From: Eunapius fragilis
Taxonomy: Eukaryota; Porifera; Demospongiae; Spongillida; Spongillidae
DNA: 64,000 nt
Direction: 5' to 3'
Assembly: GCA_963681505.1 (NCBI GenBank)
Contig: OY811978.1
Location: 4,248,230-4,312,229, forward strand
In this document: piece by piece, positions 1 through 64,000 of the stretch
Position numbering within the stretch: position 1 is the stretch's first letter
Layout of the letters: each line of letters starts with the position of its first letter
Notes under the pieces: model-generated
What the model was told of the DNA's origin: nothing
The model's input: the letters and a program-made list of their open reading frames with translations, nothing else
The model's database searches: none
Made by a program: the position numbers and the translations under genes

Positions 1-959
1 GTGTTAAGGTGTGTAAGGTGTGGAGGGTGTACAAGGTGGGAAAGCGCCGACACTGAATGGCTGCAGTGTGGCATCTGACCAGCCAGTGGCTTACATACAT
101 GTAGACCTAACCTAGCATAACAACTTTTAAGGCATATCAATTCAAATTTGAATCTAACATTTTAATCTAATATTTAACATTAAAAGTAAACACATGATCT
201 AAATGAAAATATGCATATCTCAGCATTAATTAGTTTTGATACCAGGTTTAAAAGCAAATAGACTCTTGATTCAGTGGTATCAATTTCTTCAAACTAGGAC
301 CAATGAAATTCTCAGGGACATGGACATGGCACTAACTTCCAGATGCACAGTTGTAGCCTGCATCTTACTATCAACCACAAAGTACATGTAACTCCAGGCA
401 AGGCTGTATTAAACTCCCATTGCTTCCACGGCAACCTAAAACCATGTTCTCTAATAAACAGTACAGTGTAAGTGGCAAAACTGAAGTGCATTGCACGTAA
501 AGTATCACTTAACTTAGCTGATTAGAGCCGAAAATATTAAAGGTAAACACGGCAACAGAGGAATTTCAAGAACTAGAAACAGGCTTCGAAAAATATAAAC
601 TGGTGCCCTGAAAAAGGGTCTATTTTAAAAGTAAAAACACATATTCTACATGAAAATATGCATATCTCAACATTGATTGGCATTAATGTCTAATCTAACT
701 TCGTCCTATACATAGAACAATTGTCCTATATATAAACTTGCATAGTTAATTTCCTTTGAATGTTGAAACATTTTATCAGTAGTGGATTTATTCTATGGCA
801 TGTTGTCATATATTTTGCTATAGTGTTAACATCATTAAAAAATATATATGTAGTCATGGACATATTTATTGTCTTCTTATTTATGCACACCCATACACAC
901 ACCCATTCACCTGCCACACACATACACCCACACAACCCTCCCACACACACTCCCCATAC
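1..959. other. No gene seen (part of a TRAPPC4 intron)
   Basis: This stretch lies 3' of the last TRAPPC4 exon seen here, on that gene's minus strand. The splice donor at the low end of that exon shows that the transcript continues leftwards. I looked for the expected C-terminal exon and did not find it, so it is probably outside the window. The first 60 bases are a G/T-rich low-complexity run. Confidence 0.5.
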
Positions 960-2056
960 CTAATGGGCATATCAACCGAATAGAAAGGATTCTTGAGGAC
1001 GTAGTCAGAGTAAAGTTTGTATATCTCATTGATAAGTTCCTCAGCCTTGCTCAGCTTGTGCTCTCCAATTAGAATGAACTTCACACCTGTACAAAGGGAC
1101 AGCTCACATTCAAATGTTCAATAACACAAACTCATACAGGTAATGATAGCAATAACTAACTAGTGAAACCAGTATTGTTGCAAAGGATTAGGAACATGTG
1201 TTGTTTAAAAATCAGCGTATGCATAAAACCAATTTCTAGTAATTCATACTTGTCGTACATGTATCACAATATTTCCATGTTGCCTCAATAGCTACATGTA
1301 TATGGCACATGTTGGAATAATGTTAATCTGAACTGAAAGCAAAAGTGTTACACATTATTGACCCCACCTCCCCCACACCCAATACTCCTTGAGATAGCAC
1401 TAATAGGAAGTTTACTACTACAGTTAATCAGTCCAGAGAGATGTCCCGCCCTGAAGGATACATGCCCAGTGACATCAGGTACTGAGGCTGGTGGAACACA
1501 AGTCTTGCAGTACAGTTGCCAAAAATATTAGTCAGCTAATAATTTCCACATAAGGATTACTCGGATGGCTACATGCTATTCCGCACACCATCTATTCATA
1601 TGAAAAAACAAAATTCAAATATGTTTAGAGCGACATTATTGAGTCATGGTGGCACAGTTCAGATGGTACTGTGCCAACCAAACCGAAACATTGTACTAAC
1701 AGGATGGAGCCATTTATCATCATTGTGCTTGTCTCCATGTCCTGAAAGAACACTGCCAAAGTTACTGTACTACAAAGCCATGTGTTCCTAGCTGTACAGT
1801 AAGTAGCAAGTTAACCCAAACACTTATATGTCAAACACACAACACGTACCTGTCACAGTCTGGAAGCAGTGCAGCTTGAATGAGTCAGCCTCAAGGTACT
1901 GGATACCAGAGGACTGCTTCTCTGGGGACAGCTTAACAGAGATGTGTGTGGGAGGCATAAACATTAACCCCTAATTAATGCTCAAAACCACTCCCCCACA
2001 TTCCCACGCATAGCTGTTTACATACAAACAGAGACACACCCACAGACCACAACACC

Positions 2057-2126
<70 letters not shown>

Positions 2127-5100
2127 CTACTGTATGAAAGCATTCCATCTCTGTTGTAGCTACTAAAGAAGTTGCAGGGACAGTAGTGTGAGGTGTTGCT
2201 ACTACATGTACATGTGTTTTGTATTTAATGTTGACTGTCAGGCAACAAATGATAAAGGTAAGGTGTGCACATACATCTGAAAGGCAGGCAAAATAGAAGA
2301 GGGTTTAATAAGAAAGAAAATGTTTGAAGCTACAGGTAGCTGGCAACACAAACGTAACACTGCAAAGTATGGCACATAAGCACATCTTCCTCACACTGCC
2401 CTCATTACAACAAAAAAGTGTGAAGGCTTCTGCATACCTTTATTTTTTAAATCGTGTAGGAGTAACATTGTATTTTCTGAACAGTTCATAGTTTACAGAG
2501 ATATGCATGTTTAAACATAATCTATTTATGAGGGCAGAGGTGAGGGGACATGTATGCGATACTTTATATGGTACGTACTGTAGTTATAATAGTTAACAAT
2601 ACAATCCTGATATCTACTACCCCATTCCTCCTCCTCCTCCCCTCATCACTGTAACTCACGAGTGAAACATGCTTAGCAGCATGATGCGTTCGTTCACAGA
2701 AGCCTTCAGTCTGGTGAACTTTAACCTCATGGGGAAGTTGGCCGGGTTCTGGAGAAACTTGAGAACATTATCCCCACTTGGGAGGCAGCGACTGGACACT
2801 GGCTGACCATTGACGGTCACCAAGGCATAGCCCACTGTGGGTGTGGCATGTGTGGGGGAGGGAGAGGAGGGAGTTGTGAGTACAAAGAGGTATGCAGTGG
2901 GTGACATGATGTGGTGGTGTGCTGCATATGGGGTTAATACAGGGAATATAAATGAATCACTCAATCTTTCCTTCCATTAGTAAAAGCACAAGCAGCATAC
3001 ATGTAGCTCTGGTGACATACATGTAGCTCAGGTGACATACATGTAGCTCTGGTGACATACATGTAGCTCAGGTGACATACATGTAGCTCAGGTGACATAC
3101 ATGTAGCTCAGGTGACATACATGTAGCTCAGGTGACATAAATGTAGCTCAGGTGACATACATGTAGCTCAGGTGACATACATGTAGCTCAGGTGACATAC
3201 ATGTAGCTCAGGTGACATAAATGTAGCTCAGATGACATACATGTAGCTCAGGTGACATACGTACATGTAGCTCAGGTGACATACATGTAGCTCAGGTGAC
3301 ATATATGTAGCTCAGGTGACGTACATGTAGCTCAGGTGACATGCATGTAGCTCAGGTGACATAGCATGTAGCTCAGGTGATGTATATAACTAGCAGAGTG
3401 CCAGGGTGGTGAGCAGAACACACATCAGTTGTCCCTACACTAGTGTTGATAACTACTGGTGCATACATGAAGTGACTTGGTCATAGCTAAGGAACATACA
3501 GCTAGTATTGGATGTTGGCCATATCAAAGGTCAACATAACAATTTGTCAAGAAAAACAGGCTTTTGTGTGTGTATGTACAAAAAAGCTGCAAATGGTTTT
3601 GTGCTAGTAGTTAGAACGTTAGAAGTAAACCCACAGCAACTCTTGCTAGCCCCTAGCATCAAGTTCTTTCTTACAAGTTTTATTTCCTGAAAAAAAAAAA
3701 AAACTGAAAAAGCCTTCAAGAGACAATGTAAGTCATTTTATTACATGCTCCCAAGAAAGAAGCCAGTCAGAGCCAACCAGCCGCACTGACCTCATCAACA
3801 TGGTTGGAGTGTTAGCACAGACAAGGTTGGTGCCAGCATACCCGGGAGAAAAGAACGGCGTAATCGCGCGTTATTGTGCGTGAAAAACGGCCATAACAAC
3901 GCGAAATTACGCGGTCTTCAAAACGGTGTATCTTCTTGATTGTGCAACATAGTAGAGCTACATTTTGCATATTTACAAAGCGGTCCTGTGTCTATAGAAG
4001 TCCAAAGATGGTTTAGTTTGCGATTCATCGCTCCGAAGATATTCACAATCAATATAGAGCAAGATTTCGCGGGCTTCAAGTACAAACCCCCGCGAAATCA
4101 AGCCCTTTATTGAATGTGAATATCTTCGGAACCGCTTTGTAAATATGCAAAATGTAATATTACTATGTTGCACAATCAAGAAGATACAGCATTTTGAACA
4201 CCGCGTAATTTCGCGTTGTTATGGCCGTTTTTCAAGCACAATAACGCGCGATTACGCCTTTTTTTCTCTCCCGGGAATTATACATGTGGGAGACATTGTG
4301 CACACTAACAGTTTACAAGCTGAGTAGTACCTAGGTATTTAGGTATGTTGTTTGATGCAACACTGACCCTAAGTCATTTGGAAATTAACATGGCTTCTGC
4401 ATGCCTAGTCCCATCGTTTACAACAACCCTGTAATGTGCTGGTGTAAAACTCCCTAGGGGTAACATTAGGACCAAGGCACCAAACATATGTACACATCAG
4501 GACTAAGGCTTCCAACCATAAGCCCCAAACATGTCCACATCAGGACCAAGGCTTCCAACCATAAGTCCCAAACATGTCCACATCAGGACTAAGGCTTCCA
4601 ACCATAAGCCCCAAACATGTCCACATCAGGACCAAGGTTTCCAACCATAAGTCCCAAACATGTCCACATCAGGACCAAGGTTTCCAACCATAAGTCCCAA
4701 ACATGTCCACATCAGGACCAAGGCTTTCCACCATGTACTGTAAGCTCCAAACATATGTGTGTACACATTAGCTTTGTCATTAACTGACATGACATAATCC
4801 CTAGATAACTGAGTGGTCACCCACACTGTAGGACACGCCCTCATTTACCAGGGGCCACGCCCTCATTACCTGGGGGGGGGGGGGGACGCACCAATAAATG
4901 AGCATATTTGAGCTCCAACAAAACCTCAAGCCTCACCAGATCAGTGGTGCATCCCTTTTAAAATCACTGATAGAAACCGAAGTACCACATTCATCAATTA
5001 TGCTCTTTACGCCAGCCACACCCACTTATTATCCAATTCCCCCCCCCCCCCCCCCCTCCCTCCAAAGACACACAACTCTGTTTCAAAGGGTCTCCATTTT

Positions 5101-8100
5101 GACTCCAACAATTAATTGCAAACCCTTCAATAAACAAGGCAGTGATTTCTACCCTTGAAGGATGCATGTAATAACAAGTGTACATGAGTATGGCGTCACA
5201 ATACAGGAAAGGATTTTACAATGTATATACAGTGTGCAGGGGGGAGGGGGAGGGGGAGGGGGAGGGGGGAGACATGTAAAGATGGCTCCTTCATTGCCAC
5301 ACAATCCCATCACAGCACACATCTCCACAACCTCCACACTGGTACTATCTCCCCGCACCTACACTATCTCCCCACACCTGCACTATCTCCCCACACCTGC
5401 ACTATCTCCCCACACCTGCACTATCTCCCCACACCTGCACTATCTCCCACACCTGCAATCTCCCCACACCTGCACTATCTCCCCACACCTGCACTATCTC
5501 CCCACACCTGCACTACCTCCCCACACCTGCACTATCTCCCCATGTACTACACTTCAGTAATGCACATCTGCTACCTTTCGGGAGTGGCAAAATAGATACG
5601 GCCAAAACGCACCATGCTTACGAGCTGTGTATCTATCTCATGGCCGCCTGCTTCGTTCGTTACTGCACAACCACCGCGATAAAGAACACGGAAGTAAGTA
5701 GTACCCTCAATGCTATACATAGAATGCTGGCAGCAGGGTATGGTATAGGCCATAAGCCCCCTCTCCTGTACCTTGGGCAGCAGGGTATGGTATAGGCCAT
5801 AAGCCCCCTCTACTGTACCTTGGACAGCAGGGTATGGTATAGGCCATAAGCCCCCCCTCTCCTGTACCTTGGGCAGCAGGGTACAGTATAGGCCATAAGC
5901 CCCCTCTCCTGTACCTTGGGCAGCAGGGTACGGTATAGGCTGTTTGGGGTGTGTATTGTGGGCAGGTCAATGTTACATGGGTCGCGTGATACACTGGTGC
6001 TGTGTAGTGTGTTGTTGCGGATTTGCTGACTAGAGAAAGGATCTTTGTGCAACCAAGTCCCCGAGCCTTGACTACGCGCTTTATGCGAAACATGGTGTCA
6101 GGAGTGGGATCCTTTCTCTAATGCAGTGGCAGTGAGCGGAAATGGAAAAATATCTGGCACCCGAAGCTATTGGAGAGGGGGAACTCTCTGACCAATGGTT
6201 ACGCTTCAAAAGAGAATTCGCCCAATTGTTAGTAGCGGTGGGTAAAGAGGAGGCCACCGAGCAGGTAAAGCTGGCAATATTTTTGAGAATTGTCGGCCCA
6301 AGAGTGAACGATTTGGTCGAGACTATGAGGTCTGAGGGAAACGAAGATGGCCGCAAATTTGAAGTGGTATCCAGGAAGCTGGATGGGTCTGTGTGCCAGA
6401 AGGTCGAGCAAACACGTTATCCGAAACAAATTCTTCCAGCTCAAGCAAGACGGGAAGAGTGTAGATCAGTTCGTTATGGAACTAAGAAAACAGGTCAAAG
6501 ATTGTCAGTTTGGGGATCTAAAGGATGATCTCATGCTGTACGTTCTGATCAGAGGTGTAGACAATGAAAGAATGCGCAGGAGGCTGTTCAGCACAGAGAA
6601 CTTGGACTTACCGAAGGCAATACGTATGTGCCAGAGTATGGAAGCGATGGCAGATGACTTGCAGTGCCTGGCAGGAAAGAAGGCGGAGGCAAGTGAAGGT
6701 GTGGCAGCGGTGAGAACTGTTCCAGCGAAGAGAATGAAGAGAATGAGTAGACCAAAGGAAAGACTGCCACGGGACCAAGAGGTTGGAGCACTGTTGTGTT
6801 CTCGCTGCGGGCGATCACATAAGCCTAGACAGTGCCCAGCTTATGGCCAGAGGTGTAAGAAGTGCCAGGGGTTCAACCATTTTGCAAGGGTTTGCAGAAA
6901 AGGGAGCAGTGTGCACCTGGTAGAGGAGGAAAATGTTACTCCAACCGGGTCGGACGAAGAAGTATTGATGATTACTGTGGAAAAGGTGGACAAGAAGCTG
7001 CCCTTCCGAGTCAGTGGGTGTACTCAGGTGATTGTGTGCCAACTGGACACTGGAGCCTCTTGCAATATTCTGTCACTGTCGGACCACAGGAAGCTGGGAA
7101 GCTTGCCGACCAAAGAAAGTAGGACTACCCTCACGATGTATGATGGGACTGTGAGGAAGTCCCTGGGGCGGTGGTCCCTGGGGCGATGTCGAGTCCAGGT
7201 ACATAACCGGCAGGAGAAGCCAATGTGGTTGGAGTTTGAGTTGTTAGAGACGAAGCATCCTACTCTATTGTCACTTGATACATGCCTGAACCTGCAGCTG
7301 TTGTCCTAACAAAAGAGACGATACTAAAGGACTACAAGGACATTTTCAGTGGAATAGGTGCCCTGCCAGGTGTATATGACATTGAGCTGGATGACTCAGT
7401 ACCCCCTGTCCAGAACCGACCTCGCAGGATTCCCCACACCATGAGAGCTGCAGTCCAAGAGAAGTTACAAACCATGGAGAAGGATGGCTGGATTGCCAAG
7501 GTCGACACGCCCACAGAGTGGATAAGTAACCTTACGGCTGTGTGAAAAGCAGACAAGGCTCAGGTCAGAGTGTGTTTAGATCCTCGGGACCTGAATAGAG
7601 CCATCAAGAGAAGCCATTTTAACATGCCGACCCTGGATGATGTGCTGCCCACATTAAAAAACACCAAGGTCTTCAGTTTGTTAGACGTGAAGGATGGGTT
7701 CATGCATGTTAAGCTGAGCGACCGTTCCAGTTTCCTGACCACCTTTTAGGGACCCACATGCCGGTACTGCTGGCTGAGACTGCCATTTGGCATTTCGTCA
7801 GCACCTGAGGAATTTCAGCGGAGACTGCAAGCAGTGTTGTACGACTTGGAAGGAGTAGCAGTAGTGGCAGACGATGTTCTGGTGGTTGGGAAAGGCAACA
7901 CTATGGAAGAGGCTCGTCGTAATCATGATGAGGCACTGATACAGTTACTTGTGCGAGCTCGCAAAGCGAGCATCAAGTTCAACAAGGACAAGATGCGACT
8001 GCACATGTCTGAGCTGCTCTACATAGGTCACCGGATATCAGGAAAGGGAGTGAGGCCAGACCCATCAAAGGTGTTGGCTATCCAGAACATGGCTACCCCA

Positions 8101-10724
8101 AAGTCAGCATCAGAAGTTCGGAGATTCTTGGGAATGTGCAATTACCTAGCAAGGTTCATCCCAAACCTCTCCCGGGCCAGTGAATCACTCAGACATTTGA
8201 CAGAGGGCAATGTGGAGTTCGCATGGGGACCGGATGAGCAAGCGTTATTTAGCAACATCAAGGACCAGATTAGCAGTGATCAGCTTCTGGCGTTCTGTGA
8301 TGTTAAGAAGCCAGTGGTGATACAGTGTGATGCCAGCACGGAAGGACTTGGAGCCACTCTACTGCAGGGAGGCCGACCCGTGGCATCAGCATCCAGGTCT
8401 TTAACCAAGAGAGAGAAGAACTATGTGGCAATCGAACTGGAATGTCTAGCGATATTTTTTGCCTGTCGCAAGTTCGACCATTACATCTATGGGAAAAGGA
8501 CAAAGGTGGAGACAGACCATAAACCATTGGAAGTCATCACTAAGAAGTCCCTTTTGTCAGCACCACGGCGACTACAGAGGATACTATTGGCACTGCAGAG
8601 ATATGACTTGGATGTCATTTATAAGCCAGGAGAGCAACAAGTCATTGCAGACACTTTGTCCAGGCTGCCGGCAGAACAACCACAGGCTGAAGAGTTGTCA
8701 CCACAAGAAATATTCCAGATAGCCTCAATGCAAGAGGAGGCCCAGGAACTAGAGGAGCGGGAATTTGCAAGAGTGAAAGACCAAAGATTGGAAGAAGTGA
8801 AGAAAGCTGCAGCAACTGACCCAGAGCTGCTGGCTCTGAGCCAGATGATTGGACGGGGTTGGCCCTCTAGTATTCGAGAAGTGCCACCCTTGGCCAGGAA
8901 GTACTGGACATTCCGCGAGGCATTGGTGATGCAGGATGGAGTAATTTATAAAGGTGGCCAAAGTCGTAGTACCAGAATTGCTCCGGGCAAACTATCTGAG
9001 ATGGCTACATTCAAGCCACTTGGGCAGTCAGTCAACCCTGCGACGAGCTCGAGACGCAGTGTACTGGCCGAATATGGCAGATGACATTTCCAAGGCAACA
9101 GCTGAATGCCCTATCTGTGAGCAGCACAGCCAGGCACAGGCAAAGCAGAGCCTCCTGGTTCATGAGATACCTAAGGAGCCGTGGGGCAAGGTGGGAATGG
9201 ATCTGTTCTGTTGCAGGGAAAAAGATTACCTGGTTGTTGTCGACTATTTGAAGGACTTCTTCAAGGTGGCAGAGCTACCCAATACTTTGGCATCTGCAGT
9301 TGTGAACGCTACAAAGCAACAGTTCGCTAGACATGGGGTTCCCATGATTGTCCACATGGATGGTGGGCCCCAGTTCATGTCCAAGGAGTTCCGGTGTTTT
9401 GCGAAAGCTTGGGAGTTTCAGCACACTGTGTCATCCCCTTACAATAGCAGATCCAATGGCAAAGCAGAGTCTGCAGTAAAGATTGCAAAAAAAACTGTTT
9501 AAGAGGAGTCCGGATCCCTATCTGGCCTTGTTGGAGTGGTGCAACACACCCACCATTGGGATGCAAGCAAGCCCCAGTCAACGTTTGTTGGCCAGGCGAA
9601 CCAGGGGAATTATGCCGACAAGTAGGGCTAAATTGGAGTGGAAACCTCAAGATGGTATGTGGGAAAAGAAGATTAAGAGACAAGGGCAGATACAAGCTCA
9701 ACAAGAAGGCAAAGGGCCGGAGTTTGGCACCACTGAAGAAGGGAGAACCTGTCTTAGTACAGGACATGCAAGCAAGGAAGACCCAGTGGATGAGGGGACA
9801 CTATATCTGGAACGACTAACAGATCGATCCGGAATCGTGGAGGTTGATGGAAGATTACTGCATAGAATCAGGCAGTTTCTAAAACCAACACCAAATGCCC
9901 CACAGGTGCCATGGGAGGAAGTTTGTCAGGCACCTGCTACTGAGCAGCTGTCGTCCGGGGAATCTAGGTCCGTGCCACCCAAAGCAGCGGCACCTAGTAG
10001 TCTCGCTCAGTCACAAGCGAGTCCCATAGTGCATGAGGCGGAACTTGAGAAAGAGATACCGAAGGGGAACACAGTTACATCGGCAGTACAGCAAGAAGAG
10101 GCAGTCCAAACAAGAAGTACAGCCCGTGTATTGCCAGCATCCCGTGGGGTGACAACTACAACCAGATGCGGGCGGCTCGTTCGGAAGCCGGCTCGCTACC
10201 AGGACTTATTGAACACTAGCTGCCAGAATTCATGCCGTTTTATTTAGGGGAGGGGATGTTTGGGGTGTGTATTGTGGGCGGGTCGATGTTACATGGGTCG
10301 CGTGATACACTCGTGCTGAGTAGTGTGTTGTAGCGGATTTGCTGACTAGAGAAAGGATCTTTGTGCAACCAAGTCCCCGAGCCTTGACTACGCGCTTTAT
10401 GCGAAACATAGGCCATAAGGCTTCCCCCCCCCCCCCCCCCCCCCTCCTGTACCTTGGGCAGCAGGATACGGTATAAGCCATAAGCCCCCTCTCCTGTACC
10501 TTAGGCAGCAGGATACGGTATAAGCCATAAGCCCCCTCTCCTGTACCTTGGATCCCTTGCTGCTCCCCAAACTTGACCATCACGTTCCTATCCACCTCCT
10601 CCAGAACCAAGCCGCCAATGGGGTAGGCGAACGAAGCCTCCACCTCTGAGGAATGGATCGGCTGGTCGTGGGAAAAGATCAGACCTCTAGCCTTGTTGAT
10701 TATGTACACACTTATGGCACTCAT
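960..10724 (-). CDS. TRAPPC4: TRAPPC4 (synbindin/Trs23), TRAPP complex subunit, 3'-partial
   Basis: TRAPPC4 is a core subunit of the TRAPP complexes, which tether vesicles in ER-Golgi traffic and act as a Rab1 exchange factor (family knowledge). Four exons can be read on the minus strand: 10547-10724 (ATG at 10722-10724, start [17 protein letters not shown]), 2660-2834 (includes [11 protein letters not shown] and ends LLSMFHS), 1850-1931 ([12 protein letters not shown]) and 960-1086 ([19 protein letters not shown]). All have GT/AG boundaries. The phases agree at the exon 1/2 junction and at the 1850-1931/960-1086 junction. The order and spacing match the family: longin-like start, central PDZ-like insert, then the conserved C-terminal half. 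Two parts are missing: about seven residues after MFHS, probably in a microexon I could not locate between 1932 and 2659, and the last 25-30 residues left of the window. Intron 1 is about 7.7 kb and is packed with repeats and a retrotransposon, all of which should be removed by splicing. Exon sequences show no stops. Confidence 0.93.
2057..2126. repeat. (CA)n microsatellite
   Basis: A run of about 70 bases of alternating CA in a TRAPPC4 intron. Confidence 0.95.
2995..3380. repeat. 20-bp minisatellite, about 19 units
   Basis: Tandem copies of ACATACATGTAGCTCAGGTG with few substitutions; one unit is lengthened and a few near the end are altered. It lies in TRAPPC4 intron 1. Each unit contains the palindrome TACATGTA. 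Confidence 0.95.
3841..4275. mobile_element. Palindromic foldback element (MITE-like), 435 bp
   Basis: Two inverted arms of nearly 200 bp start and end with CCCGGG. The left arm begins CCCGGGAGAAAAGAACGGCG and the right arm ends CTCTCCCGGG. The arms match over almost their full length; the left arm carries about 45 extra bases near the centre. There is no coding capacity. The GC-rich arm ends (TAATCGCGCGTTATTGTGC) stand out from the AT-rich intron. I could not define a clear target-site duplication. Confidence 0.85.
4495..4740. repeat. ~44-bp minisatellite, about 6 units
   Basis: Units of the type AACATGTCCACATCAGGACC followed by AAGGCTTCCAACCATAAG are repeated with small changes. The array lies in TRAPPC4 intron 1. 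Confidence 0.9.
5338..5540. repeat. 18-bp minisatellite (CTCCCCACACCTGCACTAT), about 11 units
   Basis: Tandem, slightly degenerate units just downstream of a G-rich run at about 5238-5270. The array reads through as low-complexity peptide in two frames, but nothing suggests it is translated. Confidence 0.92.
5725..5940. repeat. ~47-bp minisatellite, left part
   Basis: Four to five units of the form GGCAGCAGGGTATGGTATAG plus GCCATAAGCCCCCTCTCCTG plus TACCTT. The array is interrupted by the LTR retrotransposon at 5941 and resumes at 10409. Read on the minus strand, every unit includes CCAAGGTACAGG, the same sequence as the 5' splice site of TRAPPC4 exon 1. Confidence 0.92.
5941..6092 (+). repeat. 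5' LTR
   Basis: 152 bp, from TGTTTGGGGTGTGTATTG to TTTATGCGAAACA. It differs from the 3' LTR at five positions, all in the first half. It is preceded by TAGGC, which recurs after the 3' LTR. Confidence 0.95.
6093..6110 (+). other. Primer-binding site (tRNA-Leu type)
   Basis: TGGTGTCAGGAGTGGGAT follows the 5' LTR directly. It is complementary to the 3' end of metazoan leucine tRNAs including CCA, with one mismatch to the common TGGTGTCAGAAGTGGGA form (established knowledge of tRNA-Leu ends). Confidence 0.8.
6142..7309 (+). pseudogene. gag and protease region of the retrotransposon, frameshifted
   Basis: The start at 6142 opens a capsid-like segment ([13 protein letters not shown]...). The frame changes near 6385-6395, after which gag continues to two zinc knuckles: [13 protein letters not shown] (CX2CX3HX4C) and [14 protein letters not shown] (CX2CX4HX4C). 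A retropepsin-like active site, LDTGAS, follows at about 7045-7065. A second break near 7290-7309 puts the rest of pol in another frame. Gag packages the element RNA and the protease processes Gag-Pol (family knowledge). With at least two frame changes this copy is inactive. Confidence 0.88.
7282..9084 (+). pseudogene. reverse transcriptase and RNase H of the retrotransposon, with stops
   Basis: The frame carries the usual gypsy RT opening ([14 protein letters not shown]), [12 protein letters not shown], and [18 protein letters not shown]. In-frame stops interrupt it: TGA at 7543-7545 and TAG at 7747-7749. The catalytic box reads VADDVLV, so both aspartates remain but the usual aromatic residue is not evident. 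RNase H follows, with [31 protein letters not shown] and TDHKPLEVI. The frame ends at 9084 only because of a frameshift near 8955. The stops and frameshift mark this as a dead copy. Confidence 0.9.
8954..10247 (+). pseudogene. integrase and C-terminal part of the retrotransposon, frameshifted
   Basis: An HHCC zinc-binding segment (HSSHLGSQ, then CPICEQH) is followed by the DDE core. The first Asp lies in GMDLFCC, the second in HMDGGPQF and the Glu in NGKAESAVK. The integrase frame ends at 9502; two further frame changes between about 9483 and 9800 are needed to follow the C-terminal region. That region contains [14 protein letters not shown], the usual post-core motif of this family. The frame that reaches 10247 stops ten bases before the 3' LTR. 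Integrase would insert the element cDNA (family knowledge); this copy is broken. Confidence 0.88.
10246..10256 (+). other. Polypurine tract
   Basis: AGGGGAGGGGA lies directly before the 3' LTR, the expected position for plus-strand priming in an LTR element. Confidence 0.8.
10257..10408 (+). repeat. 3' LTR
   Basis: 152 bp, same length and ends as the 5' LTR, with five substitutions. It is followed by TAGGC, the repeated target site, and then by the interrupted minisatellite. Confidence 0.95.
10409..10546. repeat. ~47-bp minisatellite, right part
   Basis: The array interrupted at 5940 resumes here, with a C-run of about 24 bases in its first unit. It ends at the exon 1 donor of TRAPPC4 (minus strand, exon boundary at 10547). 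Two further units carry the donor-like CTGTACCTTGG / CTGTACCTTAGG. Confidence 0.9.
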
Positions 10725-13707
10725 CGTTACGTTTCTAAACGGAGCGCTGTATTATTATGATAAACATTCATAGTCACGTATCCAGACCTTAATTTTAATA
10801 ATTTAAGTTTACAGATGATCATTGCCACGGTTTATTTGCTGGCTAGCTGAATCCTAATCGTCCATGCGTCCACATTTCAGTCAACAAGAGATACTGGTAT
10901 CATAATCATTTTATTTACTGGCTAGCAACCACAAACCACATATAACCATACATGATCCATTGCGAAATAACTATTTTCCCTGTGTGCGTCGTTAGGAAAT
11001 ATAATTTGGCTTTGGGTTTTTTTTTTTGGGGGGGGGGGCCGAAGTCCCGTTACGCCCTATCAACTTTTCACCCCCTCTCCGAATCCGCCCTCAAATTGCA
11101 CCCGTCCCTCCCTCCCGACACTCTTCATTGAAACTTACTAACTCCCCTCTCCTTAATAAAAGCCATCTTGGCTACGCGTGGCCTGCGGCGCCACACTATG
11201 ACCCCTATTGGACGCAATATTGTCGTGTTTGAAACCATGCATGCATGGCTCGTTGATGTTACAATTATCTCACATCGCGATAATACTGGCACGCACCATA
11301 TCATAGTGCAACAACTATCCGAATCCGCCGCCAAATCCTGCTGTCGCAATCATCAATATTCTTTCTCAGTCGCAGCACAAATTATGCAGCACAATGTGGC
11401 ACTACTAATCCGTATATCAGTATAATTTTATAACAATTGCAGCTTTCGTGTGTGCAGTCTTGCATATCTATTCTCAACAGAGTAGAAATGGTAGGAAACA
11501 GCCTACTGGACGTCGCACATATTTAAGGCTTAAATAGGGCTGTCTGGCAGGTCATCAGTTTTATAACGCGTATGTCATCTTGGCTTCTTTTGTACATGTG
11601 AGGATATCACACGTGGATTCACAAGTACGAAAAAGTGCAAGATCGAGCGCTTCCTTTCTGCTTCTTTCGAGAGGGTTCCACCATTATGTACAGCTGTATA
11701 TATGCGTTATCACGAGCGTGCATGCGCAAGTCTCAAGTACATGAATTTAAGAATTTAAATACCTGCGAACGGGCGGGGATCAAGAGGGAAGGAAAGGAGG
11801 GGCTTAGCCTTTTTTAATTGGCTGGTATGTATAATCAATACATGATGAATGCTTATTATGTGGCTATCCTTTTCTACCAGTAACTTATGTAAGTTGGCTC
11901 AGTGTATAAGCGGTTTGTCTCGCGCATAAACAACGAGCGTGGGGTTAGTTTAGCCGGCTAGATTCGGATGGATCGAGGTAAGTGGTACCGGCCTGATCGT
12001 GATCGGTACATAGCACTGATCGGTCACATGCGGGTCGATGTAATAATATACTTTTTCAAGACAAAGCAAAGATGGGCAACGAGCGTGCATCAATTGCATG
12101 GCTAGCCGATTAATAATGCAGTGTCATATACTGTAATCTGGGACGTATGGAGAAAGAGTAAACTGTTAGTGTTCTTAGCCAAACTTCCGGGTCACTACCG
12201 CCACCCCACACAACGCGTTTATTGTGTCCAATAGTTGCAATTCAACGGTATGAATTCTAATTTGAATTGAAACGTATCAGTAGCAGTTGCGATTATCAGT
12301 TGCAGTTGCGATTATCGGTTGCAAGTCGTAGCAGTTAATGGAATCTCATCCTAACTTAATTAATGTCACGACTCATTCTCGAGGAAAAAAGGTTTTGTCA
12401 AGCTGATATGATTGTTAGTTTGGATCGGAAGGGATATGCTTCTTTAAGAGAACTATAGGGCTAATTTTATGTTTGCCACTTGGCTTTATCAGAGATAACA
12501 TCATCTCTGGCTTTATTGACTGTTGCAATGTGGTAACTGTGAGTAATGATTGTGGGCACATGCGTGATGATTGGACCCGTCATTTTTTTTTTTACCTAAA
12601 ATTAATGAAGATTTCAATTTTATTTAGATACTGTCCGCTTCATCCGGAATTGCTACACTGCATGCCAATAAAGTGTAATTGTTTTTTGACACATCAGAAA
12701 ATATACCCCACGATAAGTCGTGCATGGAGCAACGCGTGGATGGTGACACAAAGTTATTGCCGTTTCTAGTTATTTTTATTAATTAGAGCTAGTCCTTGTG
12801 ATGGCAATATAGCGTGTGTAGCAACCATTTTCTAGAGGACATATCATGCAGACTTCAAGAAGGCGAAAAATAATAATCATTTCCACTGCCATATAATGAT
12901 ATGGGACCTTTAGCGATTATTAAGCATTCAACACACAGGTACGTGCATACGCTAAAAAATCGGTCTGAACAAAATACGTTTTTAAAATTATTACTGCATT
13001 ACAATCAAGCAGTGTGGTACGAAACCTCGCACGGAATTCGTTAGCAGTAACTACAATATTAAGTCGTTACCCAAGCACCAATTACAGTGAATTCATATTA
13101 AATTTACCTTATACAGTACCGGCTCGCAACAGTGGAAAAGTCACAGCTCGCAACAACGGAAACTAAGACACATTCATGGTAGAGTTAGCGTTAGAACTGG
13201 GACATGATTCTGACTATGTTTGATGGCACCCGCTACGTATAGCAATGGGACAACGCGGATATACATATTAAATACGTCACTGTTGCATCTCCGCTCAATT
13301 CTACATGTAGTTCCATTATGGAAGCGGGCATGTACTGAGGTGCTGCGGCAAGAGCAGCTGAGCTCAGAAAGCACACTCAAAATGACTCTAAATGTGCTGA
13401 ACTAAGTTGGAAATGTAATAGCTCGGTTTATCAAGGAGTTCCGCAAACCCCGACGGTTTGCAGATGCAATTGGGCTGTCGCGATTTCTTCCACCTGTTTG
13501 GCATATGGTTATACATGCACGTTTTTGTGTATTAAAATTGGAAATTAACGGCGAATAAGAACTTTTTCATTTATCCTGCTAAGCAGTTAGCTGAAATCAT
13601 TAGACACAGAAAACAACCAACCTATCTAAAAATATATTAAGTGAGTAATGTAAATAATATTCAGCGACACAATTATTAATTGGCTAATAAAGTGTATATT
13701 CATATAA
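10725..13707. other. Intergenic, no gene seen; TRAPPC4 upstream region
   Basis: This holds the presumed promoter of TRAPPC4, which reads leftwards, but no TATA box or other promoter element can be assigned with confidence. A T/G run lies at 11019-11038. Open stretches at 11026-11425 and 13174-13405 show no recognisable domain or exon structure. Confidence 0.45.
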
Positions 13708-13844
13708 AGTGTCCAGCAAAATCACCCATATGATTATCATATTTTCCAGGACAAGCAAAAGAAAAGTAACGCTCGCATTTCATGAAATGTATGGCTAATT
13801 ATAAATTCAGTCCCTCATAACTTTTTGATGGATAGTCCGATTTA

Positions 13845-14392
13845 TACGGTGGCCCTGGAGGTCGCGCGACCAAACATTGCACGACGCGCGTTTTTTGCGA
13901 TTGAACAATATAGCAACGGTCCGATTCTGCGATCAAGCAACGACCCGATTCCGCTATCTAACAACGGTTAATTTTTGAGATCTAACAACGGTCAATTATT
14001 GGGATCTAACAACGGTCAATTATTGGGATCTAACAACGGTCTATTTTTGGAACCTAACAACGGTCTATTTTTGAGATCGTACAGCGGTCCATTTCTCCGG
14101 CCAAACGTACTATGGTATATATACAACGTGCATGACGTCATATACATACAATAGCAAAAAGGTCAGCTAAATAGTATGGTTATGAGAGACGATCCTGTAG
14201 TCAACCGTAAGTTATGGCGTATCACCATCAGGCAAGAATGTGCATGTATACGCACATGCATGCAGGATTAATAGTGCGATACTGCATGGAGGCAACAGAA
14301 GACACTCCTGGCCATACTCGCTTATCTGCGGCTAGTTCACCACGTGGCTGTTGGGTAAGCGTGTATGATGCAGGCTACATTAGCGCAGGACC
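13845..14392 (+). repeat. Left terminal inverted repeat
   Basis: 548 bp, matching the inverse of 16404-16960 almost throughout. It contains a cluster of subrepeats (TCTAACAACGGTCAATTATT and variants) at about 13960-14085. Confidence 0.9.
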
Positions 14393-14710
14393 TTGTCTAG
14401 CCATGTACATGTACAATTTATGTTGCAACTGTATGAATATAATTGCAGTTGCAAGGGCTGAGAACTATAGGTGAAATGAAAATAACTGCAACCATATCCT
14501 TCTCCCATATAGCTACTCCTTGTATGAATTAACCCAAATCTCATGCACTAATGGAGTATAATATGATGGAATTGGACCAATAGAATTATAGCACATGCAG
14601 TTATTTGTAATTGCATTAAGAGATAAAAGGGATCGTCCAAATTCTATATGCTCTTCCTACATTTCATTGACTACTATACTGCTATGACAGGGTGAAAAAA
14701 AACCTATGAA

Positions 14711-15003
14711 GCAAGTAAATAAATACATTCTCTAACGAGAGTTGTTGGTATATAGGATTGACCAATGGTGGTGTAAAAAGCACGGAAACAAGAGTGACAG
14801 AAATTTTACTGGAAAATTGAAATTTGGTAGCACACTCACAAAATAACAGCGCATGCCTGAGTAATGGGCTAAAAATAGGCCTATATCAATTCAAATTTTC
14901 CAGTAAAATTTCTGTCACTCTTGTTTCCATGCTTTTTACACCACCATTGGTCAATCCTATATACTAACAACTCTCTCGTTAGAGAATGTTTTTTTTTACT
15001 TGT
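14711..15003. mobile_element. Foldback MITE, ~290 bp, family shared with 55508-55796
   Basis: The arms begin AAGTAAATAAATACATTCTC and end GAGAATGTTTTTTTTTACTT. They share GGTGGTGTAAAAAGC and its inverse with the element at 55508-55796. It is nested inside the 3.1-kb transposon. Related fragments occur near 36.66-36.78 kb, 43.83-43.9 kb and 50.62 kb. Confidence 0.85.
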
Positions 15004-15187
15004 TATATATAGTAATACAATTAATACCTGGAACCAGACAAAGGAACAATCTAGTTTGGGATAGTATGTTTAGAAGGGGGAGTTGCCGACAGGCAGGTGG
15101 CTAGACCTACTTTAACCTTAGACAATGTTCCCCTTTTAATGCCATACATGCTTTCCGATGCTACATCTAATTATAAGCAGGGGGTAG

Positions 15188-15534
15188 GTGCACAACCATT
15201 CGCCCTTCATCAAAACATTACTCCCTAAACAAAAACATTTAATGATTATTCTTTTAATTGCCGCATTTTTTGCATTCATCATTTGTATACAACTGAACAT
15301 ATGTCGAAGGAGGATAGTCGCGATTCCCTATTGCATGATGCATCTTTCCAAGATGATTTGCGTACAGCCCTCAAACGCGCGCAATCTCAGCGCGACGATC
15401 ATCTACAACAGCGAACTCCCCGCGGCGCGGACAATCGCCGTCGTCGTCGTCAGGAAAATCTCTACAATCACTGCAAGCCCCGCAGAGAAAACGCAAACCG
15501 GAGTAGAGCTATAATGAAGACCATACACGTATAA
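15188..15534 (+). other. Unassigned open frames inside the transposon
   Basis: Two overlapping plus-strand frames lie in a locally GC-rich stretch. One has a strongly hydrophobic stretch (MIILLIAAFFAFIICIQL) followed by basic residues; the other is rich in Arg, Gln and Asp (ALKRAQSQRDD, RRRRQENL). I recognise neither. The composition differs from the flanks, so the segment may be cargo or a captured exon, but no splice sites or homologues support this. Confidence 0.2.
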
Positions 15535-15698
15535 ATGAAAATGGGTGACCACAACCGACAAACTAATGTCAGATCGATTTTAGCACATGCACCATGTAAA
15601 TATAACACACTTATACTACATACACAAACATGTAAACATGCAGCATGCACAGATGCATGCATATGCTATCACGACCTGTAACTACCTTCCAGTTTTAC

Positions 15699-16371
15699 CA
15701 CTGCATGCATCCAAAATGAACTTGACCACCACATTTGGGTCATTGTTAGTAGAAGTTAGTTCCAACCAAAGGATCTTCCGTGAGAACCTGGAGGAATCAT
15801 ATTCATGCGTGTACATTAATATTATGAAGCTTGATATGTACAAATATTTACCCATCAATACAAGCATGAATTGGAAAGCCAAAAGGTTTCAACTTGTCAT
15901 ACCGGTCGATGTGCCAACACCAATTTGGATCCTGCAATGAAAACAAGTATATAGCGGCATGAACTGATGATGGTGGCAATTCGTTGCTTTGTTCACGTAG
16001 GTTCTCCTTGTCAGTCTTTTTAGTCTACGTAGCCGTGAGCCAACAGGATCCATTACGGCAAGTAGCATCATCACAGTTGATCTAGATGAGTGAAGACAGT
16101 GATCATGTGTACCTCACTATAATATGGGGCACCACTTAATGGTGTATCCGTATACTTCATTTGAAGCAATCGCCACATTGCCCGGTACCCAAGACAGCAG
16201 TTGGACGTTTGCAACTCATTCTATGGCTCCTCAATTTGGAGACGTCACACCACTCTGTATATTCGCAAAGTACTGACCTTAATAGTCTGATGTATTAGTG
16301 TAAGGCGTGTTTCCACAACCTTACGCCGTTTTAGCCCCAGTGCAGAGAGCCTTTTCTTGAACCATGTCAAC
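15699..16371 (-). pseudogene. Integrase-like transposase exons (helix-turn-helix plus DDE-type core), truncated
   Basis: Minus-strand exons can be traced: 16278-16371 (WFKKRLSALGLKRRK, a DNA-binding-like helix), 16113-16214 (CLGYRAMWRLLQMKYTD), a segment at about 15990-16086 (LLAVMDPVGSRLRRLKRLTRR), 15852-15931 (PNWCWHIDRYDKLKPFGF) and 15699-15787 (FSRKILWLELTSTNNDP). This order matches a widespread family of animal proteins with an integrase core domain (GYR-MW, LDPEG, WH-DGYDKLKPFG, IDGFSR). The first catalytic Asp is present in WHID. The expected second motif (D-C-GTEN) was not found downstream, and one junction seems to lose a few residues. I infer the transposase of the surrounding element, now truncated. 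Confidence 0.72.
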
Positions 16372-16403
16372 CTGAAGGTATACTGATGCTCCCCTAGTTT
16401 ACT

Positions 16404-16960
16404 GGTCCTGCGCTAATTGTAGCCTGCATCATACACGCTTATCCAACAGCCACGTGGTGAACTGCAGCAGATACAATGTAAGCGAGTATGGCCAGGAGTG
16501 TCTTCTGTTGCCTCCAGTATCGCACTATTAGTCCTGCATGCATGTGCGTATACATGCACATTCTTGCTTGATGGTGGTGACATGCCATAACTTACGGTTG
16601 ACTACAGGATCGTCTCTCATAACCATACTACTACTTAGCTGACCTTTTTGCTATTGTATGTATATGACGTCATGCACGTTGTATATATACCATAGTACGT
16701 TTGGCCGGAGAAATGGACCGCTGTACGATCTCAAAAATAGACCGTTGTTAGGTTCCAAAAATAGACCGTTGTTAGATCCCAATAATTGACCGTTGTTAGA
16801 TCCCAATAATTGACCGTTGTTAGATCTCAAAAATTGACCGTTGTTAGATAGCGGAATCGGGTCGTTGCTTGATCGCAGAATCGGACCGTTGCTATATTGT
16901 TCAATCGCAAAAACCGCGCGTCGTGCAATGTTTGGTCGCGCGACCTCCAGGGCCACCGTA
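16404..16960 (-). repeat. Right terminal inverted repeat
   Basis: 557 bp, the inverse of the left repeat, with the same AACGGTC-type subrepeats, ending GGGCCACCGTA before GATTTA. Confidence 0.9.
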
Positions 16961-17353
16961 GATTTAGGATGCATAAGGACCATTTGATAGAAGCTCTTTG
17001 GAGTTCACGGAAAAAATTGAAAACTATCCAGAAGGGTGATTTTGCTGGGCACTGTCCCATATAGTCATGTTTTAGTGAATGGTATTGATGTGTTATAATC
17101 ATGTACTAAAGTCACTATAATTATAATAATAAATAATATTCATATAAATTATGATTATACATGCCAGTGTTATGGAGTTTGATTTGCAGCTGGTCTGTAT
17201 GTGTTTTTGTCTTGAAGTATTTGTGGTAATGTGCTGTATCAAAGAACCGGTTTTTTTTTCAGGTTTAAAGTCCGGTTTAAAAAAAAAGAAACTATTTTTT
17301 TTTAAAGAATTAATATCAGCTTCAAACACATGCCTATTCCTTCTTCTCTGTAG

Positions 17354-17467
17354 GCATGGAGGAAAGCCGCTGCAGCAGGCAAGACCTATCAAGAGCTCCT
17401 AGTTACCATCTTACACATGATAAAAATAACCTTTCATGCCGACAATGCACTTATGGTTACACATTAG
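17354..17467 (+). other. Possible stray terminal exon (death-domain-like end)
   Basis: After a good acceptor (TTCTTCTCTGTAG) a 38-codon frame reads AWRKAAAAGKTYQELLVTIL and runs to TAG. The pattern W-R-x(n)-TY-x-L-L resembles the last helices of death domains. No upstream exon was found, so this could be a relic or chance. Confidence 0.2.
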
Positions 17468-17962
17468 TAACACGTAACTATTAATTGACTATTGATTATT
17501 AACAAATTGCAGTTCGCCTTGCACATCGTTGACCCGTCGTACTTATCAAATGTGCATGTCGTCATTGTCATTACAAATCATTGTTCACGTTAATACTAGA
17601 GGCCCTTCGCATGTCTTGCACTCATGCAGTCACGGAGGTAGAGGAAGAAGTCTTAATACGCTATGGTACGGAGTACCAAAGCAAAGATGTCTTCAGGCTA
17701 TACGCTAAATACGTGCTATGCGCTGGTTTTTGACAAAAGGGTTGCCAATCAGTAGACAAAAATAATTTGCATAAAACGGATCACAGTGCCATGATGCGAC
17801 CATTTGGGGCAAAGTGGGTAGTGGACTTTGCAACTGACCTTATAACTTGAAGAGAATTATTAGTATGGCTGATGAGCTGTTGAAGATAGACATTTTAAGC
17901 ATGCTTTTATTATCCTTCAGTTGCAATTTACAGTGTATCTCACCTTTCCATGTGCAGTTCAG

Positions 17963-20900
17963 ATGATTACCTTAAATCTTTCTATCTTAATGTTTTCAAT
18001 TGTCGTGCAAGGTAAGTAATAAGGTTTGGTTGTAAAATGTATGTATACTCCTGTGCATGTTGTGAGACCAGAAATAGATAACTTTATTTAGCTAAGGCTT
18101 GGTATCCTTTCATTTTACACTGTTTTCATGATGTTTAATCTCATGATGTAGAGGGCTACATGGAGGAATGTAGGAAAAAAATGGATGTAGTGGGCTACAT
18201 AGTAGGAATGTATGAATTCCTCCAATGTAGCCCACTACATCTGTATTTCTCCAATGTAGCCCTCTACATCATGAGGATTAAACATCATGTAACCAGACTA
18301 AAATGAATGGATACCAAGCAGTAGCTAAACAAAGTTATTTATATCCGGTGAGTGGATATCATTCCCCAAATGTAGGGTTCCAAAATTGGTCTTAGTTGTG
18401 CAAAATGGTTAGTGAACAAAAGGTTTGAATTATTAGTGGCTGAGGTCATTGCAGTGATTATCATTATGAACTGTTGCATGTTAATATGAATTGTTTTTCT
18501 CACCACGACAAGCATATTGGCATATTATAAATTTTCTTAAATTAGTTGCATTTAACACCCACCTCATGTCACTGTTAATTAACCCTACAATATACCATGC
18601 TACTTTGCATCTAATATCAACTGAATTGGGGCAGGCAGGTAGAAAAACAAAGGAAACGAACAATGGGAAAGGTCCACAATATATGTTGAAAGTAGTCTGG
18701 GTTGAAAGCTTTCGCAAGTTAAGTGGGTCATTGTGGGTTAACAGCTCAGCATACTTATGGCTTCCAGATAGAAAAATAGTGAGACAAGATGAAGAAAAGC
18801 TCTGAGATTGAGAGTTCAACAACAGGGTTAAGTTAAGGATATTCCGAGCCAAATTACCAGTGCAGTCTGAAAAATGAAGCTGCATTAGTGGGATAGGACT
18901 ATTCAATCTGAAGTAGTTGCCATGGTACCTGTGATTGTGCCAAGTAATAAATAGTGCAATAAATGAAAGAGAAACTATATATGTTTTATGTACATAAACA
19001 CACAATCAGGTACCTCCTTATAGTTATTGAATTATGCATGGCTACCAAGCTCATGAGTGTGTGTTGCCACAGTAACACATATTCAGCAGGCAACTCCCAC
19101 CATGTACCTCTCATGGTCCTTCCAAAGTCACATATCAATTGGTGCTACATGGCCTGACTGCACCAACAATACTAATACCTGGTACACATGTACTGGTACC
19201 ATCACTGAAAGAACAAACAGATCACATTCTTTGATGCTGCTTCACAACTACTCTTTGCCATGGGTTGATTGTGTCATACACTTTTGAAGTCAACTTTTGA
19301 GGACAACACGATTTGGATTAACATATCTTATAATTTACGAATATTGTAAATCAATACACAATCATGATACCACCTTTTGTTGGGGCTCACTCCACGTGCT
19401 TAGATTACAACACAGGAAATTTCATAGCTGCACATAGGAAGCATTTTGGTATGGATATGTCAATACAGACAAGCATTATTCTTATAGAGAGATAGTGATC
19501 ATATTTGATGCAAATTCAGTGTATACTCATGTGCATATGACACTCCTCTCCCCGTCATTTCAGGTACATGCCAACAGTTCACCCTAAGTTACCCACCTAA
19601 GGGTACCTACTCATGTCCTGGAAGCAAAATTACATACACCTGTGTTCTCTGCTCAAGCCTTGCTGGTGTGACCACAGTCTGGAGAGGATCAGCCTTTAAC
19701 TGTCCCTCCACTGAAAACCATGCAACAAACCAACTATCACTTTCCCAGAAGTCAGGTGGAGTAGTCAATCCAACTGCTGGTGGATCATGTGGCAATCTCT
19801 CTGCTGTGACAACAAATGTCTCCACTGATGAATATTGCTACACATCTGTCCTCACCATTCCTGCTGTTCAGGGTCTGAATGGGACCACAGTTATGTGTGT
19901 AGATGGTGATAATGGAGCTGTTGTGGGAAATGATACTGTGAATGTGAAAGTGGCAGGTAATATGCTGTCTACACATCTAATAGTTGTACAGGTTAATTTG
20001 TGTGCCTGTTCAGCAGCCCATTGTCACTGAGTAATACTATTATTAGTTATCAATTGAATTGATGTCCCTCCCTCTCCCAGCATCTCCTGGTCCTGTTGGG
20101 AACATGAGAGTAAGCAGTACATATGTGAACCAGCTAACAGTGACCTGGTCCCCTCTCACTACTGGTGGTGTTCCTACCAGCTACAATGTCAGTATCAATG
20201 ACAGCAGTAGTCCTGTGGTCATACCTGATAATGGATCATCACTGTACACCCACACTTTCACTGATCTGATCAGTGACACACTCTGCAGTGTATCAGTGGT
20301 GGCCATCAACTGTGCTGGGACCAGCAATGTGACAACAGATACCAAATGGACAGGTGATGGAATGCTGTAGGGCTATCAGTTAAGATTGATATTAATGAAA
20401 AAATTACGAATATGCTAGTGGTCATTTCCATTCTATACTTCTTTCTAAATGTGCCATTTACACACACTCTAGATGCATGGATCATATCAATATTCTCATA
20501 CCTCTATTTACAGTGGCAGACCCTCCTGACAAGAACAGTATCCATGCTGTATTTTTTTTGTACCTAAACATAACCATCCATCGCCTGAATGTCACCTGGA
20601 CACCTGTGGTAGGCAGACATACCATGTGAGCTAATGGTGAACCATTGGTCACCTCCACAGGGAGGTAGTGTGACCATGTACACAGTGAGGGTTGTTGGTG
20701 ATGGTACCTCTGTTGGTAAAGGCACCACTAACTGTACCACTTCAACATGTCACTATGTCCTAGAAATCTCTACCATTGCCACCAGTTATGTCATCTTTGT
20801 TGCTTCCATAAATGGAGATGGATGGGTGGGTACAGAGAGCAATTTAACTGTGAACGGTTAGTTGCAATTTGATAATAAAAATGGTGTTAATGATTAGCCA

Positions 20901-23900
20901 TAAATTTATGCATTTTCAAACACCCCAAGGTTTAGTGGAATTTCCATCACACATATTGAATTGTCCCGTTAAATTTTTTCAGACATGTATGTAATTTTAA
21001 TGAACATTGATTTTCCCAGTCATCAACAACATCACAGTGGTGAACTATGGTGTTTCCAATGCATCCATTCAATGCTCATTTCGGGACAACCAGTCTCTCT
21101 ACTGCTTAGTGTGCTGCAGTACTGATCCAACAGCTCCTCCTAACTCAAGTGTGTACAACATCTCCTCTACCAGAGGCGCAGAGGTGACTGTTGACCTTGA
21201 TGACCTCACCAGTGGTCAGACTTACTACTGCAAGGCAGCAGCTACCAACAACAATTCCAATCCTTACAACTGCACCTTTCCTGGGTTTGGTAGTGTTAAT
21301 GCATTTGTCACCTTCACGACTGCAACAATGAAAGCAGGTGTTGTTTGCATGGATAGCAGTGCAATTGAAATTAATTGTGTTTGTATTATACTTACTAACA
21401 ACATTTTCCCTTTTCCAAACAGTAACCATACCTATAAGTACAGTCCCTGTTTCCTCAGGTATTTATGGGTGCAGAAATGAATATATACTTTACCCATTGT
21501 AATACAAATGTTACAGCAATCATCGCCGCCATCACTACCACCTTAGCCCTTTGTGTTGTCTTGGTCATTATTGCCATGGTGATTCTCTTCGTTTACATCA
21601 GGAGGAGGAGAAAAGGTGCAATTTTAAACCGATTATAACCATAGTTACCATGGTGACAAATTATTTGTGCATCAGCAAAGCACAGCCCACACACGCATAA
21701 TTATATTCTGCTCTTCTTCTTCAACCACTCACACATTCATGCACACTCACTCACACATATATATCCTACATGCTTGCAGGAGACAAGGCAAACAGGTAAA
21801 TCCATGCATGGTGAATGTGCATAGGGTAAATGTTAAAGCTAGATATCACTTTAGTAGCAATGGTGCATATAGTAGTAGCGCAGTATGATAGTATGTACTG
21901 CATGCTTACAATTCATTTTCAGATTTCCGCCCACTTCGTTGCAAGAGCTACAGAAGCAGAGGGAGTGAGGCTTGTGGAACGCGTAGCATAGCGCATGTAG
22001 TGTAGAATCATACAAAGTGTTCTGCTATTTATCTGCATGACTGAACTGATCACTCGTCCCTAGACGATATATCCGCACTTCTGAAGTGGTCGCCTCTAAT
22101 GCCGTGTACACATACAGTAATCACGATAGAATATACACCGAATGCTCATGTACGCGGGACTACGAACATGTAAATGCAGCCAATCAGATGCCCACAACCG
22201 AGGACACTACACATGTGTATAGCACCCCCGACAATAACAGATATTATGTGAGCGAGATTTTACGTAACGCGCAAGATAAATCGATGATACGATTAACAAG
22301 TAGAAACAATGACGTCGACAGAGATGCGGCTTCATGCATGACATTCCGAAGTACAGGGGGTTGGTCGGGTGTGGATGGGGGTGGTGATGAGAAATCTGTG
22401 TGGCCCTACCATCTAGGGTGCTTAATTATTCTCCTCATGTATCAGATAAAACCACGCCCACCTCGTACTATATAACGTACACACGAAGGGCCGGACACAG
22501 GGCATGGGTATGGACGCCTGGATGACGCAGACCCTTCGCAGAAGAAAGTGACTGCTATGCGCAGCCAGGACGACGTCGTTAAGCCAGGTAAGCACATCTG
22601 TACGTATACTTGCGCACGTATATAACATATTGTACAACAAGTACTTCTGTTGCACCACAGGTAAAGTGCATATCATGATGTTCAGTTGGCATTGTATTAT
22701 AGGCTGATCATCAATAGTATATGGGCAAGATGGCGGGTATTGAGATTTTACGCATTTCTGCACCAAAGTGTCAATGAGCACGCAGTGCAGCGGCGTAGGA
22801 AGGAGTTTAAAAGTGGGGGGGGGGAAAGTTCGATGGCCATCATGGCGGGAGAGCGGTGCCCCTCCCCCAGCCAGCTAGGGGAATACTGTAAGCTTCCGCA
22901 TTGGGGTCTGGGGCTGTGCCTCAGAAGCCAACGCTATTTGCGTCTAATGACGTTACAAAACTACACTAGAATCAGTGCAATTCATTACAAATTACGCATT
23001 TATCTGTAGTATCGCTGGTGTAAAAGTGGGGGGGGGGGGGGGCATGGCCCCCCACTTTTAAAAGTGGAGGGGCAGTTGCCCCCCGTGCCCCCCCCTTTTC
23101 CTACGCCACTGAATTGTATCAGTGAACGTGAGGGCGAGCATATATGGTATATTAATTTATTAAGGTATTTGCTGAGACCAACCAACCAACCATGCACATG
23201 GAGGCCAACCATGTAGGGCCTGGGGAGGACAACCATGTAGGGTGTGGGGAGACCAACCATGTAGGGTGTGGGGAGGTCAACCATGTAGGGTGTGGGGAGA
23301 CCAACCATGGAGGGTGTAATGGAGGCTAGCACATGCACACAAGGGCCAGGTACCTCTGAGACTGTGTAAAAAACATCAAGAACATTTGTTTTGTACATCA
23401 CCATTGCAATAACAGTATACCTGTTATGGCTACGGGTTATTCATAATATGACGCCGTGAAAGGAATAGAGGAAAAACCATTGCACATGATATGACCAATA
23501 ATGTCATGGCACTGCCATGTGATTAGCCTGACTGATAAGCTGAAGTAAGGGAGGCTGCTGAAGACTTGTATCTAAAATCAACTCCTTTCATGTTTAGAAG
23601 TACTCTGAGAGTCAGCTATTACAGTGTATTAAAGCATTGCAGAAACTTTACATAAGTTGTAGCCTAACATGTGAGCATTACAATAGAAGTACATGACATC
23701 TATATAGGTCAATCAATAAGAGGGAACTGCATACACATGTAGTGCAGTAACATGCCTCACTGAGAAATACTATTTCAATTAATATGTGTAAGCATATTCC
23801 ATAATGCCCTCTCCCTACTCATCATACCCCAAATCCATCCATCAGAGTATCACATCTTCATTGTAAATAAATGCAATTCAAGTTGTCAACTTTTTTATTT

Positions 23901-24285
23901 TGCCAATTAGCTACTGACGGCCAGTAATATGCACAACAGGTCATAACATGGAGTAGGATGATCACATGATGCACGTGTTGGACACCTGCACTGGATGTGT
24001 GAACATAACTGCCAAGCATTCCTGTAAACAAACATATATTTTCTCACCCAATACAGCATGCCACCATGGCTATCAAAGACGACAGTTACTCTGTACCACT
24101 GAAAGCGTCAAAGTCAAATGTAACAGGTACGTGTGCTCTACATGCCGTCACATACACACCACATGTGATCACTTGTTATAGTCGTACAAGTTCCAGTTGT
24201 GTCCCATCAAGTCCTGGCCCTGGTCCCTGAAGGAGACTATGCTCTGCCTACGGATTATAAAGGAGTGCTTAAGAAGACCACATAG
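17963..24285 (+). CDS. Ig/FN3 transmembrane receptor, copy 1 (tail type A)
   Basis: Predicted type I membrane receptor. Exons read: 17963-18011 (signal peptide, MITLNLSILMFSIVVQ), 19564-19956 (Ig-like, 393 nt), 20081-20353 (FN3), 20514-20608 plus 20661-20856 (second FN3, split by a 52-nt intron), 21020-21337 (Cys-rich membrane-proximal), 21423-21458 (12-codon stalk), 21517-21615 (transmembrane helix, then RRRRK), 21780-21795 (16-nt microexon), 22064-22247 (tail with RDYEHV and HVYSTPD). Phases agree through this point. The next exon, 22446-22587, meets TAA at 22473-22475, giving 562 residues. Its remaining frame (PDTGHGYG) and exons 24057-24126 (DDSYSVPLKAS) and 24182-24285 (GDYALP, stop 24283-24285) are homologous to the tail of copy 3, so the tail is either truncated or spliced differently. 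An acceptor-like CAG just before the ATG suggests an upstream noncoding exon. The ligand is unknown. Confidence 0.82.
18078..18340. mobile_element. Foldback element in intron 1 of receptor copy 1
   Basis: The inverted arms contain TGATGTTTAATCTCATGATG and GATGTAGAGGGCTACAT with their inverses, and the outer part pairs AACTTTATTTAGCTA with TAGCTAAACAAAGTT. About 260 bp, noncoding. Confidence 0.85.
22786..23112. mobile_element. hAT-like MITE with poly-G segments
   Basis: The ends are CAGCGGCGTAGGAAGG and CCTTTTCCTACGCCACTG, close to the CAGTGGCGTAG termini common in nonautonomous hAT elements. The interior contains AAAAGTGGGGGGG segments in both orientations. It lies in a tail intron of receptor copy 1. 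No convincing 8-bp duplication is visible. Confidence 0.65.
23165..23320. repeat. ~21-bp tandem repeat
   Basis: Units of the type ACCAACCATGTAGGGTGTGG are repeated about six times with changes, in a tail intron of receptor copy 1. Confidence 0.75.
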
Positions 24286-24366
24286 AATATTCAGGTTAGT
24301 TATAAGACATCTGATTCCTCGCAGTTAATCTATTGCTCTATGTGTAAATTGGGCATCACCCTTGGA

Positions 24367-24388
24367 AGGGGGGGGGGGGGGGGGGGGG
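24367..24388. repeat. Poly-G run, about 22 bases
   Basis: An uninterrupted G run just 3' of the terminal exon of receptor copy 1. It is one of many such runs in this window. Confidence 0.9.
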
Positions 24389-24592
24389 TGATCACAGGAC
24401 CTCACAGCACATATTCTTGCATCTATTGAGATTATTGACAGTTTATGATGGGGAGTGGAAGGGTGAGTAGTGAGGAGAGGGAGTGGTGAGGAGTGGAGGG
24501 GTGAGGTGTGAGGAGACTTTCTAAAGTGTTGCAATGACAGCCTGGAGAAGAGGAACCATGTTTATTGTCATGTATTGGTGTGAATGGTACTT

Positions 24593-24673
24593 GTGAGTGT
24601 GTGTGTGTTTGTGTGTGTGTGTTTGTGTGTGTGTGTGCTTGTGTGTGCACGCGTGTGTGCACAGTGTGAATGA

Positions 24674-24715
<42 letters not shown>

Positions 24716-24716
24716 G
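24593..24716. repeat. (TG)n microsatellite
   Basis: An interrupted TG run; on the opposite strand it gives long Thr/His frames that are low complexity only. Confidence 0.95.
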
Positions 24717-25084
24717 TGCACGTGCATTCATACTTTTCATAGAGAAACGATATACATCTATGTTTTCAGCTGTTCTCTGACTGGAAGGATACATGGAGGT
24801 ACTGGAACATATACACATCACATGGAGGACACTGGTATTAAGTTTAGTAACTATATCGTTTAGACCTTGCATGTGACTTGTAACAATAGCTGTTTACTGA
24901 TTTTATTGCATATGTTAATTCTTGCCTCCCGTTGGCATATGAAAGCCTCTACTGATATATTACTACAAGCGTTTGCAAAAGCTTAACTTAATGCAGAAGA
25001 CCAAAAAGTCATAGATTAAAATAAATAATAAAAACCCACACGACTGACACATGCATGCACGCGTGCTTGCATGACCATGCACGC

Positions 25085-25690
25085 CGTGCATATGTGGAAC
25101 TACTTTATTTGCTGAAGTGTTTCTTCCTTATCATCTCGTTGACTATTCTCCATTTCATAAGGGTTTAATGTTGTGCATGTGTTTATTAGTATGAACTGAC
25201 GGTGTTTGATGTAATGCCTGAGCTATGTTGTGCCAGCGGTAAAACTGCATGTATGAGATTTAATCGTACACATGATGTTGTTATTTTTTCCACGCTCAAG
25301 CGCGCTTAGGGATTTGATGATCGATGCGAAAACGCGGCCGACAACCGCGGGAGCATGTCAGCAACATAACCTGGGAATCCAGCTTACTTATGCACGCCCT
25401 GCGTGTGTGAAATTGCTTTATTTGCTTAATTGTTTCTTCCTTATCACCTCGTTTACTATTCTTTATTTCATAAGGGTTTTAATGTTGTGCATGTGTTTAC
25501 TATTATGAACTGACGGATGCATTATGGTGTTTGATGTATACTACCTGCATGAGTTATAACATTGTGCCAGCATGATATATAAAGCTATACATGCATGAGA
25601 TTTAAAAGTTACATTGCACATGATCAAGCGTGCTTAGCTATTGAGTTTTGATGATCGATGCGAAAACGCGGCCGTCAACCGCGGTTGCAT
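25085..25690 (+). repeat. Direct duplication of ~270-300 bp
   Basis: Two adjacent copies, about 25085-25355 and 25395-25690, share TGTTTCTTCCTTATCA, CATTTCATAAGGGTTT, GCATGTGTTTA and GATGATCGATGCGAAAACGC. No coding frame is shared. The copies have diverged by substitutions and small indels. Confidence 0.85.
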
Positions 25691-25746
25691 AACCCGAGAA
25701 TCCAAGGCGAGGATGCGGTTTCTACATGCATACGCTCAACATGTAG

Positions 25747-25928
25747 TGTCACAGCAAAAAAAAAAAAGTCGAATCAATTCTTGATTTTCAGTTGATTTGT
25801 CACTTTATACATTCTGGTACATAATGTTAACAGTTTGTACTAGGTATGTAAACATTTGTACCAGAATGTAAGTGACAAATCAACTGAAAATCAAGAATTG
25901 ATTCGACGCGTTTTTTTTGCTATGTGAC
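25747..25928. mobile_element. Palindromic MITE, ~180 bp
   Basis: Long perfect arms: GTCACAGCAAAAAAAA...GTCGAATCAATTCTTGATTTT and the inverse ending GCTATGTGAC. The centre contains a shorter repeat of the pair ACATTCTGGTAC and GTACCAGAATGT. No coding capacity. Confidence 0.88.
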
Positions 25929-26635
25929 CATTGAGTCAACGTTGCCTACTACTAATTAATAATTTAGGTCACGTGCTCTCACCAGCACGTCTTAGCTCTG
26001 AAATTATGAATTCACATGCATGCAATAATCATTAGCACTTCCCAAATTTCAGTTCAGTACCAAGCATAGCTCATGATTCAACTTTGATCTGCTGATAAAT
26101 TAAAAATGCGCTATAGGTTTTGGGCATCCCCCCGGACAGCGGGGACCGGAGGGGGGGAGATTACAGCGCTTCTGACTTTGTCAAATTCCTCCAATGCACA
26201 CACACATACCACATTACCCTCTCACTACTGTCCTTTGTGGCTATAGGCTATCAATTGCACGTTTCTCTTGAAAGTCCCTTTCACAAGGATTACATTCCGT
26301 CTACTGCATTTGAATTGTCGTACTACTGCACAAATTAAAGTAGTAGTTATCGATCCGTTCAGTTAATTTATCAATCCCGCTGAAGATTGCGGGCTGTATA
26401 CATGTATACAAGGACATGGCATATTGCATGCTTGCGGCGCTGTCACGTTTAATTTGTGATGCAAGCTAGAAGATGCATTGTGGTCGACAACTGTTTACCT
26501 CTGATTCGCTGCATGGGGTTTTCTCCGTAGTAAGGGAAACAAAAATGAGCGTGTATGCTGCGCATGCGTGCGCATATCGCAATATACTATATAAATCAAC
26601 ACATTCAGGTCATTTGGAAGAACCAGATTGTACAA

Positions 26636-27251
26636 ATGTACACTGTTACATTGCTGTGCGTATTGATAGCGGCATGGCGGGTTCTTCCAGTGGAGTCAAA
26701 GCGAATTCACCATGCGCAGGATATCGATAAAATTATCCACGTGAGTACGGAATTTGACACTGCAAGCATGAATAAAAAACGTATGCAATTGTTCACAGGA
26801 GAGCAATGTCAATCATCATGGTGAAAAGGTTGAAGTTCAAACTCCCTACTCTGTTGTGTTGACAATAAACAACAATAGCGGTTTCACGATGACTTACGTG
26901 AGAGAATGGTATAAGTATGGTTCACGTGCCCCCGGTCAAGAGTGGCCAATAAGAATTGAAAACGGACAGACAGTACAGGTTATAAGCATTGCTCCATCAC
27001 TGGGCAGTGTTTCGGGATTTGTAATATATGCTACGGGCAGTGAAGAGGTAACATATGCTTTCTCAGCTCCCAGTGTCGGGGATAATAAGCTCGGCGTTGG
27101 CACCGGTGGAAAGGAAGTGTGGGAAAACATGGAGAGTCACGACTACAAGCCCTTTAGGGTCATACTAACCCTAGGCAGTACCAAGGTTTATTTTGATTGC
27201 TTAGCTACTGGTGGTGGTGTCAACAATGCACAAGTCCGAAGCTCAACTTGA
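26636..27251 (+). CDS. Small secreted protein of unknown family, two exons
   Basis: Exon 1 (26636-26740) encodes a clear signal peptide (MYTVTLLCVLIAAWRVLPVES). It ends at a consensus donor, CAC|GTGAGTACGG. A 58-nt intron with acceptor TTGTTCACAG leads to exon 2 (26799-27251) in phase 0, which runs to TGA. The product is 185 residues, about 165 after signal cleavage. The mature part is rich in Ser, Gly, Thr and Val, with regular hydrophobic alternation (VVLTINNNSGFTMTYV, GFVIYATGSEEVTYAF), suggesting a beta-sandwich. It has few cysteines and no transmembrane segment. I do not recognise the family; the compact single domain would fit a secreted lectin-like or membrane-binding protein, but that is only a guess. 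It stands alone between receptor copy 1 and the HECT region. Confidence 0.72.
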
Positions 27252-28180
27252 TTCCGATACATATACTGCGCACATAGTTGATGAAACATAGAATCGATAG
27301 ATTATGCTGCCATGTATATGCGCTGAATGTATTAATTGTAACTGTTAATGAATATTAAAATGTTGCACCCTTGCAGGGTTTATCCAACCCCAACCTCCCC
27401 TCTCCGCAAGTCTACCTATAGTTCAGACCTCACATAACGAGGGGTCTCGTGTATATTCGCACGCGATTATGAATACATTCTCGCAACAACGCCGCGTTAT
27501 TCTTGAGCTCCGTGCCGACATGCCCATGTATGATCTCTTCGTGGGGAGGCTACGTCCAAACATTGAAGCTTTACTAGAAAATTATCATAAACAAATGCTT
27601 TATGTAGGTCTGATTCCCATGTCCAACAAGGACTGGCCACTGGTGCGCATGAATTTCAATAATTCGGCATCATGGATATGTTTATGGTATGGAACGCCGT
27701 TTTTTTCATAATTATTGCTATTCCAGTGAGCGTATGCAAATCAGAAAATCTAATTTGCATACACGCACGAGGCCTCACCGATACACATAACACGGGTGCG
27801 CGCGCATGCAAATTTGCTTGTAGGCCATGCAGGCTCTGGTTCCGTACTGTGCCTCTGGAACGGAATCCGTTACTGGGTGATGGAGACAGCTGGGCGATTA
27901 ATATCTTGTTAGACTTTGTATGCGCGCAGCATGTCTACGAGCTGCACACGTTGCATAATTAAGCCTCAGGTCACCCCTCCTCGACGAGAGCTGTACATGC
28001 AACATTGAAAGTGAAAGTAACGAGATTATTGTGGCCAAGCTGTGAACAGGTAGGTGTAGAAGGGGGCGATGGCATAGTGTTTTGTATGTGTGCGTGCGTG
28101 TGTGTTTATGTGTGTGAATGCATTCTTATATACTCACGCCCTATCTGCAAGCATCCCCAGAGACAGTCTGCATGTCCCTC
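27252..28180. other. No gene seen
   Basis: An open frame at 27469-27711 has no recognisable domain. A possible exon end (LLWPSCEQ then GTAGGT at about 28050) could belong to the following HECT region, but nothing confirms it. Confidence 0.35.
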
Positions 28181-28188
28181 CCCGTTGT

Positions 28189-28386
28189 AGGGGACACAGA
28201 GGAAATTTTTTTGGGAGACGCCTTCGCTGGACATTGATGTGAGAGGAGCTTCTCTCATGTTGGCGGTGTCCTCCATCTCAGCACCTCTCTACTGGAGCAC
28301 AAACTGGAGCAGTATGGCAAGTCTATGGAGGAGGGAAGTGGCAGGATGAACCAGTTTGCCGATTTCTTGCCAGTGATATTCCTAGG
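28189..28386 (+). pseudogene. Possible upstream exon of the HECT-type gene, with a stop
   Basis: After an acceptor (CCCGTTGTAG) a frame reads DTEEIFLGDAFAGH, meets TGA, and continues in the same frame as LSTSLLEHKLEQYGKSMEEG and FADFLPVIFL to a GTGAGT donor. It looks like protein-coding sequence with one stop. It is assigned to the HECT gene only by position and strand. Confidence 0.35.
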
Positions 28387-29159
28387 TGAGTTAGTGTCTG
28401 TTTGAATGCTGAAACCCATTTGAATGCTGAGAACTAATTAAAGACTTTATAGTACTGCTTATTTGATATGTTTATGATTACCTCTTGTTTTCAGTCTCCA
28501 AAACTTTGACTTTGAAGGTGTTTATGATTTCGGACAGTCTTTGCTTGTTGGGTGAGCAGCTGTTTAGAAATACTGCGTGTGTGTTTGTGTATGTGCACAT
28601 GCGGGCCATGTACATGCACATGGATGTTTGGATTGACCTTTATTTATACATTTCATAATGTACTTGCATGTACAATTTTAAAGTCAGTTAGAGGTACATT
28701 TTCACTCCCTCCCTCCTTTGTGTCTACACCACTACCTCCCTGACTTTGTTTTGCACGGAAGCAGTCAGTCATATATAACCATTAAAGTTGAATTGATAAG
28801 AATTAATTGATAGTTGACCTCACCAACATAATCAAGATTTGTGTGTACATGTATGTGCGCATGTACGTAGGTGTGTACGTGTGCATATGTGGTGTGTTTA
28901 GGGAGCAAATAATGTTTAATGTTCTAATGTAGGTCATGGAATTGCCTACAATGTTCCTATGCCCCCTGCCTCACACGGCTTATTTATGGCATGGGAAAAG
29001 CATATTGATTGTTGAAATTAAGCGTTGTCTAGGATTTAGTAAATCCTGTCTCCATTCTATATCATTTCTTTACTATCCCCAAACCAGAGTGTCCTCAGGT
29101 AATGGTTCCAGGTACTGTATAGAGGGTGTTCATGGGAAGACAACCATTCATTCTCTATC

Positions 29160-29335
29160 AAGGATGCAAGGTTTTGCTGACCCCCCCTCCCCCCCTCCCT
29201 CAGTAGGGGATCCAGAGATGGGGGGCGGGGAGGGGGGGGGGGGGGGGGCTGAAATCATATTTACAATTAATTTTCACCACATATGGCATTGGCAATGCCA
29301 TATATGATTTCAGCCCCCCCACCCCCCTCTGGATC
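29160..29335. repeat. Inverted repeat flanked by G/C runs
   Basis: GGCTGAAATCATATTTAC pairs with ATATATGATTTCAGCC. The outer parts are poly-C and poly-G runs and a pair of GGATCCAGAG/CTCTGGATC, so the whole can fold back on itself. Probably a decayed MITE. Confidence 0.65.
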
Positions 29336-30227
29336 AGCTATGCCCTCGATTGTTCCTTTGTACACTGATTTTCCTGTCATACATTAATGGCAGGTGACAT
29401 GCACCCTTTGGGGTTGGCTCCTACCCACCAAGCACCCACCCAACCCACTAACCATGTTGTGTTGTGGCACATCTGGTTGCACCCAAGGTGTGGCTCAACG
29501 ATACCCTTGGTCCCTGGAAGGTTCTGCAGGAGATGGTCAACCACTCTCCATGACCCCTTTGTTCTAGTGGCACGACTGCTTGTACCAAAGGGTAGCCTTC
29601 GCAACCTTTGGTCCCAGTCTGGCTTGAAATGTGGGAGGGGGGGGGGGGGGGGCCTGCACCCCCTCTGATATTGTTGCCTGACTCTTTTGTGGGCAAACTA
29701 GTTAACCAGGTAGCTAGTATCGTATGGAGGAATGGAAGAGTGTGATACATGATTGGTATGGTATTCAATGCTAAGGTTATATAGCATCTCACAATGGAAG
29801 GAGCATTCATAAAACATTAAGTACATGTACGTGTGAATGTTGTGCATTGTGTGTGTTTTGATACCAGGTATGATGTGTAAATAAATAAACTGATACATTT
29901 GCCCCATCCACTCACACCCCTACAGCACTCCATTGTTGACCAGCCAATCGAACATGGCCTGATGATCATTGCCAGTATTGATGGACCTCCATAGTCATGT
30001 GCATCTTCAAGACTGGTCCAGTGATTGCTGACAGTACTTCCAGCAGCTGCTCAAGTTAGTGAATGGCATGTGGGAAATGCATATCCATAGTTGGTATGTA
30101 TGTGTGAGTGTGTGTGTATGTGAGAGAGAGAGTGTGTGTGTATGCACATGCGTACATAAATTAGATGTGTGTACAGCCATTGGATAGTGCACACATTCCA
30201 TACATGGGCATTCCTTTCTTCTGTAGT

Positions 30228-30351
30228 GTCCATCACATTTGGAGGATGGCCTGTTGGCATGAGGAAGTTGCTGGCAGACACCTTGACAGAGAGGGGATCC
30301 CTCGATCTACTGGGGGATAAGGAGCTGGCGAGAGTACAAGGACACTTAGGT
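30228..30351 (+). other. Possible exon (VSITFGGWPVGMRKLLADTL)
   Basis: The acceptor TTCTTCTGTAG is followed by about 41 open codons (continuing TERGSLDLLGDKELARVQGH) to a donor GTTGGTAAGG. It has a coding-like composition but I do not recognise it. By position it may be another exon of the HECT-type gene. Confidence 0.35.
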
Positions 30352-31049
30352 TGGTAAGGGAGAGGAGTGACTGTAGAGGTAGTGGTGTATGGGATTATGC
30401 ATGGTAAAGAATTGGAATGAAGTTGGTGGATTGTTTAGGAGATGTTTGAAGGAAGGAAAATGATGTACTAAGTGGCATCAATTTAATGGAATATGATGTA
30501 TTTAATTGCACTGTACTAATTGTATAAATTGTGTCAGACCTGAGCGTACCATCATAACATATTGATATTCAATGCTGTGAATAACTACATGTAATATTCT
30601 CTTCCCTCGTAGCATTTCAAGTAGATCAACGGACTTACCAGAAGTGTATTATCGGAACTCTTCCATGGCCTCAACCATTAAGCCAGGGGTTCTCTAAAAT
30701 CTACCTCACTAGATTATGTTTATCACATACATGTGCAACTGTGCCTTTCATTTCCTTTATGTGTTTCCATTTGTGTGATGTGGTTGGTTTAGGTTTTTTT
30801 TTTTTTCAAGCTTCAACAGGTATATTATTTTTCCACTATAGCAAGTGTTTGCTCATCATCATGGAATTGGCAGAGATGTATGTTTAGACATAAACTGTTC
30901 TACATTCAACCTTGGCAGGATTTGTGCATTTTAAATGTCATATTGTGTAGCAGTCTCATGTTTTGCATTACTTTTTTCAATCAGTTTTGGATCAACTCGG
31001 ATAAATGTAGTCAACAATACACATTAAATCCTGTTTAGAGTATGCATGT

Positions 31050-31310
31050 TCATCCCACTGGTTCTCATGCCTCCAACTGGTTCTCATGTGACCACTGCAC
31101 CTTCACATGTGACCACTGCACCTTCACATGTGACCACTGCACCCTCCAACTGGTTCTCATGTGACCACTGCACCCTCCACTCAGGTGACCACTGCACCCT
31201 CAAACTGGTTCTCATGTGACCACTGTACCCTACAGCAGGTTCTCAAGTGACCACTGCACCTTCTCATGGAACTACTGCACCCTCCAACTAGTTCTCAAGT
31301 GACCAATATC
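31050..31310. repeat. Degenerate tandem repeat (GTGACCACTGCACCCTCCAA)
   Basis: About nine imperfect units combine TGGTTCTCATGTGACCACTG and CACCTTCACATG-type segments. Noncoding. Confidence 0.8.
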
Positions 31311-31411
31311 TATATTATGTTTATAATGATATGTACTTAGCTGTCCAATAATTTTTGATTTCAATACTAATACATTTACAATCACCAGTATTAACACATG
31401 AGATGCTTTAA

Positions 31412-31442
<31 letters not shown>
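31412..31442. repeat. Poly-G run, about 31 bases
   Basis: Among the longest homopolymers in the window. Its true length may be uncertain in any assembly. Confidence 0.9.
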
Positions 31443-31443
<1 letters not shown>

Positions 31444-33139
31444 AATGGTAAATTGAAAGTTCAACTCAAAATATAGTGAATCTGTGACTCGTTATGTAAA
31501 TGTACTACCTCATTCATCCATTAATGCACTGAACAGCCAATGAATACTCATGCATCCTTTTTTGCTATGTGAAATTGGATTGTTGCATCATGATCAGTGT
31601 TGAATTGACACCAGCAATCCCCCAGGAAAAATTCTTCTTAGTTGCGTGCCTTTAGTATAGGGCTGTCCATCTGTAATTTTATCAAACCAGAACTTGCAAT
31701 ATTAATTCACTTCTGGGAGGACCATGGTGGTCTCTATCCCATGATGTTTACAATGCACACATTTCAATGCATTATAATTTAAACTTGAGCATGCATCATG
31801 AAGTGGTATTAGGAAGTACTTGTTAGTTTCAGCTACAAGTTAATAGATGTACCGAGTGGGTACACGCTAATTTATAGAGTGTGGAACACCATTAACTGAG
31901 TCTCTAGACAAAATGTCACAGAGTATCTTGATGTCCATCAGCTTTTGATGACCCTTGATCGATGGCCAGCAACATTTATAATAGACAATAGTAATAATAG
32001 AATCCAGGCCTCCATGCATGCATGGTGTTATCACAAATTATGATATAAAGGTCATATCAGAAGAAGCCCTCCAACTGGAATCTAAGTATCGCAAACGAAT
32101 AATTATAAGATTATCCAGGAATGATGCTTCAGAACTTGAATTATTCAGTGGGAATGATAAACTATATGATGGAATTGTAATGATTTCATGGAAGATGATG
32201 TAAGGATTGAAATATTCGAGTATTGACGATAAAGGTTAGCACTATTTTCAACTTCTCGGACATAAAAGTAGATGATTTTGAGTTCATATAGTATGCAAAT
32301 AGAAGAGTAAGATTTTTTTATAGCGATCATTCATATGACAGAAAGGTTTTAAAACAACGTTATGGAGGGAGGATCCATATAAGTCCTCTTCCGGTGTCCA
32401 GTCCTTTATTGAAGGTCAGTAATTACAAAAATTTGCAATGCTATTATGTTAGCGCATTTTTGGCAGAATATATGTTATTCTTTTTCTCTGTATTAAGGAC
32501 ATTGTATTATAGCATGACATTGTAATCTTTCTTGCTCTTTTTGACCCAAGAAACCAATTCCTGATTCGTGCCTGTGCCTGTTGCTTGTACCATTGAAGTG
32601 GATAGTGAGTGCTCACCAAAGCAGTAGAGTAAAATGGCCATGAGGAACCATGCTCTGCAGTATTGGTTAATACACCAAGTTCACTTACCATGCCAGATCA
32701 CTACCTATCAACATCATCCAAGGCATCACTATCTTTACCAAGTGGTCAAAATTGTTTTCATGTACCTTCCAGTTCCAACTTACCACCTGCGAGTTAATCC
32801 ATGCCAGCTATGAGTAAGTATAACTATACACTGTACACGTTCATTATCATTTTGCATCATGGCAGTATCCTTGTGGGACAACAGTGAGGAGTACTGTAAC
32901 TATAATGGAATTGATGACAACCTAGAGGTTGGGTACGTAATGCAGTTCATTATCAAACATTTGCTACAACAATTCATTTGTTTTTCAATAGCCAAGTGTG
33001 TTTGAATACATTTCAACAGTTGTTGCATGAACAAATTTGCATTCTACCGGAGGTCAGCAGACACTGAGAATTCTGCATAAGCACATTGGGACTGACACCA
33101 AATTGGCCTTCAGTCAGGAAGGATTTATTTGCAAGTATT

Positions 33140-34355
33140 AATTAAATTTGATGGAGAGGAAGCTGCAGAGAGTGGTGGTCCTCTTCGGGAATACTTTGAG
33201 CTGCTCTGGAATACTTTACGCTAGCTGGGCCTGACGATTGTAGAATTCTTATTCACAATACACATGCATTAAATAATAATGAATTATGTAGTTTTGGAAT
33301 GTGCATTGCACTTGCCTTGATATGTGGAGACTGTCCCCCTCACTTCCTCTCCAAAGCTGTTTTGTCTAATGTGTTGGATCAAACAATGGGCACCTCAATA
33401 ATTGATGAAACACCCAATGAGGTTTATAAAGAGAGAGGGAAAAAGGTATGCTGTGTTTGAAAAAGTGCAGCATGAACATTTATTAAGATTGATATGTATT
33501 TGTACTAAATTGAAATTGCTTGGGTGTGATGGGTGTATTATTATTCTTAATATTTCAAATAAACTTGATTTGCATGCATACATTTTTCTAGATTGCATCA
33601 TGGTCATCAACATCTGAACTCCAAGCTCTACTTGATTCTGATCATTATCAATTTCGGTTTGAGGCTGGGGTTTCTCCACCGTCATCAACATTTGTAATAG
33701 ATGATACGAATAGAAATGCAGTGGATCTAGCTAAACGTTTTATTAATTATTCATCAAAAGCAGAATTGGATCAACTGCAGTGCGGTCTGGAGACATTTTT
33801 GAAGAAACATGCAGACTTCATAAAACCACTGTTTGCTAAACATGCTACTGGATTAACAGCCCAAGCAATGTTTTTAATCAAGTGGTCACTCTCTGGTACC
33901 ATCGCACGTGGAATTAAGGAAGCTGTCATTGTGGCGTGGACAGAGTATGTTTGGAACATCAAAGGTACAGCAACAACTGATGTATACTAAAATGTAATTA
34001 TTTTTCTTTACCTCTTGCAAACACTTTATTCAGATGGACGATCAACCACAATTGACAATTGTCCCATGAATTGTGCTATTAACAAGTTGTTATTTTTCAT
34101 AACAGGCACATCTGAGATTCCTCCTGCAGGATTAAAAAATTGAACAGATATTTCAAGATGATTTCGGTCAGCGTGTCTACATGTGGACCTACATTGTATC
34201 TACCTATTTCATTGACTGAAGTAATGTTATTTCAGAGTAGAATGGATTATGCAATTTGTTGTGCTCAAGGATTTGGTATTTCCATCGCTTCTTTACCTCT
34301 GTATGATATACTCCAACCTAGTTTGAATATTAAATGCAATACAGGTCCATTGTAG
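33140..34355 (+). pseudogene. HECT-type E3 ubiquitin ligase domain, frameshifted
   Basis: HECT ligases take ubiquitin onto a catalytic Cys and pass it to a substrate. The HECT order is visible: LIKFDGEEAAESGGPLREYF (about 33150-33210), GPDDCRILIHNTHALNNNEL and CPPHFLSKAVLSNVLDQ (to 33421), then exon 33592-33964 (FLKKHADFIKPLFAKHATG and WTEYVWNIK), and finally exon 34106-34355 with GTSEIPPAGL, the catalytic region VSTCGPTLYLPI (Cys at 34182-34184) and RMDYAICCAQGFG. Two breaks disrupt it: a TAG plus frame change at about 33220-33230, and a one-base shift in an A run at about 34125-34135 that creates TGA. The G-G-P-L-R opening and end region resemble the G2E3-like branch (inference). Upstream exons are uncertain. 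Either a decayed gene or one with assembly errors; the two homopolymer-independent faults favour decay. Confidence 0.75.
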
Positions 34356-34655
34356 TCGATGCAGTGGAGAAAGAAGTATGTGTGTAGTCAACGTTTAGAA
34401 ATATGGGATGTGATTTGTGTCAAAATTAAATGCTATTCTAAATTAAAAACCTTTGCACTGCCTGGTCTAACTGATACTACACTTCGTACTTACTGGTCCA
34501 TTTCATATGGTAGCCGTGCAAATTGCATCATACAAGTGCATGCTAGAATCGAGAGAAACTCTGATCGAATTACACGCCAGCGATTGCCAGAATACTTACC
34601 CTGGCTCTCATACGGAATGGACGAGGATAATAGAGACCCAGACTGCTCATAGGGA

Positions 34656-35580
34656 ATTTCAATTTTTTTGATGTTCGTGTATTAGGATACTATCGAACTA
34701 CGGAATGGCCATGTAGTTTATCGCCACCCACGCAACTAATTGCGCTGCGCGTTACACACACAAAGTTGTATGTTACGCACGCTAATTTAGAGTAGTATTT
34801 TATTTTGCATGGCACAAATCACATCCCATATAGAAACTGCTGGTCTTTATTCCATAGACGGAGTTATATATAAACAGATGCATTTGGAAACCCACTGTTT
34901 AACATCGCTCAAAATGATTGCGTGGCATAATAATTATATTATAAAACCTTTATTTGGTACTGCAGTTACATGGGTATGGCATTGACGTTAAGATGCATGA
35001 ACTGATTTTAATCTAGGCATCATGGGGCTGTGTCCACCGCGCTAGCGTACCGACGCACAAATCATGCACCGAACTGTATGACACTTGTATGCACCACAGT
35101 ACTGCAGTACATGCCAACCCACGTGGGTATACACACAAAGGGGGTTTAATAGGATCTATGGGAAACTGGTTGTAAACTGCACGGTCTGGTTCGCGCCGTG
35201 ATCTCATGTTGTGCAGGCAGTCATTCTACCCATTGTTAACTCTTCCGCTGGCTGCATGCGATTCCTCCTCAATACCTATCCCTCAGACGACCTCTCGGTT
35301 CGGGCACTAGCTGGCTTCCCTGACAGGCTGCATGGTTGTAAAAACTGGATAATCCCTCGCCCAGCCTAGTAAAGCTAAGTTACTCCACTTCAAGTCCGTT
35401 TGAGCGCACTCCTTGGTTTCAAAAGCGTGGGATGAGTTCCAATCTAAATGCTGTGATTGCTTAAAACTAGAAACCAGTACTGAAAAAAGGAATGATACCA
35501 AAAGTGGCAAACGATAGGTTAATAATAACGCCAGTGAAAAATGTATCAGTTAGCTATAGTACTTGTTAAAATTTCCCCCT
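34656..35580. other. No gene seen
   Basis: Short open frames on both strands without recognisable domains. An open stretch at 34359-34652 just upstream (RANCIIQVHARIERNSD) follows the HECT stop and is also unassigned. Confidence 0.35.
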
Positions 35581-36925
35581 GCACAATAAAAGAGCCAGGA
35601 AAGGGTTACAAACTTTATTTATGATGTGCACACAAGGTTGAAATAATTTCCATTGGCATTGGCTGTATTGAACCAAAATTGCATTGCTCTTCAGTATTGA
35701 GTTACAATTATTGTCATTTATCCTAATGCGTATTTATTGGGAAAAATACAATCCATTATTATTGCAAATGTTTTTGAATATGTACAAATTAGTCCAAAAA
35801 GCTTGAAATAGGGAAGGGGGGGGGGGGGGGGGGGGGGGTGCATGAATGTAAATTAAAACATAAAAACGCCAAAACATAAAACTATATAAAGTGACACTCC
35901 GAAGGGAAAAATAAGGCCATTGCCCAACGCCACGGAGTAGTTACATGTAAAGTTCCGTCTCTCAAGCTCTATCCGAATCCTATCAAAAAGTAGTAAGTTG
36001 GAGCCAAATTGCCGTACGAATCCTCCGTGATTCGCCCACTGAGAGCTGAAGCATGTGTCTCATATAGGAAAATAACTTCTTTTTCTCATATCACCAGAAA
36101 ATGTACAAAATATACGCAGCGTTGCGTGCAATTTCGAAATTAGTATTTATGAATTGTTAAACCTCAGGAACTGGGAAAGGCATTCGGGATAGCGGCTCAA
36201 CCGAGTATGATTACTCGGGGGAAAAGGCTGCTCGTGATAGCTTACTGAACAAATTCTCGCCCTTTTGGTTTTGGAGTTCCGGCGTAGCAGATCGATTCCC
36301 CCACACTAGCAGGAAGAGACACGTACAAACAACACCCATTCGTTTTACCAGAGATCATTGTTTGTGACTGCTGCCTCTTGTTTTGGACTCAATTGAACCT
36401 AATGATTCTGCAACAGCTCTCCAAGACTCCAACATTCCACTTCCGCAACATTAAGCATACGCGTACACGTAGCCACGTGCACAATACCTACTTAGACACA
36501 CCGTACATTAAATTCCATGCATACCTGTAATAGGATTGGTGCTGCCAAAAATCGAGCGATTTGCAACCGAACTTTGGTCGCGTCGTACCAGACCCTATTT
36601 AATTTGTTTCTCAATAAATAGGTCTGGGAACGAGACAATTTTATAACTATGTTTGCTATTTTCTTTTTCCCTTCCCAATCAATAAACCTTGTTTCCTTTC
36701 TTTTTACACCATTATAACCTTCCTTCCTATATACTCTCTACTTTCTCGTAGAGAAGATTTTATCACTTGTATTATTTAATGGGTGCATTGAAGAGTATTG
36801 GTTGTTTGATTATCATTTTCACGTGGAATTTACATTTTGATACACAGCTGAAATGGTCAACACAGAATTCCACAAATGTGCACATGCATTGATCTATTCA
36901 ATTATTGGATATCTAATCATGCAAG
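35580..36925 (+). repeat. Duplicated 5' flank of receptor copies 2 and 3 (first member)
   Basis: This stretch is homologous to parts of 43950-45987. Shared blocks include GTGACACTCCGAAGGGAAAA, CATTGCCCAACGCCACGGAG, TAGTAAGTTGGAGCC and GCAATTTCGAAATTAGTATT, ending with the signal-peptide exon. It includes a poly-G run at about 35817-35838. The second member contains about 900 extra bases. Confidence 0.8.
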
Positions 36926-39900
36926 GTAAGTAATTTGAAAATTTAGAACCATGTACATGTAATTTACTTTTCGAGGTGCACCATGATGCAGTGTTATAGA
37001 AAAGCATGGGAAAGCATGGTAACATTCAATTTACCTGCAAGATAATTGCAGCGTATGTTGACAGGGGAGGCATTCGCCTATGATGGTAAAAAAAAATGAT
37101 ATAAATTCTTAGCTAATGTCCTTCTCAGACAACATTTAACACCATCAAAAATGCTTAACTATTTGAATTTTGAGTATGCCTCGCCACTTCCTTAATGTTT
37201 ATGAATAACAATTCCTTTGTTGTGTTAAGATTCGGCCCAGCCTCTTCGATTGACAAAACGTGGAATGTTTCAATGGCACGCATGCGTAATCCTAATTATC
37301 ACAGTAATATATTGCATTCCGCCCCCCTACAGTAAGTACTAGTGATACCATTTCACTGAGTGCTAGGTGGTTTATGTATTCTTTATGGATCCCTCTGAGG
37401 AGGTGCCAATCCATCTGTACCATTAGCAGCTTTTGCTTGATCAATCCTGCTCCACCTCCACTCTTGGCCTGACCTGATTACATAACTCAATAGAAGCATT
37501 CTCAGACTGCCTCGTTCTGCTCTGCTGTGTTTGTGTCCATTATGTTTTTATCTTATTTCAGCCTCTCCACACATTGAAACTTAATCTGAATTACCCAGAC
37601 GTGGTCTTTATGTCTCTTTCGCACTCCACCTAGTTGTGTTCAAATGCTAAAAGATACTGGCCCAGATAGTTTTTCAATAGCATCTGTCACCACACTGGTC
37701 CCTGCCCAAATTTCTAGCCCAAATTTTTTAAACCTCTTGTCCCAGAAATTATGCACAGATCCATCCATGTATTGAAGCAGTTCATTTGTCCCTTGACTTT
37801 TATAACACATGTCAAGGCCTAATATGTTAAGCTGAAAGATTATTGATAACCAACATGCAACATGATTGATTTTCTAGTTATCGACAATATCACAGCTGTG
37901 AATGATGGTGTTTCCAATGCATCCATTCAATGCTTATTTCGGGACAACCAGTCTCTCTACTGCTTGGTGTGCTGCAGTACTGATCCAACAGCTCCTCTTG
38001 ACTCATTTATCATTGTATCAAGACCAACAATGCAAGCAGGTGTCTACTGCATGATACCAGGGGAATTGTGTTTGTAATAGCTTTTTTCCTTTTCAAACAG
38101 TAACCATTTTTCCTTTTTTCAAACAGTAACCACACATATATGTTTCTCCAGGTATCTATAGGTGCAGAGAAAGGAATATATATATTATCCATTGTAATAC
38201 AGCAATCATTGCCACCATCATTACCATCTTTGCCCTTTGTGTTGTCTTGGTCATTATTGCCATGGTGATTCTCTTCATTTGAATCAGGAGGAGGGGAAAA
38301 TGTGCAATTATAAACCTATTGTAACCATGGTTACCAAATTATTTGTGCATCAGCCCACACACGCATAATTATATCCTGCTCTTCTGCTCTTCAACACACA
38401 CACACACACACACACTTTCATGCACACTCATTCCCACATATATACCCCACATGAAAAAGGAGACAAGGCAAACAGGTAAATCCATGCATGCCGAATGTGC
38501 ATAGGTGTCAGGGAAGCCAGCCAGTCCTAAGGTGTGCAACAATTGAGGGACAGTAACCTGTCACAAGGCTGCATTCAGAAGGTTGAACTAAAGTGTTGTA
38601 ATACGAACTTGAGGTTAAAGTTAGTCACGTATTGTTGATATGTGTATGTGTATATAAGCATGCACGTATGTTGGAAATATAGATGAACATGATGATGATG
38701 GCAGTTCTCTGAGTTATTGGCCTAAGTTAATGTATACTGCTGCAGTGTAGTATAGTTTTGGTGGTCTACAGCGTCGGCACGATAGCACGTTACTATACGG
38801 CCTTCTACAATAGGGTAAATATTAAAGCTGGCTATTACTTTAGTAGCAATGACGCAGATAGTATGATAGTATGTACTGCATGCTTACACTGTGAATTCAT
38901 TTTCAGATTTCATCCACTTCGTTGTAAGAGCTACAGAAGCAGAGGGAGTGAGGCTTGTGGAACGCGTAGCATGGCGCATGCATGTAGTGTTGAATCATAC
39001 AAAGTGTTCTGCGTATTTACCTGCATGACTGAATTTTTTATGATTACTCGTCCTAGACCATATACCGGTACCTCTGAAGTGGTCGCCTCTAATGCCGTGT
39101 ACATGTACATGTTCAGTAATCATGATAGAATATAAAACGAATGCTCATGTATGCGGGACTCCGAACATGTGGATGCAGCCGATCAGACGTCCACAACCGA
39201 GGACACTATACATGTGTATAGCATCCCCGACAATAAGGTATAAATATTGTGTGAGCGCGATTTTACGTAACGCGCGCAAGATAGATAATACGATTAACAA
39301 GTCGAAACAATGACGTCGCGACAGAATGCGGTTTCATAACATTTCGAAGTACAGGGATGGTCGGGTGTGGATGGATAGTGTATGTGGCCCTAACATCTGG
39401 GGCGCTTAATTACTCCCGCCACATGCCTCCCATGCATGGTATCCCCACAGTCCCATATCATACAACAATTGGTGTATCGTCGCCAACTTAATAAGACACA
39501 GATAGGCGTGAAATGGTACAGCACACAGACCAATGCTCTAAACATAGCACCAAACAAACATATAGCCGGCAACCAGTAACAACATCAAAAACCAGCAAGT
39601 TTTCATTGTGCCATTTCATATTCACCATTCTTCATTTTGCTTTTTGCAAAAGGCCCTTCCCCACGTAGCCACGCCCCCACCATCCATCCAGGCATGTATC
39701 CTGCTTCCATTAAAATATTTTTAAAAATAAGAGTCAAATAGTGTGTGCCATTTTAGGCTAACCGATTGCTTGCTATTCGAAAATCATATGAAAATCCAAT
39801 ATTTTTTTGCCAGATGTTGCCCTATTTGGTGTCTAGCCAGCCGCTTTGATGTGGGGCACGTGCTGACTCCTTTTAAATAGTTTTGTGTGCTTCCTTCTCT

Positions 39901-40437
39901 TGTCAAATAGCAGTAAGCTTTTCATTATTATTATTACTGCCCATTTAATATGTTACCATATGTTATTTTAAAGGGAAATTGTCAAGAGTTCTTTCAGATA
40001 ATCTAAATCTGTCAGCCGCACTAGTCATCAAAGTAAATAGCTTACGTGTGAGAATTTATGTGACTGTGCATGTGTACATGTGTGTGTGTTTGCATGTGTG
40101 TGGTGTGCATGTGTGTATGTGTGTTGTACACTGTAGGACTATGCTGGGGACCATACGAGTATCTGCAATGGATGCAATCAATTAACTACTAACAATTAAT
40201 TTAAAGATCCAGTTAAATATGCATTACTAGTTCAGCTACCTTTGGTTAAAGCATGGAGCAGGCACATGTGTGTGTTCTGGACACCAGCACTGGATAAGTG
40301 CACACATACACACAAGCATTCCTGTGCTCATGCATGCTTTTCCTTATACAGCATATCATCATGCCAATGGATGGCAGCTATTCTGTGCCACCGAAAGCCA
40401 CAATACCAGAGATATGTATACTAGCGTATTTCTTAGA
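36853..40437 (+). pseudogene. Ig/FN3 receptor copy 2, chimeric pseudogene
   Basis: The signal exon 36853-36925 is intact (MVNTEFHKCAHALIYSIIGY). The Ig and FN3 exons are absent. The membrane-proximal exon, 37878-38039, lacks about 156 nt relative to copy 1; its start matches copy 3 and its end copy 1. The transmembrane exon from about 38206 ends in an in-frame TGA after VILFI. A 16-nt microexon-like sequence at 38460-38475 follows a mutated acceptor. Tail sequence homologous to copy 1 lies at about 39060-39237 (SEVVASNAVYMYMF) and contains a stop. A further tail exon at 40352-40411 (DGSYSVPPKA) has lost its GT donor. The array logic and phases identify the family; the breaks mark it as nonfunctional. 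Its intron 1 holds the gypsy remnant shared with copy 3. Confidence 0.82.
37345..37800 (-). mobile_element. Ty3/gypsy pol 3' remnant in intron 1 of copy 2
   Basis: Read on the minus strand, a degenerate frame ends with VVTDAIEKLSGPVSFSI and GGVRKRHKDHV, the usual post-integrase tail of gypsy Pol (EKLSGPVSY...RRHQDH). It is homologous to 46745-47520 in copy 3. Only fragments remain. Confidence 0.65.
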
Positions 40438-40926
40438 TACAAATTATAGCATGTTTGGATGCACACACGCTCATTGACGCACACACATCCATACACACAT
40501 TACAGTTACAATAACTCATGATCAAGCTACCTGGAAGGATATATGGAGGTACCTGGAACTATACACTTATCACATGGACACTGGTATTAACTACCGAGAC
40601 CTTTTAATTAATGAATTATACAGCGGTGCATATTGGAGTGCTATTCTTCAATAGTCTGCTATAACAGAAGCTACCTATGTGTAATTGATCAGAAACACTT
40701 TTAAATAGTATGTTCCACGATAGAAGTTACTCCGAGAAAACCCCACGTAACGGAGGGTTGTTCATGGCACCATTTGGACTAGGTCATGAGTGCTGGTTGA
40801 GATCTGACGACTTTAAATTATTCGAGCGTGCTGATGCAGCCCCCGGTATGGAGCCATTTATACATAGTAAAATTTTTTTGTTTTGCAGGTGGTTGTGTGG
40901 TCATTTGTATACCTGGTAAATCATCC

Positions 40927-41385
40927 TTATCAAATTTTCCAGGACAAGCAAACGAAAAGTAACGCTCGTATTGAAGTGTATGGTTGATTATAAATTCAGT
41001 GCCAAATAACTTTATGATGGATAGTCCAATTTAAGATGTGTAAGGACCATTTGATAGAAGCTCTTTGGAGTTCACGGAAAATCAAAACATTTGAAAACTT
41101 GAAAAACTACCCAGAAGGGTGATTCTGCTGGAAAGTGTACCATATACATTTATATGGTAGTTTTTCAAGTTTCAAATTATTTTTACTTTCTGTGAATTCC
41201 AAAAAGCTTCTATCAAATGGTCCTTATGCATCCTAAATTGGACTATCCATCATAAAGTTATTTGGCACTGAATTTATAATTAGCCATACACTTCAATGCG
41301 AGCGTTACTTTTCTTTTGCTTGTCCTGGAAATTTCAAAAAGTATAACAAGGGTGATTTTGCTGGACACTGTTCCATATATATATA
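40927..41385. mobile_element. Foldback MITE, same family as 13708-17055
   Basis: Two inverted copies of the MITE sequence face each other: TTTTCCAGGACAAGCAAACG...GGACCATTTGATAGAAGC and its inverse, with TIR-like GGGTGATTTTGCTGGACACT at the right end. About 460 bp, noncoding, between the receptor copy 2 remnant and fragment 2b. Confidence 0.85.
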
Positions 41386-41407
41386 ATTATATATACAAAT
41401 GTTTGTA

Positions 41408-42770
41408 CAGGAGGAACAAGGAAAGGTGAATTTACTTGCGCTCTGGATATAACTACGTAGGATATACCATTGTACATGGCCTTATCAGCTGTAATGTAAT
41501 GATTTTGTAGTGGAGACATCACGGCTCCCAACAGCCACCAGGTGGTGGTAGACGTCTAGTAGTAAAGTTCATTGCTGTATTAGATTTTCCTGTTATAAAA
41601 TGCTCTTTAATAACTTTTTGAATATGTTGCATATGTCCAAACATCACATCATATGGCATTAATACTACTTATGAAGAAGTGACCTCACCACAGACCCCAG
41701 CTGATCATAAGGATGGGGGGGGGGAATCGCTAAAGATGTCTATTCCACTCCTAACCTCTTTGTAATAGCACTCCTAGTGGCTTTGAAGTCCAAAAATATA
41801 TAAGTGCTAAGAACAGTGTTATAATTACACATTAAGACAAGTGTATAAAAACATTACTCTAATTGATGGCAATCTAAATGGAAAGTTGATGTCTATCTAA
41901 GCTCACTTAATTTCTCTTTCAGATATTACCGCATCCCCATCCTACGCAGATAAACGCACAGGGCATATATATATATATATGCCCTGTGCGTGGATCTATA
42001 GAGACGCAACTACACTTAATTATATCTGAAATGTGGTCTTCTGCAATGTCAGTTGACTGAGCACATGTGCCTTATATACTGTCTCCTGAATGGCACATGT
42101 GCTCAGTCAACTGTCATTGCAGAAGACCACATTTCCAGATATAATTAACCAATTAAGTGTAGTTATTATTATATAGCGTGCAGGCCTATGTCAGTATGGA
42201 CTTGCATTTTATGAAAATGCTGGTAATAATACAAGGATCCCTGGTTTTTACAGATGGTTCCATAATTTAGCTTACATGATGTTGATACTGAAAGATAAGT
42301 GATGTCATATTTGGTGAACTGACATAAGGGAGATAATGCTACATCACTTGAGGCTGCAAACCACAGCTAGGATACGCATCCTTGCCTGTATGGGGTACAG
42401 CAGAAATGATTACACAATTCGGCTGTATAACCTCATCCACCTACATCTACATGTATGTCCTGTGGTTCACTGTTAGTATAGACACCTCCTGTTCGAAGGG
42501 CAAGAAATTTAGATGGGACCTAGATACTGTGTGGGTTAGTTGGTGTGGTGGGATGGAGCACATGTCTTTGAGGTCATTCTGTGACAGACATGTGGGTAGT
42601 CTGTAGGACATGGCATCTTCCACACACGTCCCATGCACACACATGTTGTACTCACAAGTGACCCATCCCAGCACACCCAAATCAGCACAGCACATTCCCT
42701 TTCACTGATGATGACCACACTCTTTCTGCAAAGGAAGTCTTCCCACATGAGGCATCAGGTGGCAATGAAG
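41408..42770 (+). pseudogene. 3' fragment of a type-B receptor (copy 2b)
   Basis: This stretch is homologous to the tail exons and introns of copy 3. It has a microexon-like GAGGAACAAGGAAAG (15 nt rather than 16) at about 41411-41425, an exon at about 41641-41702 (SYGINTTYEEVTSP) running into a poly-G run, an exon start at about 41923 that has one base less than copy 3 and is cut by a palindromic MITE, and an exon at about 42693-42769 (DDDHTLSAKEV...HEASGGNE). No transmembrane or extracellular exons precede it. The TTYEEV motif fits the ITSM pattern TxYxxV. Confidence 0.8.
42009..42174. mobile_element. Palindromic MITE, ~165 bp
   Basis: Arms ACTACACTTAATTATATCTG and ATGTGGTCTTCTGCAATG pair with their inverses up to TTAAGTGTAGTT. 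It is inserted in the copy 2b exon region. A shorter palindrome (ACAGGGCATATATAT) lies just before it. Confidence 0.87.
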
Positions 42771-42859
42771 GGGTGTGTGCACTTGGTATGTTATAACAGG
42801 AGAGTATGCCTCCTCATGTATGGGGACGCTCTGGCTTCTGCTTTTTTATTCTAGCTATG

Positions 42860-43900
42860 CTCACTGGGAGCCGCGGAGGGTTTGATGAGGGACTGCTGGC
42901 AGTCGGGTCTCTGTTGCTGAGCTCTTCGTGATGGAACAATGCCTGGTGTCTCCTCATTTGCTGTTTTGTAGTCAAGGCTGATCTAAACTGTCAAAAGTAG
43001 TACAGTGGCTGACAAGCTATTCATTCTCTCTCAGGTGCAACAACTCATTGATAACCGCATTTGGTCTGCCTGCTACAGAGTGATTTGCAGACCTTATTTC
43101 ATCCAATATAAATTTTGTATAGAGAGAACACAATGAGGGTAAGGATATTTGAAAGACCCGGGGAAAAGGGAGATGATTTCTGCTGGCATAGACATCACAT
43201 AAAGCCTTTGAAATTGTTGAGTTTCGAAATCAAGTGTTTTGGAAAGAGTGAAGTTCATCTTGGATTGTCCTGAATCACCTGATTTCAAAGAAGGCTGACC
43301 ACATTGGTGTGCTGTTGAGTTTGAAACATAATTTCACACTCCTTACAATGACAGTGTAGTGATATTGATGGTTAACCTCTTACTCATGTATGTGCAAAGT
43401 TTTTTTAAAGAACCCATTGCATTCAAGACTCCCTGCATGCCAGAAACAGGCACAAAATGAAAATCTTGTGTAACATATATACTCATCCCTCTGCAGGTAT
43501 ACTATGGATATGGATATGTGCATGTTCATTAATGTAAAATGGAAATGTAGACAATTAAAGGGGCACATGGTACTTCAAAATGAGTATAAGGATTAATGTC
43601 ACTGAAGACCTGCTCAATTTGCTTGCCACAAAACCATCTGCAACACTGTCATGTTGAACGAACTTTGGTGTTTGGTGGTGCTGGCATGGGATGCATGCAA
43701 GCGGCATGATGACACACCCCAGTGATTTATGGAGGGAGGCCAGAAAGTCTCTCTTAAGTCAACTCTTAATACAACCTCTTTTGTGTGGGAAATATAGAAC
43801 TATTACATTTTCCCTTATTGCTAGACCCTTGTTTCCTTCCTTTTTACACTACTATTGCCTTTGAATCCTAACATTCTATGTTTTATTATTACTTGTAAAA
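42860..43900. other. No gene seen
   Basis: AT-rich sequence between receptor fragment 2b and the copy 3 flank. Short frames on both strands have no recognisable domain. A MITE fragment related to 55508-55796 lies near 43830-43900. Confidence 0.35.
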
Positions 43901-43949
43901 TGTAAATAAAAACATTGCTAATGACTTTAATTATATTGAGAAGCAACAT

Positions 43950-45914
43950 ACAACCATATTTGCATTATTGGTTTTCAGTATTGAGTTACAAATATTGCCA
44001 TTTATAGAATTGTGATCTATACAAACCATTATCACAAGTGAAAATGTTGTAACTTTGTACATATGCAACTCAATTAGCCTAAAAAGCTTGAAAGAGGGTA
44101 CTCTGTTACATATACATGCTGGCCTTGTAGGTACTGTTTGCAATTTGCACAGCCATATATAAACTATTCAATATGCCATATAATAAGCTAAGTATGATGA
44201 AACAGCAAAAACATTAGGAATAATACATGTGATATAGAGAACTGGGTGGGGGTGTTAGGACCAAATTTTTCTTCTACCACTTTCAAAGGATATAGAGAGG
44301 ATCAATTATGGATGAATATTTTTAATTCTTGTTCTGTGAGTAGGCCTAGGCCTCCTTGTTCACTTTTGCAAAACATTAGTTGTATGTACATACCTACAAC
44401 TAAACCAGTATGAAGTGGAAGTAATTAGAAGTGTTGAATTGAAGGATAATGATCACGCGTTACCCCTGGAACGAACGTTCCCTAGGGGTAACGCGCATTG
44501 ATGGCTTGTAATTTCATTTTACTATAAGTAGAAGATCGATTAACTGGCACGTGAGGAACACGCCTCTGCTTTTTCTTGATTTTCGACGTTGCGTTCGCCG
44601 CCGCTTGTCATCGTTATTTGAGCTATTCTCTGTTGAAATCGATGGCGCGATGATTTCAAAGCATGCAGTGTTGTGCAGGAGGAAGTATGTGTCCGTATTT
44701 TCAAGGAAAAGAACAATGGACACTACTACTGTGTGACATGCAATCGGCCAACAGATGGCTTTGTTGTGACTGTAGTTTGCGGTCAGAACGAGGATCCCGG
44801 TATGCGGCCACAAGGAGATCCCAATATATTGTCTGATATCAGGAACCAACCATTTTTCAATACTTGATTATTGGGACCATGGTTACGTTACCCCTGGGGA
44901 ACGTGATGCATGCGCAGATAGACAATTAGCTAAGAAGCACCATTTATCAGCCTCTACGGTATTGTGTTAAATCCCGAGTGAATAATCGATGCAAAACATA
45001 AAAACTACATACAGTGACACTGAAGGGAAAAATAGACAATTGCCCAACACCACGGAGTCCTACTATTACTGATTACATGTAAAGATCCGCCTCTATAGCT
45101 CTACCCGACTCTTATCAGAAATATAGTAAGTTGGAGCCGAATTGCCGCATGAATGTGAACTATATTCGCTCTCTGAGAACTGAAGCATGCATCTCATGAG
45201 GAAACGTTACTTCCTTTTCTCGTATCACCAGAAAATGTCCCACATGATATGTTGCGTGTAATTTCGAAATTAGTATTATAGAATTGTTAACTAACCACCC
45301 TTGCGCGCAAGGGATCTTAGCACATGTCTTCTAATTAAGGGCGAGGAACTGGGAAAGGCACTTATGGTTTTCAATTGTCGAAAAAAGATGTGCTTTCCTC
45401 AACGTCATTCTGTGCTATTTGTACAATTAAGACGCGGTTATGCACACATTTATAATGATTCACTTGTGAACAGAGGGAACTGAACTTTTTGGTGAAGTAA
45501 GGGGAGGGAAGGGGAGTGAGGGATATCAATCATTTGTGAAGGATGGAAATGTTCACACTGTGCCACTACTGATTATATTGTAGGTGTATTGCGGGCTCTA
45601 ACGCTGCGGGATATTGGAAATTGCATACTGGTAAGGAGCAAGTACAAGATCCCAAAATGTATTTTAGCATAGAGAAGTGGTCTGTGTAGCATGAAGTCCA
45701 GAAAATATGACCTTGATCGCGTTTACCGATGACGTTTCAAACGCAATGGATTTTATAAAATTTGGGTCACAAAAGTTTGTCATGAACTGTCCCAAATGCT
45801 ATATTTTAATTTTAAAATAGGATTTTGATATTATTCAATGGGTGCAATGAATTACCAATGACTAGTATTGAATATCATTCCTATGTGGAATTTACATTTC
45901 GATACACAGCCGAA
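43950..45914 (+). repeat. Duplicated 5' flank of receptor copies 2 and 3 (second member)
   Basis: Homologous blocks to 35580-36852 lie at about 43975-44100 and 44995-45290 and directly before the signal exon. The intervening part, about 44110-44990, has no counterpart upstream of copy 2. Confidence 0.78.
44455..44900. mobile_element. Probable insertion with TTACCCCTGG ends
   Basis: A small palindrome, GCGTTACCCCTGGAACG/CGTTCCCTAGGGGTAACGC, opens the segment and ACGTTACCCCTGGGGAACG closes it. The enclosed open frame (YYCVTCNRPTDGFVVTVV) is unrecognised. It is absent from the parallel flank of copy 2, which favours an insertion. Confidence 0.4.
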
Positions 45915-48900
45915 ATGGCCAACACAGAATTCCACAAATGTGTACATACTTTGATGTATACAATTATTGGACATCTAATCATGCAAGGTAAGTTAAATTG
46001 TTTGTAGAAGAGAAATTCATGCATTTATGTGCATTTATACACAGAGTTCAGTACAATTTGCCTTGCAAGGTGTCTCTGCGTGTTTTTTTTAAGTATATAA
46101 AAAACCAGACAGCAATGTTATAGAGTTAAATATTATACACGATTGCAGTACTGGATCAAAAAATTCAAGCAGAATAACACCATTCTGAAAGTGTAAAAGC
46201 AAAAAATATTTATTTCATGTGAACATTCTATTTCATGAGAATTTTACGACATAGGCAATGCCATGGTAACATAATTCAACTCACCAGATAATTGCAGCGT
46301 ACGTTGTGGGAGGTATTGCGCGAACACCAATTCTTAGCTACTGACAACATTTAACATCATCAAAAATGCTTAAGTATTGTGAATTTTGACAATGCCTCTC
46401 CACTTCCTTAATGTTTATGAATAATTATTCATTGCTTCAGCTGACATAACGCGGAACGCACCCAATGTTTCAATGACACGCATGCGTAATCATAATCCCA
46501 CAATCACAGTAATACATTAGACTCCTCCGGGCCCCCCCTCTACACTTCCTGCAATTGTCACTGCAGTGGGGGACGTACGAAGGGGGCGTGGCAGAGGAAG
46601 ACTTATTCACAACTATCAATGCAGACTGCCTACATGTAATTGTCTGCAATGAATAATATTATCGAAGGGCTGGGAGGGGGGGGTTAACCCCCCCCCCCCC
46701 CTCCCCCCTCCCCCCCCCCCCCCCCCCCCAGCCGCTATTGCACTGAGTGCTAGTATTGTTCTGCTGGTTTATGTATTTTTTATGGATGCCTCTGAGGAGG
46801 TGCCAATGCAACTGTACCATTGCTTCATCAATCCAGCTCCAGCTCCACTCTTGGCCCATGCACACAACAGCAGCATTCTCAGACTGCCTTATTCTGCTCT
46901 GCATTGTTTGTGACCAAACTCAATTATATATCCCCTCCACATCCTGATATATCCTAGGCACCTCTGGTTTGGTCTTTATGTTTTCCACACTCCATCCTGT
47001 TGTGTTCGAATGCTAAGAGATAACTGGACCTGATTGTTTTTCAATGTATCTAGCCCAAACCTCTTGTCCCGGAAGGAATGCTCATTCTTTGCAGTGAGCA
47101 TCATGGTGAATTTCTTCAAGTCTGTTTCTGTAGAACTCATGGTCGATCATAGTTCTTTGCCCATAAACAGAACACCTGGTTGTGAATTTCATGCACAAAG
47201 TCTTTTCTCTACACTGTTCTGCTGCCATAGCCCTTTTAAAGGTCTTTATGAAACGTTCACTCCATTTGAAGCTGGGGGATAATCTGATGATCTCATATGC
47301 TTCACACCATTTGATACCAAATATGACTCCATCTCAGTAGGCCCAAATTGTGGGCCAATATCACTAACCACTGAGGAATAATATTTGGCAAGCAAATCTC
47401 TCAACAACCACCACAATTCTGTCAGCAGTGGAACTAAAAATCAAACTCCTGGCTATTTAGAGTGAGCATCTACAGCTATAAACCACATTTCTCCATAAAG
47501 GAGTCTGCATTTACTCTCACACACAGTCTGCCTGGTCAAGATCATGAATTCAAAAGAGTTACAGGGTGTCTGTGTGTGTGTAGGGGAGAGGGGGAGTGTT
47601 GGGTTGAGCTAGTTGACATGTAGTACACAATATCCCCTTCTATGCCAGGCCATAAAACACAGCAATACATTAAATCTCTGATGTTCATAAATCCATTTTC
47701 CTTTCCCTTCATCAAAGGTACATGCCAACAGTTCACCCTCAGTTACCCACCTAAGGGTAACTACTCATGTCCTGGAAGCAACATTACATACACCTGTGTT
47801 CTTTGCTCAAGCTTTGCTGGTGTGACCACTGTGTGGAAAGGATCAGCCTTTACCTGTCCCTCCACTGAAAACCATGCAGCAAACCAACTATCACTATCCC
47901 AGAAGTCAGGTGGAGCAAGCAATCCAACTGCTGGTGGATCATGTGGCAATCTCTCTGCTGTGACAACAAATGTCTCCACTAATGGATATTGCTACACATC
48001 TGTCCTCACCACTCCTGCTGTTCAGGGTCTGAATGGGAGCACAGTTATGTGTGTAGATGGTGTTACTGGAGCTGTTGTGGGAAATGATACTGTGATTGTG
48101 AAGGTGGCAGGTAGGTTGGGCTGTACAGTGTATTATATTAGTGCACCTGTACATGCACAAAAACCTGGCATCACATGAAGGATGTGGGCAGTAGCTTGGC
48201 CTGCATCCAATCAACATATGGAACAATGTCCAGCATAATCAGCCTTATCCATCTCCCTCTCCCAGTATCTCCTGGTCCTGTTGGGAACCTGAGAGTAAGC
48301 AGTACATCTGTGAACCAGCTAACAGTGACCTGGACCCCTCCCACTACTGGTGGTGTTCCTACCAGCTACAATGTCAGTATCAATGACAGCAGTAGTCCTG
48401 TGGTCATACCTGATAATGGATCATCACTGTACACCCACGCCTTCACTGGACTGATCAGTGACACACTCTACACTGTATCAGTGGTGGCCATCAACTGTGC
48501 TGGGACCAGCAGTGTGACAACAGAGACCAAATGGACAGGTGACTGAATAGCTGAAGGGTTATCAGTTTATACAGCAAAGATGCAGCATTATACAATAATA
48601 TGCCCGGGGTCATTTACACCTTTGGGATCCAAGTGTTTTCTTTCTAAATGTGCAATTTACACACACTCTAGGTGTATGTATAATCAATATTCCCATACCT
48701 CCATTTGCAGTGGCAGACCCTCCTAACAAGAACAGTATCCATGTTGTATTTGTTTTGTACCCAAACATGACTGTCCATTGTCTGAATGTCACCTGGACAC
48801 CTGTGGTAGGAAGACGTACCATGTGAGCTAATGATGAACCTTTGGTCACCTCCAGGGAGGCAGTGTGACCATGTACACAGTGAGGGTTGTTGGTGATGGT

Positions 48901-51900
48901 ACCTCTGTTGGTAAAGGCACCACTAACTGTACAACTTCAACATGTCTCTATGTCCAAGAAGTCTCTACCTTTGCCACCAGTTATGTCATCTTTGTTGCTT
49001 CCATAAATGGAGATGGAGTTGTGGGTCCTGCAAATAATTCAACTATTAATGGTTAGCATATTCATAACTTGTTTATTTTCTGCTCATCAGATCTAAATAT
49101 TGTTAATACTACACACAATTATTAGCCTGATTAATACATCAAAGAAGGATATTGTGCACAATTCAAGTGCATTCCACCTATTTAAAAGTACATGTGCTTC
49201 ATTTTGTCCCATGAATTGTTTTCGGACTTCTATGTGAAAAATTATAACTTTATGATTTTCCCCAGTTATCAACAATATCACAGCTGTGAACTATGGTGTT
49301 TCCAATGCATCCATTCAATGCTCATTTCGGGACAACCAGTCTCTCTACTGCTTAGTGTGCTGCAGTACTGATCCAACAGCTCTTCCTAACTCAAGTGTGT
49401 ACAATATCTCCTCTACCAGAAGCACAGAGGTGACTGTTGACCTTGATGGCCTCACCAGTGGTCAGACTTACTACTGCAAGGCAGCAGCTACCAACAACAA
49501 TTCCAGTCCTTACAACTGCACCTTCCCAGGGTTTGGTGGTGTTAATGTGTTTATCACCTTCACTACAATGCTAACATTACAATCAAAGGACATACCATAC
49601 ACAGGTGATTGGGCATGAAGACATCAATACCTGTATGATACTCGTTCACACACATTACCTCTCAGTCCATATAAGTATATTATGGTGCCATTATTCCCTT
49701 GTAATGACAACTTCTTCTGTTGGCAGACCAGGTGGTGATACTTGCTACTCTCTTTCCTACTGCTGTTGTGGCTGTAACCATGGTAACAATCATGGTGGTT
49801 GCTGTCATTTGTTTCAAGAAGATGAGAAAAGGTTCTGGTAATATGTAAACATTCATGTGTGATGATATCCAACTACTTTGTTGATCTCTCACAAATGCAC
49901 ACATACATGCAAACGTTTAATTTGATGCAAATTTCTGCACAGGAGGCAAACGTGAAAGGTGAATTAACCTGCACACTGGATAACTACGTACTATATTTGT
50001 GTATATGACCTGCTGTAAGATTATGTTTTGATAGTGGAAATATTGCTAGTCACCAGGTATATATATATTTTGAAAAATAAAATTCATTGCTGCATTATAA
50101 TTCTTGTGAATACTTTTCATGTGTCCAGACATCACACGCCCACCTCATATGGTGTTAATGTAATGTATGAAGAAGTAACCTTACCACGGACCCTAGCTGA
50201 TCATAAGGATGTGGCCATCACTACTGAGGTATACTCCACTCCTGACCACAAGGTACAGCAATTGGTAGCGCACAAAAATGAAATCCCTTGGGAATAGTTT
50301 AAAATGAGCATTCTGGAATATAGGATATGAACAATTATGAATGTTATTGAATCATCGTCCGGTTCTGATCAGATCATTTAGTTTTTTGTCCAAAATATGA
50401 GCAGTTTGATGTTACAAATAGTCAAATAATTCATTCCACCACCACCTTCCACTCCTCCCCCTCTCCTCCTGTTTGTGTGTGGCTTTTTTGTATGCAGACT
50501 CTTCAGAGGCATTGATGTAAGGAGAATGTGAACTAAAACTGATAGCTTTGAGAAGACTGTAGCACGATAACAGTAGCTCTATACTACAGTAGCTATTGAG
50601 TTATAGGCTTGCAAGGCAATGATGGTGTAAAAAGGAAGCAAACAGTATAGTGTTAAGAACATTAAAGTGCACATGGGTCTGCTTCATTCCCTGATGCTCG
50701 TTTGTTTACCTCGTACACCATTATTGCTTTCAATCCAATATTCATCCAACTTATTCAGTTTTGGAAAACACAAAACGTGCTTAGAACAATGTTTATTATT
50801 ACACTGTAGGAAATAATACATCCCTCTAACTAATGCAATCAGCATTGTAAATCCAAGCTCGCTTTCTCTTTCAGATAAAATCATACTCTCCATCCTACAT
50901 AGTACCAGACACAGGGCATATTTATGGACTCCTCGAGGACCCAAATAGTCCTTCAAAGAAGGAGACAGCCCTCAAAGAAGTCCACAGACCAAACACCATG
51001 AACCTAGTGAGCATAGTTATAATCAGATGGTTTTGTTAGTTTATGAGCTGCATGTGTGCAGCATTACACAATGCAGTTACAGTCCCAGATGTTTTTAACA
51101 GATGGTTCCATAATGTTGTTTTTGATACTGAAAGGTTAAAATGAATTACAAGAGACAGTAAAAGATACACACAGTAGTAACATAAGCTCCACCATGAACA
51201 TCCATGTGGCTATTGTCCTATGGTTCACTGTCATTTTACCGGCAAAATAAATAGATGTTGGATGGACTAATGACTGTGTGGGTGCATTTCTTACAATCTC
51301 TGTATCTGCTGGTGGGTGTCCTAACATGGAGGCCAGTGTTGGCCATTACGACATAACATAATAATTTCTCCTGCTGTCTGGGAGGGACAATAACTAGGCA
51401 TGCGTGGGTGGACTGTACTGCAGCTCAAAAGCTCAATGAGTTGTGGCTTGGGAGCAACAATGGTTTGGTGTGTTTTGTGTTTGTTACCATTGTGTATGTA
51501 AACATACATGTCCATACACATGTACAAGGGTAATATTAGCATTGAAAAAGATTTGACATGTCCTTTTTATGTACTATGTATGCAGTGCATGAGTGCTCCT
51601 ATTCCTGGAAGGGTCATAAAGGTTGTGATGGACCAGAAAATGTCAGCCTGCATGTAACATGTCCGTAATGTGCCCTCAATTTGTATCAGCTTAAGAGCAC
51701 TTCTCCAATGGTCTTCCCACACCATTCTAATTATAGACCAACTATAGGATGTGATAATAGCAGCCACCTATGGAACTGTGTGGACAAGCTGTTTCATCAC
51801 GCACTCACATACACAAATACAACGCACATATATACATATCTATATATATATATATATAAGACCCATAACTCACATAACACAAAAGCACACAAGTGCACTA

Positions 51901-52371
51901 ATGCACGCTTCCTCCAGCTCAGCATATTTCCTGTCACTGATGATGGCTACACTCTGTCTGCAAAGGAGGCCTCCAGACATGAGGCATCAGGTGGCAATGA
52001 AGGTGTGTACTAAGAGATGCACCCAATAAGCGCACAATATATTGAATTATATTTCAAACCAAGGGGATAGACATTATCATAGTAGTAGCTGTATGGAAGT
52101 TATATGCACAAACATATAAGCCACCTGATAAAGATGTCATGAGCATAAGCAATAATATCATGACACTCGAGATATGATGCATCAGATGGTATGACCTTTT
52201 CATTTCCCCACATGTTTTTACCTGTATCCTACTGATTAAGTTCTCATAGTGGTGTCCCATCAAGTCCTGGCTCTGGTCCCTGAAGGTGACTATGCTCTGC
52301 CTGTGGATAAAGGAGTATGTAAGAAGACTGAAGCACCAGGAGAGTATGCATGTAAGCTGTATGGTACATAG
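45915..52371 (+). CDS. Ig/FN3 transmembrane receptor, copy 3 (tail type B), complete
   Basis: Twelve exons join in phase to 1953 nt including the stop, 650 residues: 45915-45987 (signal peptide), 47718-48110 (Ig-like; Cys pairs in YTCVLCSS and VMCVDG), 48266-48538 (FN3, LTVTWTPPTTGGVPTSYNV), 48711-48805 and 48856-49051 (second FN3, 50-nt intron), 49266-49604 (Cys-rich, LYCLVCCSTDP), 49727-49831 (transmembrane), 49943-49958 (16-nt microexon), 50129-50252, 50875-51006, 51918-52002 and 52250-52371 (tail, TAG at 52369). The tail has VMYEEV (ITIM consensus VxYxxV), VYSTP, YIVP and YALP (YxxP, bound by Crk-type SH2 domains), and HIYGLL. Many NxT/S sites lie outside. All introns are GT/AG. A signalling receptor whose phosphotyrosines recruit SH2 proteins is the natural inference; the ligand is unknown. 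An acceptor-like CAG before the ATG suggests a noncoding leader exon. Confidence 0.88.
46670..46730. repeat. G and C homopolymer cluster
   Basis: GGGGGGGG, then GTTAACC, then long C runs in the first intron of copy 3. It can form a hairpin. Confidence 0.85.
46745..47520 (-). mobile_element. Ty3/gypsy integrase remnant in intron 1 of copy 3
   Basis: On the minus strand, across several frame breaks, one can read LWFIAVDAHSK, VVSDIGPQFGPTEMESYL and YPPASNGVN, close to the integrase core of gypsy elements (VDAHSKW, SDNGPQF, YHPASNGAAER). The part nearest 46980 is homologous to the remnant in copy 2. Stops and frameshifts throughout; no LTRs seen. Confidence 0.72.
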
Positions 52372-52503
52372 GTACTGGAGGTTAGTCATGTAAGCTGTAT
52401 GGTACATAGGTACTGGAGGTTAGTCATGTAAGCTGTATGGTACATAGGTACTGGAGGTTAGTCATGTAAGCTGTACGGTACATAGGTACTGGAGTTTGGT
52501 CAT
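52348..52503 (+). repeat. 38-bp tandem repeat covering the receptor copy 3 stop codon
   Basis: Four units of CATGTAAGCTGTATGGTACA plus TAGGTACTGGAGGTTAGT. The first unit contains the last codons and the TAG of copy 3; the following units repeat that segment in the presumed 3' UTR. Confidence 0.9.
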
Positions 52504-55500
52504 GTCTTCTATTTGGTATGTACTGTATAATGACATATAATCAACATCTGTAGCTGTTCTCTGACCGAAGAAAACAAGCCACTGGAACAAATGAGCATGT
52601 ACATATTAGATGCTGGTAGCTGTTTCATTATTGTGTTTTACATTAATTTTTATTAGTTTTGGTGATTAGCGTTTATCTCCTGTGAACATTACTCGTATTA
52701 TAAATAGTAACTTCATGCAAAGTCCCATATAAGAAGTGATTTGGACATTGTATACAACATAAAAATATCTGCTTGGGGATGGTACTGCAGTGATTATCAC
52801 TTATATTTAGAGGAATTTTGATTTTGATTAGAATTATAATTGAACAAAAATACAAGTTATTAAACTTAATCTAATACATAATGTACTCCAGGAAGTCGCA
52901 AGAGGAAATTTGTGGGACACATCTGGCCAAAGTTGCCCAAGAATTTTGCCTACAACTGTTGATGAATGTCATAACCCTATTTAGAGATCTGCATAGCTGG
53001 GTGGCTACTAGTTTGGACAGGCCTGAAAATACGTTGATGGCTTCAATTCTTTGCCCCATCCCATCAATGGGTTGCATGGCCATCCTCTGACAGCACAGGC
53101 CTCATTATTCCTAGAATGTTTGGCTTCTCCGTCCTTAGCTGCAAGACCACAGGTTTGAGCTGCTCCAGGTAAATATTAGAGGATTAGTGACCCTAATGTC
53201 AAATGAAACCAGGCATGGTAGGGTCAAGTTTGGCATATGAATGTCTATTGGTCTGGATTGGTAAAATAACAACATTAAGGTTTCTAAAAGCTAAACAGAT
53301 TCCTACAAACAGCTCATTTAATTGTACCAATCCTTGAAGCAGGTACCATAGATGGGTCAGCAGCCATGTCAGCAGAAGTCAAGAAGCACTTCCATAATAA
53401 TGCCAAATTAAATGCAGGGGAACTTGACTGTATTTGTATCCCAATCATGTGGAGCACGGGGGCTGTGAAGCTCAGAACACATTCTCTCACTTGGCCATCC
53501 GCCAAGCTTTCATATTTTATCTGGCCAAATTACAGGCACTTTTCACTCATAGGCAGTGCAGCAGGTAGCTGTTGCATTTGTCATCATCAGTTACGGCTGT
53601 AAATTGGTGGCCTAGCTCTCTCAGGAAGGTCATGGAAAGAGAGCAGAGTCCCACATATATTTCCATGGTAACAGGGGTGTGAAAAAGGCCTAGGTGTTTA
53701 TCCAAGTATACGTGCTTGACTTAAAATCGGTCCTCTGTCTGACTAGCAATAGCACCTGCTGCCATAGTGGACTGCTCCAACTGAGATGGAGGGATATGGC
53801 TGTAGCAGAAGGTAGTGTCCCATACCAAGAGGTTCCCACACTTCTGTGGGACCACTGTTATGCCAACAGAATACTCCACATATAAGTATTGCATATTATT
53901 TCTTGAAATATGCAGTCAAGGTAGGTATACAATAAAAGAGGGCATCTGCCTAAAGTAGCTAATTATATGGTAAAATCCTCTAACTTATTGTGCATGTACT
54001 GTATAAAGGCAAGATTGTTTTGAATTAGAGGGTTCATAAATCAAGGATAAATGTAAATAATATTCATGCATGAATAAATAAAAAACCAAAAAGCTTATTC
54101 GACTAACAAAGAGCTCTGTTGCACTATTAATTAGTTCATGATCAAGGAACCACGTGTACAGTGGTCCACATAGAGACATTATGGAAATGATTTGGGACCT
54201 CCCCCTGTAACAGGTATTACACTGCCCCATTTTGATCAATGTCAGAATTTGTCACACGGCCTTCTACAATTTATTAAGGATATGTTTGGGCTGAACATAC
54301 TGGGCAGATTTAAACATCAGGCAATATCAGTTCATTATGAGAGTGCAATTACTGAAGCTACTAATCCATTACATTCCTCAATGATTTCTATCGGAACCTA
54401 CGCGAGTAGGTTCCATATAGGAATCCTGCAGTATCATGAATGTCATTAAAAAAACGTCACTCGCGTCTAGCGGGACAGCCAAGAGTCGGGTCACTTCGCT
54501 TTTAGTGGCAATCGAGCAATATCAAAAAGGAGAACAGTTCTGCGTTATACATATGTCATAAGACGGTGTACTTTTAGAGAACAAAAATACTCGTCCCCAC
54601 CGTCCGTACCCAGTCCCACCTAAAACTTCTCCTCCGTCGTCGTCTTCTTCTTCTTCTTCTTCTTCCTTCCGGAGAGTATAACTCACGACAGGAACGTTTG
54701 TAAAGCACGCCATGTGTACCAATCGCTTCAGGATGTGTCCGCATGTTATCTTCAGGTATCTGTTAGACGCCTAACCGATCAGGCAATTGGCTGAAGCGAG
54801 TAGTACCTTATTTGGTGTTGATCTACAAATAGCACATTACATCAGCTATCACAATGTTCATGACGCACCAGTATAATATAACCAGTGTTATCAAATTCGA
54901 TGGTTTTACCATATAATCTCATGAGGACAATTCTGATTCCACTCGAGCATATAAAAGTGGAAAGATCCAGATGCTGCCAGATCTGTCAAACGTGCGTATG
55001 TCAAGCGCGGTACCGAAAGGAACAACAAAACGACCACCCAAAGGTACGTTTATACGGCATCGATAAATGTTGGATCGATAAATTATAAGCATGCATATGG
55101 TATATCGCTAAAATGGAAGGAATAGTTTAGTTACAGCGGTAGAGATACTGCGTCTCTCCGTTTTACAGTAATATGCGCTGTTTGAAATGTGTGTATAACG
55201 CCAAAGTTGCTTACGTCAATTTGGTCATGTATTGGGGTGCATGGTTTATCTGATTATAGCGTGAGATCAGTTTACTTAGAGTGCATTTATTCTTTGTATT
55301 ATATGGCTTCGTTTTTAACCTTTATCAATCCTTTGCTCCTCAATGGAGATAGTCTGGGGACTAGTGTAATATTTGGTACACACCTCAACAGAATTGCATA
55401 TTCTAATATAAACCTGTCATGATCGCGCAAGTTGACGTTTATGCTACCTTATTCTATGCGTTTCAAGAACTAAGTACAATACCAAATGCACCAGAAAAAT

Positions 55501-55507
55501 TTAGGAA
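52504..55507. other. No convincing gene
   Basis: The first ~110 bases resemble the sequence after the copy 1 terminal exon (CAGCTGTTCTCTGAC near 24767), so they are probably receptor 3' UTR. Open stretches at 52881-53090, 53366-53602, 54192-54449 and 54885-55040 show no known domain. The last one ends at a donor-like AAAG|GTACGT and might be a first exon. A (CTT)n run lies at about 54640-54666. Confidence 0.35.
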
Positions 55508-55796
55508 ACAAGTAATAAAAACATTCTCTACACGAGAAGGTTGGTGGTATATAGGAATCAAAGGTGAGATGGTGGTGTAAAAAGCAAGGGAACAAGGCTT
55601 TTGATTGAAAAGGAAAAATGAAATAGACCTATATTAGCACGCACATTAAAATATGACAACATGCGGCTAATATAGGTCTATTTCATTTTTCCTTTTCAAT
55701 CAAAAGCCTTGTTCCCTTGCTTTTTACACCACCATCTCACCTTTGATTCCTATATACCACCAACCTTCTCGTGTAGAGAATGTTTTTATTACTTGT
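55508..55796. mobile_element. Foldback MITE, 289 bp
   Basis: The ends are ACAAGTAATAAAAACATTCT and its exact inverse. The arms are about 125 bp and almost perfect, with a short loop. Same family as 14711-15003. Confidence 0.92.
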
Positions 55797-57360
55797 TTGC
55801 TTATGAATGGTGCCAAACTAGAAGGTGACGGAGGAATGAAAATTAGAAGTGCATTGTCCAATGGCCACCTATGAGGTGATTGTATCTCAGTAGTGTGGTA
55901 AAAATGGCTTAAGATGATCAATGCACCACCCTGTGACCACCCATTGCACTGCCACATGCACTGCCCTGGGCTCATTCTTCCATTCTGTGATCACTTTTAA
56001 CCACACTCTACCACTTCCTAAAGCCAACCCCAATCCATAACTGGTGTGTACATGTAGCTACTTTGAATGTGGCATGGGGTATCAAGCTACAATGTTTTTT
56101 TTTTTCTGCCAATAAGGCCGTTCTGTTGTGCAATGTGTATTATTACACTAACTGGTAATTAGCCTGATGATCATTTAATCCTATGGATGGATACATCTGT
56201 ACATGGGTATCATTCTTTGCTACTGTTGACGCTATGTCCAACAATGTTCAGTTGACCCCCCCACCGTACCAATACAAGTAGTACGCACGACTGTTTGTAT
56301 CTGAAGCAAGGCACAAACATACATTATGTACTTAAATAAGTTAGGCGTTCATTAGGTCTGGTGGCAACTGCTCGTCAGTATTATAGATGAAAATGATAAA
56401 AAAATTAATCCACTGATGGTTTGGCTACTGATGACATTAAAAGTATAAACCTCAACCCATTTAAGAACAATAGCATTTTAGCAGTACATAGCTATAGCCT
56501 TCAGCCATCACCATGCAGAAGAGGACCAAGTTTGTCCGAAGGGGTGCTTTATATAAAGTGATTGTACCGCAATTCCATCCACTCATTCACACTCTCCCGC
56601 CAACCTGATCAGTAGCAGGGCTAGGCAAAGCATCATGCTCTCAATGCCTGGCATAGATCCATAGCAATTTGTTACTTGAGAATAATGTACGATGTGTACC
56701 CAAACATAGAAAGTAGCTACTAATCCTATACATGTACATGTAACTGTGCATTTAAGTAAACTACCGATGATTGCTGCAAATTAAGCCGTTGTGCAATAGT
56801 TTCCTCCGACAAGCAAGCAGGACATCAGTAGGAGCATGCAGATGAGAACGGCCTATATTCCATATACAACTGGGTTTCAGGTAATTAGGTGTGGCCCAAT
56901 TTCCGGCAATGAAGCTGGACCACGCCTAAAACAGTGTTGGGGGCCTGCTAAAACACCCAGTAATGTGATTGCTTCTTAGGTCAAGGTCCACCATGAAGTG
57001 TACAGTGATTGGACCTCATCAATGGATCCACTAATTAAATGTGCGTGACTAGTTGGTAGTTGTAGGGAGTGATTGTATGCATCAGTGCATGCATATAGGG
57101 TTAATAGTAAATTTCCATGGAATTTACAAATGGGGGTATTTATGAATACATTTTGGTGGCGGACCCTGAAGAACGCGACTCGTTTTCGCTACACTCTTGT
57201 TTGCCGGGTTCTGGAAAGAACGTTTTTATCCGCGTCAAAAACAGACTCCGACATTACAACATCAAATGAAATTGTCATAGTAACACAATTTTATCAATGA
57301 GTTCATTGGTAAAACATTGCTCATAACTCAGTCACGAGAGGGGGCGGAACGGCAGAGGAG

Positions 57361-57393
<33 letters not shown>

Positions 57394-59940
57394 TTTCCAG
57401 GTTACATGAATTTTAAATATGATATCTGATAGGCTTCGCTTTTTTTAAATTTTAATATTGTGTACTTTCGTTGTCATTTGCTTGTAGAAAACGGCGATGC
57501 TAAGCCTTAGAGGGACTAAAATGGTAGTATAACCCTGTAGCTTTTCCCCGGTTGGCTCTGCCAGCGATTCCATTACTGAGCTATTAATAATGAAGAATAA
57601 AAACATTTGGCCAATAATCACTAATTGTTCTTATATGACATAACAATAAACTAAATATATCAGTACAAGTAAGATAGTTAATTAAAGCCGGAAAGGTAGC
57701 TTAATTAAGGCCTTATCATGGATGTGAATCAACGCATCGTTCTATACAAACAAGGAGGGGGTAAGTGGCAGAACCATGTAGCCGTTTATTTGGCATTGGG
57801 ACTAAAATGCCTGAAGTGCTTTCAAATACGTTCTAGCGCGGTATGAGGTACATGTAAAGTCACCATTTACTTCTAGCGCGACACAACGACGATATAGCGG
57901 TACCGGCCTTTTTGCGGGACAGTTGTAAGTTAGTGCGTTGAGGCATAGCCTTTTCCTTACGCGTTCATCATGCATCAACCTGTGTTTGCTGTGAACAAGA
58001 GCATGTTTATCATAGCCATCCTTTTGCGTCGCTAACAATTATAGGGGCGTACAGCGGGATCCTCTAGCAGTACCCCAGCTTGTATACCGATTACGTGTCT
58101 ACTTTTAATCCTACCGTATCAACACATGCACAACTTAACTTGGGCCAGCTTATCATAATATTATTACTTCGAACTAGAGCTCTGATACCGTCTTGGGTAA
58201 TTGCTTCGAGAGACCGGCTCTATGCCGTAAAAAGCGGGTGTCTGTTGAAAGTCCAACTATTGCTTTGATATCATTAACGAGGTGCAAAACACGACTATAA
58301 CCCCTCAACTTATATACTGGCAGAAATCCCACCCATTTATCGTGTTACAAGCCTATAGCCAGCGAAGGGGGGGGGGGGGGGGGGGGGGGGGAACTATTGG
58401 GACTATAATGTTATACTCAGTAATTTCATTTTCTTTTGCATGCCATTTTTATAAATAGCATGCACTACTGATTACAAAATTAGCCCACTACCAATAAGAT
58501 GGGTGATATATATAACCAAATTTTTTCAAACCATTTTGGATGGCTTAATATAAGGACCAAAGCAAGATGTTCAGACCAATTTCTGTGGATCAAAGCCAGT
58601 ATTAGTAAGTAATTAGTCGGTTTTTATACAAATTAAACTTTATATTGACGTCAGTTGATGTGACTATATGTCCTACAATGTGTTTAAGAGCGTGCATCGA
58701 CACTGCATCAGTCATCATGATGGTCTGCCCTTTAATGTGGCCACACGACCCTTAGAACCGAATGAAGAACTACTGACAGAACAAACTGAGGTCTTGTTCA
58801 AGAGGAAGCCTAAATTTACTTACAATACGGACGAACAAACAGAAGCCATGTCGCGCATGAGGAAGTCAAACAAAAAAAAAACAGTGCAGACGTCAAACCA
58901 AATTTAACATATCAACCCAACATATTGCAGTGATATAATAAAGCAAATCATTACAGAGATAATCATGAACCAGCTAGGCACTACCACTTCTGAAAGTTTG
59001 CGTTAGTTTGTTTAGCAATGTTTGAGTATCGGAGAGATGGGTGCAATTGGAGCCACGAGCGGGACAAAACGTTGACCTGTAACTGCTGATTTTGTCCTAA
59101 CCTGCATGAGATGGTCCTATAGGACCGTTTCAGGCATGCAGCCTATTTTGGTCCGGCGGACTGAAACACGACAACCTGAAACAGTCCTAAGACCATTTTA
59201 GGCTGCTTATTTTGGTCCTACTCTGCTCATTTTGGTCCTATACCGCCGGATAGCCTGAAACAGTCCCATGCAGGACCAAAACACGAGCATGTTGGTTTGC
59301 CATAGCAAAGCTAGGGAAGAGAACGGAATTGCAATCATACTTATAAATATATGCATTATGAAGTTTACACCATTCAGGCATAAAAAATAAAAATAAAAAA
59401 GCAATACCCCTTGTTGTTGAATCATTCGGGGCCTGGGGCCTCTAACACATTCAAGAAACTTGCTTCCCGCCTTTCAGTCCAGGTTAACTCCTCCACTTCC
59501 ACCATTCTGGACAGCATTTATTCCAGACTAAACCTTTCCCTTGTGTGCTCGAATGCCAGAGCATTTCTTGCAAGGGCAGGTCCCCGTGCTAAAGTCTCAG
59601 ACCTCTACTTAGTTGGTTGACTCATACATATAGCTACATAGTTTACTAGTTAAATACTTGTTTATACATGTAAAAAGCAATCGTATCTTTTAAAATATCG
59701 TCTTATCTGGCAGAGCTCGAGAATGCTTTGACCTCTCATTCAGCCTGCTCCAGACTGGCTTCGAATCACTGACGTAGATAGGTCCAAAAAGTGACACGAG
59801 GGACCGAATCGAGCACTCCGGCCGGATCAATTTAGGCTGCGTGTTTTGGTCCTGCCGGACCAAAATCAGACGCGGACCGAAATATTCATGGCAGACCTAA
59901 GTCACCTAAGGGGGCGTCTCCAAACTATTGTGGAAAAGTT
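55797..59940. other. No convincing gene; homopolymers and repeat fragments
   Basis: Poly-C of about 33 bases at 57361-57393 and poly-G of about 24 at 58368-58391. A stretch at 59076-59290 has repeated TTTTGGTCCT / AGGACCAAAA motifs and a related piece at 59815-59880, probably a decayed foldback element. Open frames at 57802-58038 (minus) and 58668-58907 (plus) are unassigned. A frame at 59411-59620 (RLNLSLVCSNARAFLARAG) might be a retroelement scrap. Confidence 0.35.
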
Positions 59941-59946
59941 AACGTC

Positions 59947-60311
59947 GCTGGGGGTTCAGGGGCGGCGGAAGGTATATATGATTAGGGGGGTTTCCAAAAG
60001 CGAGGATAATTAAATTCATGAATTTCAATGGGGGCATTTGTTTACCATATTCCTTTCGTCCGCCGGGGGTGGGGGGGTGGGGTGGGAGGTGGGGGGTGAG
60101 GGGGGGTGGGGGGGGGGGGGGTTTTCGTTGAGCGGTCGTCTATGGCGACAGATCTAAACTTTTCTGGATGTCATAATAGGCGAAGAATAACAATTATACT
60201 GTTGTTTGGTTAGGAGGGCTGAGCCCCCCCCCCCCCCCCCCTTGTCATTATTGGGGGGGCTCGACCCCCCAGCCCCCCCCCCTCCTACCCCCCTTCCGCC
60301 GCCACTGGGGT
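59947..60311. mobile_element. MITE with GGCGGCGGAAGG ends and G/C runs
   Basis: The left end is CAGGGGCGGCGGAAGG and the right end is CCTTCCGCCGCCACTG. GGGTTCAG overlaps or adjoins both ends, consistent with a target duplication of 5-8 bp. The interior is dominated by G and C runs that can pair. Confidence 0.7.
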
Positions 60312-60954
60312 TCAGACTCGTACTGACCCAAAAAAAATGGTGTCCGGACTCCCACAACCTTCGATTATCAATGATGTTATGTTATGAGGGGGAGGGGGGG
60401 CGGGGGGGTTATAATGAAACGTCACAATGACGTTATCTTTTCCAAAAGTTTGGAGACGCCCCCTAACACTAGTCCCCCTTCGTCGCTATATTTATAGGCT
60501 TAATTCCGCAGCAAGCTCTTGCTCGAAAACAGGACAAGGTGGAGGGATCATAGCTGCAGTGTGGTCGAGTGCAGAGCAGCTAGCTGCAGCTCTTTTAATT
60601 GTTTCGAAGTTGCTATCCATGGCAGATTAAAACAAGACGCCATGAAAGATTCCTTTGATTGTGCAGGTGCTGCAACGCAGTCCATATACGTCCTACTCTG
60701 TGATGACTATCGATGACGCGATGGCGATGACGACGATGAAAAATTATCGACGCATTCGAACAAATGTAGCATTTATTTCATCGTATACTTCATGTTCGTC
60801 TTCGAACCATATAAACGTACAGCGCTCCTCCCCCATAGCTAACCAGGACATTAGAGATTAGGGTGCATCCAATGTTAAGGTACAATAATATGGAGCATGA
60901 AATTGATTTTTATGTGAGATAATAATTTCATGTACATTTTAATACACAGTCCAG

Positions 60955-63900
60955 ATGATCAAAACAAGTTTCCACAAATGTGTACATACTTTGATGTATG
61001 CAATTATTTGGCTACTCATCATGCAAGGTATGCTATAGTAAGAATGAAAGTGGTGAACTCCGAGATTAATACTGAATAAGAATAAATGCAAGATATGATG
61101 CAAGCAAAAATGTGTGCATCAATTTTGATATTGGAAAACATGCAGTTGAAAAAAATCAATACATGCAAATTCTGAGCTAATTGTAATTCTTCTGACAGTC
61201 ATGCATATTCATGTCAACCCCCAATTCTTCATGATTTTGGTACCTTGAGTGAGACATCAACAAGAAGGGAAAAAATGGAACTGTACCTGCCATGATTTAG
61301 TTTTAGTTATCAAGTACAATATTTTTGTTTCATAGAACATTCATCAGAAATTGCACATGCTTATTGTTATTTTTATACCACATACCGGCTTTTAATGAGA
61401 AAACATTAACATATTAAAACCATTGAAATGGAATATGTTATATGAAAGTAGTACTAAAAATTGCATTCAATACTTTGTTATCAATAGAATCAGATCATAA
61501 TAAATTTTTGCATGGACGGGACAAAGCATATAAAATATTTTTACCCTTTTTCACTATTTTAAATGACCATTAGCACATCTCCCTCTTGTCTCAGGTTCAT
61601 GCCAACAGTTCACCCTCAGTTACCCACCTAAGGGTGCCCACTCATGTCCTGGTAGCAACATTACATACACCTGTGTTCTTTGCTCAAGCTCTGCTGGTGT
61701 GATTACAGTGTGGAGAGGATCAGCCTTTAACTGCCCCTCCACTGAAAGCCATGCAGCAAACCAACTATCACTCTCCCAGAAGTCAGGTGGAGTTGTCAAT
61801 CCAACTGCTGGTGGATCATGTGGCAATCTCTCTGCTGTGACAAAAAATGTCTCCACTGATGGAAATTGCTATACATCTGTCCTCACAATTCCTGCTGTTC
61901 AGGGACTGAATGGGACCACAGTTATGTGTGTAGATGGTGTTACTGGAGCTGTTTTTGGAAATGATACTGTGATTGTGAAGATGGCAGGTGGGTTGAGTTG
62001 GGATGTGTCACAGTATTTTAAAATCAGTGTGCTGAATATGCATGAAAACATCAAATATAACTTGCCTATGGCTGTTCTGAGTATAATATCAATAACTACT
62101 CTTGTGTTCTGTGCATAACTATATAAAGTAGTGCTCTGACCCTCAATTCTGTGGCCAATATTGATGCCACTGAACACCTCCTCCTCAGTATCTCCTGGTC
62201 CTGTTGGAAACATGAGAGTAAGCAGTACATCTGTGAACCAACTAACAGTGACCTGGACCCCTCCCACTACTGGTGGTGTTCCTACCAGCTACAATGTCAG
62301 TATCAATGACAGCAGTAGTCCTGTGGTCATACCTGATAATGGATCATCACTGTACACCCACACCTTCACTGGACTGATCAGTGACACACTCTACACTGTA
62401 TCAGTGGTGGCCATCAACTGTGCTGGGACTAGCAATGTGAAATCAATGACCAAATGGACAGGTTTACCTACTATAGTGATTATAATGAATAATTTATAAA
62501 TGAAACAGGATTAATTATCATTCAGATTGGGTTATATGCAAACAAACGTAATATGCAGACTTTAATATTCATACTTAATTAAGTGTATGCATGTCAAAAT
62601 GTGTGCTCCAATCCTTACCTCTATCAAACCATTCATTCCATTCACAGTGGCACAGCCTCCAAACAGTAACAGTATTAGTGTTATGTTTATTCTGGATAGT
62701 ACCGAGACCCTCCCCCTTCTGTACATCATGTGGACACCTGTGGTAGGAAATAATATGTCACATGACCCAGTGATGAACCTTTGGTCACCCCCAGGGAGGC
62801 AGTGTGACCATGTACACAGTGAGGGTTGTTGGTGATGGTACCTCTGTTGGTGAAGGCACCACTAACTGTACCACTTCAACATGTCTCTATGTACAAGAAA
62901 TCTCTACCTTTGCCACCAGTTATGTCATCTTTATTGCTTCCATAAATGGAGATGGTATTGTGGGTCCTGCAAATAATTCAACTATTAACGGTTAGTTAGC
63001 TATGTGACAAATTTGTATTAATGGTTAGTCAGCTGTGGGGCTAATGTGCATAATTAATCTTCATGCTAATTTTAGAGAAGGGTATTTTCTCGTGGCAAGA
63101 ATGTATAGTGAAAATCCAAAAGTAATTTATGTAATGTTCTCATATAAGGCAGGGGTGGAGGATTCAGAAGCAGAAATACTATTATGCTAACATAAAAAAA
63201 GAAAGTCTGATAACATGAAACTAAAATACTGGATGTTCCAATAAATTATTTTTGTAGTCATCAGCAACATCACAGTGGTGAACTATGGTGTTTCCAATGC
63301 ATCCATTCAATGCTCATTTCGGGACAACCAGTCTCTCTACTGCTTAGTGTGCTGCAGTACTGATCCAACAGCTCCTCCTAACTCAAGTGTGTACAACATC
63401 TCCTCTACCAGAGGCACAGAGGTGACTGTTGACCTTGATGGCCTCACCAGTGGTCAGACTTACTACTGCAAGGCAGCAGCTACCAACAACAATTCCAGTC
63501 CTTCCAACTGCACCTTTCCTGGGTTTGGTGGTGTTAATATGTTTGTCACCTTCACTACAATGTTATCATCAAAGGACACACCTAACCCAGGTGATGATGA
63601 TCTTTGGGCATGAAGACATCAATACTTGTTGATTTACATACATTACCTCTCTGTCCACACTAGGAGTTGAGATGCCTCTTCCAGGTATATTGCAGTGCCA
63701 TTATTCCCTGTGTAATGAAAGCCTCATCTGTTGACAGACCAGGTGGTGATAATCCTACTTGCCACTCTCCTCCCTACTGCTGCTGTGGTGGTAACTGTAG
63801 TAACAATCACAGCACTCTCAGCCATATGTTTCCGGAAAATACAAAAAGGTTTTGGTGCATCAAAAAGCTTTATGAGTGTGATTTTATATGAACTTTCCAT

Positions 63901-64000
63901 TATTTTGCTCCACCTCACATAATTACACACACAATTTATCATGCTTACCCATGCATCTATATTCACACAAATATGCACACATACATTTACGCACAGAGGG
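60955..64000 (+). CDS. Ig/FN3 transmembrane receptor, copy 4 (type B), cut by the window end
   Basis: Exons: 60955-61027 (signal peptide, LMYAIIWLLIMQ), 61595-61987 (Ig-like, 393 nt), 62189-62461 (FN3, 273 nt), 62648-62742 and 62795-62990 (second FN3 split by a 52-nt intron), 63258-63590 (Cys-rich), possibly 63663-63683 (21-nt stalk exon, GVEMPLP) and 63738-63848 (transmembrane, starting DQVVIILLATLLP). All phases agree with copy 3 and no stop is present. The acceptor-like GCACAG at 63991-63996 may mark the 16-nt microexon, so the tail lies beyond the window. The transmembrane exon resembles copy 3 rather than copy 1. Probably functional so far as visible. Role and ligand unknown; see copy 3 for the shared architecture. 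Confidence 0.88.

What the first reader, a model, noticed from the sequence alone, without database searches (positions are those of the whole stretch)
17963..64000. Array of Ig/FN3 receptors with inhibitory-type tyrosine motifs
At least three readable copies, one pseudogene and one fragment of a single-pass receptor family lie on one strand in 46 kb. The order is signal peptide, Ig, FN3, FN3, Cys-rich domain, transmembrane segment and a tyrosine-rich tail. Motifs VMYEEV (copy 3, 50.18 kb), TTYEEV (fragment 2b, 41.66 kb), and VYSTP, YIVP and YALP fit ITIM, ITSM and YxxP consensus patterns. Clustered Ig receptors with ITIM/ITSM tails mediate immune inhibition in vertebrates and allorecognition in Hydractinia (established knowledge). 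A comparable system in this animal would be new to me.
Basis: partly seen in the sequence, partly recalled or inferred. Interest (0 to 1): 0.92.

Follow-up and report, generated by a model that had tools for sequence, protein, structure and literature searches.

The report
Sponge receptor array with tyrosine tails
A freshwater sponge carries a large clustered family of predicted cell-surface receptor genes whose inner tails keep tyrosine motifs like those of immune receptors in other animals, which gives a testable candidate for how sponges recognise self, non-self or microbes.

Summary
The array is real. Contig number and lengths match the freshwater sponge Eunapius fragilis. The window holds three readable genes, one pseudogene and one tail fragment; the three were modelled with AG/GT junctions, in frame. 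They belong to a larger cluster: 44 of 100 Ig-type exon rows used lie on C8 at 4.0-5.9 Mb, and 31 of these 44 have a tyrosine-tail exon downstream. Two FN3 domains are confirmed. The "Ig" exon shows Ig hallmarks but no significant Pfam or PDB match; structure predictions failed. In 15 short tails sampled from seven contigs, both tyrosines (Y[ED]x[VM], NxxYG) are invariant; 10 of 15 fit strict ITIM or ITSM. In the window's tail type, 12 of 13 rows keep YEE[VI], 6 of 13 fit strictly (rows). One strict hit in one tail is no more than chance (37% of shuffles). Pooled dN/dS shows no positive selection. Inhibition and allorecognition are untested. Verdict: a poriferan variant of clustered tyrosine-motif receptors.

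The parts
17963..18011 (+). copy 1 signal-peptide exon (MITLNLSILMFSIVVQG), donor GTAAGT, phase 1
19564..19956 (+). copy 1 Ig-like exon, 393 nt
   Evidence: Ig hallmarks only, no significant Pfam/PDB match
20081..20353 (+). copy 1 FN3-1 exon
   Evidence: model; the homologous exon of copy 3 hits fn3 in Pfam
20514..20856 (+). copy 1 FN3-2, exons 20514-20608 and 20661-20856 around a 52-nt intron
   Evidence: fn3 E 6e-6 for the joined exons
21020..21337 (+). copy 1 Cys-rich exon, possibly FN3-like
21475..22247 (+). copy 1 transmembrane exon (21475-21615), 16-nt exon (21780-21795), type-A tail exon (22064-22247) with DYEHV and VYSTP; the frame then meets a stop at 22473-22475
24214..24282 (+). type-A terminal exon LALVPEGDYALPTDYKGVLKKTT (then stop), probably beyond the stop of copy 1
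36853..39374 (+). copy 2 pseudogene: signal exon, truncated Cys exon, TM exon with a stop, type-A tail with stops and DSEHV in place of DYEHV
41393..42772 (+). fragment 2b: type-B tail exons a (TTYEEV) and c detected, no ectodomain exon
45915..45987 (+). copy 3 signal-peptide exon
47718..48110 (+). copy 3 Ig-like exon
48266..49051 (+). copy 3 FN3-1 (48266-48538) and FN3-2 (48711-48805, 48856-49051)
   Evidence: Pfam fn3 E 3e-17, two stretches
49266..49604 (+). copy 3 Cys-rich exon
49727..49958 (+). copy 3 transmembrane exon (49727-49831) and 16-nt exon (49943-49958)
50129..52371 (+). copy 3 type-B tail: exons a 50129-50252 (VMYEEV, VYSTP), b 50875-51006 (YIVP, IYGLL), c 51918-52002 (GYTLS), d 52265-52351 (YALP, EYA); stop by read-through (CKLYGT*, ends 52371) or after a splice to 52554 (ASVL then stop)
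60955..64000 (+). copy 4: signal 60955-61027, Ig-like 61595-61987, FN3 62189-62461, 62648-62742, 62795-62990, Cys 63258-63590, TM 63738-63848, 10-nt exon from 63997; tail with ALYEEI, LYSVP and IYGVL continues in L039 beyond the window

Best explanation
The window is a slice of a still duplicating cluster of single-pass receptors in Eunapius fragilis. The N-terminal Ig-like domain, whose middle segment is the most variable part, probably binds a ligand on another cell or a microbe; the FN3-type domains form a stalk (inferred). On engagement or clustering the tail tyrosines are phosphorylated, most likely by cytoplasmic SH2-kinases, and the conserved Y[ED]x[VI] site recruits an SH2-domain protein in ITSM/ITIM fashion (inferred). 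The most widespread tail in the genome is short, with Y[ED]xV and NxxYG about 21-22 residues apart; the window's subfamily has a longer multi-exon tail with more sites (YEEV, YxxP, YGLL). The likely role is variable recognition of self/non-self or microbes with a shared signal output.
For: Phase-consistent models without internal stops. 44 of the 100 Ig rows used lie on C8 4.0-5.9 Mb, 31 of 44 with a tail exon 1.0-3.8 kb downstream on the same strand; type-B tails have an Ig exon upstream within 8 kb in 11 of 12, against 2 downstream and 0 on the other strand; type A 4 of 5, against 0 and 0. Both tail tyrosines are invariant in 15 of 15 short tails (4 invariant of 45 cytoplasmic columns; P 0.006). 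YEE[VI] kept in 12 of 13 long-tail rows. Amino-acid variation is highest in codons 27-72 of the Ig-like exon. Adjacent SH2 and kinase domains exist at C9 163-171 kb and 981 kb.
Against: No transcript, protein or phosphorylation data. The Ig fold is unproven. Pooled dN/dS of the Ig-like exon is 0.62 (28 copies) or 0.70 (32 copies; dN>dS in 63 of 496 pairs); the variable block has 0.61, a value reached by 1030 of 2000 random codon sets, and its dS is also high (0.228 against 0.066 and 0.075 in the flanking blocks), which looks like exchange between copies rather than positive selection. In long tails the five tyrosine columns together are not significantly more conserved than the others (0.87 against 0.76, P 0.08). 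For type-C tails only 37 of 127 have a detected Ig exon upstream within 8 kb, 17 have one downstream and 2 on the other strand.
Confidence: 0.6

Rival explanations
1. Allorecognition locus: a polymorphic, linked receptor complex in which ITIM/ITSM-type tails hold back rejection when self ligand is seen, as proposed for Hydractinia Alr and Botryllus FcoR genes.
For: Clustered multigene family with ITIM/ITSM-type tails and a variable N-terminal domain; a review states that multigene families in haplotypes with these motifs are found among cnidarian and ascidian candidates (passages).
Against: No polymorphism, segregation or fusion data; no pooled dN>dS; a relative, Ephydatia muelleri, has many tandem expansions of other kinds (passages); the main text of the Amphimedon graft transcriptome paper does not hold the word immunoglobulin.
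Confidence: 0.22
2. Microbe or particle recognition receptors that signal through SH2 pathways, not allorecognition.
For: Large family on many contigs; two marine sponges change expression of several Ig- or FN3-domain genes after microbial stimuli (PMC6208332 passages).
Against: No expression data for these genes.
Confidence: 0.38
3. Adhesion or activating receptors: YEEV/YEEI recruits Src-type SH2 domains and YxxP recruits Crk-type SH2 domains, so the signal is adhesive or stimulatory.
For: Glutamate at +1 and +2 fits the Src SH2 consensus better than the SHP consensus (both recalled); three YxxP in the copy-3 tail, P 0.023 by shuffling; alanine at -2 in 3 of 15 short tails and 6 of 13 long rows (hand count).
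Against: 10 of 15 short tails fit strict ITIM or ITSM.
Confidence: 0.3
4. Mostly decaying duplicates inflated by assembly artefacts, with few expressed genes.
For: Pseudogene and fragment in the window; receptor copies in inverted pairs 98.7-100% identical over about 3 kb, which could be fold-back or haplotypic duplication; the assembly has 802 gaps and a BUSCO score of 60% (passages).
Against: Many distinct intact copies; tail tyrosines invariant in divergent members; mean dN/dS below 1 in each of the 7 exons tested.
Confidence: 0.1

Closest known systems
Hydractinia Alr family (allorecognition complex)
   Same: Linked multigene family of Ig-type receptors with ITIM/ITAM-type motifs (stated in PMC12065747 and PMC11999971, passages only)
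   Different: Here Ig-like plus FN3 ectodomain and another tail sequence; homology and polymorphism not tested
Botryllus fester co-receptors (FcoR)
   Same: Type I receptors in a cluster with a long tail bearing ITIM, hemITAM or core YxxI/L/V motifs (PMC12065747, passages)
   Different: FcoR have a V-type Ig, sushi and two C2-type Ig domains; here Ig-like, FN3, FN3, Cys-rich
Vertebrate SLAM-family and other ITIM/ITSM receptors (recalled)
   Same: TxYxx[VI]; tails such as TIYEEV and TVYEEV fit the ITSM pattern
   Different: No homology shown, no SAP or SHP partner shown here
[quoted passage not shown]
   Same: Sponge receptors with Ig-like domains, reported there as upregulated after grafting
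   Different: No kinase match in the cluster among the rows listed
Sponge aggregation factor genes (Grice et al. 2017, seen only as a reference)
   Same: Candidate sponge self-recognition genes
   Different: Extracellular proteoglycan complex, not tyrosine-tailed receptors (PMC11999971 passage)

Membership tests
Immunoglobulin superfamily domain | Cys-Trp-Cys core and E-F strand pattern | tested here: met
   C27, W40, C112 and VLT-x7-NG-x4-C invariant in 17 of 17 chosen paralogues
Immunoglobulin superfamily domain | significant match to an Ig profile or structure | tested here: not met
   No Pfam hit at E 0.1 for the copy-1 exon; of 17 members one at E 0.33 to C2-set_2; PDB antibody light chains at E 0.5-1.2, the only 4 hits; by profile 6 Ig chains at E 0.08-0.8 and 3 zinc-finger chains, one of them ranked first
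Immunoglobulin superfamily domain | Ig fold in a model | tested here: inconclusive
   AlphaFold2 mean pLDDT 33 in both runs
Fibronectin type III | Pfam fn3 above cut-off | tested here: met
   copy 3: 3e-17, 63 bits, two stretches; copy-1 FN3-2: 26.8 bits against cut-off 25
ITIM/ITSM receptors | strict [SIVL]xYxx[IVL] or TxYxx[VI] in the tail | tested here: inconclusive
   10 of 15 short tails; 6 of 13 long rows (hand count); core Y[ED]x[VM] in 15 of 15, YEE[VI] in 12 of 13
ITIM/ITSM receptors | phosphorylation and SH2 partner (SHP, SAP, SHIP) | not testable with these tools
   SH2 (70 matches), PTP (192) and kinase (154) matches exist; no SH2-PTP gene was identified
Receptor tyrosine kinases | kinase domain in the same gene | tested here: not met
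   No PF07714 match in C8 4.0-5.9 Mb among the rows listed of 154; only the best candidates were scored and a few rows were not listed
Allorecognition locus (Alr/FcoR type) | polymorphism linked to fusion or rejection | not testable with these tools
   one haplotype held
Allorecognition locus (Alr/FcoR type) | clustered related receptors | tested here: met
   44 of the 100 Ig rows used lie on C8 4.0-5.9 Mb
Allorecognition locus (Alr/FcoR type) | diversifying selection in the recognition domain | tested here: not met
   pooled dN/dS 0.62 over 28 distinct copies, 0.61 in the variable block; between paralogues only, alleles not tested

The most novel reading that the evidence does not exclude
C8 4.0-5.9 Mb is the freshwater sponge histocompatibility complex: a poriferan cluster of variable Ig/FN3 receptors that uses ITSM/ITIM-type phosphotyrosine signalling, so this signalling logic of self/non-self recognition reaches back to sponges.
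Probability: 0.2. Interest if true: 0.93.

Novelty: new variant of a known kind. Interest (0 to 1): 0.72.

Why it matters
Sponge self/non-self recognition has been described for decades, yet its receptors are not agreed. The review seen here says that candidate proteins of sponges, cnidarians and ascidians are not conserved, while ITIM/ITAM-type signalling is shared from cnidarians to mammals (PMC12065747 passages). A sponge cluster with ITSM-like tails would extend that shared output to Porifera and gives a defined locus to test by grafting and gemmule fusion. I found no report of such motifs in sponge receptors in the open library: searches, with passages (not whole texts) of some of the papers listed. 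Most subscription papers are not covered, and protein databases could not be searched.

Tried and rejected
Rejected: copy 1 as bearer of the YALP exon (stop before it); strict ITIM in every copy; receptor tyrosine kinase; positive selection from pooled counts.

Led nowhere: structure predictions; PDB and Pfam for the Ig-like exon; an SH2-PTP gene, sought only by comparing two domain lists by eye, the second of them cut; a paper search for sponge SHP-2, whose ten listed papers were off the subject.

Errors mended: searches stopped on script errors and were redone. The copy-4 model had wrong exon limits (8 stops) and was corrected; the copy-3 exon d was off by one base and was corrected. The Cys translation of copy 2 is in a wrong frame; one search is used. 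The copy-3 tail shuffled was typed two residues short at the c-d junction and without the last residues after EYA.

Rows dropped: one search used 100 of the 116 Ig rows, typed by hand (16 short, split or stop-bearing rows left out), and all 127, 12 and 5 tail places. The 38 uninterrupted Ig exons are a hand count of the 44. One search used 28 distinct copies with at least 74% identity, drawn mostly from the 30 best loci (C8 and C9). One search used 17 chosen sequences of the 46 distinct ones.
Full report
What organism. The window is C8:4248230-4312229 of a genome with 218,937,333 bases in 24 contigs. The genome note of Eunapius fragilis gives 218.91 Mb in 23 chromosomes plus a 28.5-kb mitochondrial genome, with chromosome lengths of 24.99, 14.86, 14.35 and 10.49 Mb (passages). 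Contig lengths here are 24,992,492, 14,860,723, 14,351,435 and 10,492,394. The name is an inference from sizes.

The array. Repeat and exon searches place copy 1, pseudogene copy 2, fragment 2b, copy 3 and copy 4 on the + strand. Copy 3 gives one open frame through 12 exons, from MANTEFHK to a stop after GDYALP...EYA, with AG acceptors and GT donors at the 11 junctions. The last step (read-through CKLYGT*, or a further splice to ASVL and stop) is open. Copy 4 is open through tail exon c; no acceptor for its exon d was found in the stretch tested. Copy 1 is open to its tail exon a and then meets a stop in the position of exon b. All models rest on sequence; no transcript was seen.

Scale. The copy-3 Ig-like exon finds 116 matches in the genome. 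Of the 100 rows I used, 44 lie on C8 between 4.0 and 5.9 Mb; 38 of these are near full length and uninterrupted (hand count). More distant matches lie on C8 0.15-1.9 Mb and on C3, C4, C6, C7, C13 and C20; C9 holds close and distant copies, C19 one interrupted copy. Thirty-one of the 44 have a tail exon of type A, B or C downstream on the same strand. Direct reading adds a YEEV tail for the copy at 4331406 (L041), a degenerate TLYRDR tail for 4347488 (L042) and an A-like tail for 4367598 (L043). For the copies at 4174352 and 4456991 (L063, L065) a TM exon but no tail was found in the 3 kb fetched.

Tails. Type B (window copies 3, 2b, 4): 12 matches, all on C8. Exon d with YALP: 16 places, all on C8 4.02-4.68 Mb. 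Type A: 6 matches at 5 places. Type C, one exon with transmembrane segment and short tail: 127 matches on ten contigs at E 0.1 or better. In 15 type-C tails from seven contigs (C8, C7, C3, C4, C1, C6, C20; pairwise identity 27-91%, median 48%), only Y, N, Y and G are invariant among 45 cytoplasmic columns, and both tyrosines are among them. The motif reads TIYEEV, TVYEEV, TVYEVV, SEYEVV, SVYEMV and similar; five of 15 fail the strict patterns (AMYEVV twice, ATYEVV, GVYDEV, SVYEMM). In type B, 12 of 13 rows keep YEE[VI], and the tyrosines of YEEV (13 of 13), of YSTP (10 of 10) and of YGLL (10 of 10) are kept in all rows that reach them, while two other tyrosines are not (9 of 13, 6 of 9); the five columns as a group are only marginally more conserved than the rest (0.87 against 0.76, P 0.08). 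The shuffle control shows why a single motif hit is weak: 37% of shuffled copy-3 tails hold a strict ITIM or ITSM; three YxxP are rarer (P 0.023).

Ectodomain. FN3 is certain. The Ig-like exon carries conserved cysteines, a tryptophan and an Ig-like E-F segment. Its weak PDB matches are antibody light chains and, by profile, IgA and antibody chains besides zinc-finger chains; none is significant. Variation is highest at codons 27-72, where dN is 0.140 and dS 0.228; codons 1-26 have 0.030 and 0.066, codons 73-110 have 0.040 and 0.075, codons 111-129 have 0.102 and 0.124. The joint rise of dN and dS points to mosaic exchange between copies rather than selection for change; balancing selection within a population was not testable.

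Mechanism. Shown: a repeated receptor layout in sequence and conserved tail tyrosines. Inferred: phosphorylation by cytoplasmic kinases with an SH2 domain (such neighbouring domains exist), docking of an SH2 protein, ligand binding by the Ig-like domain. The sign of the signal is open. NxxYG at a near-fixed distance may be a second docking site (inference).

Known systems. Hydractinia Alr and Botryllus FcoR genes are reported to carry ITIM-type tails (passages). This family works like them in outline, with a different ectodomain; membership is not claimed. A related freshwater sponge is rich in tandem expansions of many kinds (passages), which tempers the allorecognition reading.

Noticed in passing
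C8, pairs around 4,488,803, 4,593,867 and 4,660,213 (loci L052/L053, L082/L083, L023/L024, L030/L031, L048/L049, L075/L076): Receptor genes in inverted pairs 98.7-100% identical over about 3 kb (centres are my arithmetic): recent palindromes or assembly fold-backs.
   Followed up: partly
C10 about 5.5-8.45 Mb: Large cluster of matches to tyrosine phosphatase and FN3 domains, perhaps receptor phosphatases.
   Followed up: no
C3 2.38-2.94 Mb: A run of type-C tail exons where the Ig search found no Ig exon: the same tail may sit on other ectodomains.
   Followed up: no
window 6329-9499: Gypsy-like retroelement remnants (reverse transcriptase, RNase H and integrase domains in separate frames).
   Followed up: partly
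window 26772-27248: Open frame of 159 aa with no Pfam or PDB match.
   Followed up: partly
window about 52350-52500, and downstream of exon d in L039, L074, L082: Minisatellite of about 38 nt (GTCATGTAAGCTGTATGGTACATAGGTACTGGAGGTTA) that begins at the exon d donor and repeats it.
   Followed up: no
type-B C-termini (copy 3, L039, L078): If the last splice is used, tails end in SVL or SVI, which resembles a PDZ ligand (motif recalled; sequences); L073 would end in SAP instead.
   Followed up: no
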